Position numbers and translations under genes: made by a program. A DNA stretch of 64,000 bases, from NCBI RefSeq assembly GCF_028583425.1, contig NC_072791.1, positions 196,764,311 through 196,828,310 of the forward strand, in the 5' to 3' direction. The DNA comes from Eublepharis macularius. Taxonomy: Eukaryota; Chordata; Lepidosauria; Squamata; Eublepharidae. The notes beneath the pieces are model-generated. The model did not search any database. It was given only the letters and a program-made list of their open reading frames with translations, and had not been told where the DNA came from. This document shows, in pieces, positions 1 through 64,000 of this stretch (position 1 is its first letter; every line of letters begins with the position of its first letter).

Positions 1-296
1 TAATTTACTTCTCAGACATCTACCCTAGTAGCTAAATCTTAGCAACTAAATATTGGTCTAGATGAGAAATTCATAGAGGGTGAATATAGATGATCTTCAC
101 TATGCATATATGGATGGAAACACGTAGAGAAGCAGTTGCCTGTATCATCTGCTGATACAGCGAAACGTATTTTGACAATTCTACTCTTCCTGCATTTTTA
201 AGTAGAAGAGTAAAACTCCTCATGATTTGTGGTATAATAGTTAAGAGTGTTGGACTAGGATCTGAGAGAGAGTATGTGTGACATGCCGCCAAGTTG
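1..296. other. Intergenic, nothing recognised
   Basis: AT-rich sequence before the first hAT element. No repeat, exon or RNA gene was recognised. Confidence 0.5.
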
Positions 297-304
297 CCTC
301 CGAC

Positions 305-1187
305 CAGGGCTGGTGCCAGAGTTTCTGGCGCCTGAGGCCGGGGGCAGCTTCAGGGCTGTCGCTGCCCCCACACACCCAGACTGCTCAGTTGCCTTGGATC
401 TGCCCTGGCCACCTGCCATGCCTGGCCTGCAGCTGTGTGTTAGCGGCAGCGGTGGCAGCACGGGGCAACTTAGAGCCACACCAAACGAGACGAGGGTCAC
501 GCAAGTGTTCTTGGGAAACGTAGGAGACGCCTTCCTCTCTCTGCCGCTGCTCACTGCCCTCTCTGAACGTGGGTGTTGGTGTGTGGGGGTGGACCCGAAA
601 GCATTCCCCCCCTATCTCCTGCCTGTCACCTCACAAACTAGAAAGGAGCGGATGAAAAGTGATAAGTTTCTTTTGGGGGACTGGGGGGGATGGGACGGAA
701 TAATAATAGAAGAAAGCAAAGGGGAAGGGAAAGGAGAAAGTGAGAAGGACCTACAGAAGCAGCTGTGCCTCAGGGTGTGCGCTTTGAATGAGCTGCTGAA
801 GATGCAAATCCTTCTCCCAGGCACAAGCCCCCCTCCCTACCCCTGACGCAAGGGTGCCCTGGGAGAGAGCAGCAGCAGCCCACCCCAGAACAGTCTTTAG
901 GTGCGGCTGGAAGAACTTTTTCCTTTCCCTTCCCCTTTGCTTTCTTCTGTCATTATTCCGTCCCATCCCCCCCGAGTCACCCAAAAGAAACTTATCACTT
1001 TTCCTCCGCCCCTTTCCAGTTTGTGAGGCGACAGGCAGGAGATAGGGGGGAATGCTTTGCGTGCGTGCATCCTCCCAGCTCTCCGGATCAGTTGCTCTGC
1101 AGCATGCGCACCCACCCCGGTGCCCCCTACGGCGCCTCTGCGCTTGAGGCAGTTGCTGGACTTGCCTCCATTGATGCGCCGGCCCTG
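305..1187. mobile_element. hAT non-autonomous element with internal inverted repeat
   Basis: Ends CAGGGCTGGTGC and GCGCCGGCCCTG form short inverted repeats. An 8-bp duplication CCTCCRAC (one mismatch) flanks it at 297-304 and 1188-1195. Inside, about 597-735 and 915-1058 are inverted copies of a 140-bp segment (AAGCATTCCCCCC..., AAAAGTGATAAGTTTC, AGCAAAGGGGAAGGG). The long open frames here are not coding: they run across the inverted repeats and have no known domain. Confidence 0.78.
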
Positions 1188-1214
1188 CCTCCAACCTGTG
1201 GTGATCCTATGAAT

Positions 1215-1590
1215 GAAAGACCTCCAAAACATCCTATCATTAACAGACTTGCTCAGATCCTACAAACTGGAGAACATGGCTTCCTTTACTGAGTACAGCC
1301 ATCTCGTTTTAGTTCTTCCTCTTTTCCTACTGCCTTTTGCTTTTCCTAGCATTATTGACTTTTCCAGAGAATCTTGTCTTCTCATGATGTCACCAAAGTA
1401 CAATAGCCTTAGTCTTGTCATTTTAGCTTCTAGGGAGAATTCAGGCTTGATTTGATCTACTACCCAGTTATTTGTCTTTTTGACTGTCTGTGGTACCCGC
1501 AAAACTCTCCTCCAGCACCACATTTCAAATGAATCAATTTTCGTCCTGTCAGCTTTCTTCACTGTCCAACTTTCATATCCATACATGGCA
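1215..1590 (-). mobile_element. RTE/BovB-like LINE, C-terminal coding fragment
   Basis: Minus-strand translation reads MYGYESWTVKKADRTKIDSF, then EMWCWRRVLRVPQTVKK, then RLRLLYFGDIMRRQDSLEKS. This is the well-known region after the reverse transcriptase in BovB-type LINEs (MYGCESW...WCWRRLLRVPW...FGHLMRR). The frame is open for 108 codons, but the rest of the LINE is absent, so it is a 5'-truncated dead copy. Assignment to BovB rather than another RTE relative is from memory. Confidence 0.7.
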
Positions 1591-1607
1591 ATGGGGAATA
1601 CCGTAGT

Positions 1608-1665
1608 TTGGATTAAATCCCCACTCTGCCATGGAAGCTGACCGTGCGCCAGTCATGGCTACATT
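1608..1665 (+). repeat. tRNA-SINE fragment
   Basis: Matches the body of the 18383-18613 SINE: AAATCCCCACTCTGCCATGG then GTGCGCCAGTCATGG. It has no head or tail. Confidence 0.55.
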
Positions 1666-1810
1666 TTTCAACTCCTTGGCCTAGAATTGTTCCATTATTT
1701 TCTCTCAAATTGGTAAAATGGGTTTTGAAGGACCTATCTTGGCTATGCCCTGTTATTTGATCTCTGGTACCTACTGAAGCCTGGCTAAGCTTAGGGGTGC
1801 ATGCCATCCA

Positions 1811-3119
1811 GCAGCCTTAGATAGAGCTTAATATGGATCATATAACAGTTGTTTATGTATTTGGCTATGGTTTGCAAACAAAATATTTAACTCCCCCTCC
1901 ATTTCTCATAATTAACAGTGTAAAGTTATGTGACCAGATTATCAATGAAAACATAAATGTTTTTTTTTTAAATTCTACAGCATAGAGGTTATAGAGATTA
2001 GAGAGGAATTTCGGATGGTTAAAAAAAACTTAAGCTGCTTCACTGATTGTGCATTACTGTCAATTTAATGTTATGCTTACATGTGCAGAATGTGGCACAT
2101 CCTTGGCAATGATCCACTTTGCAAATACTTCTAGAATGCACATCTGGATTTCCACGTATAGTAAGAGGCTTCCAAATGCATGCTTGTACTTAGCAGTGCC
2201 CAAACAGCTTATCCGTTGCCTAATGCACTTTTGCAACAATATATTTTATTTTAACTTCCCATATACTCATGAAGTAGCACATTCACTGAGAGTCTCATTT
2301 GCATAACAATGCCTTTAAAAATAAAGCATCTACTTTATACAGCTCTTTTATACAGCATCTTATTTAATCGCATTTAAAGTGACTGGCGTTCTTACGCCAT
2401 TCCGGACATTTAGGTTCAACAACAGCTAAAGAACAGTAAGAGAGACAAAACACTTAATGAGACAGATAACCATTTGTTGAGAAATCCCCTCCTTGGTACA
2501 TGAGGGACCGTTTTAAGTGTTTCTGCCTCGAAAGCAAGGACAAGACGTCGAACAAGTATTTAGAGACACACGGAATGCTTCCAGCCATGGTTGATTGCAG
2601 TTCTCTGTCACTTATGCGTAAACTGTGCCCATATTTTTCATGCCTTCTATGGCATTCAAATATATATTATATTTCTGTGCCATTTTCTCATCCATCTGGA
2701 ACTCAGACTGGGGTATGTAAAGGTCTTCCATCCTCCAGGGACCTCTGTGCATTGGAGGGGGGGGGGGTACTCCATGATATCCATGCGTCTTTTGTAAGGA
2801 CAGGGGCAAGCCCCTTTTGTGACCAGCTAGCTAGCAAAAAAATATAGAGCCTTCTCAGTTTTCCTGGAGTGTGGTCAGGCACTCTTTGCATCAGGCAAAG
2901 GAAACAAAATCGCCTCCCCCCTCTTTTGAAAGGCTGGATCTTGCAGAACCACTACCTGTAGTGAGCTAGCTCCCAGTATCCTTTAGCTATTTATTCATCA
3001 CACATGCTGGTTAGTTGTTAGGATCCAGTAATTCAACCCAAGGAATTCTAATTGGCTGAAAAGCATCAAGGAGGTACAGCCCTAATGCAGTCATCATAGG
3101 TACTTAGGGTATTAAACTG
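1811..3119. other. Intergenic, mostly unique
   Basis: AT-rich sequence with a 10-G run near 2758-2768. Small open frames overlap on both strands and lack codon bias or domains. Confidence 0.5.
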
Positions 3120-3252
3120 AACTGGTATTAACTCCATTTTCCAACACAAAGCTCCACCTTGCCCTGCCCACTTTCTAAAAACCCTTGGTGGGCACCACAA
3201 AAAGTGTTGGCCGGCACCATGGTGCCCATGGGCACTACATTGGGGACCCCTG
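3120..3252 (-). repeat. Fragment of the 'GGTGCCCATGGGTGCC' family
   Basis: On the minus strand it begins CAGGGGTCCCCAATG and continues with GTGCCCATGGGCACCATGG, matching the start of 30788-31225. Confidence 0.6.
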
Positions 3253-3507
3253 ATATAGACTATTTTTCTTAAATAGGCAGAACACAATGGCAGCATGAGC
3301 ACTATTCTGACTTCTCTCTCAGACTAAGTTTTGTGTTTTCTTTAGCTGGCTAGCAGGAATCTAGCTAAACAGCTAGATGGCTAAACAGAGATTCCTGCTA
3401 TCCATTTTTAGGGATAGTGCAATCAAGTGTCCGGAACACAAGTATAACCTCTCCTTGTGTTCTTGTGACCAACATTAGTGTAAAGAGGACAATTGAATAA
3501 CAATGCC

Positions 3508-3590
3508 TTAAAGACTAACAATATTTATTCCAGCATGAGATTTCATGAGTCCAAGCTCAGTTCTTCAGATGCAGGAAGCATTCATTCATA
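3508..3590 (-). mobile_element. Family B-related fragment
   Basis: On the minus strand the order is GCATCTGAAGAACTGAGC, CTCATGAAATCTCATGC, then GGAATAAATATTG and TTAGTCTTTAAGG. This matches the family B layout with a different stem. No inverted partner or flanking duplication was found. Confidence 0.6.
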
Positions 3591-3745
3591 GCAGCTATTT
3601 TATATTTAAAACTGCAGACAACAGGAAAGGAAGGGGGAACTAAGGAGATAATAATGAAACAGGTCAGAGAAAAACAAGAACCAGTCAAAGGATAATCAAT
3701 CTATTCAGCGTGGGCAAGAACCATTCCAAACTGTTTATTTCATTA

Positions 3746-4034
3746 CTAGCAACAACACCCATTGCGTGAAAAAATACAACAGGCTCTAGAAAACTGATTC
3801 GCCAGGCCCCCTCCCAGCAGTAAGTGGGTGCTTCGCAGTGGCTTGGAGGCCAGAGTGGGAGGGCACTGAGGGGAGGCACAGGGAGGAGTGCTTAGGCCGT
3901 CAATTTGGCAGGGCCTCCTCCCAGTGACAATCAGGCTCTTTCCAGCGGCATCGAGGCCAGAGTCATTGGCAATGCGCCTGCGCAAGGATAAAGTTGAGTC
4001 GTCACCAATACGGCTTGCCTTTTATATAGTAGGA
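3746..4034 (-). mobile_element. Short non-autonomous Helitron
   Basis: On the minus strand the element starts with TCCTACTATATAAAAGG and ends with CTAG, exactly between A and T (A|TC...CTAG|T), with no target duplication, as for Helitrons. An imperfect hairpin CACCCATTGCGTG lies about 7 bp inside the CTAG end. The 5' end resembles those of vertebrate Helitrons such as those in bats. It is 289 bp with no Rep/helicase frame. Confidence 0.75.
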
Positions 4035-4039
4035 TGTTT

Positions 4040-4078
4040 ATTAACCTCCATTTATGCCCTGCTTTTCTCCCCAGTTGG
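4040..4078 (-). repeat. SINE tail fragment
   Basis: The minus-strand text GGAGAAAAGCAGGGCATAAA matches the tail of the tRNA-SINE family. Confidence 0.5.
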
Positions 4079-5509
4079 AGCTGGAAGTGGCTGTTATTAG
4101 AGAGGTACAGTAAGATTAACATAAAATCTAATTATGGAAAATACCTGATGAGACAGGTTAAGCAGAATAGCACAGATATAAAGTTGCAGTTCAATGAATT
4201 AGCATCTGTAAAGAGTGGGTCATGCTGAGGCATTAGAACCTATAGAAAGCAAGGAGCACAATGTCCTTCTTCCAGTGTAGAGAGAAGACTCCAAATTCAA
4301 AATACAGAAATGTGTAAGACTTCCAAATGAAGTAAAGGCTTTCAAAAGACTAACAGGAGATGTCAGAATCAATTAATGGCAATTTTCCTGTCATTATGAA
4401 TAGCGCTACTAATAGGTTGTGTATAGTAACTAAACACAATTACTTGGGTTTACATATTCATGAAAGCTAAGTGCCACAGAAAGGAAAATAGGTATGTGGG
4501 ATAGGCTTCTATCCATGGGTTCTTACTGAATTAGAAACCAAGAGTTTGATTACTTGTTAGATTTTTAACTCACCGTTTGACCAGTTATATTCTCCCCGGC
4601 TTACCACATTTCCAAGAAATATACACATTATGTTAAAAGTATAATATAATATCCATGTGTCTGCATAATTAAGTGAAACAAAATGGCAAGATGCAACCAG
4701 TTGGCCTGAACAAGCAGTTGGGAAGAATTGTTGCACGACAGATAGGTGTGGCCCACGTTGGAGGTCTCACATCTAGATATGGATAGTAATGTGACTACCA
4801 CCACTTTATTGCATAGATCTTTATATAAATCAGTGCAATGCTGTATAATTAAGACATCAAAACCCTACCTGACAGTTATGAACAAAGGATTGAATCAACT
4901 TTGTCCCAGGGATGATTCTACTTCTTGTTTCCTGGTTGCTGTCAAACAGCAAAAACAACAGAACAGCAAAATCCTCGTGGCCTCCCACCAGGAGCTTTTA
5001 TTTAATTTTCCTGCCCCAGCTGCTCCCACGTGACAGTGTAGTGGAATTGTTTGCCTACCATGTTTTGGAATTCTTTGGTACATCTTTTCCAAAACCACTT
5101 TTGCGATGGCTCCTCTGAGAGGAGAGTGGAGGAAGTACCTTAGTGGAACATGTGGAATCCATAAGGGGATGGATCCAATCCAATCCAAATGGAGAAGTGT
5201 TCATTGAAGTGAGCGTTCTGACCTCTATACTCTTGCTAGTCCTGAAATAATTGTGCACCATGGTTTGATGGATCTTGAACATAACAGATGAGAAATGAAG
5301 TGGGGGTGTCCAGTGGGAGGAGGGAAATCAGCAAGAATTATTCACACTTTTCTGTAGGTAGAAGTGTCTCTAGCAAGCAGAAAATATGATTAGGATAAGT
5401 CAGAAAAAATGCAGTGGAGGACTAACTTCTTGCCCTGGGATAGAGCAACCACTGCCTGAAGTAGTGAACCTTGCTTACCCCTGGGGGTACTTTTTCTATT
5501 TTGAGAATG
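4079..5509. other. Intergenic, mostly unique
   Basis: No clear repeat ends, exon signals or RNA genes were seen. Confidence 0.5.
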
Positions 5510-5760
5510 TTGAGAGGGCATCACCACAAAATGGCTGCTGGGGCCAATAACAAAATATTGGGAGGTTCTAACTCAACTATCCTTCTATGATGGGTGTTCC
5601 CTGCAAACACAAAGCTGATGCCTCTTGGTCTCTTTTGAAGAACTTCCTCTAGTGAGGTGGAGGAAAGCCAGGACATGCTGCTGCTTTGGGGAAGAAGGAA
5701 TTGGGCAATGGGAACACATCAACAGATATCATCATGACACCCACAACTATGGAACTGGGG
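5510..5760. repeat. Fragment of the 'AAAATGGCTGC' dispersed family
   Basis: Shares CACAAAATGGCTGC, TTTTGAAG(C/A)A and CTTTGGGGAAGAAG-like text with 22190-22490. No ends can be recognised. Confidence 0.4.
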
Positions 5761-5835
5761 ATTACTGTTCTACCTTAACTTGGAGATCTCAAAGAAAAGA
5801 GAATCCACACTTACCAACCTAAAACCAGTTATTGG

Positions 5836-6089
5836 CAGGGCTTTTTTCAGCTGGAACACGGTGGAACAATGTTCCAGAACCTCTTGAAAATGGTCACATG
5901 GCTTGTGGCCCTGCCTCCTAATCTCCAGACAGAGGGGAGTTTAGATTGCCCTCCGCGGTGTGGCATGAAGGGCAATCTAAACTCCCCTCTGTCTGGAGAT
6001 CAGGGGGTGGGGCCATCAGCCATGTGACCATTTTCTCCAAGGGCAACCCACTGAGTTCCACCACCTCTTTTCCCAGAAAAAAAGCCCTG
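5836..6089. mobile_element. Palindromic hAT MITE, copy 1
   Basis: Ends CAGGGCTTTTTTC and GAAAAAAAGCCCTG; perfect 8-bp duplication GTTATTGG at 5828-5835 and 6090-6097. The interior is a foldback around 5955, with arms containing CTCCAGACAGAGGGGAG and TTTAGATTGCCCTCC. Confidence 0.88.
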
Positions 6090-6102
6090 GTTATTGGTAT
6101 AA

Positions 6103-6170
6103 CAAGAAGGAAGAAGGAAGAAGGAAGGAGAAAGAAGAAAGAAGAAGAAGAAGAAGAAGAAGAAGAAGAC
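6103..6170. repeat. (GAA)n / (GAAG)n purine tract
   Basis: GAAG units followed by about 10 GAA units. It directly follows the target duplication of the 5836-6089 MITE. A mirror-repeat purine tract of this type could form triplex DNA. Confidence 0.92.
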
Positions 6171-6539
6171 GACATTGAGTCATTCACTGCAGGGTATGAG
6201 AAACGTCTGGGGATCTGAGTGGAGATTACCAAGATTTGGGAAGTTTTAATTTCAAGAAAGAATCTATATTGATGGTGTGTCTCTCCACGAGAGCGCATAA
6301 ATGAAATGCTGGGAAATTCGAATAAAATACAAAGACTCTAATAAGAAAATTAAATTGGCCATGATGGAGAATAAAGGAAGGGGGGAAAGGAGGGGGGTTG
6401 ACAAGAATGTAAATTAGTTAAGTCTAATCTCTTACACATAAAATCAAGCCCCACCAAGTGAGTGTGTAATTCAAAGCCATTTTATGCTCCCATTTGTTTT
6501 TCATGGCTTGTCTAAATGGCTGTGGCTTTTTCAAACCTT

Positions 6540-6617
6540 TTTTTTTACTGTTTTATTTGTAAGCCGCCTCAAGCAGGTCTCTGGAGAGGTCACATAGAAT
6601 TTTTATAAATAAATAAA
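6540..6617 (+). repeat. LINE 3' tail fragment
   Basis: TAAGCCGCCTCAAGCAGG, then CTCTGGAGAGGTCACATAG and AATAAATAAATGA match the tail at 59500-59570. Confidence 0.65.
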
Positions 6618-6909
6618 TGAGGGAGAAATTGAAATAAGAAATTAAGTCTCAGATTATCATAAAGAGGAGACGGAGAGAGAGTACCAATTGAAAATGCCTT
6701 GGAGAGCAGAAGAGAACTAGGCTGAAATCCAACATATCAAATTTAATTCACATATTTATTGTATTTTAAGCCACTGATTCTTAAAGTTGACAACAGCGTC
6801 CAAAAAGCTGTAGTAAAATTCAGTGAACAGGTGAAACACAAAATATGTTAAAATAATAACTACGCTTCATCTACATAATGTTGCTGTTTGTCTTAGGAGG
6901 TATAAACAA

Positions 6910-7255
6910 GGTAGCCCGGTCTCCCACTATGGCAAGAAAACTTCCTCCAGCAACCCATGCTTCCTGCTGCCACTCCTTTGGGTGATGGGAGAAAAATGTA
7001 AAAATCACCATTGTCATGTGTGACATGATGTCACTTCCAGAGAAAACGGGGATGTAACATCATGTCTCTCTAGGAGTAGCTGGAAGCTCTGTGGTTTTAG
7101 CATACAGTTTCTGGCAATTCCTAGAGTAATGTAACATCACTGATGCAATATGATGACATACATGACAGCAGTGGCCTCCATCGCTTTGCTACCCCGTCTC
7201 TTGCCGGGTGCCAGCCATCAACTGGCAACTGTAGGTATAAAACAAGACACAAAGG
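6910..7255. mobile_element. GTTGCCAG-group MITE, decayed
   Basis: The segment shares 'GACATGATGTCACTTCC', 'GGCAATTCCTAGAG' and 'TGTAACATCA' with 54057-54349 and, in shorter form, with 18680-18790. The ends are too worn to define a duplication. Confidence 0.45.
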
Positions 7256-7317
7256 GTTAAATCCAACCGGCTTTTCTACTGGTAAAAAGGAAGGGAAATA
7301 GGTGCAGAGTAGCAGAG

Positions 7318-7320
7318 TAT

Positions 7321-7379
<59 letters not shown>

Positions 7380-7382
7380 TTT
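7318..7382. repeat. (ATTT)n microsatellite
   Basis: About 16 uninterrupted copies of ATTT. Confidence 0.97.
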
Positions 7383-7768
7383 GCAATTTAACTGGGCACA
7401 TACTCAAGAGCATAGATTGTCTTCAGACCTTCCTTAAGCTAACCCATCCTCTCCATCAAAATGTCTCACTATAAACAATCATATCTGAAACACTCGGCAG
7501 CCCTATTGCAGACAGAGTTGGGGAAGGAATTGATAAACACTGCCATTTCATATTTTAAAGAGTAAAAGACTCCGTTTTTATCACATTACATTTTGAAGTG
7601 ATTTGGAAATTTACAAGGCAGTATGAAATACTTTCCCCTTAAAATTACTTACTTCTAGAAGCCAGTAAAAACCCAAGAAGTAGAAAACAGAGAGAAATAC
7701 AGCTGCTGTCTGCCTTCAGCTAACACAAACTTATAGCAGTGGGGGAGCAAAACATTCCCTCTTGCTTC

Positions 7769-7973
7769 CTAGGTTTGCAAGCTCCAGGTTGGGAAATTCC
7801 TGGAGATTTGGGGGTAGAACCTGGAGAGGGCAAGGTTTGGGGAAGTGAGGTTATTCAGCAGGGTATAATGCCATACAGTCCACTCTCCAAAACCATCATT
7901 TTCTTTGTGACCTGGAGATCAGTTGTAATTCTGGAGATCTCCAGCCACCACCTGGAGGTTGGCAATCCTATTC
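7769..7973. mobile_element. MITE with 'GGTTGCAAGCTCCAGG' type ends
   Basis: Starts TAGGTTTGCAAGCTCCAGG and ends GGAGGTTGGCAATCCTA. The internal text 'CCTGGAGATTTGGGGG' and 'CTGGAGATCTCCAGCC' is typical of a very common squamate repeat. Part of it is duplicated at 8271-8355. Confidence 0.7.
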
Positions 7974-8270
7974 CTGTCCCTGTCAATCAAAGCCACAACT
8001 TCCCCAGTTAGCTTATACAAAGCAAAAGTCGATTCCACAGTATAAATCAGTCAGAAAACTATCTGTATATTTGCCTTCTTTCTCTGGATCTTCAAGGGCT
8101 ATAGAACTGCTTTTAAAAAATTAAAACAGGAGATCATGTCCAGCTATTGGCCCCAGCTATTGGGCCAACAGGAGTCATATGCCCAGCTTCCAGGGAAAAC
8201 CAAGCTAGCTAACCAGGCCAACCCTAGGGAAGGATCTCTGGCCACCACACTGCACAGTGAGCGAGATCCT

Positions 8271-8355
8271 CAAGGTTTGGGGAAGTGAGGTTACTCAGCA
8301 GGGTATAATGCCATATAGTTCACTCTCCAAAACCATCATTTTCTTTGTGGCCTGG
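8271..8355. repeat. Second copy of an 85-bp MITE segment
   Basis: Matches 7831-7915 at 81 of 85 positions by eye. Neither end of the parent MITE is present, so this is a fragment or a local duplication. Confidence 0.75.
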
Positions 8356-9033
8356 GGCCCTCCTTCTGCTCTCTGGTGACCACGGGAGGCCCAATTCCTC
8401 TCTCTCCCCCCTGAGCTGAGCTGCTCCTTCTCTTAGAAGTGCTCTTCTGCTCCCTTTTCATTCCCACCGATGACGTTCCAGTGGCAGCTGTGAAAAGCAG
8501 ACAATGAGCCATGAGCATAATAGTCATTTCCAAAGATTTACAGCAATTACTGAATGCTGTTATTTTTGGATTACTTATATTAAATGAGATTGATTTAGAT
8601 TTTGATTTGTTCATGGAATACATATTCCATCCTTAAAGGGTGGAGAAAGCCTAGATGCTTCTATCAGAAGAGGAACAATGGACTGGACAATTAAAGCTTT
8701 TTAAAAATAATCACCATTACGTGAAACCCGCTAGAACGTGGCATTGTTAATACTTTTATGTTAAAAAAAAAGACTTCGGTCCGAAGGCTTGGTTCCATTT
8801 GCACTGCACCTTTCTTGTTGGGACAGGGCACCTCTGCTGTGGAGCTTGTATCTCTGGCACTAGGTACTTCTGCTCATGCAAATCCAATGTGTTTCAGTGA
8901 TCTATAAAGCACAGAGAGAAGGAAGAATGAGTTCTGCCCACACAATGGAAAAGGTCACCACAGACGCACAAGTAAGTCTTAGGATCCGAGCAATGTATGC
9001 AACATGGACAGCTAGTTTATTTTCTGATGAGTC
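8356..9033. other. Intergenic, mostly unique
   Basis: No recognised repeat. Small frames only. Confidence 0.45.
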
Positions 9034-9874
9034 AGTAGTAGAGGTGGGCATGGACCAGAAGACGGACCTAAATTTCACACGGACTTGCCCTGTTCGGTGT
9101 TCACGATCCAGCGGCCCGTAAGAGAGGCATTTTTCATGGACTCCACAACTTTTGGGCAGGTCCATGTGTCTGTTGCTCCATGAACACAGACATCCCCACA
9201 TTCCCCCAAGGAGACTCTTCTTCCTCCCAGGAACACCTCTGTCCGGGCCTGTAGAGTGGATATTCCTGTCTCCCCAAAGAACATCCACTCCTTCCCCTCA
9301 AATTTAACCTCCTCTCATAGATTGTCTCTGTCCTCGTGTCCTTTAAAAGAATATTCCTGCTGTCTCCAAAAACATCTCTTTGATTGTCCCCTCAAAGAGT
9401 ACTTCTCTCCCACCCCATCCCAGCCCCAGAGCTGGTTTTATGCTCATAGGAACCATCATTCCACTCTGGAGGCCATCGTTCTGTTCTCAGAGGAAGATTC
9501 TCCAAGTCCATCCCATGTTCTCATTGCAACTTTTGGGTGCTGCAATGTATTTCAATGGAGCCAATCCTTGCTTCCGTTCTATCTAATAGAAGTTTCCTGG
9601 GGGCAACAGCTTCATGGGTCTGTAACATGGACCTCCGACATGCAATCTTGGCCAAACTCGGAGGGTGGCTGGAGGAGAGCCTGCTGAAGACTTGCTGTGA
9701 GTTTGGCATCTCTGTGTGCAAAGGGGGTGGTCCCAGGACCCCCAGAAATGATGGACCACGGACTGATGAACTGGTTCACAAACCGGGGCGGTCTGTGAGT
9801 GGTCCGTGGTTCATGAAAATTGACGGACGTGGGCCAATGGTCTGTGGCTTTTTCCTGGTTCATGCCCACTTCTA
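9034..9874. mobile_element. hAT-type element with TAGAGGTGGGCATG ends
   Basis: Ends TAGAGGTGGGCATGGACC and GGTTCATGCCCACTTCTA. Flanks GTCAGTAG and GTCACAAG match at 6 of 8 positions, in keeping with a decayed hAT duplication. The interior is CT-rich and has no transposase. Related shorter copies lie at 11971-12406 and 56389-56754. Confidence 0.65.
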
Positions 9875-11695
9875 GTCACAAGCCCTTTTTGCACAGGCAG
9901 GCAGAACATTTGAAAGAGAACCCTTGAAATGCCACATTGAAATCTGAAGGGGGAGTTAAGTGTCTGGAATTCGGAAGAAAACCCAAAGAGGTATGGGGCC
10001 AAAAGTGACAAATATCACCTGTGCAAAAAGGCCACTGCTTGGGGCAGCAGGGTGGAAGGTGGATAATACAGTAATTTATTGGAAGAAAGAAATGATTTAT
10101 GGTATATTTATTTGACTGAGTGTTTTAGGCACACCTACGCCTATGCTTCCTTGCTTTGTTTCAAGTCCTCATCAATATCACTCAGCAGTTGTCACTTTTG
10201 TGCCATAAGCAGTTTCCTTAATCCATGTAGACACTTTACAAAATATGCCAAGAGATTCATATTGCAATTAAATGGCTGTAAAAATCTTTAATGCACATTT
10301 ACAGCTGAAATCCAGAGGAGATCTTTGGTGGGGTTGGATGTTTATAGCAAAAGGCCTTAAAAATCAGGAGCGGAAATTATCTTCAACAGGCTGCGTAATT
10401 GGAGAGCAGAGAGCATATTTGTCAATGCCAAACCCATACATAGCTCAGTGGATTTTATTTCAGAAAAAAATGAGGTTGCTTACCGGTAACTGTTATTCTT
10501 TGAGATAGCTTCTATATGGCCACATGCAGGGGAATTGGTCTGCACTGACTCAAGCAGAACCAAGGATGTGTTGGGGGAGGGAGGGTCAGCATGGTGGACC
10601 TTTGCTGATCCTAGTGATCTGTTAGATGGCTCACTGACGATTCATCTTCTCCTACTGATAATAGGAGATTCCTCCCCCACCCCCCGCCAATCCCTGCAAT
10701 GTTATAGGAACCTCTGGGCAATCTCCCATTCCAGAAAGAAGCACAGGAAGGAATGGCGGGCAACTCTTTTGAGCTTTGCTGACATTGACATAGTTTTAAA
10801 GGCACAAGAAAGAGGCGTTGTCATATATGGCCCCTGCATATCTGCCATGGATGTATATGGGGTATGCCTCTGGTCTCTGAGAGTATGGGAAGTTCTTTAT
10901 TGCTGCAATGCCAGTGGGTTATCTCACAAATGTTTACTTTCTCTTTCTCGATCCCCCAAGTCAGTGTCCTTGACGGTCAGCTGAAACTGGCTTGAAATGT
11001 ATCCTTTTTGAGAACCAAAGATAAGTTCATCTTTCTCACTGCCTACTCTAAAACAATGTCTCACTCCATCCCCCCCCCCCATTAACAGTTCTCTTTCCCA
11101 AGGCGGGAATATTCCCTATAACTAACAATGCTAGCCCCCCCTACATCACTTCTGCCAATTTCACTGTCTAAGCACCTTGTACTGAATGAAGCTCTAATAA
11201 AGTTACTTCAACTGGAACACCTGTGTGTTAACTTTGGAGAACTTGAGGATTTAACTGCCAGGGACTGACAGGTGTGCTGTGAGCCCATGTATGGGTTTAA
11301 CAGGGAGCTCTTAAGCAGACTTACATCCTTTTTGAGTCGATGGAAGTTGGTGGTCTTTAGAATTGCACTGTAATAGGGCAGCATGCTTAGTGGGGAAGGA
11401 TATACTGGATGTACACCCCAAACCTGGAGCCAGCTGTGAGCAGAACCATTAAGAAAGTTCAAAGAGTCAGAAAGCTCTAGCTTCCTCCCTGTTCTGACAA
11501 AAAGAAAGGGAGATGCCCATACTTTAAAGGAAGAAACTCCCAAATTGATCACCAAGATAAACTTGCTAGCAGCAGATGAACAACATTCAGCTGACTTTGT
11601 TGGTTTCCTGTTCACAGGTATTGAAGGTCTGGGCATGCTCAGAGACAGTTGCTAGAGAGGGAGGAAACTGGGAAAACTACTAGCTGACTAGTCTT
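9875..11695. other. Intergenic, with weak LTR-like segment
   Basis: Apart from the repeat fragment at 10475-10560, the segment 10990-11270 has AATAAA at about 11196 in TCTAATAAAGTTACTTC, reminiscent of an LTR end. No paired LTR or duplication was found. Confidence 0.35.
10475..10560. repeat. Fragment of a dispersed repeat with 'GGTTGCTTACCGGTAACTG'
   Basis: The text GGTTGCTTACCGGTAACTG followed by TTATTCTTTGAGATAGC resembles the end of a repeat widespread in amniotes. How far it extends towards 10980 is unclear. Confidence 0.45.
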
Positions 11696-11707
11696 CTCCT
11701 GTTTTCA

Positions 11708-11924
11708 AAATAGTAAAAAGTCCAGTAGCACCTTTAAGATGAACCAACTTTATTGTAGCATAAGCTTTCAAGAGCCACAGCTCTCTTCGTCAGATGCATC
11801 TGACAAAGAGTGCTGTGGTTCTCAAAAGCTTATGCTACAATAAAGTTGCTTTGTCTTAAAGGTGCTACAGGACTCTACTGTTTTGCTACTACAGACTAAC
11901 ATAGCTAACTCCTTTAGATCTACG
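11708..11924 (+). mobile_element. Head-to-head retroelement, family B, copy 1
   Basis: Inverted copies meet at the self-complementary centre TCAGATGCATCTGA near 11800. The right copy runs through 'GGTGCTACAGGACTC' to 'ACAGACTAACATAGC' and is longer than the left. A perfect 12-bp duplication CTCCTGTTTTCA flanks it at 11696-11707 and 11925-11936. The family is abundant in reptile genomes, from recognition. Confidence 0.85.
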
Positions 11925-11970
11925 CTCCTGTTTTCATTTATTAAAGACCTGGGTGTCCTCAGAGCTTGGA

Positions 11971-12406
11971 ATAAAGATGGGCACGAACTGGAAAAAAACC
12001 TGAACCATGTGGTTTGTGGATCATCAAATTTCACGAACCATGAACCATGAACTTTCACGAACCTGCCCCCAGTTCGTGAACCAGTTCATTTGGTTCATGA
12101 ACATGTCACATCCAGGTCAGAAAACCGTCACTTCCAGGTCAGCAGAAGGTCACTTCCAGGCCAGCAGAAGGTCACTTCTGAGTCAGCAGAAGGTCTGCAG
12201 GAAGTCCCCCCCTGTTGCCTAGGAAACTGATTGATCAGCACCAGGCTGTCTGCAGTAACGAACCAAAAAATGAACCAAATGAACCAGCCTAAAGTTCATG
12301 GCGGTTCATCAGAAATGGGATCTGATGAACCGCTGGTTCGCAAACCACGAACTGGCCTGGTTCATCGTGAATTTTGTTTCGTATTTTGGTTCATGCCCAT
12401 CTCTAG
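11971..12406. mobile_element. MITE of the 'GATGGGCACGAAC' family, copy 1
   Basis: Starts AAAGATGGGCACGAAC and ends GTTCATGCCCATCTCTA. Subterminal GAACCA/TGGTTC motifs are repeated many times, and the middle holds three to four 'AGGTCACTTCC' direct repeats (12115-12195). Confidence 0.7.
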
Positions 12407-12660
12407 GTCTCCTGACCTGAGGGAGCCTTGAACTCATAGGAAAAACAGATTCAGGGGAAGGCTTCCCATCCTTTTTTCTCTCATTTTCTTTTTTGTATTA
12501 TAAGCTGCTTTGGATTTCTAGAGGGGGGAGGAAGGAAGTGGAATATAATTAAGTAAACTCTCTCTTGTTCAAGGGATGGAAATTGCCTAGAGAATAGCTA
12601 TGCACGTTTCAAGCTTACATGACTGCATGGAACTGATTTCCTTTAAAGTGTAGCCTTTCC

Positions 12661-12856
12661 TGACCTGAATAGCCCAGGTAAGCCTGATCTCATCAGATCT
12701 CAGAAGCTAAGCAGGGTTGGCCTTGATTAGTAATTGGATGGGAGACTTTCAACAAAGACCAAGGTTGCAGAGCCAGGCAATTGCAAACCACCTGTTAGTC
12801 TCCTGCCATGAAAACCCCATCATGGGTTGCATAAATTAGCTATGACTTGAGGATAC
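12661..12856 (+). mobile_element. 5S rRNA-derived SINE
   Basis: The head matches vertebrate 5S rRNA: CTGATCTCATCAGATCTC, AGAAGCTAAGCAGGGTTGG, TAATTGGATGGGAGAC. The tail GCAAACCACCTGTTAGTC and GAAAACCCCATCATGGG, then CTATGACTTGAGG, is the BovB-like tail of squamate SINEs. Confidence 0.88.
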
Positions 12857-13378
12857 TCTCTACCAAGTTGTAGCCTAAAACTGTTTATTTTTAAAGATTT
12901 TGCTACAAACTATAAATAGCCCTACAATACGTGTTAGGAAGTATGTCCTGTTGGAATCTTCCAAAGCATTTGGAAAATGACTATACATTGAATAAAACAA
13001 GTTTAGAAATGAACAGATTACAAATGAACTAAAGCAAATGTTTTATAGTTATATAACCTCAAGAAAACAGCTGAATCAAAATTACTCTCTTTTTCAAACG
13101 AAATTTTTTGGTAATGTCAAAAAATATCTTCCCTTGCTGGGGACTTTTGGCATTCCTTATTTAAATACTTGCTTATTCATTGACAATGTCCTCACTTGCC
13201 TTCAGTGACATCCTCATGTCGCAATATCTGAATGGTAGTAAAAGATTTGATGTTATCCTGTTCAGAGAGTGAAGATCCCTGATTGGCTAGGAAGAAGGAA
13301 GCAGCAGCCCACAAAAGGGACCAATGCAGGAATATAAGACACAAATAAAGTGATTATTTCCCCGACTTTTTCAGGTGT

Positions 13379-13523
13379 TGATTCCACACACATTGGATAA
13401 TGCACTTCCAATCCTCTTTAGAGATCATTTGGAACTGAATTTTTCTAGTGTGAAACAAAAAACCCACTTCCAAAGGATAGCTAAAGTGCACTGAAAGTGC
13501 ATTATCCAATGTGTGCGGAATCA
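13379..13523. mobile_element. 145-bp palindromic MITE, copy 1
   Basis: Starts TGATTCCACACACATTGG and ends CCAATGTGTGCGGAATCA, with inverted arms of about 60 bp. It is the same family as 49704-49853. Confidence 0.75.
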
Positions 13524-14018
13524 GACAATTCCTGCCTCACTAAAAGTTGATAGTTTCTACCAAGGATCAGAAATAGGGAGACTTTGGGTGTGGTTCTAGT
13601 TTTCAGTCCTGATAGATGAAGCACCCCTCATTCATTTCATAACCTGCAGGGCCTTTCCAACCTTTCTTTGACAGCTCTAGATGAAAGACCGAAAGCCATG
13701 GAGATCTTTTGCCATTACCATTTATCTCCAGTTCTGCCTTTTTATAAACTTACTTTCCAACAGAAGGGAGAAAAACAAGTAACGAGTAGGGATGACAATG
13801 ACATAGGCTTACATTCTGAGCATCCGTGGTGGCAATTGTTAGTCCATGCTTAAAAACATTCCCTGCTGCTTTGAATCATAGTCTTAAATTCATCATATCA
13901 AGCTAAGGATCTCCAGCAGCAACGGCTGTTTTAAAACTGAGGTCTCTGCTCCACGAACCCTCCCCCGTGTCCCTCATCCACCACAGGAATCAGTTTTTGA
14001 AAGGGGAACTCTATTGCT

Positions 14019-14258
14019 CAGAGCAGAACCACAAGTGACAAAAGGCACAGATTGGACACTTGTCTGCTTCCCTCAAGTTTTGATGGGAAATGTAGGCATC
14101 CTGGTCTCGCAGCTTCGCTCTCTGACTGCTGTCCAATGGACTTTTCAACTGTCACTTGTCCAACATTCCGCCAAGCTGCCTACATTTCCCATCAAAACTT
14201 GAGGGAAGCAGACAAGTGTCCAATCTGTGCCTTTTGTCACTTGTGGTTCTGCTCTCAG
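14019..14258. mobile_element. Palindromic MITE 'GAGCAGAACCACAAGTGAC', copy 1
   Basis: Arms of about 80 bp are almost perfectly mirrored: both carry ACAAGTGACAAAAGGCAC and CTCAAGTTTTGATGGGAAAT. The core between them is about 70 bp. Confidence 0.82.
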
Positions 14259-15889
14259 TTAAAACCAGATCCAGATTTTTGTGGGTAGGGCAGTGTTGGG
14301 CTCTGGTAATGAAAAATGGGGGGGGGGGTATGCCCAAATTTGAGATTCTGCATCCCCCTCCATTATGACACTCGGCGTTCTCATATTTTATGTATAGATA
14401 CAGCAGATATTCTAGTAAAAAACAACAACAACACCCAAACTATATGTGCAAGATTTTGTTTCTGTTACTATACATGACTAGTTTGGCTCCTTTAATATCA
14501 AAGCAAAACATAGCAATTTAAAAGCAGTAGAGTGGCTTTAAAGCTGTCTTCTGGCAAAGCATGCCCAACTGCCATACCCAGCGTGAGCTCTCTCTCAAGC
14601 TTCGCAGTAACACCATCGCACAGACACTTCAGTTTCTCCTCGAATCATTAATTTGTCCCGACTCCCACACAGTGTTTTTAAAGTGGGAATTCATGATTTA
14701 TAGTTGGTCTCTATTAATCTTTAAGATAACTTAAGAACTCTCCTATAAATCATGACTTGGCCCACTTCATTACCTCTATATTATTTTTAATATTGTAGAT
14801 GAAAAGGCAAGGCCACCGTTACCCAAAGCTGGATAATTCTCCAGCGTATCTTAATTTTGTGTAACTTTGAATATAGTATTTATTTCCCATGATATTAGAC
14901 ATAAAAAAACAAACCTGAGGATTCAGGATGAAAATAATTTTCTCCTCTAAACACAGCCAATAAACTTTTGGGACCACCAAACAGAATCTTCTGAAAGTGA
15001 ACATCAAAATTAAAGCCACTGTATCCATACGTCACAGACCTTATACAACCAACTCTGGTAAAATCCCTCATTTCTGGGAACATTTTGATGTAAGCCTGCC
15101 CAGAAGATGACTTTATCACACATTAGGTGCAGCTTCTGTGGTGGAAGATGTAATAAAATGGTTCCCCATATCCACCTCATTCAACACAATTATCATATAG
15201 TCAATGACTTGAATTCTGTTTCGGTGCTCAATGGATTTTCCAAATGTGACTGAAAGGAAACGAAAAACTGTTTGTTGCAAAAGTAAATAAGATAGACAAG
15301 AAAACAGGTGGATGGGAGGAGTAAGTACAAAATGTTCTAGCAAAACAGAATGGCTTCATAACTCCGTATCTTCACATTGACAGCCATAAAACCTTCTGAA
15401 CCTCTCTGAGAGAACAGAATGATGCAGATTTCAAAAGCGTGCTCATATACCAGATGACGGGGATGTACCGCATGTGGCTCATTCAAGGGGAAGATGTCAA
15501 GAATTCTCTCTTTGTAGTTAGAGCTTTGTCTTCTGGGTGCTAGCTTTTCTGAATGAAGCTCTTCAGCATCTCATTTGCACAATGATCCAGCACTGCCTTC
15601 CCCTCCCATAATTGTTTAACTTGGTTAGATTCAGCAAGTCTGATTGCCTTGGCTATATGAGTACAGCTTGACAAGTAGCAATCGAGCAATCATAAAAACA
15701 GTCATAAAACCACCATTTTAATGTACTCTGTAAGGCTGAGTTTATTCACAGTGGCCAAATGAATCACAATGCTCAGCTATTAAGATCTGGATAACGAATC
15801 AGTTGGGCCATCATGGAAACGAAAAGGAAGTAAAACCAACAGATTTCTCACATTTAGATAAAAACATTTCTTCCCCTGCTTAGGTGGGC
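14259..15889. other. Intergenic, unique, with an exon-like site
   Basis: A ten-G run lies near 14320. On the minus strand a good acceptor (CGTTTCCTTTCAG, ending near 15250) precedes about 45 open codons (to about 15118). There is no recognisable protein and no convincing donor. Confidence 0.4.
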
Positions 15890-16246
15890 AAATCTTGCAG
15901 ACTGCCTGCAGAGATTGAGGGGGGACATGATTGCTCTCTTGAAATATCTGAAAGGCTGTCATTTGGAGGAGGGCAAGGAGCTGTTCCAGTTGGCAGCGGA
16001 GGATAGGACTCGAAGCAACAGGCTTAAATTACATGCAGAAAGGTACCGGCTGGGTATTAGGAAAAACTTTTTCATGGTCTGAGTAGTTCAAAGGTGGAAT
16101 CAGCTGCCTGGGGAGGTGGTGAGCTCCCCTTCACTGACAGTTTTCAAAAAGAGGCTGGATGAATATTTGTCAGGGATGGTTTAGGCTCATCCTGCATTGG
16201 GCAGGGAGTTAGACTAGAAGGTCTGTATGGCCCCTTCCAACTCTGT
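15890..16246 (+). mobile_element. CR1-like LINE 3' end
   Basis: Typical text in order: GACATGATTGCTCTCTTGAA, GGCTGTCATTTGGAGGAGGG, TTAGGAAAAACTTTTTCATG, GGAATCAGCTGCCTGGGGAG, and GGCCCCTTCCAACTCTGTGA at the end. It is 5'-truncated, as is usual for CR1, and has no intact frame. Confidence 0.82.
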
Positions 16247-16311
16247 GATTAGTGGAGAACAAAATTAATTTCACAGACAAATTAAGTAAAAACAAGATCC
16301 TATATTTCTAT

Positions 16312-16501
16312 CCGGAGAACTGGGTTTGATTCCCCACTCCTCCACTTGAAGCCTCCTGGGAGCTCTCTCAGCCCCACCCACCTCATAGAGTGTTTTGTTG
16401 TGGGGATAATAACAACATACTTTGTAAATCGCTTTGAGTGGGTGTTAAGTCATCCTGAAGGGCGGTATATAAATCAAAGGAGGAGGAGGAGGAGGAGGAG
16501 G
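16312..16501 (+). mobile_element. SINE with 'GGCGGTATATAAATC' tail, 5'-truncated
   Basis: Starts at the B box (GGGTTTGATTCCCC), continues through GCCCCACCCACCTCATAG, and ends GGCGGTATATAAATCAAAGG with a (GGA)n tail. Confidence 0.8.
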
Positions 16502-17919
16502 ATGCTGTTGGAGAATTTTCCCAACTGTTCATCCCCTTGCCCTGGTTCCTTGTGGCCCCCTAACTTTTATCACCTTCTTGTCAAAGACCAGAAGAGAGAC
16601 TAAGACACTTGCCCCTACCACCAATAATTTCTGTTCAAAATGCAGTTCCACATAATATTTCTCCTCCTTACAACTGTTGTACAAGCTTCCTTAGGTTTCC
16701 CCCCATGTTAGCAGAAACCAGAGGAAGAAGACTGTTATACAGAGATCAACGGATATAGGGGATGGAGAAGGGTGCTGGAGAAAGAAAGCAGTTCTTATTC
16801 TCCCGATCTACTCTGCACAACTTTTCATTCATTCCTAATAGGCAGAGGTTGCCCAACTTTATTATGCAGCTTGATGTCTTCTAAAGAGATTCATGTGGTG
16901 ATAGACGTTGAAGAGCAGTATGGGGTAACTACCAGCCACATGCAGGCTATCTGATCAGATGTGCCATTTTGGCAAAGTTTCGAAAATCAGTGAGTGGGTG
17001 GTGCAGCCCCAAGAAAGACCGCAATCCCTGTAAAGGCTAATAAATTCACACAGCACAAGGGGTTGGCAGTTTTCTTCTGACCTTTATCTAATTCTTGATT
17101 GATTAAATGCTTATGCAAAGCAGCAGGGCCAAATTTTATCTTAATTGCACAACAGTCTCGTTAGCCTCAGCTGAACTGGAAGCAAGCTTGCAATTACCCT
17201 GCTGAGCTCCTGTCCGTGTTTTAGGCCTGATTGTCACTCAAGTGATCTTGCAGATATTCCACTTCACAGTAGAAATATGTAAATTTGGCATTTGGAATGG
17301 CCTCTGCTTTGGAATGCCAGCTTGCTCTTGCTTGGAGAAGATCACGTTCTATTACAGGTGTCAGTTGCCGTCTAAAATCCATGTCCTCCTAGCAAGACAT
17401 TTTTCTATTTACTAGCTCCAAATATTTTGGATTTCTTTCTTCCTCATGAGTTGTAGCAACCCAAGTCCCTGTTGATCATAGAATTTCCTCCATATTATGA
17501 TCACACTCCAGTTAGCCTGTGGAGGGAGGGAAAGAACACACGGTGGTGGCCCTTCTCGTGTTGACTATATAGAGTTGTACATGCCCTAGAAAGCGATAGC
17601 TAGTCAATGTATGCCTAGAAAACAGACACAAATATGTAATTTTCATAAGCAGTGAACTTCAGTGATAAGCAATTTTCTGTCTTAGCTTTTAACAACGAGA
17701 CAGAGAGGGCAGCAAATTAGATTGTATCAGTGGTTCTCATCTGACTCCTTCACTCTGTGATCAATGCCACTTTTAGGGAGGAGGAAATTCCTACATGCTT
17801 GAAGGAGGAAATGGTAAGGCCCCTCCTAAAGAAATGTTCTCAGAAGACATGTTACTTAATAGGCCCTTTTTTCTGCACTGGGACTTAAGAGTAAACAGCT
17901 TTAGCAACAAAACAAAACA
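16502..17919. other. Intergenic, unique
   Basis: No repeat, exon or RNA gene recognised. Confidence 0.45.
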
Positions 17920-17931
17920 CATTCTTCAACA

Positions 17932-18154
17932 GTAGAAAAGAACAAGATTCCAGTAGCACCTATAAGCCTAAGAAAATTTGTGGTAGGGTATGAGCTTTCA
18001 TGAACCACACCTCACTTCAGATACAGCTGAAGAAGGGAGTTCTGGCTCACAAAAGCTCCTACCCTACTACAAATTTTCTTAGTCTTACAGGTGCTACTGG
18101 ACTCTTGCTCTTTTCTATTGCTACAGATAGACTAACACGGCTACCCGTCTTGAT
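17932..18154 (+). mobile_element. Head-to-head retroelement, family B, copy 2
   Basis: The left reverse copy starts at GTAGAAAAGAACAAG. The right copy ends in 'GACTAACACGGCTACCC'. A 12-bp duplication CATTYTTCAACA (one mismatch) is at 17920-17931 and 18155-18166. The core reads CTGAAGAAGGGAG then, after the loop, CTCACAAAAGCTCC, a decayed version of the family's GAAA-containing core. Confidence 0.83.
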
Positions 18155-18382
18155 CATTTTTCAACATAATCAGAAAAACCTTTGAGAGCTCTCAAGCCTC
18201 TATCTCGATCAGTGACACATGACAGAATCTGAACTGCTGGCATTTAATTTTCGAAATGGACTTGACTTTCTATTTGTAATATGTTATCTCTCTGTCTTAC
18301 TGTAGCCTTTTATTGTCAACTATATAACTATAAAACTATATAAAAAGGGGTCCAGAAACACACTTTGCATGCATACTGGCAT

Positions 18383-18613
18383 GAGAGCCTGGATGGTGTA
18401 GTGACTATAGTGAGAGATTAGGATCTGGGTGACCCAGGTTTGATTCCTCACTCTGCCATGGAAACCTGCTGGGTGACCATGGACAAGTCACATATTGTTA
18501 GCTTAACCTACTTTACAGGGTTGTTGTGACAAAAAACAGAGGAGAGGAAAATTATGTAAGCTGCTTTGGGTCCACATGGGGGAGGTGAGATATAAATCAA
18601 GTAAAAAAAATTT
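18383..18613 (+). mobile_element. tRNA-derived SINE, complete
   Basis: The head has an A-box-like GGATGGTGTAGTGAC and a B-box-like GGTTTGATTCC. The body is CTCTGCCATGGAAACC and CTTAACCTACTTTACAGGG. The tail is GATATAAATCAAGTAAAAAA. A pol III tRNA-type promoter is implied. Confidence 0.8.
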
Positions 18614-19102
18614 TTTAAAGAAGCATAATGCCCTAATTCTTATCCCACCTAATTATCTTGCGCTCATGCGAATGGGGTGTTCCACAGTAGCCCATTTTAA
18701 CCCCTTTCCTCTCCTCTACCATAGAGTTTATGGCAATTCCTAGAGCTAACACTGTCAATTCCAGATTGTACCCCAGAAGTAACACGGCAGCATCTAGGCC
18801 AAAGCCTTATTTTTATTGTTTTCTTCCTCCTGCTCTGAGGAGCAGCGGGCAACAGACAAAATTACATGGAGATTGTCTGCCACAAGCGGGCAAATGGTAA
18901 ACCTGAGAGGAACACAGGAAAACCTGTGTAAGTAGAGCTGGATACGTGCTTGAGTCAGAATTATGTAAAGTGGATCCCATTTTGAAAATAGAGGTGATGG
19001 GGATCCTGGGCCTGGAAGAAGGTTGAAGATCACTCAGTTAACTGAGAACCTGTGCATTTTCCTATAAATGAATGCACACGTGCATTCTGTGGTCAGGAAG
19101 AA
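18614..19102. other. Intergenic, with a MITE remnant
   Basis: About 18680-18790 carries TTTATGGCAATTCCTAGAGC, a remnant of the GTTGCCAG-group MITE. The rest is unique. Confidence 0.45.
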
Positions 19103-19116
19103 AATATAAAAGTACT

Positions 19117-19493
19117 ATGGTTGTTTTGGGTTTTCCGGGCTGTATTGCCGTGGTCTTGGCATTGTAGTTCCTGATGTTTCGCCAGCAGCTGTGGCTGACA
19201 TCTTCAGAGGTGTAGCACCAAAAGACAAGGATCTCTCAGTGTCACAGTGTGGAAAAGATGTTGGCAGGTCATTTGTATCTACTCAGGAGGGGTGGGTAGA
19301 GTAGATACAAATGACCTGCCAACATCTTTTCCACACTGTGACACTGAGAGATCCTTGTCTTTTGGTGCTACACCTCTGAAGATGCCAGCCACAGCTGCTG
19401 GCGAAACGTCAGGAACTACAATGCCAAGACCACGGCAATACAGCCCGGAAAACCCACAACAACCATTGTTCTCCGGCCATGAAAGCCTTCGAC
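19117..19493 (+). mobile_element. Head-to-head Penelope-like element, family A, copy 1
   Basis: Two inverted copies of one short element: left arm 19117-19283 (reverse), 16-bp loop 19284-19299, right arm 19300-19493. The right arm is 27 bp longer at its 3' end. A perfect 14-bp target-site duplication, AATATAAAAGTACT, flanks it (19103-19116 and 19494-19507). Each arm carries CTGAAGA, a 6-bp stem GCCAGC/GCTGGC, and GAAACGTC, which resembles a hammerhead ribozyme core. Assignment to Penelope-like elements is inferred from this core and from the head-to-head structure. The arm-loop-arm arrangement and the duplication are seen directly. Confidence 0.85.
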
Positions 19494-20057
19494 AATATAA
19501 AAGTACTCCTTTGGAGAATCTGAAGTCAGGTTCATAGGAAGCAGCAGTTTGGTAGTCATTTGGCTTATCGGACTATGTGCATCCCCAGGGCGATGCATTC
19601 AAATCTCGAATTGCATCTCCAGAACACCAAGTGGGGTCAGCTGCTCCACCGGAGATAGACTCACTTCTGAGTCAAGATGCTCAGCATGAGATTGACTCCA
19701 CCAATTTGACGTTGACACAGGTAGTGTTCAAATACTGAAGCAATATTGGGAATAGTGCTTGGCTGTCAATAAAACAGTTGCTGCATATGCATGAATCTTT
19801 CCAACTAGGTTTCTTTTTTAAAAGATCCAGTAGCACAAACACAAATATGTCAGGTGGTTCATTAAAAAGCCAAATCAGTTTGATTTCTTATGCGTGCTTT
19901 TTACAGCAACGGAGCTTACTTGATTTTTTCCTTGATCATTCGTCTGTGTCACAAAGAAGCTTTTCGTCTCATTTTGAGCTAGGCAGCACTGTTTCTATTT
20001 TCATTCAAAAGAACATTCAAATAACTTTACTTTTTTACCTCTGCACCAGTCTCTACT

Positions 20058-20325
20058 AGGGTTGTCAGTTCTCCCTGGAAACTGGTAGGAGGGTGTGGTA
20101 CTCACCGGTGCTCTTTCCTTTGCACATGCAATATGAGCTCATGCATTCCTGGCCTGATATTGCATTGGCCATGGGTCTGCTCCTGTGCTTTGTGTAGGGC
20201 CATTTCTTTAAGAGTCTTTCTGTTTGGGGCTGAAGTTGGCCCCATGCAAAGTACAGGAGCACTCCCACAGAACAATGACATCACTTCTGGAAGTGCCCTT
20301 GTCATCCCCAGCCTGGGAACCCTCA
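20058..20325. mobile_element. hAT-like MITE with AGGGTTG ends
   Basis: Starts AGGGTTGTCAG and ends CTGGGAACCCTCA. A perfect 8-bp duplication TCTCTACT (9 bp if the next A is counted) lies at 20050-20057 and 20326-20333. Confidence 0.78.
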
Positions 20326-20333
20326 TCTCTACT

Positions 20334-22189
20334 AAATCTGCTCTTTATCAGCACAGTTTGCCCCCATTCACTGCTGTGTCAGAGGTGTGTTCCCATATCC
20401 CTACACTGTTAATGGAGGAAGATCTACAAGAGCTCTCGCACAGTTTAAGAAATGCAAAAAAAATTCCCCAGACCATCTCCTGTCATTTTTGCATGACGCT
20501 GCACTGTGAAAAAAGGAGAAAATGTGTACCGCGATGGGAGACTGAAGAATTTGAACCCACAAGCTCATGGCTTCCCCCCTCCCCCGGCCCAAGCCCAGAA
20601 CATAAGGCAGTTTAAATATCCTGCATTCAGGAGTATCTGAAGTAGCTCTACATTGGTATGGGACCACTGAATGGGTCAGTCTAAAATGTTGCTGCATTGC
20701 TGAGACAAGACTGAATGAAACCTGAACCATTGCCTTTAATCGGAGGACAATAGAAGCCAGATGGAAAATTTTCTGCAATGTTCTGTGATACGTTTTCCCC
20801 ATCCTTCCTCTATTAAAATTCATTTCTTCTTTCCAGGTTGAACTAGATAGGAACAATAATTCCACAAGATCTGCAAGGAGGGGAGGAATCCCAGCTTTCC
20901 CTTCCTTTTGCATCCCCAACCACTTTGTGTTTTCTTGCCCCCACTTGCTTCCTCCTCCTCCTCCACCTCCCTCCAGGCTCACCCAGCAGTGGCACCTCTC
21001 TCACCCCCCCCTTCCTCTTTCCCTCGGCATTTCTTTGGCCTGCCCGCCCCCTCACAGCACTGCCTTCTCTACCCGCCTGGCTCACCTGCCATCTCTTCTG
21101 TCACAGCAGTGCTCTTCCTGGCAGAGGCCCCTTCCAGTTATTCCTGCTGCCTTTAAATGTTTATGGGGTTGCTAAGCAACTCTCAAAATGGTAGCAGAGA
21201 TCTTGTAATATAGCAGGGTAAGATCTCCTTTCCCTGAGAAAAGTTAACCTTTTTCAAGTTTGAAAAAGTAGATATACGTTGAAAGGAGCATTTAAAATGG
21301 CCTTGCGAGTAAATCCGCTGAATTTTCAACGAGCCACCTGTCTAATTATGTGGATTTTTAAAAATATTTATATGATTTTCTAGATTGCAGATGCTTAAAA
21401 TCACAGATAAAAAGAATTATAATAGAAATTGAGGTGGTGGAGCAGAATCACTTGGCTGCACTTCCGTAGAGAGTCTGTTGCTTGCTGGTACTCCACATAA
21501 TCAAATGAGCCATAAATGACTTTTGCCCAAGTTCCTATCTTAAAAAAGAACACACCACAGAGCTAAAGGTGGATGTCTTCACCCCCCCTAATCTCCACCC
21601 ACACCATCCTCAGTCTGGGGTTTAGTTTGAACTTGGCATGTTACAGCTCATCCCACTGTCAAGAGTCTGAGCCAAGAACAAATGGCTCCTGAACATGTGC
21701 AGATCAAATGAAACCACCCCCTCCCCAGCCAGAAGAGGAGTGTGTTAAAACTAAAAAACCCCTCAAATATCTAATTTCAATTAATAATAGATGAACACCA
21801 CAAAGAAAAATCTTTTCTTTGAAAAATTCTTAGTGTGCTCTGACTACTTTAAAACGTCACTGACATTGCACAGTTGCTTTAACATTCATGAATGCCAATA
21901 CTTAACTACGTGCAAAGGGATAGCATGGGCTAAGGGTTAGAAAGAAGTTCATTTGCACTCACACCAACATTCACCGTAGCCCACCTTCTAGAACCAGGAT
22001 GGGGGTGCAGAGGAATACGGACTCTGGTTGGTGTAGACTACGGAAGAGAAGCTTCCTAAGCTCAGAAGGGTGTTGGAGAGGAAAGGATTTCTTGAAAGGG
22101 CGAGAACATCTCCACCCCGTGTATTACAGACCCTCATGATCACATACAAGGTAGAATCAAAGGAGGGGGTTGGCTGAGAGTGAATACAA
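20334..22189. other. Intergenic downstream of STK39
   Basis: Includes a pyrimidine-rich stretch (about 20935-21150) that yields open frames in several phases without a credible protein. It is otherwise unique. Confidence 0.45.
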
Positions 22190-22490
22190 AACAGGACCAA
22201 CCACAAAATGGCTGCTATAGGACTAAATTCAGTCATTCTCCAAACACTGAATGGTTCGACAAAATGTTGGAAGTTTCCAAGCTAAGCATGCTGCTATGAT
22301 GGAGACAGCAATTGGATGCTCTCTACAGATACAAAGCCCTCCTAGGGTTTTTTGAAGCACCTCTTACTCCAGAATAGCCAGAATAGGCTCTTTGCTTTAG
22401 AGAAGAGATACTTGGGGGAAGAAGCAAGTAGCTGCTAGGAAACACATTGGTGGGTGCCACGTTAGGGATCACTGCTCTAGGTCAGTGGCT
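22190..22490. repeat. Fragment of the 'AAAATGGCTGC' dispersed family
   Basis: Runs from ACCACAAAATGGCTGC to GTGGGTGCCACGTTAGGG. It lies just downstream of the STK39 poly(A) site and marks the end of the repeat-free 3' UTR. Confidence 0.5.
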
Positions 22491-22584
22491 AATCTAGTAC
22501 AGCAATGTTTATTTACCCATGCAAAGTGGTTAAGTTAGCCCTTCTGGCTTCAAATCATGTAAAATCATCATCAGAACAAACTCA

Positions 22585-24086
22585 ACTGGTTTGTGCAATA
22601 CACTTTATTTTCCTTTTACCTCTGCAGTCAGTCTTTTGAGTAATTGTGTAAACAATAGAATGGAATGAAATTACATTGAGTTGTATGCAAATGGCTCTAG
22701 AACACCTCAAACATTTATGACAAGGCATTATAAATAACTCTTAAATAACACATTTGCCATTCTTTTTTCTCTCCTGTATGTCAGAGAGAGCTGCCATTTA
22801 TCTAAGTTTAGCATGGAAGTGATTTAACATGGCAACATCCAAAAAACTCACTTCCCGAGAAATAGGCTTCAAATTAGAGAATCCGTCTAACGATTTACTA
22901 GCTCCGAAATATCTATGCCACAGGTTAAGCGTATGACTACTTCAGTCAGAAGTATGTTAAAAAAAAAAGTAACCATTTTGTTTCTTTTTATCCTTAAGAC
23001 ATTGCACAAAGCCCCTTCTCCTCTTATTTGTACTCCACCATGGTGTTCCGCAGAATTTCAAGTAAAGCTTAGATTCTCTTCAAGTTTTTTTATTGTTGTA
23101 ACATAAAAATTCCCGTCCTTTTAGAGAAAAGCCAAATCAGAGATGGGCAAAGTAAAGGCATATATTTGTTTAGCTTAATGGCAACTGTTTATAAAAAGTT
23201 TCAGCTTGTAGGCTTCCCCCTCAACAAAGCAGAATGCAGGCCATATTTTGTCTCACGTCTCTGCTACAGTCTCTCCCTCCTCATTACTCAAGAGGTCTAG
23301 ATATGGAAGGTCTAGAATTGAGATGAGCTCAGATTCACAGAGCTTCAGGCACAGTCTTAGATCAATTAATATCCACAAGGCACCTCCCACACCCTTGACA
23401 ACCAGATGATGGATTTAGGAAAAAAAAAGACACACAAAGAAAACCAAAACCAAAATTAAATGCCTACATCAGTTCAAAAACTAGGAGCAACAAATGCTTC
23501 AAAGTTGAGCCTGAAACTCTCTTAAAACAAAAACATGTTACATGCAAGTAGCACATAATCAAAGAAACAAAAACAAAATTGGTTTCTCATAGCTAGGCTG
23601 TATAATGCATAAATATAGGAGAGAAAAATAAAATTCACAGTTGTTTTTTTCTTAAAACTAGAATTCAAGTTTGGCTAATAAATCCTAGCATGTGTAAATT
23701 ATGTTCATTTCTACGTACAACAGAAGAGAGTCAGTATTATACCCTAAAATAGCTGTTATTGATTTTTTTCTTTTTAATTAAAGAAGAAAAAGCTCTGATA
23801 GAAAATTCCTTTTGTAACCAATGGATACAACCACCTGAGTGCATTTCCAATTTGTCTGCTTTCACTTCAGGGAAATCCGAACTTGATTGCTAGAGAGACA
23901 CATTTAGTAGCTTTTGGAATGGTAGCGGGAGCAGTGTTGCTGTGGGCTTTTTGCTTGTTCCAACATGGTGAATCGCCATAGTATGAAGCAGAAGTTAAGA
24001 GTGTGGTGCTCGGATTTTTTTCCTTCGCAAATGAAAGCTGGCTTCTTTGCAATCTCCCTGTTTTGCTGGGGGTCAGGTGGTTGGCA
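22585..24086 (-). other. STK39: STK39 3' untranslated region
   Basis: This stretch runs from the stop codon to about 20 bp past a canonical poly(A) signal. It is AT-rich, has several T/A-rich runs (for example 23640-23660 and 23760-23790 on the plus strand) and shows none of the repeat families that fill the surrounding DNA. The end is inferred from the AATAAA at 22604-22609. Another signal further downstream could also be used. Confidence 0.8.
22604..22609 (-). terminator. STK39: STK39 polyadenylation signal
   Basis: AATAAA on the minus strand, about 1.48 kb after the stop codon, in the context GGAAAATAAAGTG. The downstream sequence contains GT-rich GTTTGTTCTGATG, as expected for a cleavage site near 22575-22595. 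Confidence 0.75.
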
Positions 24087-24161
24087 TCAGCTGACACTTA
24101 ACTGGGCAAACCCAATCAGTTTTATCTCATCGGGGATCTCGGTACCATCGCAGCCAGAAGC
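24087..24161 (-). CDS. STK39: STK39 last coding exon with stop codon
   Basis: The coding part of the last exon is 24 codons plus TGA. The acceptor is preceded by a pyrimidine-rich stretch ending in TTTTCCAG. It reads [20 protein letters not shown] and then LSVS and stop, the C-terminus of the CCT domain. Compared with the mammalian protein as I know it, there are two conservative changes (Ser to Thr and Val to Ile). The stop codon occupies 24087-24089 and the exon continues into the 3' UTR. Confidence 0.97.
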
Positions 24162-24281
24162 CTGGAAAAGCGTAAGGGGAAGAGGGGAGAAAAAAGGGGG
24201 GAACAAAAAATGGTTAAGTCACTCAGTTCTCCTACAGACCCTGTCCCACATGGTTACTAGCCTTTCCAATCCCATGGTTTC

Positions 24282-24290
24282 CTCCTCCTC

Positions 24291-24324
<34 letters not shown>

Positions 24325-24366
24325 TTCATCATCATCATCATCATCATCACGACAACAACAATAACA
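24282..24366. repeat. (TCC)n(ATC)n microsatellite at a SINE tail
   Basis: Mostly ATC triplets with a short TCC run at the left and AAC at the right, directly at the 3' end of the SINE. In one frame it gives a run of Ile that is not a gene. Confidence 0.9.
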
Positions 24367-24603
24367 TTTGATTTATATACTGCCCTTCAGGACAACTTAA
24401 TGCCCACTCAGAGTGGTTTACAGAGTATGTTGTTATTATCCTCATGACAATCACCCTGTGAGGTGGGTGGGGCTGAGAGAGCTCTGGAAGAGCTGTGACT
24501 GACCCAAGGTCACCCAAGCTGGCTTCAAGCGGAGGAATGGAGAATCAAACACAGTTCTCCAGATTCGAGTCCTGCGCTCTTTACTACTTCACCAAACTGG
24601 CTT
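24358..24603 (-). mobile_element. SINE with 'CTGCCCTTCAGGACAAC' tail
   Basis: On the minus strand it starts near AAGCCAGTTTGGTGAAG and ends GGGCAGTATATAAATCAAAT. It is the same family as 39590-39819. The 3' tail has expanded into the adjoining ATC/AAC microsatellite (24282-24366). Confidence 0.82.
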
Positions 24604-24862
24604 GTGTTGGTGGTCCAAGGCACCCCATCCTCCCTTTTTCACTAGTGGAAAAGCTGGTTGGTGATCCAACCAATTATTTTGTCCTTGAAAGACTGATTGA
24701 ACTTCTAGAGCAGAAGAAACAGATAGCAGGTTGGTGGTGTTGATTCCTACGGAAAAGGCAGAAGAAAGAGCAGGCCAACACCTACAGGGCCATGGAGAAC
24801 CATCACATCCTCCACCCCTAGAGCCAAATCGAAATCATATAAAAACAAACTACGCGGCTTCC

Positions 24863-24985
24863 TAGGCCGATTCCAGACGGCCCTCCCCACCCCGAAACGT
24901 TGCGTGTCATCGCGTGGAAAATGCGAAATATCGCGTTTTCCGCGCGACGTTTCGGGATGGGGAGGGCCGTCTGGAATCGGCCCTA
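24863..24985. mobile_element. CpG-rich 123-bp palindrome
   Basis: Starts TAGGCCGATTCCAGACGG and ends CCGTCTGGAATCGGCCCTA. The arms of about 50 bp include CCCACCCCGAAACG, and the centre contains TCGCGTTTTCCGCGCGACG. Many CpGs remain unmutated, which suggests recent insertion or lack of methylation. Confidence 0.75.
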
Positions 24986-25299
24986 TTGGTGTGAACAGGC
25001 TAGTCACTGTTTACTGGGTAAGAAATATTACAGGAGAAGGAACAGGTATGTAAATAACATACTTTTCTTATTTGTGGGTTGCACAGTGCATGCTACAACC
25101 AGCTGGGACAATGGGTAAGAAACAGATCAGTGGAGACAGAGGAGATGGATATAGCTATTATCCCTTTTAATACACAACACTCGTAGCAACTGGGATCACT
25201 GTCTTGGCAAATATGGTGTCCAGCATTATTAAATACCTCCTAATAATACTTGCTAGTGGCTGCTAATAACCTCTTTCTAGGCAAAGTGCTTTACTGGTT

Positions 25300-26160
25300 A
25301 GGGATTGATCAACTCCAAGAGGTTTGGGACGAAACCCATTTCAAGGAGGTTTCAGACCTGGCTTCAAAACAGAATTTGCTTCGGATGCCCTGATGGATGT
25401 CCTTTGTCAGGAATGTGACGGGAGAGTGTGCCTCTGTTATTCTGCCAGACCTTTGCTGGACAGCATTCGATACCACTGACCTTGGTACTGGTATTGGGAA
25501 CAATACACCCCCAGTAGTTCCATTCCCATCTGGCTAATTATTTCCAGAAAACTGAGATGGTGGCATGTTGTTTGGCAAAATGGCTCTTACGTTATGGTGT
25601 CGAATAAGGATCAATTCTTTCCCACATTCTATTTCCTACTTCCATGAAACTGGAGGGAGAAATCAACAGGAGATTTGAATGTCATCAATACGCAGATGAC
25701 ACACAACTTTTTCCTTTCCATCTGACGCAAGCGGGGCCATTGTTATAATGAATCAGCTTATAGATAAAGCCAATAATCTGAAATTCAATCCGGGTCAGAA
25801 TGATGTAGTATATGGTTGGAGCTAGTGCTGATTGTGAAGCTGAGAGACAGGCTACTCGGGATGGTGCTGTACCCCCCCCCCCCCCCGAGAAAACAGGTGT
25901 GGTTAGATTCAAACCTACAGCTGCATGCCTAAATCTTGTCTGTACAAAGCAATGCTGTTAACCAACTTTCACAATTTGCAACATTCCTCAAGGAGTGACA
26001 TCAAGTCATAGTGATCCATATTTTTATCATCTCCAGGACAGATTACTATAAAGCATACTATATGGGCTGCCCTTGGAGACAGTTCATGAACTCCAAATGA
26101 TCTAGAATGTAATAAGACTTCTAGCTGGGAAGGACTACAGGAAGCAATTCAGGGCATCAG
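25300..26160 (+). pseudogene. Decayed CR1/L2-like LINE reverse transcriptase
   Basis: Across frame breaks the translation shows RFRPGFKTEFASDALMDVL, GSILSHILF, and the reverse transcriptase active-site box CHQYADDTQLF (about 25679-25711). A decayed thumb region follows to about 26150. Several stops and shifts and a 17-C run (about 25870-25886) show it is dead. The active-site Asp pair is still readable. Confidence 0.75.
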
Positions 26161-26727
26161 TGGTGAGTAACCTATGGTAGCAATACAGCTTCCTCTTAAA
26201 AAAGGAGTTTTGACCAATATGTTCATTGACAGTTTGATGAGCAGAAATAATATTAAACTATTTTCATTTCAAACTGTAAGGTTGCATCTTTAATAATGTA
26301 AGATACTTTTTCTACCCATGCCTGCCCTAAGCAATTTCCTACTGAATACAATTGTGTTAACATAGATGACTTTCATTAACTGTGAAGTGTGCATTTATTT
26401 TCAGGAAGCAACATCTTTTGATCAATATTGCTAATTAAATCAACAGCTTGAGGACATACAACTCCCTTCTCCCTATTTAGGACAGGTTAGCCTTCTAAAA
26501 AATAAGCCACAGATGTCCAGCACTCTAAACAGAATTGATACGTTTGTCAAGAACACACATTTAATACATCAATTAACTATTCTCTGTGTGTTGATTTCCC
26601 CTGGAGCTTTAATATAGTAATTGTTCTGGGAATATGTGTCTTTTTAAGCCTCTCTTAAGCAGACCACTTTTACTCCAGGCAGAAAAAAAATCATTAAGTA
26701 TTTCCAACTTTAGAAGCAAGTTTAAGA

Positions 26728-27290
26728 GACAGTAACGGTTAGAGTTCTGGGAGACCTGAGTTCAAATCCCTACTCTGCCATTCAACAGCAGGGTTGCCAG
26801 GTTCCTACACCCTCTCAGCAGGAGGGTGGGGAACCATTACTCACCGGGATGAAAATCTCTGCACATGCTCTTTGTCTTCCAGAAATGACGTCATCCCACC
26901 ACCAGTGAGCATACTCACTTCACGCAGGGACAATTTAGCCCATTTAGGACCAAAATTGACCCCTGTGAAACACTAGAGTGCTCCTGCGGACGGCGTAATG
27001 ATGTCACTTCAGGAAATGACATTGTCGCACCCCTCCAGAAGCACAGCTGCTGCATGCTTGCCCAGGTTGCCTACCAGTGGAGGGCAATCTCTGGGCAGTT
27101 TGCCACCTCCTGCCAATCACCAGCGATAAGTGGGCAATGGTGCAAAATGCCGGGAGATTGCCAGTCACCCTACTAAGCAGGCCAGTCATTCACTTAGCCT
27201 AACCTACCTCACAAGGTTGTCATAAGGGTAAATTGAAGAACAATGTACACCACCCCGAGCTTCCTGGAGGAAGGATTGGGATATAAATGT
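26728..27290 (+). mobile_element. tRNA-derived SINE interrupted by a MITE
   Basis: The head and first half (26728-26791) have GTTCAAATCCCTACTCTGCC. The second half resumes at 27175 with GGCCAGTCATTCACTTAGCC and ends GATATAAATGTACA. The 383-bp insert between them is described at 26792-27174. Confidence 0.75.
26792..27174. mobile_element. MITE-like element inserted in a SINE
   Basis: It starts GTTGCCAGGTTCC and ends GGGAGATTGCCAGTCACC. A short AGCAGG repeat flanks it (26786-26791 and 27175-27180). It belongs to the same broad GTTGCCAG-ended group as 20058-20325. Confidence 0.6.
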
Positions 27291-29349
27291 ACAAGACAGG
27301 TCATGGATGGTACTAGATTCTTTTTGAAAGCCTTTGCTGTAAGCAAAACTAAACTCATTTTTACAGCTTATACAGCACTCCCCAAATTTGCATCTACATA
27401 AAGATTTCTTTTTTTTTCCCTGAAAAGGAAACAGTTTGATTACTTTTCTACTTTTCATAGGCAGAGCTAGAAAAACGAAGGAACAGTTGCATTGGTAAAG
27501 CATTTTAATCACATCAACTACAGCCCGTTCAAGATAAATATTTGTTATGAGGCTCACCCTTTGCTGCAACAGATGTGCTATGTTCTCTCTTTTGGTATTT
27601 GAATTATTTTAATTACAACAGAAAACCTTGCAATAAAAATGCTGGGAAGAGCCGTATATCGGAGGCTTAAGATCCTTCATTGCTGTTTAGTGGCTCACCA
27701 CTAACTCAGGTAGAGATTGTAGGACTCTGTTTGGAAGATGTACTCCCAATTAATGTTTCATGATTATGGCAGCACATCGTCCCCTGAAGACCAGCAGAAG
27801 GGAAAGAACCACAAAGAAGTTACACGATCCTTGCAGTCTACTGCCTCTTGTTCACCCCTTACTGCCTCCTATGAGCTGCCAGCAAAATGCAGTTTTAACT
27901 TGGCATTTCACAGACTCTTGTATGAATCCCTGTGTTAGCGCTGGCACAAATCTTCCATGCAACAGCTTGTGCAATGCTTTGCACTAGCAGTAGGACCAAT
28001 CTGGATTCAGGTAACACTTCTTAGTCCCGTACTGCTAATTAAAAACTGAAAGCCCTTCTGGAAGGCCACCGTAGGGTCCCATGCTTTATGCAAGCACAAT
28101 TAGCACACTTTTTGCAAGGGTACTCTGTTAATGCCAAATTGTAAACACACATTCAAAGAGGAGATCACGGTGTCCTCTGATATAGAGTACCGAGCAGCAG
28201 ATGGGAGGAATCTGAGTTTGCATTTGCTAAAGTTTACTGTTGGCAAGATCTAGCTCTGACATTCCCCCCTTTTTTCCTTACCAGCAGAGGATATTCTCTG
28301 CACTCGTATTGGAGAGTATGCACTTGCTAAGGCAACCGATTCAATAGTAAGGCCTCATGCTTATTTTGAGTAGTCTGAGCACGCTCTATTGAAAATTATT
28401 TCCTCAGCACACCAATTACACTTATAGTTTATTGGCTGTGTCAGATTACTGAAATACTGCCTGGCCATGAGTGGTCACTGGTGTGTGTTGATGACTTTGC
28501 TTACTTGAGTCATTCTAGAGTCGTTTCCCATTGTGTTGACCAATTACCCATTTATCTTCCACAACTCACGCTTCCTTTCCACCCCCAAATAGATCACAAT
28601 AACTCAGCTCTACAGGGAAGCTTCATTAGAACACGGCTTGGGTCCATTTTAAATTCATGGATGTAGTGAGACTGTGTTGTCAGAGGGCAAATACAATAGT
28701 TTTCGACTCCAAGATTCCCAATTTTGCTTCTTATAAAATGTACCATTGGAAAAGAAGTGTTGCAGCAGGAATCCTCCTCACCTATACAACATTCAAAGGA
28801 AGAAGCCACAGCGAAGGAAAGGAGCACCAAGTGAATTCTCAGGTGTTGTTAACAGAAAAAAAAACCGATTACTACTTCTACGCCCCTCCAAAATGTAGTG
28901 GAGCATCCTGATCTTTACCTTTTTCACAGCCAAGTGTTCTGCTTCCTTGTATGCACTAAGTTCTTATATAACAAATCAAACATATAGATGCATCTAAACC
29001 TGTACCCCAGGAACAAGTGTCAGTGTCAATATGCTCAGCATATGCTAGTTAAAAGAAAGTGTAAACGTCTCACGAAGAAAACAATACCCTTGACTGAAGA
29101 ATGGTACACTCCATCTATCTGGGAAGGTAGTCCTCTTCCACTGAGTGCGCAGCTTTGGGAGGGATGCACATGGAGCAGTGAGGGAGGAAGGGGGCACCCG
29201 CCTAGCCAGCTAGATCAGCCGAATCAACCCTGGCGATCAATGGGGTGACAGATGTCACAGCCAGATCGCCCTCACAACCAAAAAAGGAATAAAGAAATCC
29301 CAGAGGTAACATCATGTTGTGTTATTGTTTCATAAGACTTTGATCAATA

Positions 29350-29445
29350 ACTTACAATGTAATCCTAAGTAAAGTAATATCTTTCTAAGCCCATGGACTC
29401 CGATGGTCTTTAAAGGGTGCAATTCTGCTTAGGAGTGCACTGTTA
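29350..29445. repeat. Short palindromic repeat 'GTAATCCTAAG ... CTTAGGAGTGCAC'
   Basis: Inverted halves meet at GCCCATGGACTCCGATGG. A decayed relative is at 60045-60128 (GCAATCCTAATCAC ... GATTGCACTGC). The pattern is typical of a common amniote MITE. Confidence 0.55.
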
Positions 29446-30787
29446 ATGGGCTAAAAAGTTCACCCAGTTGGTGTCTATGTGTCAAGGATGAGCAATGCAA
29501 CCAAGGTTTTATCTGGAAGTTATGGGTTACGGACAAAGTAGTTATATTTTCAAGCCAGTTTGGCTGTTGCATTGCTAAAAAGGGAAGAACAAGAGTATTA
29601 AAGGTGGTCTTTCATTCAAATGACGTGCCAGACTGCTTGAACTGGAAGCTGCGTAATATTTCCTTCAGTATCTCAAATAGCCAGTTATAATGAGGTCTTG
29701 GAATTATGCAAGTTTATTTAAATCAAACTGATTCATCAGTCAAAAGAGAGGTTATCAGCTAAGTTCCATCTGCTCAATAACACAAATGTATTTCTCAAAG
29801 TTTACGCTGCATTGATAGTTAGAAACCTCTCAAAGCTACTCTTTGGGCTACGGGCGACTCTTTGGATCAAACTAGATGTTACATGTAACTCGTAATCGCC
29901 ACAGGGACTTCTAGCAGGACGTCGGCTGCACGTTCCCCTGAGACTTCCATTCTGAAACACCTGCAGGGGCCCGATTTGGATCAGGAGTGCAGTGCAGGAG
30001 AGGAGGGGCTTCAACCTTCCTCCAACACCTTTTTCCAAATCCAAACAATCCTAGCGGTCATTACTTGCTCTGTGTGTGTGTGGGGGGGGGGTGTACATGT
30101 AAGTATTCAGTGCATATACAGCCCCCCAATGGGGGAAATAATGCTCCTTGCACCCTTCCAGGTTCAGGAAACGGCATAGTGGCAGCTGATGCTCCTCTCT
30201 CCACTGCAGTTCATATCCAAATTGGGTCCCTGCAGCAATTCCGAATTAAGTTCCCACAGGGAACTCACAGCTGCTGTCTGTCTGTAAGTCCCCATGAGGG
30301 TTATTAACATCTACTTTGTGCCTTATTTTCATTTGAAAGGCAGTAAGTAGCTGGACAGGTTGACAGCAGTTATAGGAACATCTAAGACACTGACTCTCGG
30401 GGTATAATCTGTGGGCAGTGTCTGTCCCATGTTCACAAAATGGTTAAAATGACAACTCATCATTAAGCGTGATGTTCTCTGCTCATATTTATATAGATTT
30501 CTAGACAAATGACTTCCAAGATGGGGGAAAATATAGAAGATGCTAATTATAACCAGGCTGTCATATGGATAAGTATATGACTTCAGGGGATGCTTTTAAA
30601 AGGTGGGAAAGGAGGAAGGAAGCGCGGGGGGTGGGGGGAGAGAAACTAAAATTCTCCCTAAGAATCACTACTTTTTCAGAACAAATGTTCAAGTACAGAA
30701 TACTAATTTAGGAGAAGGCTCGCCTTTTGAAGGCAGAGCAACAAAAGATGGCCGTGAATGCACGCGACAGTGAACATCCCAGACACA

Positions 30788-31225
30788 GCTTCCGCTGTCC
30801 CCATTGTGGTGCCCATGGGTGCCATGGAGCCTGCCCACACCTTTCCTGGCACCTGCCACATGTTTTTTAGAAAGTTGTCGGGGTCAGGTTGGGCTTCTGC
30901 CCAACAGGGTTTATGAATGGTCATTGGAGATTTTTAAAAAGTTGCTCAGGCAGCAGCTGCAGCAACCACAGCACAAGGATCTTCACAATGTGATTAAAGA
31001 AAATATTTTTAAGCAATATGTTAATTTTAAACAGCATCCTGTTAAACAAAGCTTCTGCCTGAAACGTTGAGGAATTATTATTAGAATTATTCAAGCCCTC
31101 ACTCTCAGACATTTTGTGGTTGGTTCCAGCTCCTGCGGCAGCCATTTTGTAGTTGCGACCGCCACCCTGTGCCAATTACAAAGGTACCTACAGGTTTTAA
31201 AAGGTTGGAGATCCCTGTTCTATAT
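30788..31225. mobile_element. 'GGTGCCCATGGGTGCC' dispersed element
   Basis: Starts near TGTCCCCATTGTGGTGCCC and ends GGTTGGAGATCCCTG. Related pieces lie at 3120-3252 (minus), 5510-5760 and 22190-22490, all sharing GTGCCCATGGGCAC or AAAATGGCTGC. Probably an old DNA transposon; the class is uncertain. Confidence 0.5.
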
Positions 31226-31927
31226 CAACCCAACCACGTTACATACAGATCATGACAATTCACATGTTCAGCTGACAATCACACCAAGAATTGTTTCGGG
31301 GTCAGTCAGTGCTGCGGAGGGGGAAGACGCGTTCTATGTAAGCAGCAGAAACCAACACAGTGCCATATAAAGATGGTACATAACATGTAGTGGGAGGCAC
31401 AGCATTTAATGCTCTCTGGACTTTACGCAATATGCAGTACTTCCTTCATTTCCTAAACACAGACCCGTTCACACAGAAAGATGCCAAACCCGCCCCCCCC
31501 CCACCCCAAACACACACTTCAGATTTAACTCTCTTTAGGAAATAAACTATCGTAGACCAATTGGCTCAAATGGTCCCAATGTGAAAACTTTGCCTATGGC
31601 CATCCAATAAACTTGAGGCATCAGCAGTTAAGAGCAGCTGTTATGCTTGTGGAGATACAATACATTCCAGGCATTACAAGTGTGGCACGCTCTGTTTCAC
31701 AAATTATTCTTTTCAGCAAGCGTTTTTGTTTTTTTTAAAAAAAGGCCATTAAAACATGGGTTTCTACTTTTCTGTTTCAGACTGTGCAGTGTAATAAAAT
31801 GTTGAAAAGGTCAATGCTCAGTACAGAAAGGTGGCTAATAAAACACCAGAAGAAAGCTTACCTCAAAGGACTGGTAATTATGTTCTATTTACTAATATTA
31901 TTTTGTTGTCAACATTGCTTTACTTAC

Positions 31928-31992
31928 CAGCTTAAAGGTTAACGTTTTCAAGGCCTTGGGATCATCTACTATTTTTTGTAAATTAGCAGCAA
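31928..31992 (-). CDS. STK39: STK39 penultimate coding exon
   Basis: A 65-bp exon with acceptor GTTTTCCACAG and donor GTAAGT, a near-ideal 5' splice site. It supplies TT to complete the Val codon begun in the previous exon, followed by 21 codons reading AANLQKIVDDPKALKTLTFK and then L. The segment VDDPKALKT identifies SPAK rather than OSR1. The exon ends on a codon boundary and the next exon starts in phase 0. The giant palindromic repeat at 32555-36283 ends about 560 bp upstream of this acceptor. Confidence 0.97.
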
Positions 31993-32565
31993 CTGTGGAA
32001 AACAAAGCATAAACAGAAATGGAATATACAGAAAAATAACATGATATAATCAATCACTGAAGGCCTTTATTCATGAAGGGCAGAATTATGCATATTTCTG
32101 TAAGATATTTGTAAAGATAACATCCCAGAGAATTTATTCAACCATACTTCAGTGGAAGAGAGTTATTAGAAATAATAAGCCAGCTTTATTTTCTTAGATT
32201 CCTTCAAAGGCTTTTCCCCTACAGGGAAACACGAGAGAAAAACAAATTGAAATTCAAAATAATTTTGAGTTCTGACTTTTTCCACACAAATTTTCCTCTG
32301 GTGGATCTGTGCATAGTATGAAGATCTCTGAATCTATTCTACAACTGTACTCACACCTAAAAAGATTATAATTTAACCACAATTTCTACCATGGATATTC
32401 AGTGTGTAACAGAATATTACTAACCATCTGTGACTAGAACCTTTACCTGACATGGCAAACTTAAGGTTATACTAAAAATTGATTAAACAAGAGAATCACT
32501 ATCTTCCTCAAGCATACAAATCAGGAAACCTAAACTGGATTACATAGTCCTGATTAGGGATGTGC

Positions 32566-32727
32566 GTTTCGGCATTCAGAATGCCGAAAGAATGCCGAAA
32601 CAAAAGTGTTTCGGCTTCTTTCGGGGAATGCCGAAACGTTTCGGGGAATGCCGAAACGTTTCGGGTAGCCGAAAGAAAAAAGCCGAAACGTTTCGGGATT
32701 CTTTCGGCTTTCTTTCGGCTTTTCAAT
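32566..32727. repeat. Subterminal GCCGAAA/TTTCGGC motif cluster, left end
   Basis: Many direct and inverted GCCGAAACGTTTCGG-type motifs crowd the first 170 bp of the giant palindrome. A related but not mirrored cluster lies at 36126-36262. In the hAT superfamily, short subterminal repeats often bind transposase; that role is inferred here. Confidence 0.7.
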
Positions 32728-32996
32728 GGGAAAATGCCTCCGTCTTCCCGGACGTCTGGGGGAGGCATTTTCCCACCGAATAAGCCCAAAATTGGTGGGG
32801 ACCTTCCTCTAACCCTTCTCTAACAACCACCCAAGTTTCAGACAGATTGGACTTTGGGGGGCCATGTTATGGCCCCCCAAAGCAGGTCCCCCCATCCTCC
32901 CATAAGAAAGCGAAGGAGCAGCATATTGTTAGCATGCTGCTACTCATCTTCTTCATTATTTCCTATGGGGAAAAAATGAAGAAGCAGGCTTCCTTT

Positions 32997-33480
32997 GCCA
33001 GGGGTGGCATTTTGCATGCAAAATGCCCCCTTACCCTCAGGGGCCCTTCTCCCACCCCTCCTCCCACCCCCCACCAAGGCTCAGCCTGCTCCCACTTGGG
33101 GGGGCCATTTCATGGCCTCCCCAAGTAGGTGCTCTAATCTCTACCACTGACAGCTGGGGGAGGCTTGTGTTGCCAGGGGTGGCATTTTGCATGCAAAATG
33201 CCCCCCAACCCTCTGGGGCCCTTCTCCCACCCCTCCTCCCACCCCCCACCAAGGCTCAGCCTGCTCCCACTTGGGGGGGGCCATTTCATGGCCTCCCCAA
33301 GTAGGTGCTCTTTTCTCTACCACTGACAGCTGGGGAAGGCTTGTCTTGCCAGGGGTGGCATTTTGCATGCAAAATGCCCCCCAGCCCTCTGGGGCCCTTC
33401 TCCCACCCTTCCTCCCACCCCCCACCAAGGCTCAGACTGCTCCCACTTGGGGGGGGGCATTTCATGGCCTCCCCAAGTAG
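32997..33480. repeat. Three ~175-bp tandem units, left arm of giant palindrome
   Basis: Each unit includes the palindrome CATTTTGCATGCAAAATG, a CCACCC-rich stretch and CTCCCACTTGGGG. Units begin near 32997, 33172 and 33348. Three mirror-image units occupy about 35355-35850 on the other arm. Proline-rich and glycine-rich open frames across these units are a by-product of base composition. Confidence 0.85.
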
Positions 33481-33982
33481 GTCCTCTCAGCCCCTAAAGT
33501 CCACCCCTTACAGCCCCACACAAACCCAATTCCCCCCCAGCTGCCACACACAGACCCAAATCCCCACATTAGCCCCTCACAGACCCAAATCCACCCCCAC
33601 CTGCCCCACACCCATAACCCCAGGAACAGGCTGGCAAAGGCCAGCCCTCTCCCTTTGTTCCCTATGCTGGGAACTTCTAAACTCTCTTTCCCTGGGCAAT
33701 TCTGCACAGCCCAGGGGTGCCACAATGGTGGGCACACTTCTGAGTGCCAGCTGGTCCCTGTGAAAGAGCACCTGAACCACAGACACCCTCCCTCAAATTC
33801 CCCCACCACCTACAAAGATGGCTGGCCAGCCAGCCCCATTGTTCCCTATGATGGGAACCAACTGCACAACAAAGAATAAAACAAGAACAACACAAAATAA
33901 AGTTTTAATTTTCTTTCTCCCTTCCAAAGTACAAGTAGGCAAAGCATTATGACACATTACACCAGCAGTCCCCCACACAGAA

Positions 33983-34880
33983 AAATAACACAACTCACTT
34001 AACGTCAGAGAATCACAAAGCACGATTCCTGTCAAAAACACTTTATTTCTTGAACAGCTTTAGGTTACACAGCAGGGGGGAACACCAAAGGGCATGGCAG
34101 CACTATCTTACACAAACATAACACAACTCACTTAACATCAGAGAATCACAAAGCACAATTCCTGTCAAAAACACTTTATTTCTTGAACAGCTTTAGGTTA
34201 CACAGCAGGGGGGAACACCAAAGGGCATGGCAGCACTATCTTACACAAAAATAACACAACTCACTTAACATCAGAGAATCACAAAAACACAATTCCTGTC
34301 AAAAACACTTTATTTCTTGAACAGCTTTAGGTTACACAGTAGGAGGGCACAACAGGGCATGATAGCAATGTACTACAAAAAATAATACAACCCACTTCAC
34401 CGTTTTTGACAGCAATTGTGTTTGTGTGATTCTCTGATGTGAAGTGAGTTGTGTTATTTTTGTGTAGTACACTGCTTTCCTGCTCTGTGGTGCCTTCCTA
34501 CTGTGTAACCTAAAGCAGTTACAGAAATAAAGTGCTTTTGACAGCAATTTTTTGGGGTGATTCTTTAATGTGAAGTGAGTTGTGTTATTTTTGTGTAAGA
34601 TACTGCTTCCATGCCCTTTGGTGTTCCCCCCCTGCTGTGTAGCCTAAAGCTGTTCAAGAAATAAAGTGTTTTTGACAGGAATTGTGCTTTTGTGATTCTC
34701 TGATGTTAAGTGAGTTGTGTTATTTTTGTGTAAGATAGTGCTGCCATGCCCTTTGGTGTTCCCCCCTGCTGTGTAACCTAAAGCTGTTCAAGAAATAAAG
34801 TGTTTTTGACAGGAATCGTGCTTTGTGATTCTCTGACGTTAAGTGAGTTGTGTTATTTTTCTGTGTGGGGGACTGCTGGT
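33983..34880. repeat. Mirrored ~132-bp tandem units at the centre of the giant palindrome
   Basis: Left units start near 33983, 34117, 34248 and 34382. Each has CACAACTCACTTAAC, CTGTCAAAAACAC and GAACAGCTTTAGG. Right units in the opposite orientation start near 34445, 34574, 34709 and 34842. The axis loop is about 34400-34437. Confidence 0.85.
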
Positions 34881-36375
34881 GTAATGTGTCATAATGCTTT
34901 GCCTACTTGTACTTTGGAAGGGAGAAAAAAAAATTTAAAACTTTATTTTGTGTTGTTCTTGTTTTATTCTTTGTTGTGCAGTTGGTTCCCATCATAGGGA
35001 ACAATGGGGCTGGCTGGCCAGCCATCTCTGTAGGTGGTGGGGGAATTTGAGGGAGGGTGTCTGTGGTTCAGGTGCTCTTTCACAGGGACCAGCCGGCACT
35101 CAGAAGTGTGCCCACCATTGTGGCACCCCTGGGCTGTGCAGAATTGCCCAGGGAAAGAGAGTTTAGAAGTTCCCAGCATAGGGAACAAAGGGAGAGGGCT
35201 GGCCTTTGCCAGCCTGTTCCTGGGGTTATGGGTGTGGGGCAGGTGGGGGTGGATTTGGGTCTGTGAGGGGCTAATGTGGGGATTTGGGTCTGTGTGTGGC
35301 AGCTGGGGGGGAATTGGGTTTGTGTGGGGCTGTAAGGGGTGGACTTTAGGGGCTGAGAGGACCTACTTGGGGAGGCCATGAAATGCCCCCCCCCCAAGTG
35401 GGAGCAGTCTGAGCCTTGGTGGGGGGTGGGAGGAAGGGTGGGAGAAGGGCCCCAGAGGGCTGGGGGGCATTTTGCATGCAAAATGCCACCCCTGGCAAGA
35501 CAAGCCTTCCCCAGCTGTCAGTGGTAGAGATGAGAGCAGAGCACCTACTTGGGGAGGCCATGAAATGGCCCCCCCAAGTGGGAGCAGGCTGAGCCTTGGT
35601 GGGGGGTGGGAGGAGGGGTGGGAGAAGGGCCCCAGAGGGTTGGGGGGCATTTTGCATGCAAAATGCCACCCCTGGCAACACAAGCCTCCCCCAGCTGTCA
35701 GTGGTAGAGATTAGAGCACCTACTTGGGGAGGCCATGAAATGGCCCCCCCAAGTGGGAGCAGGCTGAGCCTTGGTGGGGGGTGGGAGGAGGGGTGGGAGA
35801 AGGGCCCCTGAGGGTAAGGGGGCATTTTGCATGCAAAATGCCACCCCTGGCAAAGGAAGCCTGCCTCTTCATTTTTTCCCCATAGGAAATAATGAAGAAA
35901 GATGAGCAGCAGCATGCTAACAATATGCTGCTCCTTCGCTTTCTTATGGGAGGATGGGGGGACCTGCTTTGGGGGGCCATAACATGGCCCCCCAAAGTCC
36001 AATCTGTCTGAAACTTGGGTGGTTGTTAGAGAAGGGTTAGAGGAAGGTCCCCACCAATTTTGGGCTTATTCGGTGGGAAAATGCCTCCTCCAGGCGTCCT
36101 GGAAGACGGAGGCATTTTCCCATAGAAAAAAGCCGAAAGAATGCTGAAATAATGCCGAAAGAATCCCGAAAGTCGAAAGCCGAAAGAGATTCTTGTTTCG
36201 GCTTTCGGCTTTAACGATAGAGAATCTTCTTTCGGCTTTCTACTTTCGGCTATAGCCGAAAATTTTTGGCTTGCACACCCCTAGTCCTGATAAGTAATGG
36301 AAATATATGAAAAATAAATGCTGACAGAGGAAGAATTAAAAAATGAGTGACCTTTTCATTAAGAGGAAGATCGAA

Positions 36376-36605
36376 TCCTGATGTGGTAGTTAGAATGATG
36401 GATTAAGTTATGAGACACCTTGGATCAAATCTTCACTGTGCCACAGAAGCTCATTAGATAACCTCGGGCCAGTGACTCCATCTCAAGCTTAACCTACCTT
36501 ACAGGGTCGTTATGAGGATAAAAGCGAAGAAGGGAGAACAATGGTATAAGCATCTGTGGGTTCCATTGGGGAAGAAAAGCAGGGTATAAATATCTAAATC
36601 AAACA
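36376..36605 (+). mobile_element. tRNA-derived SINE
   Basis: Same family as 18383-18613: TGATGTGGTAGTTAG and GGATCAAATCTTC in the head, GCTTAACCTACCTTACAGGG in the body, and GGGTATAAATATC in the tail. It lies just outside the giant palindrome. Confidence 0.75.
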
Positions 36606-38346
36606 ATATATTTGATGTCTGAATTCTTATTCAGTGTTAATTTCTGGAACGTAGAACTTCCTTTATACTTCTAAAGTTGATCTTCACAACTGAGACCCAG
36701 CGGCTGGGTATAATGGCCAGGAATTTGATAATTCAGCTCTTTTTGCCACCTACTTGAGCCAAAAAGATGGCAGTAGAGATAAAAAGAGGTATAGTTAAGT
36801 ACTTGACAGGCCACAGTACACAACTGGTGGGCTGTGTTTGACTGTAATGCAAACATGCAAGACGCTCAAGGAGGCCTAGGAATGGTGTTTTCAGCTGGCC
36901 TGTTCGAGCCTTTGGAAAGTATTCACTAATTGCCTTGGGTGGATTCAGCCTACTGCTTACACAACTGTCTATCTTTTGTTATTTTCAGCTTCCTAAGGAA
37001 GGGGAGTATGAACACCAGGTGTTACTAATCATTAAGCCTGGTACAAATGACTCAGCAGCCTGTGTTAGTACAAAAGGTGAGTGGAAGAAGGCTGAGAGAG
37101 CTGTAGGCCTGGACACAGAAGGTGCTGTGCAACAAGGGTTTAGGGTGTGTTTGTTGCTGTAAGGATCTTGTAGAAGAGATGTAAGCTATTGTCTGTATAA
37201 CTGTATTGTCTTTGGTTGCTTATATTAAAACAATCCTTGTATTTGATAATATCTTGCCCCTGTGATCTTATTTGTTGGAAGCAGCAACGTCCAGTGTACA
37301 AAGATAAAGAGAAGAGGATCCACCAGGGGGCAGCAATGATTAGTCAGTTGGGAGTTTGAGAACAGCACCTCTCTTTCTTTTAGTGTCCCTTCCTTTTCTT
37401 GTCTCCTGGTTGGTCCTCTCAGGGCAATATCCTGCTTCTTCTCAGTACTCTCTCTCTCTCTCTTAGTCAGCTAGATAGCTAGATGCTGTCTCTATCCCTC
37501 CTCTTCACTATCTAAGCATGTAAGTTCCTAAATAAACCTTTCTTTAAACAGTAATGCGTGGCTTTCACTTTGTAAAGCACTCTGCCAACATTATTGACAC
37601 ACACACCCCGCAAATTCCTAAAACAACTCTTCCCTCTGGTGCCCCCAATGTATACATATGCTGTAAACTTTGTAGAGGAAGATGATTGCAAGGTTCAGTG
37701 CAAGGTGTGGCAACTTTCCTGATTAAAAGTACCGAAACAGACAAGTTTCCCCCTCTGATGACAGTAATGCTCCCTCAGGGGCTCAAGAACCACCTGCGGC
37801 TTTTCTGGGCACTGTTCCCCAGGGCACCTGTACCATCTTCCAGGAAAGTGGGCAATTCCTTTAGAAACTGTGATAATTTCATCACTACTATGGGTTCCAA
37901 GACGAAGCTACGTTTTATTTCGCCCTTCCCCTCACTCCAAATAAGAGAGAGAAAACCATACCTGTTCGTAGGAACTCCTGTAAATAAAAGGGTTATATGA
38001 TAGCTATACATTATTCCTGTGTGTTTGGTGTGCAGGGCATAAAATAACCATGGTTCTTTTGTTTTCTGGGAACTGCAAATGTGGCTTTCTGTGATCCACA
38101 GAGTACCACTGCATTATAAGGGGCAGGGGGAGAACTATTTACAGGAATCTGATTTTGAGCGAGACTACTTTGGTTTGAGACAAAATGAAAAGGCCTTATT
38201 TTGACAAATTAGATGGCAGATGGAGGTGTATGTCAAGTAAACACATGCTGACAGGTAACCATGCTGCAAGAAGAAACAAAGTAAACCCTGTATTACTACC
38301 TTAACCCTCTGCTTTCAGAACCAAGATCGATCCATCCATCCATCCA

Positions 38347-38787
38347 TGGGTCATTCCGCAGAAAAAGAGCTGCAGGAACTCATTAGCATATGCCACACCC
38401 CTTGACATCACCGGAAGTGTGTCATTAGCATAACTGATTTGCATATGCCACACCCCCTGACCTCACCTATCCTGGCTGTTTTGGACCCAGTCTTGGCCAT
38501 TCAGGGCTGAAATTGGGCCCAAAATGGCAAAAAGGAGCCGAAAATGGCTGAAAAGGGGCCTAAAATGGTTAGAATTGGGCCGCTGCCGAGCAGGAGAGTG
38601 ATCCACCACCTGTCAGAGGCCCAATCCTGGCTGTTTTAGGCCCGATCCTGGCCATTGTGGGCCCAATCCAGGCCAAAATGGGCCCCAAATAGCCAAAAAT
38701 CAGGTGGGCAGGGCTACCTGACATGTGACCTCTTTGGAGAACTACCGGAACTGCGTTCCTGTGTGTTCCCCCTCGAAATGAGCCCTG
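38347..38787 (-). mobile_element. hAT-like MITE inserted in an ATCC repeat
   Basis: On the minus strand it starts CAGGGCTCATTTCGAGGGGG and ends near CTGCGGAATGACCC, with internal repeats of 'GGCCCAATCCTGGC'-like units (about 38460-38690). Both flanks are (ATCC)n, so an 8-bp duplication CATCCATC is possible but cannot be told from the microsatellite. Confidence 0.65.
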
Positions 38788-39589
38788 CATCCATCCATCC
38801 AAGTTCTCACTGAGAGTCGAGGCAGATTACATGTGAGTCAATGCAATCAAATAGCATCGGGCATCTAATAAGCAATTTCGAAACACTGCAAAAAAACCCA
38901 CACCTCAAGTATGATGTGTCAAAGAGTGCAGAAAATAGAATTATGGAAGTGTAAATAACCATGTAGTATGAGCAGGATAATACACACAACAGGTAGTAGA
39001 CCATACACACTGGCACAGACTACCATCCTGTTCTCTTTATAAAAGTGCCTTCCAGACCTGTTTCATTCATCAAGAATACTGAAGGTTCTTAAGATTGCTT
39101 TGGATAAGGAAAGAACCCAATTGGTGGTTTGCACTGAAGCTAGAAAAAAAAGCAGACTATGGATGAAGATGTGTGTATCTTGTGATGCAAGAAGATCTGT
39201 GCAGTTTCCTTTTACTGGCCCCATAGCCATGGCTGCCACCCATTTTCTGTTTCTGGTTACTGGTGTGCATAACAGAGACACTTGCATCGTCATAGATATG
39301 GCCCAAATAAAAAGATGTATGACTATATACAAAAATGAGGTGAGAAGCAGCCTTCAAATTACCTGCCAAAGACACAGGGATGCTTGTGCAAGTTCAGCTG
39401 GCTAAACAGAAGCACAGCTATGTAATGGGAAAACCGAAACATACCTGTCTCTGAATTGAACAATCTGTTTTGGAAATAGAAGCACTACAATACACACAAC
39501 TGTTACACCTGCAGGATTCTTTAGATGCAGATACAGCTGTTGCACTCATCACAAATATAAAATAAGGGTCCCTCAATTAGGACTGCATA

Positions 39590-39819
39590 ACAACATCAAC
39601 AACAACAACTACATTTGATTTACATCCTGCCCTTCAGGACAACTTAATGGCCACTCCGAGCAGTTTACAAAGTGTGTTGTTGTTACCCTCATGAGGGCTG
39701 AGAGAGCTCTGACTGACCCAAGGTCACCCAGCTGGCTTCCAGCAGAGTAGTGGGGAATCAAATCCAGTTCTCCAGATTAGAGTCCTGCTGCTCTTAACCA
39801 CTACACCAACCTGGCTCTC
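39590..39819 (-). mobile_element. SINE with (GTT)n tail, near-complete
   Basis: On the minus strand: GAGAGCCAGGTTGGTGTAG (A box), GGATTTGATTCCCC (B box), CTGGGTGACCTTGGGTCAG, CATTAAGTTGTCCTGAAGGG and a (GTT)n tail. A pol III tRNA-type promoter is implied. Confidence 0.85.
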
Positions 39820-42183
39820 CATGTAATTCTAGACTTATTTTGCAGGTATAAAGCATCATCACACTTGATTTCAAAACTTTTACAAAAATTAGAACAATGA
39901 ACACTATTAAAAGCAGCAGCAGAGAATCAATCATCAAACCGCTGCAGAAACTGAACTGAAGCAGACCCTAAAATACTTCTTAACAGCAAACTTGCATGTA
40001 AATACTGTCTGCTAATAAATGTAACTCAAACTAGACATCAATATTAGAAGAATCCAGAAGGGTCAGACTTCGGGTCCATCTTCCCCAGCATCTTGTTTGC
40101 AAGAGCAACCAGCCAACCAAAGTTCTCCAAGGACACCAGAATCAGGGCCTGAAGGGAACAAGCTTGCCCAAATGACAGAAATTTGGAAGCTCCATTTAGC
40201 CATTACCTAATAACAACATTTGGAGCAATTGTACATTGCACTGGACTTCTGTGACTAGAACTCTGGAATAATTATTTGCTCTTAAAAGGCTGCTGGTGGA
40301 GGAGGAAAAATGTGGGTCAGGACTGCAAGGCTAGGGAAGAAGGGAAGTTAACTCCTGACCCAGTGCTATTTTCCCAGTTGAAAGCACCCCCTACATGTCC
40401 GTCTTCTCTGTCAAAAGTATTTATGATCTATGACACTGTTTATCTATTGAAAATATCCGTATCCTGCCTTATTTCCATGGATCCAAGGCAGCTAACAGTG
40501 CAAGTACAAGTTGCAAAATACAAAATGTATAAGCCAACAAATAAAAATAATGCACAGATTTAAAACACTCATTGTTTATGAAGTGAGGCAGTTGCAATAT
40601 ACACAGTATTCCACATGCAGCCACACCACAGACTTATAATAAAGGCATTATGATATTGCTATTGTTGTTATTATTATTGCCAGCAAGGCTGTGGGAGCCT
40701 GGGGGTTTCAGCAGCTAAAGAATGTGGGAAGGAGCTGCATAAACTTTTTCACCAGCAGTGAAATTGTAACTCCCTTCCTCAAAGCTGATTTTTCTCTCAG
40801 GGAGAAAAGGTACAGGGATCCATACTTGTTCCCTGTAGGTGGGAAAGCAGTTGGTACAGGGAAAACTGTGAGCAGAAATGGCGACAAGGGGGGAAAGATA
40901 CTACTTTCCTTCCTGCTTTTCATTTAAAATTTCAGGAGATTGTTACATGTCTGCCTTCTAGCATCCAGTTTGTCTCTGAATATTCTTATTTCAGACAGTT
41001 GCTAAGAGGCATTTTGACAATCAATACCTTGGCAGCAAATACATATTGTATATGTAAGAACATAAAAGGGAGAACAAGGCAATGGAACAGATAGGAAACT
41101 CACCCAGGTTACTTTATCTAGCAGAGTAGCAGCTTTAATAAGGATACAAGAAAATGAACAGACTCAAGGACAGTCATGATGTACTGAGATAGGGAAAGCA
41201 ACTCAAAAAGAGCCTTTTCATAAAGCAGAGTTTACTCAAGACTTGTACCTTTGGCAACTGTTACGCCTTTCCTTAGTCACAGCTCCCGTATCTCACGAAT
41301 CACAGTGTATTTAGAAACAGGATGGAAAGTTGCATAAAAGACATCTGGGTTCAACCTTCGACTAGAGAGTTGAGAGATCAGAAGTGTGGAAGACCGGGGA
41401 ATAAATAAGCAAAAAACGATGAAAATAAAAAAGGCAAGCCTTCAGAAGCTGTAGGATATTCTCTTGTGCTTAAACTACAAATGCCACTGCAAATTAGGGA
41501 GCGGCTGTATGCAGACACTTTGATCTCCTTTTTTAATATAAAGCAAAACAAGCGACGGGTACATGTTTTGGGGGGGGGGGGAAGCAAAGCAAGTCACAAA
41601 ATAAGCCATTCGTGGGCTTCTTCAAAAGGAAAAACAGCTTCTTTTTTAAAAAATGTCCTTAAGCAAGTTCATTCTTAGGTGCTTGACTGATGTGACCAAA
41701 TAACTGCAGGTGGTCTTTCTGCCGCACTGAGAAATGATGTTCTAGCGTGCTGTTTCAGATAACCTCTCATGCTTTTCCTGGTAAAGCACATTGCAGAAAG
41801 CCTCGTACAGAATTCCTCTTGACTCAGGAGTACCAGAAACTTGTTCAGTAAAACATTTCAGTGCCTCTTGCTTACCAAGGCACAAACTGTTAACACTCAG
41901 AATATGTGAAAGTTCTAGGATTGGAATTTAAAGCCAGCTGCACAGCTCCCCTGGCGAGAAGCAATCCTGGGGCACTCTCTTTCAAATATATTCATGCGGA
42001 TGATTTTCTACTGAACACTTCGTATTAGTCTGTATAGTTACTTTGTTAATCTCCCATTGCCTACATTTATAGGTGGGCATAATTTTACAGGAGTAGGTTT
42101 GGTAGACTGTGCAAGGGCAGGCTAAATGCGTGGCTGCTTTAGGACAGCAAATGTAAATTTAGCATCTTGCCTAGACAATGAAG

Positions 42184-42374
42184 ATGGACCAGGCTAGCCT
42201 GATCTCATCAGGTCTTGGAAGCTAAGCAGGGTTGGCCCTGGTCAGTATTTGGATAGGATACCACCAAGCAAGTCGAGGGTTGCTGTGCACATGCAGGCAA
42301 TGGCAAACCTGTTAGTCTCTTGGCTTGAAAACCCCAGCGGGGGTTGCTGTGACTTGATAGCACTTTCCACCACC
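42184..42374 (+). mobile_element. 5S rRNA-derived SINE
   Basis: GCCTGATCTCATCAGG, GGAAGCTAAGCAGGGTTGG and GTATTTGGATAGGATACC are 5S-like. GGCAATGGCAAACCTGTTAG, GAAAACCCCAGCGGGGG and CTGTGACTTGATAGCAC form the tail. It lies 126 bp before the half-L1 duplication. Confidence 0.88.
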
Positions 42375-42515
42375 TAGATCGGTCCTTTACACAAGCAAAG
42401 CACGGAAGAGTGCGTGGCGATGTCTTTGTATTGCCATGTTTACAGCATGCACCAATAATCACTTTTTTGTTGCTGGAAGCAACATCAGCCCCATCCAACA
42501 GGAGGATCAGGTGGC

Positions 42516-44078
42516 GGATTCGTTTTCGTTTTCGCAGCCATGTCGGACGCTCCTCTCGGCAGGTCCGAGAAGAAGCGGCTGAGCCGCCTGGCCGGGCGGC
42601 TGATCTGCAAAGGTTAGCCCCCAGACTCTCAGGCAGGGAGTCTGAGTCCGGGGCGTGGCGGGAAGAGCCCTCTGACAGATCGAGGCAGGGGGTAAATTGC
42701 CCGTTTGTCCCTATGGAGGCCGGCAGACGAGCGCGGCACCCAGTGTGCTGCCGGGCTATGGAAAACGGCAAGGAACAGGATCAGGCGGAAGCCTGCAAGT
42801 AAGCGAATCCCTTCTGTTACTACAAGCGTATGTGAGGAGTGGGGGGGTCTGAAGGTTAGAAGACTCGGATTTCTCCCCCCTCATAGAGTCTCGGAAGATT
42901 GGCGGTTCCCCCCCCCCTAAAATGGCAGCGAAAAAGCAGAGTCCTGCTCTTGGCAAGTCAGTTACGGCTGCCTTGCAGAGGGGCGAGACGCTTGAGGAAC
43001 TGGTTAAAAGAGCGGTTATGGAAGCCATAAAACTCTTTGTTGACAAGCTGAATGAAACAGATCAAAGGGTGGGCTTAATTGAAAGCGATGTGAAAGCCAT
43101 TAAAGAAGCAGCGGGGGGGGGCAGAGAAGTCTGCCCGGGAAAGTGCGTCACTTACGAGAGCAACGAACAGGGAATTAAAGTTGGTGGAAAACCAGCTGAT
43201 CGGACTGCAAGTGGAGCGAACACAAACCATTTTGCGTCTCCAGAATGTTAAAGAGGAGGAAAACGAGGATTTGTGGGATCTCGCCTCGGAATTTTTAGCG
43301 ACACCCGCGAGGGCAACTAAAGAAGAAGTGAAAAGCGCCATTTTGGGAGTCCGTCGGGCATCTTCAAAATATGCAATGAAGCGGCAGCTGCCTCGCGAGA
43401 TTGTTATCGAGTTTTCATCTAAGAGGGTCCGGGACAGTATCCTATATAATTCATACAATGCGGAATTGGACTTTCTGGGAAATAAAGTCAAGATATTGAA
43501 GGACGTTCCATTTTTAGTTCGGAAGAGAAGATTTAAGTACAAGAAGTTGGCAGCTCTTTTGAGGGAACGTGACATAAAGTACAAATGGCTACTCCCGGAA
43601 GGAATCGGGTTTAGTTATAAAGATCAAGCTCACAAGATTAATTCGGAAGATCAGCTAAGGGATTTTGTGGATAAAAATCCATAATTTGGACCAGACACCA
43701 AGCAAAAAGAAGAGGATCCGAAGCCTGAAGGGAGGGGGGAGGCAATGAGCGCTCTGGCGGTAGCTGTGCAGAGGGAAGTGCGTCCGAGGCCCAGGGGAGG
43801 GAAAAAGATTTAATTTGAACTGTAATTTGTAATTTGTATGATCAACCACTCCGTCACTACTTTATTAAGCTATTTTTTTACTATGGCAGTATGAAGGGAA
43901 AGCATTGAAATGTAGCGTTTAGTGTTTGTAGGTTACCTTCCCCTTTTTTTCCACCCCCCCTTCCCTTTCTCTTTTTTCTCCCTTCTTTTCCTTCCCTTGT
44001 GCTATTGTAGTCTTTTGTAGTTACTGTCATTGTAGGTTTGTATGTTAGATATTGAAAAATAAAAAATTATTAAAAAAA
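42516..44078 (+). mobile_element. ORF1-only LINE (half-L1 type), full-length insertion
   Basis: The element has a GC-rich 5' region of about 400 bp, an L1-like ORF1 (42922-43684), a 3' UTR with a long pyrimidine tract (43937-44000) and an A-rich end with AATAAAAAATTATT and AAAAAAAA. A 16-bp duplication AGGAGGATCAGGYGGC (one mismatch) flanks it at 42500-42515 and 44079-44094, so the insertion is complete. There is no room for an endonuclease/reverse transcriptase ORF2. It must have been mobilised by an L1 in trans, like mammalian HAL1 elements. Confidence 0.85.
42922..43684 (+). pseudogene. L1-type ORF1 protein gene with one frameshift
   Basis: L1 ORF1 proteins are trimeric RNA-binding chaperones of the retrotransposon particle. 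The first frame (from 42922) gives a helical segment with LVKRAVMEAIKLFVDKLNE and VGLIESDVKAI, a likely coiled coil. The second frame (to 43684) gives the RNA-binding part: LRLQNVKEEENEDL, LPREIVIEFSSKRVRDSI, then a C-terminal domain with RKRRFKYKKLAALLRE and KYKWLLPEGIGF. The frames are separated by a single extra base in the nine-G run 43113-43121. Disregarding it, the protein would be about 253 residues, shorter than human ORF1p (338). The other frame differences can be ignored, and no other stop breaks it, which suggests a fairly young copy. Identification is from family pattern, not from a search. Confidence 0.75.
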
Positions 44079-45010
44079 AGGAGGATCAGGCGGCAATGGA
44101 TGCATTTCCCTAACCGAACTGGATGTATGTTACTCTTGTATCTCTGTGTTCCCACATACTGCATCCAAACCTTGCCTCAAACCTCAAAGCTGCCTCTCAT
44201 GGATGGTGTGCAAAGATATAGCACCTCCCCACGAGCAAGGACACTTCCTACGTTGTTTTTTGGAACGACAATGCAGCAATGTGATGCATGACCAACTTAA
44301 GCAGCGACTCGAGGATGTCCATCCTTAACATTGTTATATGGTTTTTTTAAAAAAAATACTGGTGGTTTGCAGTGATGGTTTTTATGATTTTGCTGTACTT
44401 TGTTTTTACTGATTATCCAACAAAGCCTTGAGCTCCGGGGAGCCAGCACATACATTTTCTAAATAAAAAAAAATGAGCAAGCAAGCCATGGCCCCTTCTG
44501 AGGTCACTGAGCCTGTGGACAATGTTCTCATGTGATCTTCTTCTAGGAACAAGGCAAAGAAGAACATGGTTCCTACAAAAATGAACTTCAATGGCATGGA
44601 TTCAAGGATAACCAAGCATGGCACACCCTTCGTTAGAGAACAGCAAGATGCAAATTTTCCCCTTCAACAAAACTCAATACTGGAAACGACAGAATTCCAC
44701 TTCGAATTCCTTCCATGGGCCTAAATAGACTCATGTCACTTTCATTTTTAAGATGGAGAAGTACACAAAGCGACCCAACTATCCCCAAGTTTGTGGAAGT
44801 GAACAGATGCTTTGTCTTGTCCATTCCTCCCCCACACCGGCTGTGGCGTTGCATTCAATGATCCTTGATTGTAATTCCCACCAGCAAAGGATCTAGAAAT
44901 GCACTGCTTCTTCCAACCAGTCTAAGCTTACAGAACAAGAGACCGGAAACTCTGCTGCTACTGATCTCTCTCAGCTTTGTGTTCTTCCTTCCACTGAAGG
45001 ATGGGCCCTT

Positions 45011-45105
45011 ATCTATGAATACGAGCGATATCTATGAATACGAGCGATATCTATGAATACGAGCGATATCTATGAATACGAGCGATATCTATGAATATGA
45101 GAGAT
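45011..45105. repeat. 19-bp tandem repeat, five copies
   Basis: Unit ATCTATGAATACGAGCGAT at 45011, 45030, 45049, 45068 and 45087. The first four copies are identical and the fifth has two changes (TATGAGAGAT). Confidence 0.97.
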
Positions 45106-45281
45106 AGGACAGCCTTATGTACCAAAAGATGCAGGAGATGGTTTGGAAAGTTAGAGGAGATTTCAGACCGGGAAATTTAAAGTTTAAAGTTCCAACTCGC
45201 TGTAAAAAAGGACTTTCCAAATTTTCCATCTCCCAAGATTATCCAACAAAGCAGAGAAGGAGGGAGCCTGTAAAATTCTAG

Positions 45282-45388
45282 ATCCAGAGGAGTCTAGAAT
45301 TTCTGACGAAGAGAACTGTGATTCTCGAAAGCTTATGCTACAGTAAAGTTGGTTAGTCTTAAAGGTGCTACTGGACTCTTTTTGATTT
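45282..45388 (+). mobile_element. Family B retroelement, single-copy (monomer) insertion
   Basis: Only the forward copy is present, 45303-45388, preceded by about 21 bp of unexplained filler. A perfect 13-bp duplication TGTAAAATTCTAG flanks the insertion at 45269-45281 and 45389-45401. It has the best-preserved core in the window: CTGACGA (45303-45309), stem GAGAA/TTCTC, GAAA (45327-45330), then GC-TTAT-GC and TA. Confidence 0.83.
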
Positions 45389-48230
45389 TGTAAAATTCTA
45401 GGGATTCTTCCCAGGTAGGTCAGAACAATAACAACCTGGACATTTCTTTTGTACTTCGAGGTGAGATCAGGGAGGACTCTCCTTTCTACTAAATGTAGTA
45501 CACATTTTGGCACGTTTCCTTGAGCTACTTGAATTATTTTACTGGAAATCATTCCTTCGCTGTGGAATCTGTTGTGGTAGAGTGCACTATGCATATTACA
45601 GAGAACACATTGACATATTGTATGCACATCTGCTTGTCAGAAAAAGCCAACACACATTCACTTTAAAAAAGGGGGACCAATACATAGATAAATGCGAGAT
45701 TGGAAATGTGTGATTGGCTGGAGATGCACTGAATGCAGCATAAGACCTGTTTATTCCTGTTCTCTTAATTTTATTTGTAAAGAAAACACAGTGAGGGAGG
45801 GAGACATCCCTAACAAAGGAAGGGCAGCTGCTTATGATGATGATGTTATAATTATTTGTAGTGGCACCCACTTTCATTCTGCTTTACAGAGAACCTTAAG
45901 AAAAAAAAATAAGTCCTTGCCTTGATAAGGTTACATTCTAAAATTTAAACATGGTGAGAAAGAGATGCAGACCAACAGGCAAGAAGTAATGAATGCAAGC
46001 AAACACTACTTACAAATGCTTTCCATGCTTGTCATTTTATTTTCTGGGGACGGAGTGGCAAGCAACATAATGCAATCAGGGGTCTCTGTACCTCTTTTTC
46101 TCCCCCTTTAAAAAAAAACCCTACCCAGTTTTCATCTTGAATTAATGTCTAATTAGAGCTCAGACAAACTAGATTTCTGTTAGAAGATGAGGTACATTAC
46201 TGATGGGCATCACACAGGCAAACGCAAGAACATATTATCTTTAAATAACTCTCAATTGCATCCGCAACTGTTAGTTCCTTTCCACACAACGGTGTTTGCT
46301 AAGGAACACTAGGAACTTGACTCACAACAACACAAGTGGTTGATTTAAACCTCAAGCAGAGTGCCTGGGGAAAAATACCATCCCCACCATCACATCCCCT
46401 CTACCTGCCCGCTTCTGTGGCTCACAAGATTTATTCTGAAAAACGTTTCAGCGATATCAAATCTCTCAAGGCTCTCACGGAACTCAGAGTTTTGTTTTCA
46501 CTCACGTTAGAAACAGGCTGAATTTCTGCACACTTCAGCTGAAAAGCGGGATGTAATTTATCAGCTGCTTTCAATGGGGTGGGGAGGGAGCGAGCTAATG
46601 GAATCAGTTCCTCTCTGCAAACAAGGTTAACTGAACTAATCTCTAAAGCCTTCCCTGTGTGAAACACCTTTGGCAAAGGGAGGGGGGAAAGGAGAAGTAT
46701 CAATAAATCAAGATATGCACACAGTAAGTATGTGGCCTGATTTTACTCAGCGTATTCCACCCACCTGCTCCCCAAATCTTACATGACATTTAGTTTTCTG
46801 GTCACCGGGCCAGACTGAAGTTCTGAAGAAATGTGTTTTAACAAGTTTCCTTTTATTTGTTTAAAAACTTGGCATACATTTTCATTTTTAGCCAGCAATA
46901 GATTAACAACTCCCAAATTGTTAAAGGCAGTTGGGTTGCAAGTGTACTGCAACCCTAATTACAGTACACGAAGATGTTACGTCATGTCTGGATTCACCTC
47001 AAGGACTTTGAATCTGAGGTGTGCTGTGAGTTCCCCACTTGGAACCCAATTTGGATCAGGGCCACACAGCATGCAAGAAGAAGGGCCTGTGTCTTCCCTC
47101 TACACCATTTTCCTCAGTCGAAACGGCTGGGGGAGTGCCCAGTTGGGAATATCTGTGTGTACTCCTTGAGTATACATGGAGCCCCCCCCCAGCCATTTCA
47201 AGTAGAGGAAATGGTTTGCACCTCCCCTCCCGTGTGCCCCACCATCCTGATCTGAATTCTGCCCCCCAGCACCTGGAAACTGAGGCCCAAACAGCGACCG
47301 TCTGGTCACAAGCACCCAAAGGGAACCATAATATATAGTTAAGCACTGAGATGCCCCTTCTCTCATCCCATAGATAAGAGGGAGTGCCTGTCCTTATGCA
47401 CAGACTTTACCACAGAGTTAAGGTGTGGGCACAAATTCTATCAAGAAGTTTAAAAAAATTGGTATCGTCCAATTTATCCAGATTTAAAAGGACTGGGAAT
47501 GGGTCGACATGCTCTCTCCCTCCTCCTCTGCCCTGAGTTAAAATGAAGCTCTCCGCATCTCTTCTTCACACTGGGCTACTAAAGCAAAGGCTGGCATTCT
47601 AGAACCAACTTAGAACATGCTGGGATCCTCCACCTTTGAGTGAATTCATCTGATGGGCTCTGCCTTCACATGGGAAGGAGCTACCCACTCCTTATTTCCA
47701 GACCGTCCTCCAGACATCACTGGAAAAGCACCTGGGAATGTGAAAAGTTCTGACGAACCTCAAAGAAGCGACTTTATTTTAGGCTTGCGGAAGTCACAGA
47801 AACTGGTGGGACCAAAAGAAGTTAACGCTGCACCTTTTTCACAAGGATCATTGAGAAAAAAAGTTTTCATTTCGATAATTTGCTGGAGGGATGGGTGAGA
47901 AAGGAGAACTGAGGTAATCCTGAGTAGAAAGTTTTAAAGGTTTTTTTGCCGCTTGAGACTGGGGAGGAGAAGTTCAATGAATCAGTACATCAGTTCATCT
48001 CTTTCTGAGCTGCCTTCATCTGTTTGTACAGACCGGGCAATGACAATTATGCTGCTTTTGCATGTCTGCCCCCCCTTTTCTTTTCCCACATGACACAACA
48101 GGGAGGGCAGGAAGCAATGCTTCTTGCCCCTACAGTGAATTTTTCTTCAGACAACACCACATAACCAAATCTCACCGGCTATGTGGCACACCAACATGAA
48201 GTCTTGCTTTGGCATTTCATGAGGTAAGAA

Positions 48231-48312
48231 CATGCCGTCGACTCACCTCACGGCGACCCCATCCATGGGGTATTCCAGGCAATAGACAAGCAGAGGCGGC
48301 TTGCCATTGCAG
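48231..48312 (-). repeat. BovB-tail SINE fragment
   Basis: The plus strand shows GCCGTCGACTCACCTCACGG, CGACCCCATCCATGGGG and GAGGCGGCTTGCCATTGC, the reverse of the SINE tail described at 42184-42374. Confidence 0.65.
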
Positions 48313-48780
48313 GAAGCAGTATTGCCACTGCTGGCAAGTGGGACAAGCCGTACGCACCAGCTTGAAATCTTTTGAGGGTGGAGGAAAGAAATGAAAATGT
48401 CCCCTAAACTCACCATCCTTTTAACAAGCTGTGAAGCTGAAGGGAGAGGAGAATTTTAACTCAGCGTTCAACAAAAGGCTTAAAGAATAGCCTGAGAGGC
48501 ATAGCTGTAGATACTGAACACCGCAGACACAAAAGCATTTTAAAATGAAACAGAATCTGCAGTTATCATAAACACATTGTCAGGGGGAGATAGTCTTTTT
48601 CAGCCTCACTAAAAGTATCAGTGGTAGGCTGCAGTAAAGAGTTTCAAGTATGCCCAATTTCTTTTAGAATGAGATGCTGGTTCTCTTGTGAATAGAGAGA
48701 AAGCAAGGAAGATTTCGCTAACAAGGGCCTTTTGTAGAAAAGCTGGAGAGAGTAGATGTGAGTGGGCCCTTATCCATTTA

Positions 48781-48927
<147 letters not shown>

Positions 48928-49110
48928 TCAGTCATGATAAAACTGGAAAAAACAAGAGAAACAAAAACAGGGCAATTCTTTAAAGAGAATACATCTAACC
49001 TATAAACTCCCATCATCAAATGGGCTACAACCAAAATACTCTTGGCTCAGAGTTACACGGAAAACCGTAATTTTCATCACAGGAGAACTTGAAAAATTAA
49101 TCTTGCTATT

Positions 49111-49363
49111 GATGGTTGTTGGGGGTTTTCCGGGCTGTATTGCCGTGGTCTTGGCATTGTAGTTCCTGACGTTTCGCCAGCAGCTGTGGCTGGCATCTTC
49201 AGAGGTGTAGCACCAAAAGACAGAGATCTCTCCGAGATCTCTGAAGATGCCAGCCACAGCTGCTGGCGAAACGTCAGGAACTACAATGCCAAGACCACGG
49301 CAATACAGCCCGGAAAACCCCCAACAACCATCGTTCTCCGGCCGTGAAAGCCTTCGACAATAC
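49111..49363 (+). mobile_element. Head-to-head Penelope-like element, family A, copy 2
   Basis: Left arm 49111-49204 in reverse orientation, 34-bp asymmetric centre, right arm 49239-49363. It is the same family as 19117-19493, with a different break point: the left copy extends further into the element than the right one. A 12-bp duplication AATCTTGYTATT (one mismatch) flanks it at 49099-49110 and 49364-49375. It lies about 210 bp upstream of an STK39 splice acceptor. Confidence 0.85.
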
Positions 49364-49703
49364 AATCTTGTTATTCTTCATGAATCCTAACAGCTCATTT
49401 ATTTAGGCACTGGAGTTGTTCCTCAGCTTAAGTATCCTTATTGCAATGCATGTAGCAATAAAAGAAGCCCCCCCCCTAAAATAAAGAGGGAAGGCTTGCC
49501 ACAAATCTTCTCTCTTTCCTCATTTTTTTACAGAGTCTTAAATTCAAAAGAAACATTTAGGCCCATGTTCATGAATACTTTGGGAAACATGCAGACTTGA
49601 AAATCATCCTGCAAATAATATAACATCACGTTTGCAATGGAAGAGGCAGTTCCTAGTTGAGAAAGATCCTCTCCCGGGACAGAAAAAATGCGAGCTACAG
49701 ATT

Positions 49704-49853
49704 GGCTGATTCCGCACACGTTGGATAATACACTTCCAATCCTCTTTATAGATCCTTTGGAACAGATTTTTTCATGTGCGGAACAAAAATTCCACCTCAA
49801 ACGATTGATAAAGTGCACTGAGAGTGCATTATCCAATGTGTGTGGAATCAGCC
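49704..49853. mobile_element. 150-bp palindromic MITE, copy 2
   Basis: Starts GGCTGATTCCGCACACG and ends TGTGTGGAATCAGCC. Arms share 'TTGGATAATACACTTCC' with its mirror. Confidence 0.78.
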
Positions 49854-50358
49854 TTTATAGCAGCCGTGTATTTTTGACTTTTTAATCTTTTTCCTGGTCT
49901 GTGCAATCCTTCCAAAGCTAGGATATTTCAAGCAAACTCCTCTGGAAGGAACACATCTCTTTACTGTATTATTTTGACTGTAACCCTCATATAAGTCTCG
50001 AGGCAGCAACCTGAAGGAACAAGAGGCACGTGGAGAGGAAAATTGTGCATACAGCCAGATTTTCAAGCACTTTTTGTAACAGAAGCTCTGACAGCCAAGG
50101 AACCAAATTACTCTTTAGTTTAAAATGGGGGCATGTCTTGTTGGCTGTTAGAACTTCTGCAAAGATAGCTTCAAAAAAGAAAGTCCAGCTGAGTGCATGC
50201 CATTCTTCCATTATGAACAGATCAACTTCTTTGGACTGCAGGTCAAGTTTTTCATATACTTAGTTACAAGCTTAATATTAACAGTTTTGAATGAAAATCT
50301 TAACTTAAAAAAAAATTAAATATTTCAATCTAAATTTCAACTCAATACTATATTTTTA

Positions 50359-50690
50359 AAGGGCTTTTTTCCAGCTGGAACGCAGGGGAACGGAGTTCCG
50401 GCACCTCTTGAAAATGGTCACATGGCTGGTGGTCCCGCCCCCTGATCTCCAGACAGAGGGGCGTTTAGATTGCCCTCCGTGCCGCTGGAGTGGCGCGGAG
50501 GGCAATCTAAACTCCCCTCTGTCTGGAGATCAGGGGGCAGGGCCACCGGCCATGTGACCATTTTCGCTGAGGGTGATTTAAACTTTAAAAAACTCCCTTC
50601 TTGTTCCAGCTAACCCAAAGTGAGGTCATTGTGCGGTCCTGAGTTCCACCACTGAGTTCCACCACCACTGTTCCTAGAAAAAAAGCCCTG
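50359..50690. mobile_element. Palindromic hAT MITE, copy 2
   Basis: Same family as 5836-6089: start AAGGGCTTTTTTCC, end GAAAAAAAGCCCTG, the same foldback core with CTCCAGACAGAGGGG arms. It carries an extra segment of about 80 bp near its right end (about 50575-50655, including GTTCCAGCTAACCC). The flanking duplication is unclear. Confidence 0.8.
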
Positions 50691-50807
50691 AAAAAACCCA
50701 TCCTATAGTCTGTGAGCTAAACTGCTGTGTGGATACTCTCTTGTACTTTAGGAGTGCAGAGGTCCCCAGATGCAACATCCAGACTTTACCATCAGTATGT
50801 GGTGGTG

Positions 50808-51715
50808 GAGAGTGCTGTCAAGTCATGGGTGACTTATGGCAACCCCTGGTGCAGTTTTCATGGCAAGAGACTAACAGTTAAACTACACAAGATGCCAGAC
50901 ATGTGATCCTCACGTGTTGGGTCTTCTAAGCTTACCTGGGAGAGGTAGTCTTTAAAAAAAAAATAGCCGCTCAATGCTCGGGAGAATTGTAACCAGAGGG
51001 ATTCTCTCTCTCTCTTTCAAAAATCCTTTGAAATCTCGGGATGGTTGTGGTGGTGGGGAGACAGGAAAAAAGCTGAGGTGTTTTGCGCACAAGATAAACT
51101 CAATCCCTCCCACTGTTCTCCCAGAGGGGAATCACAGTGCTGATTTTCCTTCTCTCTCTCTCTCGGCTTTTTTCCTGCGCCTGTTACATCCCTCCCATCT
51201 CATCTCTGAGCTCCTGAAGGAAAACTGAGCTGAGTGGATTTTCTTACAAAGAACAGCTGCTCGACTGCCCTCTTCCAAAAATTCACTTGGTCGGTTTTCC
51301 TTCAGGAGCTAAGAGATGGGGCAGGGGGATATTTCTCACCCGCAGAACACCTCAGCCTTTTCCTTCCTGCCTCCTGTTACGTTGTTCCCCACTCCCCCCA
51401 CCCTCATCCTGAACTCCCGGAGGATTTTTGAAAGAGAGTCCCTCCAGTTGTGATTCTCCCTGGCTGAGAATTACATGGAGCGACTGGTTGTGTTTGTTTT
51501 TTTTTTTTAAAAAAACCCCTACACTTCCCAGAGAAACTTGCAGGACCTGACACATACCCATGTGTCTTGTGCAGTTCCCCTCTGATAGGGGTGGTTTGCC
51601 TTTGCAACCTGGTCTTCTTTGGAGGTCTCCCATTCAGTTCCTAATGATGGCCAACCCTGCTTAGCTTTGAAAACTGACAAGATCGGGCTTGCCTGGGATA
51701 TCCAAGTCAGAGACA
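50808..51715 (-). mobile_element. 5S rRNA-derived SINE split by an insertion
   Basis: The tail is at 50808-50877 (minus-strand CTGTTAGTCTCTTGCC, CAAGTGACTTGACAGC-like). The 5S-like head is at 51590-51715 (minus-strand AGCTAAGCAGGGTTGG, GGAGACC). The two halves are contiguous in a normal SINE; here about 710 bp lie between them. Confidence 0.78.
50878..51581. mobile_element. Foldback element splitting a 5S-derived SINE
   Basis: Starts TTAAACTACACAAGATG; the reverse complement of its end reads GGGGAACTGCACAAGACAC. The interior has inverted segments such as CTTTCAAAAATCC and GGATTTTTGAAAGAGAG. Possible worn duplication CTAACAG/CTGATAG. A diverged relative is at 60700-61075. Confidence 0.6.
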
Positions 51716-51944
51716 GCCATGATTACCATGCTCTTAATACCATAAGGTTCCTTTCGTGATGTGAAGTTGGGAACACTAGAATTCATCATTAGTTATGGCT
51801 TACAACTCATGAGGGAAGTTTCCCACCATGAATTCTTGTTCTTCAGAGAGGTATTTCTCTGCCTCCTAGGGAGAGTTAATCCTTCCTGTCAGATGACTGG
51901 GAATGCTGATAATTGACTCCTTCTTAGGAGAGACACCCGTTCTC

Positions 51945-52152
51945 TCAGAGCCAAGCTACAAGTGATGCCTTACACAGGTTGGACACTTGTCAGCTTCCCT
52001 CAAGTTTTGATGGGAAATGTAGGCGTCCTGGTTTTACAGCCTGGCTCTCCATTACAGCTGCAAGACCAGGATGCCTACATTTCCCATCAAAACTTGAGGG
52101 AAGCTGACAAATATCCAACCTGTGTAAGGCGTCACTTGTAGCTTGGCTCTCA
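51945..52152. mobile_element. Palindromic MITE 'GAGCCAAGCTACAAGTGA', copy 2
   Basis: Arms of about 90 bp mirrored around 52047, with CTCAAGTTTTGATGGGAAAT in each arm. Same family as 14019-14258. Confidence 0.82.
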
Positions 52153-52897
52153 GTCAAACTGGACAAAGTGAGAATATTGCATGCCTGAAGAGAGGAGAGA
52201 AACAATGGTGGGATTTTTAGCCTAACATCTTCCCTGAATCTGCTGGGAGTCCAGCACAGGTAAAGGGCCAGGAGCTGCTGGGACATCTTGCTGTCCACTT
52301 CTTACATCAGCCAGAGAAAGACAAATCTCTTTCCTGATGGGTCATTTTGCCTTTAGGGGAAGCCACCGGTGCTTAGTTCAGTGCCCAAGATGCAGCTCGT
52401 AGCAGCAACTTTGGTTCATGCGGATGAGAAGCCAGCCCTGTTTGAAGTACCCTGTAGGGTTTAGAAGAGCTGAAATGGCACAGCCACAACCAAGTTTCTA
52501 CACTTTATGTTCTGCCTGCATTTACGGTTTCTACACAGTGATCACTTACCGGTATGCCACAATAATTCACAGGTTCTACAACACTTAGGTCAAGTTTCAG
52601 CAGAATTGCCTTAGACCCCATATTTCATTAACTGAAGACTAAATGAAACTGACAAAGTGCCCTTTATCTGTATACAGTATCTCCCCCACCTCTTCCACAG
52701 ACAGAACACTTCATAACTGTGCCACTAAAAATTTACACACTTGGTGCTATTTTTGTTTTGGTTAAGTAGTGTAATATAAAACACTTGGTCGGTACAAGCG
52801 ATTTCATAGTGCTAATTTATATTAAAATATAAACAGAAATCAATTTCTGAAATACCATTTGGAGCCATAAAAGCATAATTTCAATTAACAGTCTTAC

Positions 52898-52950
52898 CCC
52901 TGCCTGGAGTAAACTCGAATCGTATGTCATTAAGTTCCTTTCTAGAATTC
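52898..52950 (-). CDS. STK39: STK39 coding exon, fourth from the end (start of CCT domain)
   Basis: A 53-bp exon preceded by a long pyrimidine tract ending in CCCTCCAG and followed by the donor GTAAGA. It reads NSRKELNDIRFEFTPGR, with one base at each end belonging to split codons. The final G joins AT of the next exon to give Asp, equivalent to Asp459 of human OSR1, a residue that contacts the RFxV ligand. The protein is essentially the same as mammalian SPAK as I know it. The exon expected before it (ending in VNLVLRLR) was searched for by eye up to 64000 and not found. Confidence 0.95.
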
Positions 52951-53692
52951 CTGGAGGGAGGGAAAAAAGGGAGCCATGGTAAACATCAAAATGTAATGAA
53001 GTGCAGCTTGTGCACCCTAAACGCATTCAAACTTCATAAATAAGTCACTGTTAATATGTAGGACGTATTTTACAGCTTTATGCTCTTGTCTTTATACCAA
53101 ATGCATTACAAGAGAGTTTAACTATATAAATGCCCCAGAGAGTTTAACTATATTGCCTTTTCAGACAAGTCGGCAATGGCACACTTTCACAGTTATGAAG
53201 GAGGGCGATATCTAAAAATAAAATAAGATGCATACAATTCCAGTCTGAAACATCAAAGACCAGTCTCCTTTCTGAAGGCAAGAGAGGTTTCAGGCCTTTC
53301 CCAGCTTACCTAATCCGACAGGGCTGTTTTATATTTCTTACTACCAAACAGTGAGGTGTGGGAGAGAGGGAAAGAGGTGTAAGATTCCAAGCCTGGCCCA
53401 TGCCATTCTCTCAGAACAGCCATAAGATGACGTCATCATGCTGATTTCACTCCCCCTCCTGCATAAACCTAGGTAAGTGCGAATGCACTCTCCATTTCAA
53501 GAAACGGAGTGTGGTTCAAATTCAAAACAGGACAAGCCTGCTTTGTCATAGAATCACATGAATGTATCCGTAGCAGGGCACAGGGGCCAAAGCATACTCT
53601 TAAAGCGGCTTCTCCAACACCAATATTCAGAAGGCCTCTAAACTTGGAAGCTCTATTTTGTCACTATGGCTATTAGTTACTTAGGACCCTAT

Positions 53693-53902
53693 CAAAAAGA
53701 GTCCAGTAGCACCTTTAAGACTAACCAACTTTACTGTAGCATAAGCTTCCGAGAATCACAGTTCTCTTCGTCAGATGCATCTGACAAAGAGAACTGTGAT
53801 TCTCGAAAGCTTATGCTACAATAAAGTTGGTTACTCTTAAAGGTGCTACTGGACTCTTTTTGATTTTGCTACTACAGACTAACACGGCTAACTCCTCTGC
53901 AT
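53693..53902 (+). mobile_element. Head-to-head retroelement, family B, copy 3
   Basis: The two copies meet at GTCAGATGCATCTGAC near 53776. The left copy starts with CAAAAAGAGTCCAGTAGC and the right copy ends in 'CACGGCTAACTCCTCTGCA'. A perfect 12-bp duplication TTAGGACCCTAT is at 53681-53692 and 53903-53914. CTGACGA is intact in the left copy and mutated to CTGACAA in the right. Confidence 0.87.
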
Positions 53903-54056
53903 TTAGGACCCTATGAGATTGTCCAACCTATTTTTAAAGCCAACTATACTGGCACCCATTATTACACCTTTTGAAAGTGAATTCTGCATTAAATTAAGTG
54001 CCCTGCCCCACGGCCCCCTCTGAGCTTTGACTGAACATGTGTGGAGGGACAGCAGT

Positions 54057-54349
54057 AGGGCTGCCAGACTCCCAGTGGAGGGGGGAGGGATCCCCCACTG
54101 CTGCTCTGAGCAGTGGCAGGAGAAAAATAAAACAAAAATAGCAGTTGGCTTGACATTATTTTAGGGAAAACCTGGAAGCAACATCATGCCTCTCTAGGAA
54201 TTGGTTGAAGCTGTACAGTAACACCACAGAGCTTTCAGCTATTCCTAGAGAGGTGTGACATCACTTCTGGATTTTCCTGGAAGTGACATCATTCTGTCAA
54301 CCATCACACCCCTGCTCCCCAGTCTCTCAGTGGTTGCCAACCCAACCCT
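54057..54349. mobile_element. GTTGCCAG-group MITE
   Basis: Starts TAGGGCTGCCAGACTCCC and ends GGTTGCCAACCCAACCCTA. Internal inverted segments include 'CCTCTCTAGGAATTGG' and 'CTATTCCTAGAGAGGTG'. Confidence 0.6.
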
Positions 54350-55225
54350 AGACAAACCCAACCCTAGATACAAGAGTATTATGATACTAGTTGTTTCATT
54401 CTCAATGTCTTTCCTAATATCCCTAGCACAAAATATTTCTCTTTCACTGCAGCTGCACAATGAGTCAGCACAATCATAGACCTACCTACCACAACTCCAA
54501 GACTTGCCAGTTCAGACCCTATCAGCAAAGACTTGGAGTTAGGGTCCCCCCCCCCCCGGCATCTGCATCACTTTGTACTTTTTGCCCCATTTTGCCACTA
54601 GTCCTACTCTTATCTGCAAGTTGATGAATGTTAATACCAAAATCATGTTATGTTAATTTTTTTAAGTTAATGGATCAGAAAAGAATCCTGTGCAAACAGA
54701 AATAGTCAAGATCCTCAATTAGATTAAATTGCTATTCAATTACCTAACAAAACTTAAGGACATGCTGCATTCGCCAGATATTTATCCTTCATTTTTGCAA
54801 ATAAATATAAGTAGATGTAATTGAAACTAATTATTTACACATCTTTTGACAAGCAGACCCTGTTTATTTGAAACAAAACTTGCTTTCAAACACAGTTATT
54901 TTGGAATAGGCCAGGGGAATAGCCTTGAAAGAAATAGGCACAGTCTTTACTCTGGCTCTTGCTTATGAGGAATTCATCCAAAGGAGAGAAAGTAAAGTGC
55001 TGGTTGCGGTGATGAGATGCACTGGAAGCAAAACTTGGCCCCTCCCTCCTAGCACCAAGCAGCCCAGCTCCTCCTCCAACGAAAATGTGTCGCACACATG
55101 CATGCCAGTGTGGACCCCTGAGACACACAGGGTTACTTCTCTAACTTTTCACAGAGATGGGCATCTTGCTAGTACGATGTAAAGTGCTTGGTGGCATTCT
55201 AGTTTTGTAACGGTTTTTATGGAGA

Positions 55226-55470
55226 TAGATAGGGTTGCCCTGAGGGAGGGAGGGCGGGGACAGAGGTAAAAAAACAAAACACGGAAGTAGCATAGGATAG
55301 CTCTAGGAATTGCTGGAAATGATAGTTTTGCCATAGCGCTGCCAGCAATTTCCAGAGCTGCCCTATGTCACTTCCATTTTTTTTTTGCCAGAAGTGGCAC
55401 GATATTGCACACAATACAGAGTTTTTAAATATATGAGAGGTGGCAGGTAACAGGAGTGGGGTCATGGGAC
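55226..55470. mobile_element. GTTGCCAG-group MITE, decayed
   Basis: Starts TAGGGTTGCCCTGAGG. The interior is a foldback: GATAGCTCTAGGAATTGC is mirrored by GCAATTTCCAGAGCTGCC. The right end is not clear. Confidence 0.5.
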
Positions 55471-56388
55471 GCCTGGAAACAGATGCTTCCTTCTAGAATA
55501 CATCTGCAGAGGCACTACTAGTTATTTCACCAGCAACCTCTTTTCTGTCAAATTGCACCAGCTTTTACCAGTTTTATTCAATTCAAAGTCCACTTGTTCT
55601 GTGCACAATGAAGCATGTTTTTTTAAGTCCGCACAAGTTTTCCATTAACCGTAAATAACTTCTTTAAAATCTGACAAGGCCAATTTACATTTTCACTCTT
55701 GTTTTGGTCAACACTTTCCGCTGTCAACAGAGGAGGAGAACAGAAGATAACCATTTCACTTTTGGAAACAGCAAGTGGGCAAAGTCTAGATACGAACATA
55801 ATTGCTGCAACACACTTTTTGCCCAGCGAATAGCTCAATCTACTTGAAAAGCTAATAGCAGTGAAATGTGTTTTGCGGTCCATTATTCTTCTGTTCCTCA
55901 GCATAGAAACCATAAGCAGACTCATATTTCAGTTTACCAGGCCATGAAGACTTGCTGTGGGAAAAACTAAATCCAACAGCCAGGCACACTCAGCCATGAC
56001 TCAAAACTATTATCACTTGCTAAACACATATTAAGAAAATGTCACAGTTTCAAAAAACAGGATCATGCAAGAGCAACAAAAAAAGCTGGCAAAAGCATCA
56101 GATACGAACTTCTAAAGCAAAAGAGAGACAGAGACGCAAGCTGCTAAGCTGCACTTCAAAAAGGTGAATTAATTTCTTGCTTTCTCAATTCTTGATTCCA
56201 ATCAGATCAATACTAGAAAATGTGCCATCATATGGCAAAAATAATTATGAACTGTTTTGAGCATGGTACTAAGTCTTCTTCAGTAGTTCTAACCATTACT
56301 CAGAAAGTATTTGCATGTGGCACAGAATCACTAAGCTTAAAATTAAATTTCTGAAGTATAAAAAGTAGCAACTTTAGCTGCTTATTAG

Positions 56389-56754
56389 AGATAGGCACGA
56401 ACTGGGAAAATACCAAACCATGCGGTTTGTGGTTTGTCACATTTCACAAACCACAAACCGTGAACTTTCAGTTCGCGAACCAGTTCGTTTGGTTCATGAA
56501 AACATCACTTCCAGGACAGCAGAAGGTCACTTCTGGGGCTGCAGAAAGCCCATCCCCCTGTTGCCTAGGAAACTGATTGATCAGCGCCAGGCTGTCTGCA
56601 GTGATGAACCAAAAAATGAACCAAATGAACTGGTCTAAAGTTAATGGTGGTTCGTCAGAAATGGACTCTGATGAACCGCCAGTTTGTGAACCACGAATTG
56701 GCCTGGTTCGTGATGAACTTTGGTTCATATTTCAGTTTGTGCCCATCTCTATTA
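56389..56754. mobile_element. MITE of the 'GATGGGCACGAAC' family, copy 2
   Basis: Starts TAGAGATAGGCACGAAC and ends GTGCCCATCTCTA. It shares with 11971-12406 the central block CCTGTTGCCTAGGAAACTG and the repeated GAACCA motifs. Confidence 0.72.
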
Positions 56755-57183
56755 CTAATTCTATACTCTTCTTCAAGGTCAACTACCAACACCAGATCTA
56801 CCCAAGAACCTGAACAGAGACAGACAGCATAAGGCAGGCAGAGGCCCTATTAACATGCATAGTCCAGCCAGACTGGCCATTTTTACTCTTCAGGTGCTGT
56901 GCAACATCAACTGCCCTGAGAGACAGTAATTGACACCATATACAGATCTGCTTATAGTTCATCTGAGAACTGTCCTTCTGAACAGGTAAGGGGGATGGGG
57001 GAGAAGAGGCTAGTCAGTCTCCATGGGTAAAAGAGTTTTGGGGTCTCCTTCATCTTCTCTGAGGAACTTCTGTGCAGCCTGTTTCAAGATATATACACTG
57101 AACAGCCAATTAGCCAGCCTGAATCTTCATGATCAGGTTGGATAAAAATAAATTGAGGATCTTAAGCACTCTCCTACTGTCCA

Positions 57184-57487
57184 TAAACAAGGTTCAAGCC
57201 CAGTAGCACCCTAAAGCCCAACCAGATTTTCCAGGGTATAAGCTCTTGAGAGTCAAAGCTTCCTTCTTCAGAAACAAGTAGGAATGGAGATCTGAGTTTG
57301 TTTTATCCCAGAGAAAATGGAATTGACTGGGATAAAAAGACTCCGATCGTTCCTACTCATATCTGATGAAGGGAGTTTGATTCTCGGAAAGCTTATACCT
57401 GGAAAAATTTTGTGAGCGTTAAGATGTTACTGGACTTAAATCTTGCTTATCTATTGCAGACCCACATGGCTACCCAACCTGAAACTA
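57184..57487 (+). mobile_element. Head-to-head retroelement, family B, copy 4 (old, long centre)
   Basis: The left reverse copy contains 'CCCAGTAGCACCC' and the right copy ends in 'CACATGGCTACCC'. The centre (about 57280-57345) is longer than in the other copies. A 12-bp duplication TCYTACTGTCCA (one mismatch) is at 57172-57183 and 57488-57499. The core CTGATGAAGGGAG is readable at about 57363, and the copies are more diverged than the others. Confidence 0.78.
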
Positions 57488-58979
57488 TCTTACTGTCCAA
57501 ACTATCTACCTGTAAACCAAGTCAAGTTTAAGATACCACGTGAGCTTTCCCACAGAGGAAGAAGCTGTTATTATTGACTTTGAGTGTGTTTTTTGAATTC
57601 TGTCAGTTTACCTTTACTTCATTATTCTTCAGTTTTCTACCCAGTTTGGTGTAGGATTTATCCCTTTGAACCTTTTAAAATTCCCACTGGGAACCCTAGT
57701 GCAGTGGGGTAAGTGGAAAATTTTGATGGGAGAAATCCTGTAAGGTTTTATCTAGTTGCAGGAAATCCACCATCACTTTTTGATTTGATTTTAGTTAGGT
57801 AGTGCTACATTCCTGGGAAGACGACATTATTTACTCATCCTATATTTTTAGAATCTGATTGATTTGAACTCAGGAAGGACAATGCGACTTTAGCCTTCAT
57901 TTTGCCATGATAAAACGGGTCCCCGAATCCTGAGATTGTTAATGGCCATGTTCTGGAACACTGTATTATTTCAATCATTTCCTGTGATGTAGTAAATATT
58001 CCCTTTTGTAGGGTACACAGAAGAAGACCGCTGCATCAACATAACTGCTGTTCTCCTATAAATCTCACTATCACTGTTTAACTGCATAACATACTCGGAT
58101 ATAGGCCTCTAGGATAAGAGTATTTTATATTCTGAGACTTCTGCAACATTCTGCACATTATGGGAGAGTTGTTATATTCATATAGTGAATTGGTAAAGCT
58201 TCTCTTTCTCCTTTAAACTGGGAATTGTGCTTGAAGAAAAATTGCTAAGATAGCCTCGAGGTCAAGACAGTACTTAAAACAACATCCTTGGGAAAATTAC
58301 AAAGCAACTGCAAACAATTTTCACAATAATTGCTTTTTTAACTGCACTTTTCTGAAAATTCTTCAGTCATTTCTAATTGAAAACAGATCCACATTTTGAG
58401 ACGTGGCAGGAATGAGAAATGTATAGATAAGGGTAGTTTTTTTAAAATGCAAATAGTGTTTTTCATTTAGAAACTTTTTAGTCTCTTTCACTAAAACAGG
58501 CAACCTCAGATATAACCAATATATCTATTTCTGAATTACACTATAGAGGATAATAGAGCCACAAAATTGAACTAGGATGGACCACGGGGATTTCTGTATA
58601 AACCTGAAGGAAGTCCCACAGTTGCAGAAGAATTGAAAATCTAAAGCAAAATACATCGGGGGATTTAACTCCTCCAAATAACAGAAACAATGCCTGTGGC
58701 TTTAAGAACAGAATGCTCATTGAACTCTCAGGGGCTGTGGGGAGTTGCTGGACAACCCCAACAATATCGCCAAGCCTTGTTTTCTGTAAAGCAAAGCTGG
58801 GGAGGCACGGACTGGGAGGCCAAAACTGTCTTGAAAAAGGTCACACCTACCCTCTAGTGCATGTTTCCTGATGGACATGGACTCATTACCCCTCTGTTTC
58901 TGGGCACAATTCAAAGTGCTTGTTCTGACCTAAGGCCCAAAATGGATTGCAGCCAGGGTATAAGAAGGACTGTCTCCTC

Positions 58980-59580
58980 CTATTCTATCCACCCTGCAAA
59001 TTAAGATCAGTTTCTCAAGCCCTGCCTCCAGAGGTGAGATGGGTAGTAACAATTAGAGACAGGCCATTTTCTGTGGGGCACCACGTCCCCTTGAGGCTCT
59101 CCAAGCGTATCATTACTTTCTTTAGGTGTCAGGCCAAAATGCATCTTTTTACCCAGGATCTGAATTAGGAGTTTTATCTTACCAGCTTTTTAATAGTCCA
59201 CCCTCCATTTTATTAATAATATTTATGATGGTTGTTGGGGGTTTTCCGGGCTGTATTGCCGTGGTCTTGGCATTGTAGTTCCTGACGTTTCGCCAGCAGC
59301 TGTGGCTGGCATCTTCAGATGAAGATGCCAGCCACAGCTGCTGGCGAAACGTCAGGAACTACAATGCCAAGACCACGGCAATACAGCCCGGAAAACCCCC
59401 AACAACCATCGTTCTCCAGCCGTGAAAGCCTTCGACAATACAATATTTATGATGTTCAATGGTTTGTTTTTAATGGCTTGTTTTTAATATTATGTCATTA
59501 ATTGTAAGCCACCTTGAGCATGACTCTGAAGAGGTGCCATAGAAATGTCCTAAACAGACAAACAAATACATAAATGGAGG
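58980..59580 (+). mobile_element. CR1/L2-like LINE 3' end, split by a younger insertion
   Basis: The translation includes LPPEVRWV, RDRPFSVGHHVPLRLSKR and MHLFTQDL, matching the C-terminal 'RPFSV(A)APRLWN...KTHLF' region of squamate LINEs. The 3' tail TAAGCCACCTTGAGCATGAC and CATAGAAATG follows. The head-to-head element 59231-59441 interrupts it. It is probably the same family as 25300-26160. Confidence 0.75.
59231..59441 (+). mobile_element. Head-to-head Penelope-like element, family A, copy 3 (nested in a LINE)
   Basis: Left arm 59231-59317, 2-bp centre, right arm 59320-59441, the latter about 34 bp longer at its outer end. A perfect 13-bp duplication AATATTTATGATG flanks it at 59218-59230 and 59442-59454. 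The element sits inside an older LINE 3' end (58980-59580), whose sequence resumes after the duplication. Confidence 0.88.
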
Positions 59581-59883
59581 AGGACTCACTGGAGAAAGGC
59601 CCAACGATGACTTCAGGAAAATCCCTACTCATACAACTTGGCCTGGCCTGATAGTGACAGCTACTGCACCACTCATCCCCGCCCTGTGGCAACTGGGCAT
59701 GGTAACCAAACAGCCTGGCCTAGTGCCTGCCACCATGCAGCCTGCCCAGATATTTCCTAGGGAGAGGCTGTCAGGGGTAGGGCAGGAGGGAAAGCTGAAG
59801 ACACAAGGAAAGATAAAGGCAGGTTAGCTGGTGGGTGAGAAGGAGAGAAGGAACCAGGCACAGTGGTGGAAGTCAGTGCACAA

Positions 59884-59920
59884 GTCGCCATAAGTCAGTT
59901 ATGACTCGAGGGCACCCCAC
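59884..59920 (+). repeat. BovB-tail SINE fragment
   Basis: GTCGCCATAAGTCAGTTATG then ACTCGAGGGCACC matches the last part of the BovB-like SINE tail. Confidence 0.6.
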
Positions 59921-60699
59921 ACACATCTAAAATTAGTGCTGCTTTTTTCCAGAAAAAAATTTATGTCCAAAGGTCACATAATACACGAAGCTTACAGGGC
60001 AATATACCATCATTTGTGGCTGTAAACAGCATGCACATCTTCAGATGCAATCCTAATCACTTACTAGATGGAGAGTCTCATTGAACTCAATGGGACAATT
60101 GCAGAGAAACATGTTTCAGATTGCACTGCGTAGCTGTCAAAAGAGCAGTTGGTCTCCAACCTTTCCCAATCCAGGACCCAATGAACTACGTGATTACATC
60201 AGAGTATTGTGACAGGACATGGAGAAACCAGAGGTATGAATTCACCAGTGTGAAGGCCCAAAAAACAAGCAACAGCCCCCCAAAAGCTGTAGGCAGGAAA
60301 CACGGGCTAAGCCCTAGGAGGTGGATTGTAGTGGGCATAAACCAAGGGTCACACAACCATGGAAGAAGTCTCTTTACAGAGAGACCTTGCCTCACTACCC
60401 TGTGTTCCTTTCAGTAAGAATACAAAGAGAAGCAGGACACTTCATATCCTTACTCTTAATGCAGCAGGTCCTTTCCAAATCTAGCAAAAAAAACAGCTTT
60501 AAAGGAGCTCATGACCCAGCAAGAGGGCCTCCACAACCTACCAGTGTTTTGACCCATGAGTTGAAGACTTGCAAGGTGTAAGATAGAATCAAAATACATG
60601 AGACGCATGGGCAAGTGTCAGATCCTGCAAAGATCCCTGTAGTTAAATTGTAGTTTAAAAAACCCAGCCATTTCATGTCAATCTCAGCTCAGCTGGGGA

Positions 60700-61075
60700 A
60701 ACTCACAACTGGGTTTCTCTCTCTCAAACACACACATTCTCTCTCTCTTTGTCTCTTTTAAAAATTCCCCCAGAGATCAGGAGGGGAGTAGGGGTTGGGA
60801 ACGATGTAACAAGAGGCAGGAAAAAAGCCGAAGTGTTTTGCAAGCGAGAGATAAACACAGTCTTAGTAGGGAGGGACTGAGTAGACCCGTCTCTGAGCAA
60901 CTGAAAACCAGCTGATTGGATTTTTGAAAGAGAGCAGCTGTTCTTTGCAAGACAATCCACTTTGCTCGATTTTCCTGCAGTTGCTTGGAGGGGGGCTACC
61001 ATTCCCAGAGAAGACTGCGGGACCAATCAAGTGCTCTTCACATGAACTTCGTCTCGTGCGTTTTGACACATAGTT
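60700..61075. mobile_element. Diverged relative of the 50878-51581 foldback element
   Basis: Shares 'AGGCAGGAAAAAAGCCG', 'GAAGTGTTTTGC', 'TTTTTGAAAGAGAGCAG' and a right end with CTTCACATGAAC. Its boundaries are approximate. Confidence 0.5.
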
Positions 61076-62712
61076 TCATAGATGCCATGGCACTTGCACT
61101 AGGGTTTGGTTGCAGAAATTTGTTGGGGGGTTAAGTCCCTTAAAGATACAAAGGGTTTGATTTAGACTTTGTACCTTGAGTACCTTAAAGAAGAACCTTC
61201 AATACCTATTATAAGGACAGTTGAAAGAGAATAGACAAAGATGTGCACAGTACAGACAGCAAGCCTCTACTGAATAACTCTCAAAAATTACTCTTTGCCT
61301 CCGGAGTCTATCTCCAGATTCTTCATGGAACAGAGGAATCTGTACAAATGTATAACACATTCAATAATTTAGTTTCCTCACACCCCATATAAAATCAGAG
61401 AAGGAGAATCTTTTAAATCTGCTATAAACAACGTTGCGCAGCGGCTGTGCTTTTCATTTACAATACGCAGCATCGTGAGAAGGCCAGGGGTGCAGTTTGC
61501 TTATGCAAAAATGGACACAGCAGTTGCTGAATGCCACCAATTCGCACAAAGAGCAGTAAACATTCCTGGTGAGCTAATTCTATGTTTCCGCATGGAAACA
61601 CCATTTATCATTTAAACTTTTATTATCCATTTTAAAGAAGTTCTGAATAAAAGAAATTGAGAAAGATGGCATTATTTCAACAGACGGAATCACCAATTAA
61701 ATGTAAAGCTATGTTTGCTATGAATCTCAACTCGTTAACGCTCTCACCCAGCTGGAACCCATTCTTGTACTGCTGTGATTGAGCCCATCAACAACGGTAG
61801 CCACAGCACCTCGGGCCTGAAGCAACATTACTCCCTCCGCTATTTCTTTTCTGCACTGCTAATGCAAAGACACAGTTGTATACTTTTCCACTTATTTCGT
61901 TTTGGCTGAATGAACGACGAAGGAAAAATTGATAAGACAATTTTTAAAAATCTGTATTTATATATAATAATTTCAGAATCCCTTTGCAACGATGAATCCA
62001 TGGCAGACTCTGACAACACTTCTTTTGTGATAGTTTTCAGTTCAAGGATAACTTGCTTCAAAGAAAACTCTCTACAGTACTCTCTTGGGGGGGGCAGTGC
62101 CAGGACACCATGGGTAAAAGAGTAAGCTTTTCAGGTGAATTCAAGCAGTACATCTTCCATTTGATGATTTCATTAGGGCAGAAGAATATATTAAATGAGC
62201 CACGCTTCCATATTACATGCCCCCACCATCTGCATGCCTCATGATTTCAGTGGCTCAAATAGCATCTACATAAGTAAAACCGAAGGCTTTTTTTCCTTTA
62301 CTGAACTCAAAAGATACAGTACTATCCAAACTACAATTACAATGGCCGCCTCGTGTAGCAATCTAAATGCCTCAGTTTCACCTTCCTTTTGCGCGTTACT
62401 ATGTTGTATGTACTATGGAAGCATACAGACCCCTTGCTGTCAAAGACTGCATGTCTCTAAAAAAAATAATAAGTTAACCTAAAATTTAAAACATACAAGC
62501 AGCTATATGTATTAATCTGGGACAATGATATATACATAAATAAATATTTTATTAAGAGATCTATTCACCATTTTCTACTTTAATAGAACTCAACAACAAC
62601 AACAAAAATCATTAAATAACCATCTCATAAAAAGAAGTGATACATCCAAGAATAAGCCAGTTGCCCCTAGATGCAATAAAAAAGATGAGCTGGGTTGACT
62701 TCACTAGAAACT

Positions 62713-63600
62713 GTAAGACCTCAACATAGTGTCATCGTGTATAACTAGAACTATAGGAGAACAGTTGCTAGATATGACCAAGAAAGTCATAGAAGATTCC
62801 TTTGCACACAGAAACAGGGCTAGTCCAGCCCCATAACCAGACATACCACAAAGGGTGTCTAGAGGCTTAGAATAGAATTACCTTAGAGAGAACTATGAAA
62901 CAATGGAGTAACACAGTTGTATGGCCTCCTGTAGATGAGAAGATCAGTCTAACTTGTATCACTATATACTGTGTAATAAGGCCCAGGTGCAGAGTGCCTG
63001 AGAATGGCAGGAGTGTCTAACTTCATAGAAGCTGGAGATATTACTCAAGGATAGACGTACTGGTTGAGGGACAAAAGATATTCATATGTATGAGAAACCT
63101 GTAATCACTAATTTTACATAGCATTGGTTAAGAGGTAGTAAGAATGAATTAAGTAGTTTATATATATTTTTAAGAAGATATTTCAAATATGAATAACCTT
63201 GTCTTGGTGTCTGAAGTTATAAGATGGTAAGTTAGCCAAGAACGTATGTCCCTTTGAAACGGCCAGACAGCTATAGTAAGGAAATGGCTCTGAAACCCTA
63301 TAAATATGACAACCTGAACTGATTGGGAGCTTCCACTTAGAGGGGGCTCCTTGCCTGAGACTTTCTTATCTTTGGGTAAGATACTTCTTTGAATTCATGT
63401 AATCGCTCTCCTTAAATGATCTATGTAGTTATAATGGATGGTATGATTTTCTGTTGATTGAGTTGATATTAAGATTGTTGAATAATTATCCTGTAATAAT
63501 AAAGGCTTAGAACGGAAGTAGAGATTATATTACTTGTGTACAATACCCAGTAATGAACCTAAGACATTATCTGTGGTGTACCTCTTGCTAGGAATTAAAT
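62713..63600 (+). other. LTR-like segment, tentative
   Basis: The order of signals resembles an LTR: a TATA-like CCTATAAATATGAC (about 63297), then AATAATAAAGG about 200 bp later (about 63497). No second LTR, primer-binding site or target duplication was found, so it may be plain intron sequence. Confidence 0.25.
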
Positions 63601-63950
63601 GATTAGATAGGAAAGCTAACTGGATGTTCAGGGCTTCTTAGGTACATTGGAGTCATCCAGAACAATAGTAATCAGGCAAGTATGCGTAAGAAGGGAATTC
63701 TACAACATGACAGAATAGAAAAGGTCCTCTTGCTCTCTGGTTAACAACCTGCTTGACTTCAGAAGGTGAAGATACTCTGAGCAGCTAAGGATATGTTTAC
63801 GAGGTCCTAGGCTTAACTGTCTATTCTGTCCTTTCTGTTGGATATCATAAGCCAACATAGGTAATACCAGTACATGCAGGCTGTAAGTGGCACTTGCCCT
63901 TCCTTCATCAATATTCTAGTTGTGGTCCCAATGGAACACGTACACGTCTG

Positions 63951-63956
63951 TTATTT

Positions 63957-64000
<44 letters not shown>
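63951..64000. repeat. (ATTT)n microsatellite, cut by the window edge
   Basis: ATTT repeats with one ATT interruption run to the last base of the window. Confidence 0.95.

Follow-up and report, generated by a model that had tools for sequence, protein, structure and literature searches.

How short repeats come to be integrated as head-to-head inverted pairs is the question raised by a 64,000-nt stretch of the Eublepharis macularius genome (contig NC_072791.1, positions 196,764,311 to 196,828,310; hereafter the window). Eight insertions of two families, A (19117, 49111 and 59231) and B (11708, 17932, 45282, 53693 and 57184), had been proposed, and all were found at those coordinates. The insertion at 45282, originally taken as unpaired, proved to be a pair with a tiny arm, since the terminus of the tail is present in reverse, over 12 nt, at its left end (45282-45293). 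All eight short repeats in the window are head-to-head inverted pairs, each within one short target duplication:

A1 target duplication, ATATAAAAGTACT: left 19104..19116, right 19495-19507
A1 no-tail arm: 19117..19296 (from 19111 in the L001 mapping), minus strand; outer end at the putative inner RT start site
A1 tail arm: 19299..19494 (to 19500 in the L001 mapping), plus strand; HHR-like core at 19376, 33-nt tail terminal
A2 target duplication, one mismatch: left 49099..49110, right 49364-49375
A2 no-tail arm: 49111..49232, minus strand
A2 tail arm: 49239..49363 (to 49365 by mapping), plus strand; preceded by 6 nt of filler
A3 target duplication, its end common to the arm: left 59218..59230, right 59442-59454
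A3 no-tail arm: 59227..59319, minus strand; 100% complementary to the A3 tail arm
A3 tail arm: 59320..59441 (to 59443 by mapping), plus strand
B1 target duplication, CTCCTGTTTTCA: left 11696..11707, right 11925-11936
B1 pair: 11708..11924; reverse no-tail arm to ~11796, forward tail arm from ~11797
B1 axis: within TCAGATGCATCTGA
B2 target duplication, one mismatch: left 17920..17931, right 18155-18166
B2 pair, diverged: 17932..18154; no-tail arm (reverse) up to 18017, tail arm (forward) from 18024
B3 target duplication: left 45269..45281, right 45389-45401
B3 tail mini-arm, 12 nt, matching the end of the tail in reverse: 45282..45293, minus strand; read directly
B3 8 nt after the mini-arm, an inverted repeat of part of the target duplication: 45294-45301
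B3 no-tail arm: 45302..45388, plus strand; starts at the HHR-like core
B4 target duplication: left 53681..53692, right 53903-53914
B4 pair: 53693..53902; no-tail arm (reverse) up to 53777, tail arm (forward) from 53778
B4 axis: identical to the B1 axis
B5 target duplication, one mismatch: left 57172..57183, right 57488-57499
B5 pair, diverged: 57184..57487; no-tail arm (reverse), long middle stretch, tail arm (forward)
B5 HHR-like core: 57363, in the forward tail arm

Gap-free inverted matches in the family A window pairs are 97–100% complementary; in the pair at 19117, 14 nt lie between the arms instead of the 16-bp centre first reported. The B5 arms were read by eye, this pair being absent from the BLAST list used for the other B pairs, and two mini-arm pairs (45282 and L099) were also identified by eye. 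Evenly spaced sampling of C1-C3, in twenty 10-kb stretches, yielded five B copies and zero A copies, so the window looks locally enriched. An 89-nt arm query brought up no candidates, presumably through the commonness of its words. Rfam matches on the palindromes (MIR821, mir-559 and others) fell far under gathering thresholds and are not miRNAs.

Both families can be recognized as Penelope-like elements (PLEs), the affiliation originally suggested, from RT and GIY-YIG motifs in family A and a GIY-YIG domain in family B. The long family A copy L041 carries an open RT frame with FVDD and the GIY-YIG motif GVYRIPCSCGQVYIG, both spotted by eye. The L041 fragment itself matched no Pfam family over the cut-off, with a weak T5orf172 match (E 0.047) under it, and had 973 homologs; among the 120 listed, nearly all carry PF26215, many PF00078 and 4 PF01541, and the closest by score are Anolis sagrei proteins (73–74% identity). 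The family B fragment matched PF01541 (E = 2e-4) at 22.0 bits, just under the cut-off of 22.6, and has turtle homologs at 64–84% identity. L041 shows a pLTR, in which the ORF start recurs beyond the stop: past an ORF stop near 4003 come an HHR-like core and an ATG at 4084, and 118 nt of ORF separate this downstream ATG from the tail end. The window holds 16 occurrences of the CTGANGA...GAAA pattern, 8 being within these insertions (shuffled mean 5.9, maximum 14 in 100 shuffles); searches returned no Rfam hammerhead match, and the hammerhead ribozyme is a candidate feature. PLEs optionally carry a tail of 30-40 bp; a 33-nt tail (family A), an AT-rich target and a short target duplication are further PLE traits seen here.

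Target duplications were present at all eight window insertions, as first described, under one common criterion that gave matched words of 12–17 nt; such words can extend into element ends, and a word of at least 9 nt between unrelated flanks has a chance of 1.2%. Across the wider sample, a duplication of at least 9 nt accompanied 48/51 pairs vs 3/19 one-armed copies (Fisher p = 3e-10). By this criterion L033, L092 and L101 are pairs without duplication; the second pair in L004, judged separately, likewise shows none, and the one-armed copies with duplication are L093, L105 and L003B1. Duplications are mostly 12–14 bp but variable in length, with 69% A+T over 29 hand-trimmed examples, and a search for a target motif at both cuts found nothing clear besides A+T richness. 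Pairing is not universal in family A: 20 copies retrieved with a single-arm, tail-free query comprised 6 pairs, 10 single arms, 2 copies with a broken mate, 1 inverted duplication and 1 ambiguous copy (L095).

The single direct duplication round the whole pair bears out the view that a pair is one integration event, and argues against a nested second insertion. A palindromic master would account for axes held in common (L003/L004/L006; L001/L040; B1/B4), but 25 distinct axes among 28 mapped family A pairs refute it for the sampled copies, and copies with a common axis have different flanks. The proposal that the axis differs from copy to copy largely holds for family A, but not for 11708 and 53693 in family B, which share an axis at ATGCAT, a motif also present in the longer copy L046. 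A DNA transposon or foldback element was rejected on the variable length of the duplications (none of a fixed 8 bp), the asymmetric ends and the RT and GIY-YIG coding found instead of a transposase in two long copies (L041 and L046). Taken as a group, a palindromic master, a nested insertion and a DNA transposon with inverted ends are extremely improbable, and the idea of an inversion arising at integration is upheld.

The arms of a pair differ in a regular way. Both outer ends were read in 47 family A pairs, and exactly one arm is tailed in 46 of these; in family B the count is 9/9. The sole exception, L090, is an inverted duplication that takes in host flank, inverted over at least 37 bp, with both arms tailed. 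Among the 46 rule-keeping A pairs, 28 came from tail-bearing queries (25 via a one-tail pair query, 3 via another), which favour tail/no-tail pairs; the remaining 18 comprise 14 from tail-free queries, the 3 window pairs and a single incidental find, and no B pair was drawn by a tail-bearing query. Tail-free queries fetched arms that were tailed in 18/35 cases (23/40 including five read earlier) and 12/20, so that both start sites seem to be used freely, with roughly half of such arms tailed, but partnered strictly, with pairs one-tailed.

In L041 coordinates, the two outer ends are 118 and 85 nt into the ORF. The no-tail end is narrow, at 4165-4174 in 26/28 mapped A pairs. Certain no-tail arms stop earlier, such as L048 (4141) and L109 (~4150, by eye); the mate arm of L108 is untailed, and its target duplication is 14 bp. 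The two outer ends match the in vitro RT start sites of PAc, a Poseidon-type PLE of Anolis carolinensis, in which RT begins mostly 111–118 nt into the ORF, a second, adjacent start site exists, and both strands are cut and extended, top and bottom being reported without a start-site difference (PMC11167929). What had been described as a left arm cut at a nearly constant inner point is the second RT start site, with no truncation.

This geometry bears on L1-style twin priming, a route originally suggested beside template jumping, in which the RNA already being copied from one DNA end is primed at an internal position by the other. Such a route shares with the gecko pairs the priming of both DNA ends on element RNA and the inversion of one part, but it would yield adjacent, non-overlapping segments of one RNA, whereas both arms cover a common 3' region in 28/28 mapped A pairs and the shorter-ended arm stops at a narrow start site, not at a random internal position. 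Twin priming is refuted as a general route and is highly improbable for these insertions.

A second alternative is self-priming (snap-back), in which a single cDNA, primed at one end only, would loop back and serve as its own template, yielding the inverted arm; the Discussion of PMC3846280 puts this forward for PLEs, with an antisense template, because of palindromes at the inverted junction. Several axes show short self-complementary matches (ATGCAT in B1/B4, GAGT in L003/L004/L006), consistent with this route, as are minor variants common to both arms in many pairs, such as a 4-bp deletion in L005, L007 and L029. A snap-back arm would, however, be expected to run through the tail into the flank rather than end at the inner start site, a signature exemplified by L090, with its two tails and inverted flank. 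Arm lengths can also be widely unequal (1320 vs 186 nt in L041), and in some pairs the arms bear discordant subfamily alleles, as at a 4-bp indel in L006. We consider snap-back very unlikely.

Within-pair arm divergence is 3.5% vs 5.4% after reshuffling (27 pairs; 0/2000 reshuffles as low), so the arms of one pair usually derive from one source, and two RNAs are indicated, by these allele comparisons, for a minority of pairs only. Two primings on one RNA, with the inner site leading and the tail site trailing without being able to overtake, would fit the 19/28 pairs in which the no-tail arm equals or exceeds the tail arm in length, as well as the excess of longer tail arms in allele-discordant over other pairs (6/9 vs 3/19, Fisher p = 0.013 with two sites dropped; 7/13 vs 2/15, p = 0.04 with all sites). 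This arm-order test is post hoc, small and dependent on the sites deemed diagnostic, and the difference in L008 may be an alignment effect. As discordant arms and long tail arms require a second RNA, a strictly one-RNA scheme seems rather unlikely.

Bilateral target-primed reverse transcription is the likely route of insertion in both families, the start sites being partnered one per DNA end. This reading is favoured by the one-tail rule, the link between pairing and duplication, the differing axes and the discordant arm variants, all observed here along with the head-to-head geometry; arm lengths are also uncorrelated (rho 0.25, p 0.20). The GIY-YIG endonuclease would cut both strands ~12–14 nt apart in AT-rich DNA, and both 3' ends would prime RT on element RNA, one from the outer (tail) site, its partner from the inner site, ~33 nt upstream. 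The two like-strand cDNAs would extend toward each other, halt at independent points and be joined head-to-head via short self-complementary matches or templated filler, with the staggered cut giving rise to the target duplication. Junction overlaps of at least 3 nt in 7/28 A pairs (null 4.5%, p = 2e-4), or 5/25 with shared junctions counted once (p = 0.005), favour this joining; the 14/28 junctions with filler in place of overlap count against it. Priming of one end only, the other being closed by repair, would leave a single arm, usually without duplication. We infer the dimer, the step order and the joining enzyme. The two start sites are probably obligate partners rather than alternatives in one concerted RNP reaction, sometimes on two RNAs, in a functionally asymmetric integration complex whose normal complete product would be a head-to-head pair with duplication, single arms representing failed second priming.

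Few eukaryotic retrotransposition routes are understood as poorly as PLE integration. The architecture itself is not new: publications already describe PLEs in inverted pairs, with optional tails and with target duplications. What the genome adds is the strict one-tail rule per pair, which is unstated in the literature searched (e.g. PMC11167929, PMC3846280, PMC8969392 and PMC12910113, in part as accessible text, with subscription Penelope papers mostly outside the search), apart from a remark that tails are 'optionally present'. The rule ties published in vitro start sites to published inverted genomic structures, each complete insertion using both, predicts target duplications as marks of two-sided events and makes the self-priming proposal testable. 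It also lets dual priming be read from its genomic fossils, for which one family A query gave 3371 first-look candidates.

L1 twin priming likewise uses both target ends as primers on element RNA, but copies non-overlapping parts of one RNA from a poly(A) start and is not known to have a fixed second start site. The gecko pairs differ in their overlapping 3' arms and fixed second start site. In the rotifer Adineta vaga, for whose Penelope families self-priming was proposed, copies are few, and the accessible text of that study gives neither a count of tails per pair nor a link between pairing and duplication (PMC3846280), both of which the gecko data provide. PAc and family A share an RT and GIY-YIG ORF that begins at stem II of the HHR-like core, a presumed cut 26 nt beyond the start codon, an outer end 118 nt into the ORF and two adjacent RT start sites. 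PAc cuts and extends both strands of an AT-rich target in vitro, and the gecko insertions, known from sequence, match this behaviour. The main text of the PAc study, as far as accessible, does not tie the two sites to the two insertion ends or to inverted pairs, whereas in the gecko their partnering is strict.

All eight of the short insertions in the window, C2:196764311-196828310 of the assembly, proved to be head-to-head inverted pairs, each lying inside a single direct duplication, which bears out the original prediction that a pair represents one integration event. That prediction had counted eight insertions and seven pairs; the first number stands and the second does not, since the insertion at 45282 is also paired: its main arm appears single, but a 12-nt stretch of the tail terminus lies reversed between that arm and the left duplication. 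The window also contains the following features:

12665-12771 and 42174-42288: two 5S rRNA-like stretches (41.6 bits, and 27.5 bits, under the gathering score) with 78% mutual identity, perhaps a 5S-derived SINE
29080-29279, minus strand: 7SK RNA-like copy (181 bits; 138 later-part model positions unmatched), probably a retrocopy
32720-36129: 3.4-kb nested palindrome built around tandem units of ~133 and ~176 nt, with arms of up to 471 nt at 99%; no visible relation to the Penelope-like element (PLE) pairs
45010-45106: 19-bp unit repeated in tandem
51944-52153: head-to-head inverted repeat (97-nt arms, 93%, 16-nt spacing), related to 14171-14263

Among copies sampled from the assembly (2.24 Gb, 72 contigs), exactly one tail, the outermost 33 nt of one arm, was present in 46 of the 47 family A pairs with both outer ends read. 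These 46 comprise all 28 pairs of the mapped set (three from the window and 25 from genome queries), 3/3 pairs fully visible from another, tail-bearing query, 4/4 from a first and 2/2 from a second tail-free query (C9:29272311 and C2:77318704), eight from a third tail-free query, and an incidental second pair in the fetched stretch L004. Six of those eight were among 20 fetched copies (L092, L098-L101 and L108), and the other two (L113 and C2:162700654) were selected because both their arms appeared in the match list. Copies L045 and L095, in which the mate end was unreadable, were excluded from the one-tail count. Family B pairs carry one tail in 9/9 cases: the five of the window, L024, and those lying within L005, L045 and L046.

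The 47th family A pair, L090, has two tails, and its host flanks are mutually inverted over at least 37 bp, reaching the end of the fetched DNA; it is therefore an inverted duplication and not a two-sided insertion. This case bears on self-priming, a way of making the inverted arm proposed from junction palindromes in PMC3846280. Self-priming predicts a second arm that passes through the tail into the flank, a product found once in our sample, as L090, and we consider it unlikely. Together with L114 and L125, L090 shows a tailed PLE arm duplicated in inverted orientation along with no less than 37 bp of adjoining host DNA, a natural control for arm copying.

Both outer ends of the pairs are narrowly placed. 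In the coordinates of L041, a long family A relative, the tail end falls at 4196-4202 in 28/28 mapped family A pairs and the no-tail end at 4165-4174 in 26/28, the exceptions being L048, at 4141, and L040, which has a split arm with its outer piece ending at 4167. These ends lie ~118 and ~85 nt, respectively, past the ORF start at 4084, and the corresponding extension in family B measures ~31-34 nt. In PAc, the PLE of Anolis carolinensis, reverse transcription begins at two adjacent sites, most commonly 111-118 nt into the ORF, and the spacing of the two sites equals the "tail" of genomic copies (PMC11167929). Among arms chosen irrespective of tail, 18/35 carried one (23/40 on adding five earlier-read arms of the same list, all with tail), as did 12/20 in a second such set and six of ten single arms from the third tail-free query. 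The tail on about half of freely picked arms, taken with one tail per pair, suggests that either start site is able to prime and that a two-sided event would employ one of each.

The inner ends are variable, with 25 distinct combinations in the 28 mapped pairs, as expected from the earlier claim that the symmetry axis differs from copy to copy. Arm lengths range from 90 to 1320 nt, tail and no-tail lengths being uncorrelated (rho 0.25, p 0.20) and neither systematically in excess (p 0.25). Twin priming on one RNA, which predicts arms without overlap, is highly improbable, both arms covering the same 3' region in all 28 mapped pairs. At the junction itself, the inner ends overlap by at least 3 nt in 7/28 pairs (null 4.5%, p 2e-4), or 5/25 distinct junctions (p 0.005), and filler is present at 14/28 junctions, in some cases as a recognisable copy of element sequence (L005, L044 and L047). 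One GAGT axis is common to L003, L004 and L006, which have differing flanks; the window insertion at 19117 shares its axis with L040, and those at 11708 and 53693 share ATGCAT. Such recurrent axes would be expected if some spots favour joining.

Target duplications, scored as words of at least 9 nt with up to one mismatch allowed from 11 nt (chance rate 1.2%), were present in 39/42 family A and 9/9 family B pairs, against 2/13 and 1/6 one-armed or broken-mate copies (Fisher p = 3e-10, both families). Outside this test, L110 and L108 have 15-bp and 14-bp duplications, none was visible in L004 at either its second pair or an additional lone tail arm, and one flank only was fetched for C1:110339123. 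Pairing is not universal: the 20 family A copies from the third tail-free query comprised six pairs, ten singles, two broken mates, one inverted duplication and one open case, and the five family B copies of an evenly spaced 200-kb sample comprised one pair, three singles and one complex copy. In a complex family B event at L010:7250-7620, a forward tail piece is followed by a repeat resembling the target and then by a no-tail arm, likewise forward.

Arms within a pair diverge by 3.5%, compared with 5.4% when reshuffled (27 pairs; 0/2000 reshuffles), with no excess closeness in the six youngest pairs (1.8% versus 1.9%; 467/2000). Alleles differ between arms at a 4-bp indel in L006, at position 4158 in L003 and at position 4057 in L034, L037, L038, L041, L046 and L047, and each discordant allele is also shared by the two arms of some other insertion; for L008, the difference between arms may stem from the alignment. 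The discordant alleles point to the use of two template RNAs in at least some events, and for single sites gene conversion or recurrent mutation could also account for them. Concordant arms were associated with a longer no-tail arm in a post hoc test (p 0.013-0.04), which hints, as a lead only, that some events copy one RNA twice.

Priming of reverse transcription from both ends of a staggered cut best accounts for four observations: a second end fixed at a known start site, arms of unequal length, discordant variants and the link to duplications. An asymmetric dimer, the sequence of the two primings and the joining step are inferred. PLE copies in inverted pairs, tails that may be present or absent, and target duplications have all been described before (PMC3846280, PMC8969392 and PMC11167929). 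Strict partnering of the two start sites and the duplication link were not found in the literature searched, older subscription Penelope papers lying outside its scope.

The Penelope-like identity originally proposed is upheld by coding content in both families. L041 contains an open frame with reverse transcriptase FVDD and GIY-YIG motifs, recognised by eye, and family B, in a longer copy that lies within L046, codes for part of a GIY-YIG domain (PF01541, E = 2e-4, slightly below cut-off) with homologs in turtles. The best-scoring family A homologs are Anolis proteins (73-74% identity), and one from Eublepharis macularius is 98% identical across 123 residues; among the 120 homologs listed, PF26215 occurs in nearly all, PF00078 in many and PF01541 in four. 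Two PLE-like proteins filed under bacteria, P0011 under Escherichia coli (59% identity, on a contig of 2.6 kb) and P0121 under Listeria monocytogenes (71%, on one of 345 bp), are likely animal contamination of bacterial assemblies. In L041 the open frame closes with a stop, after which come a hammerhead-like core and a repeat of the ORF's own beginning that reaches the insertion end. Rfam gave no hammerhead match in either family; the core pattern, CTGANGA...GAAA, is enriched, occurring 16 times in the window (5.9 expected), eight of them inside these insertions. Its placement relative to the start codon in family A is the same as described for PAc, in which both target strands are cut and extended (PMC11167929).
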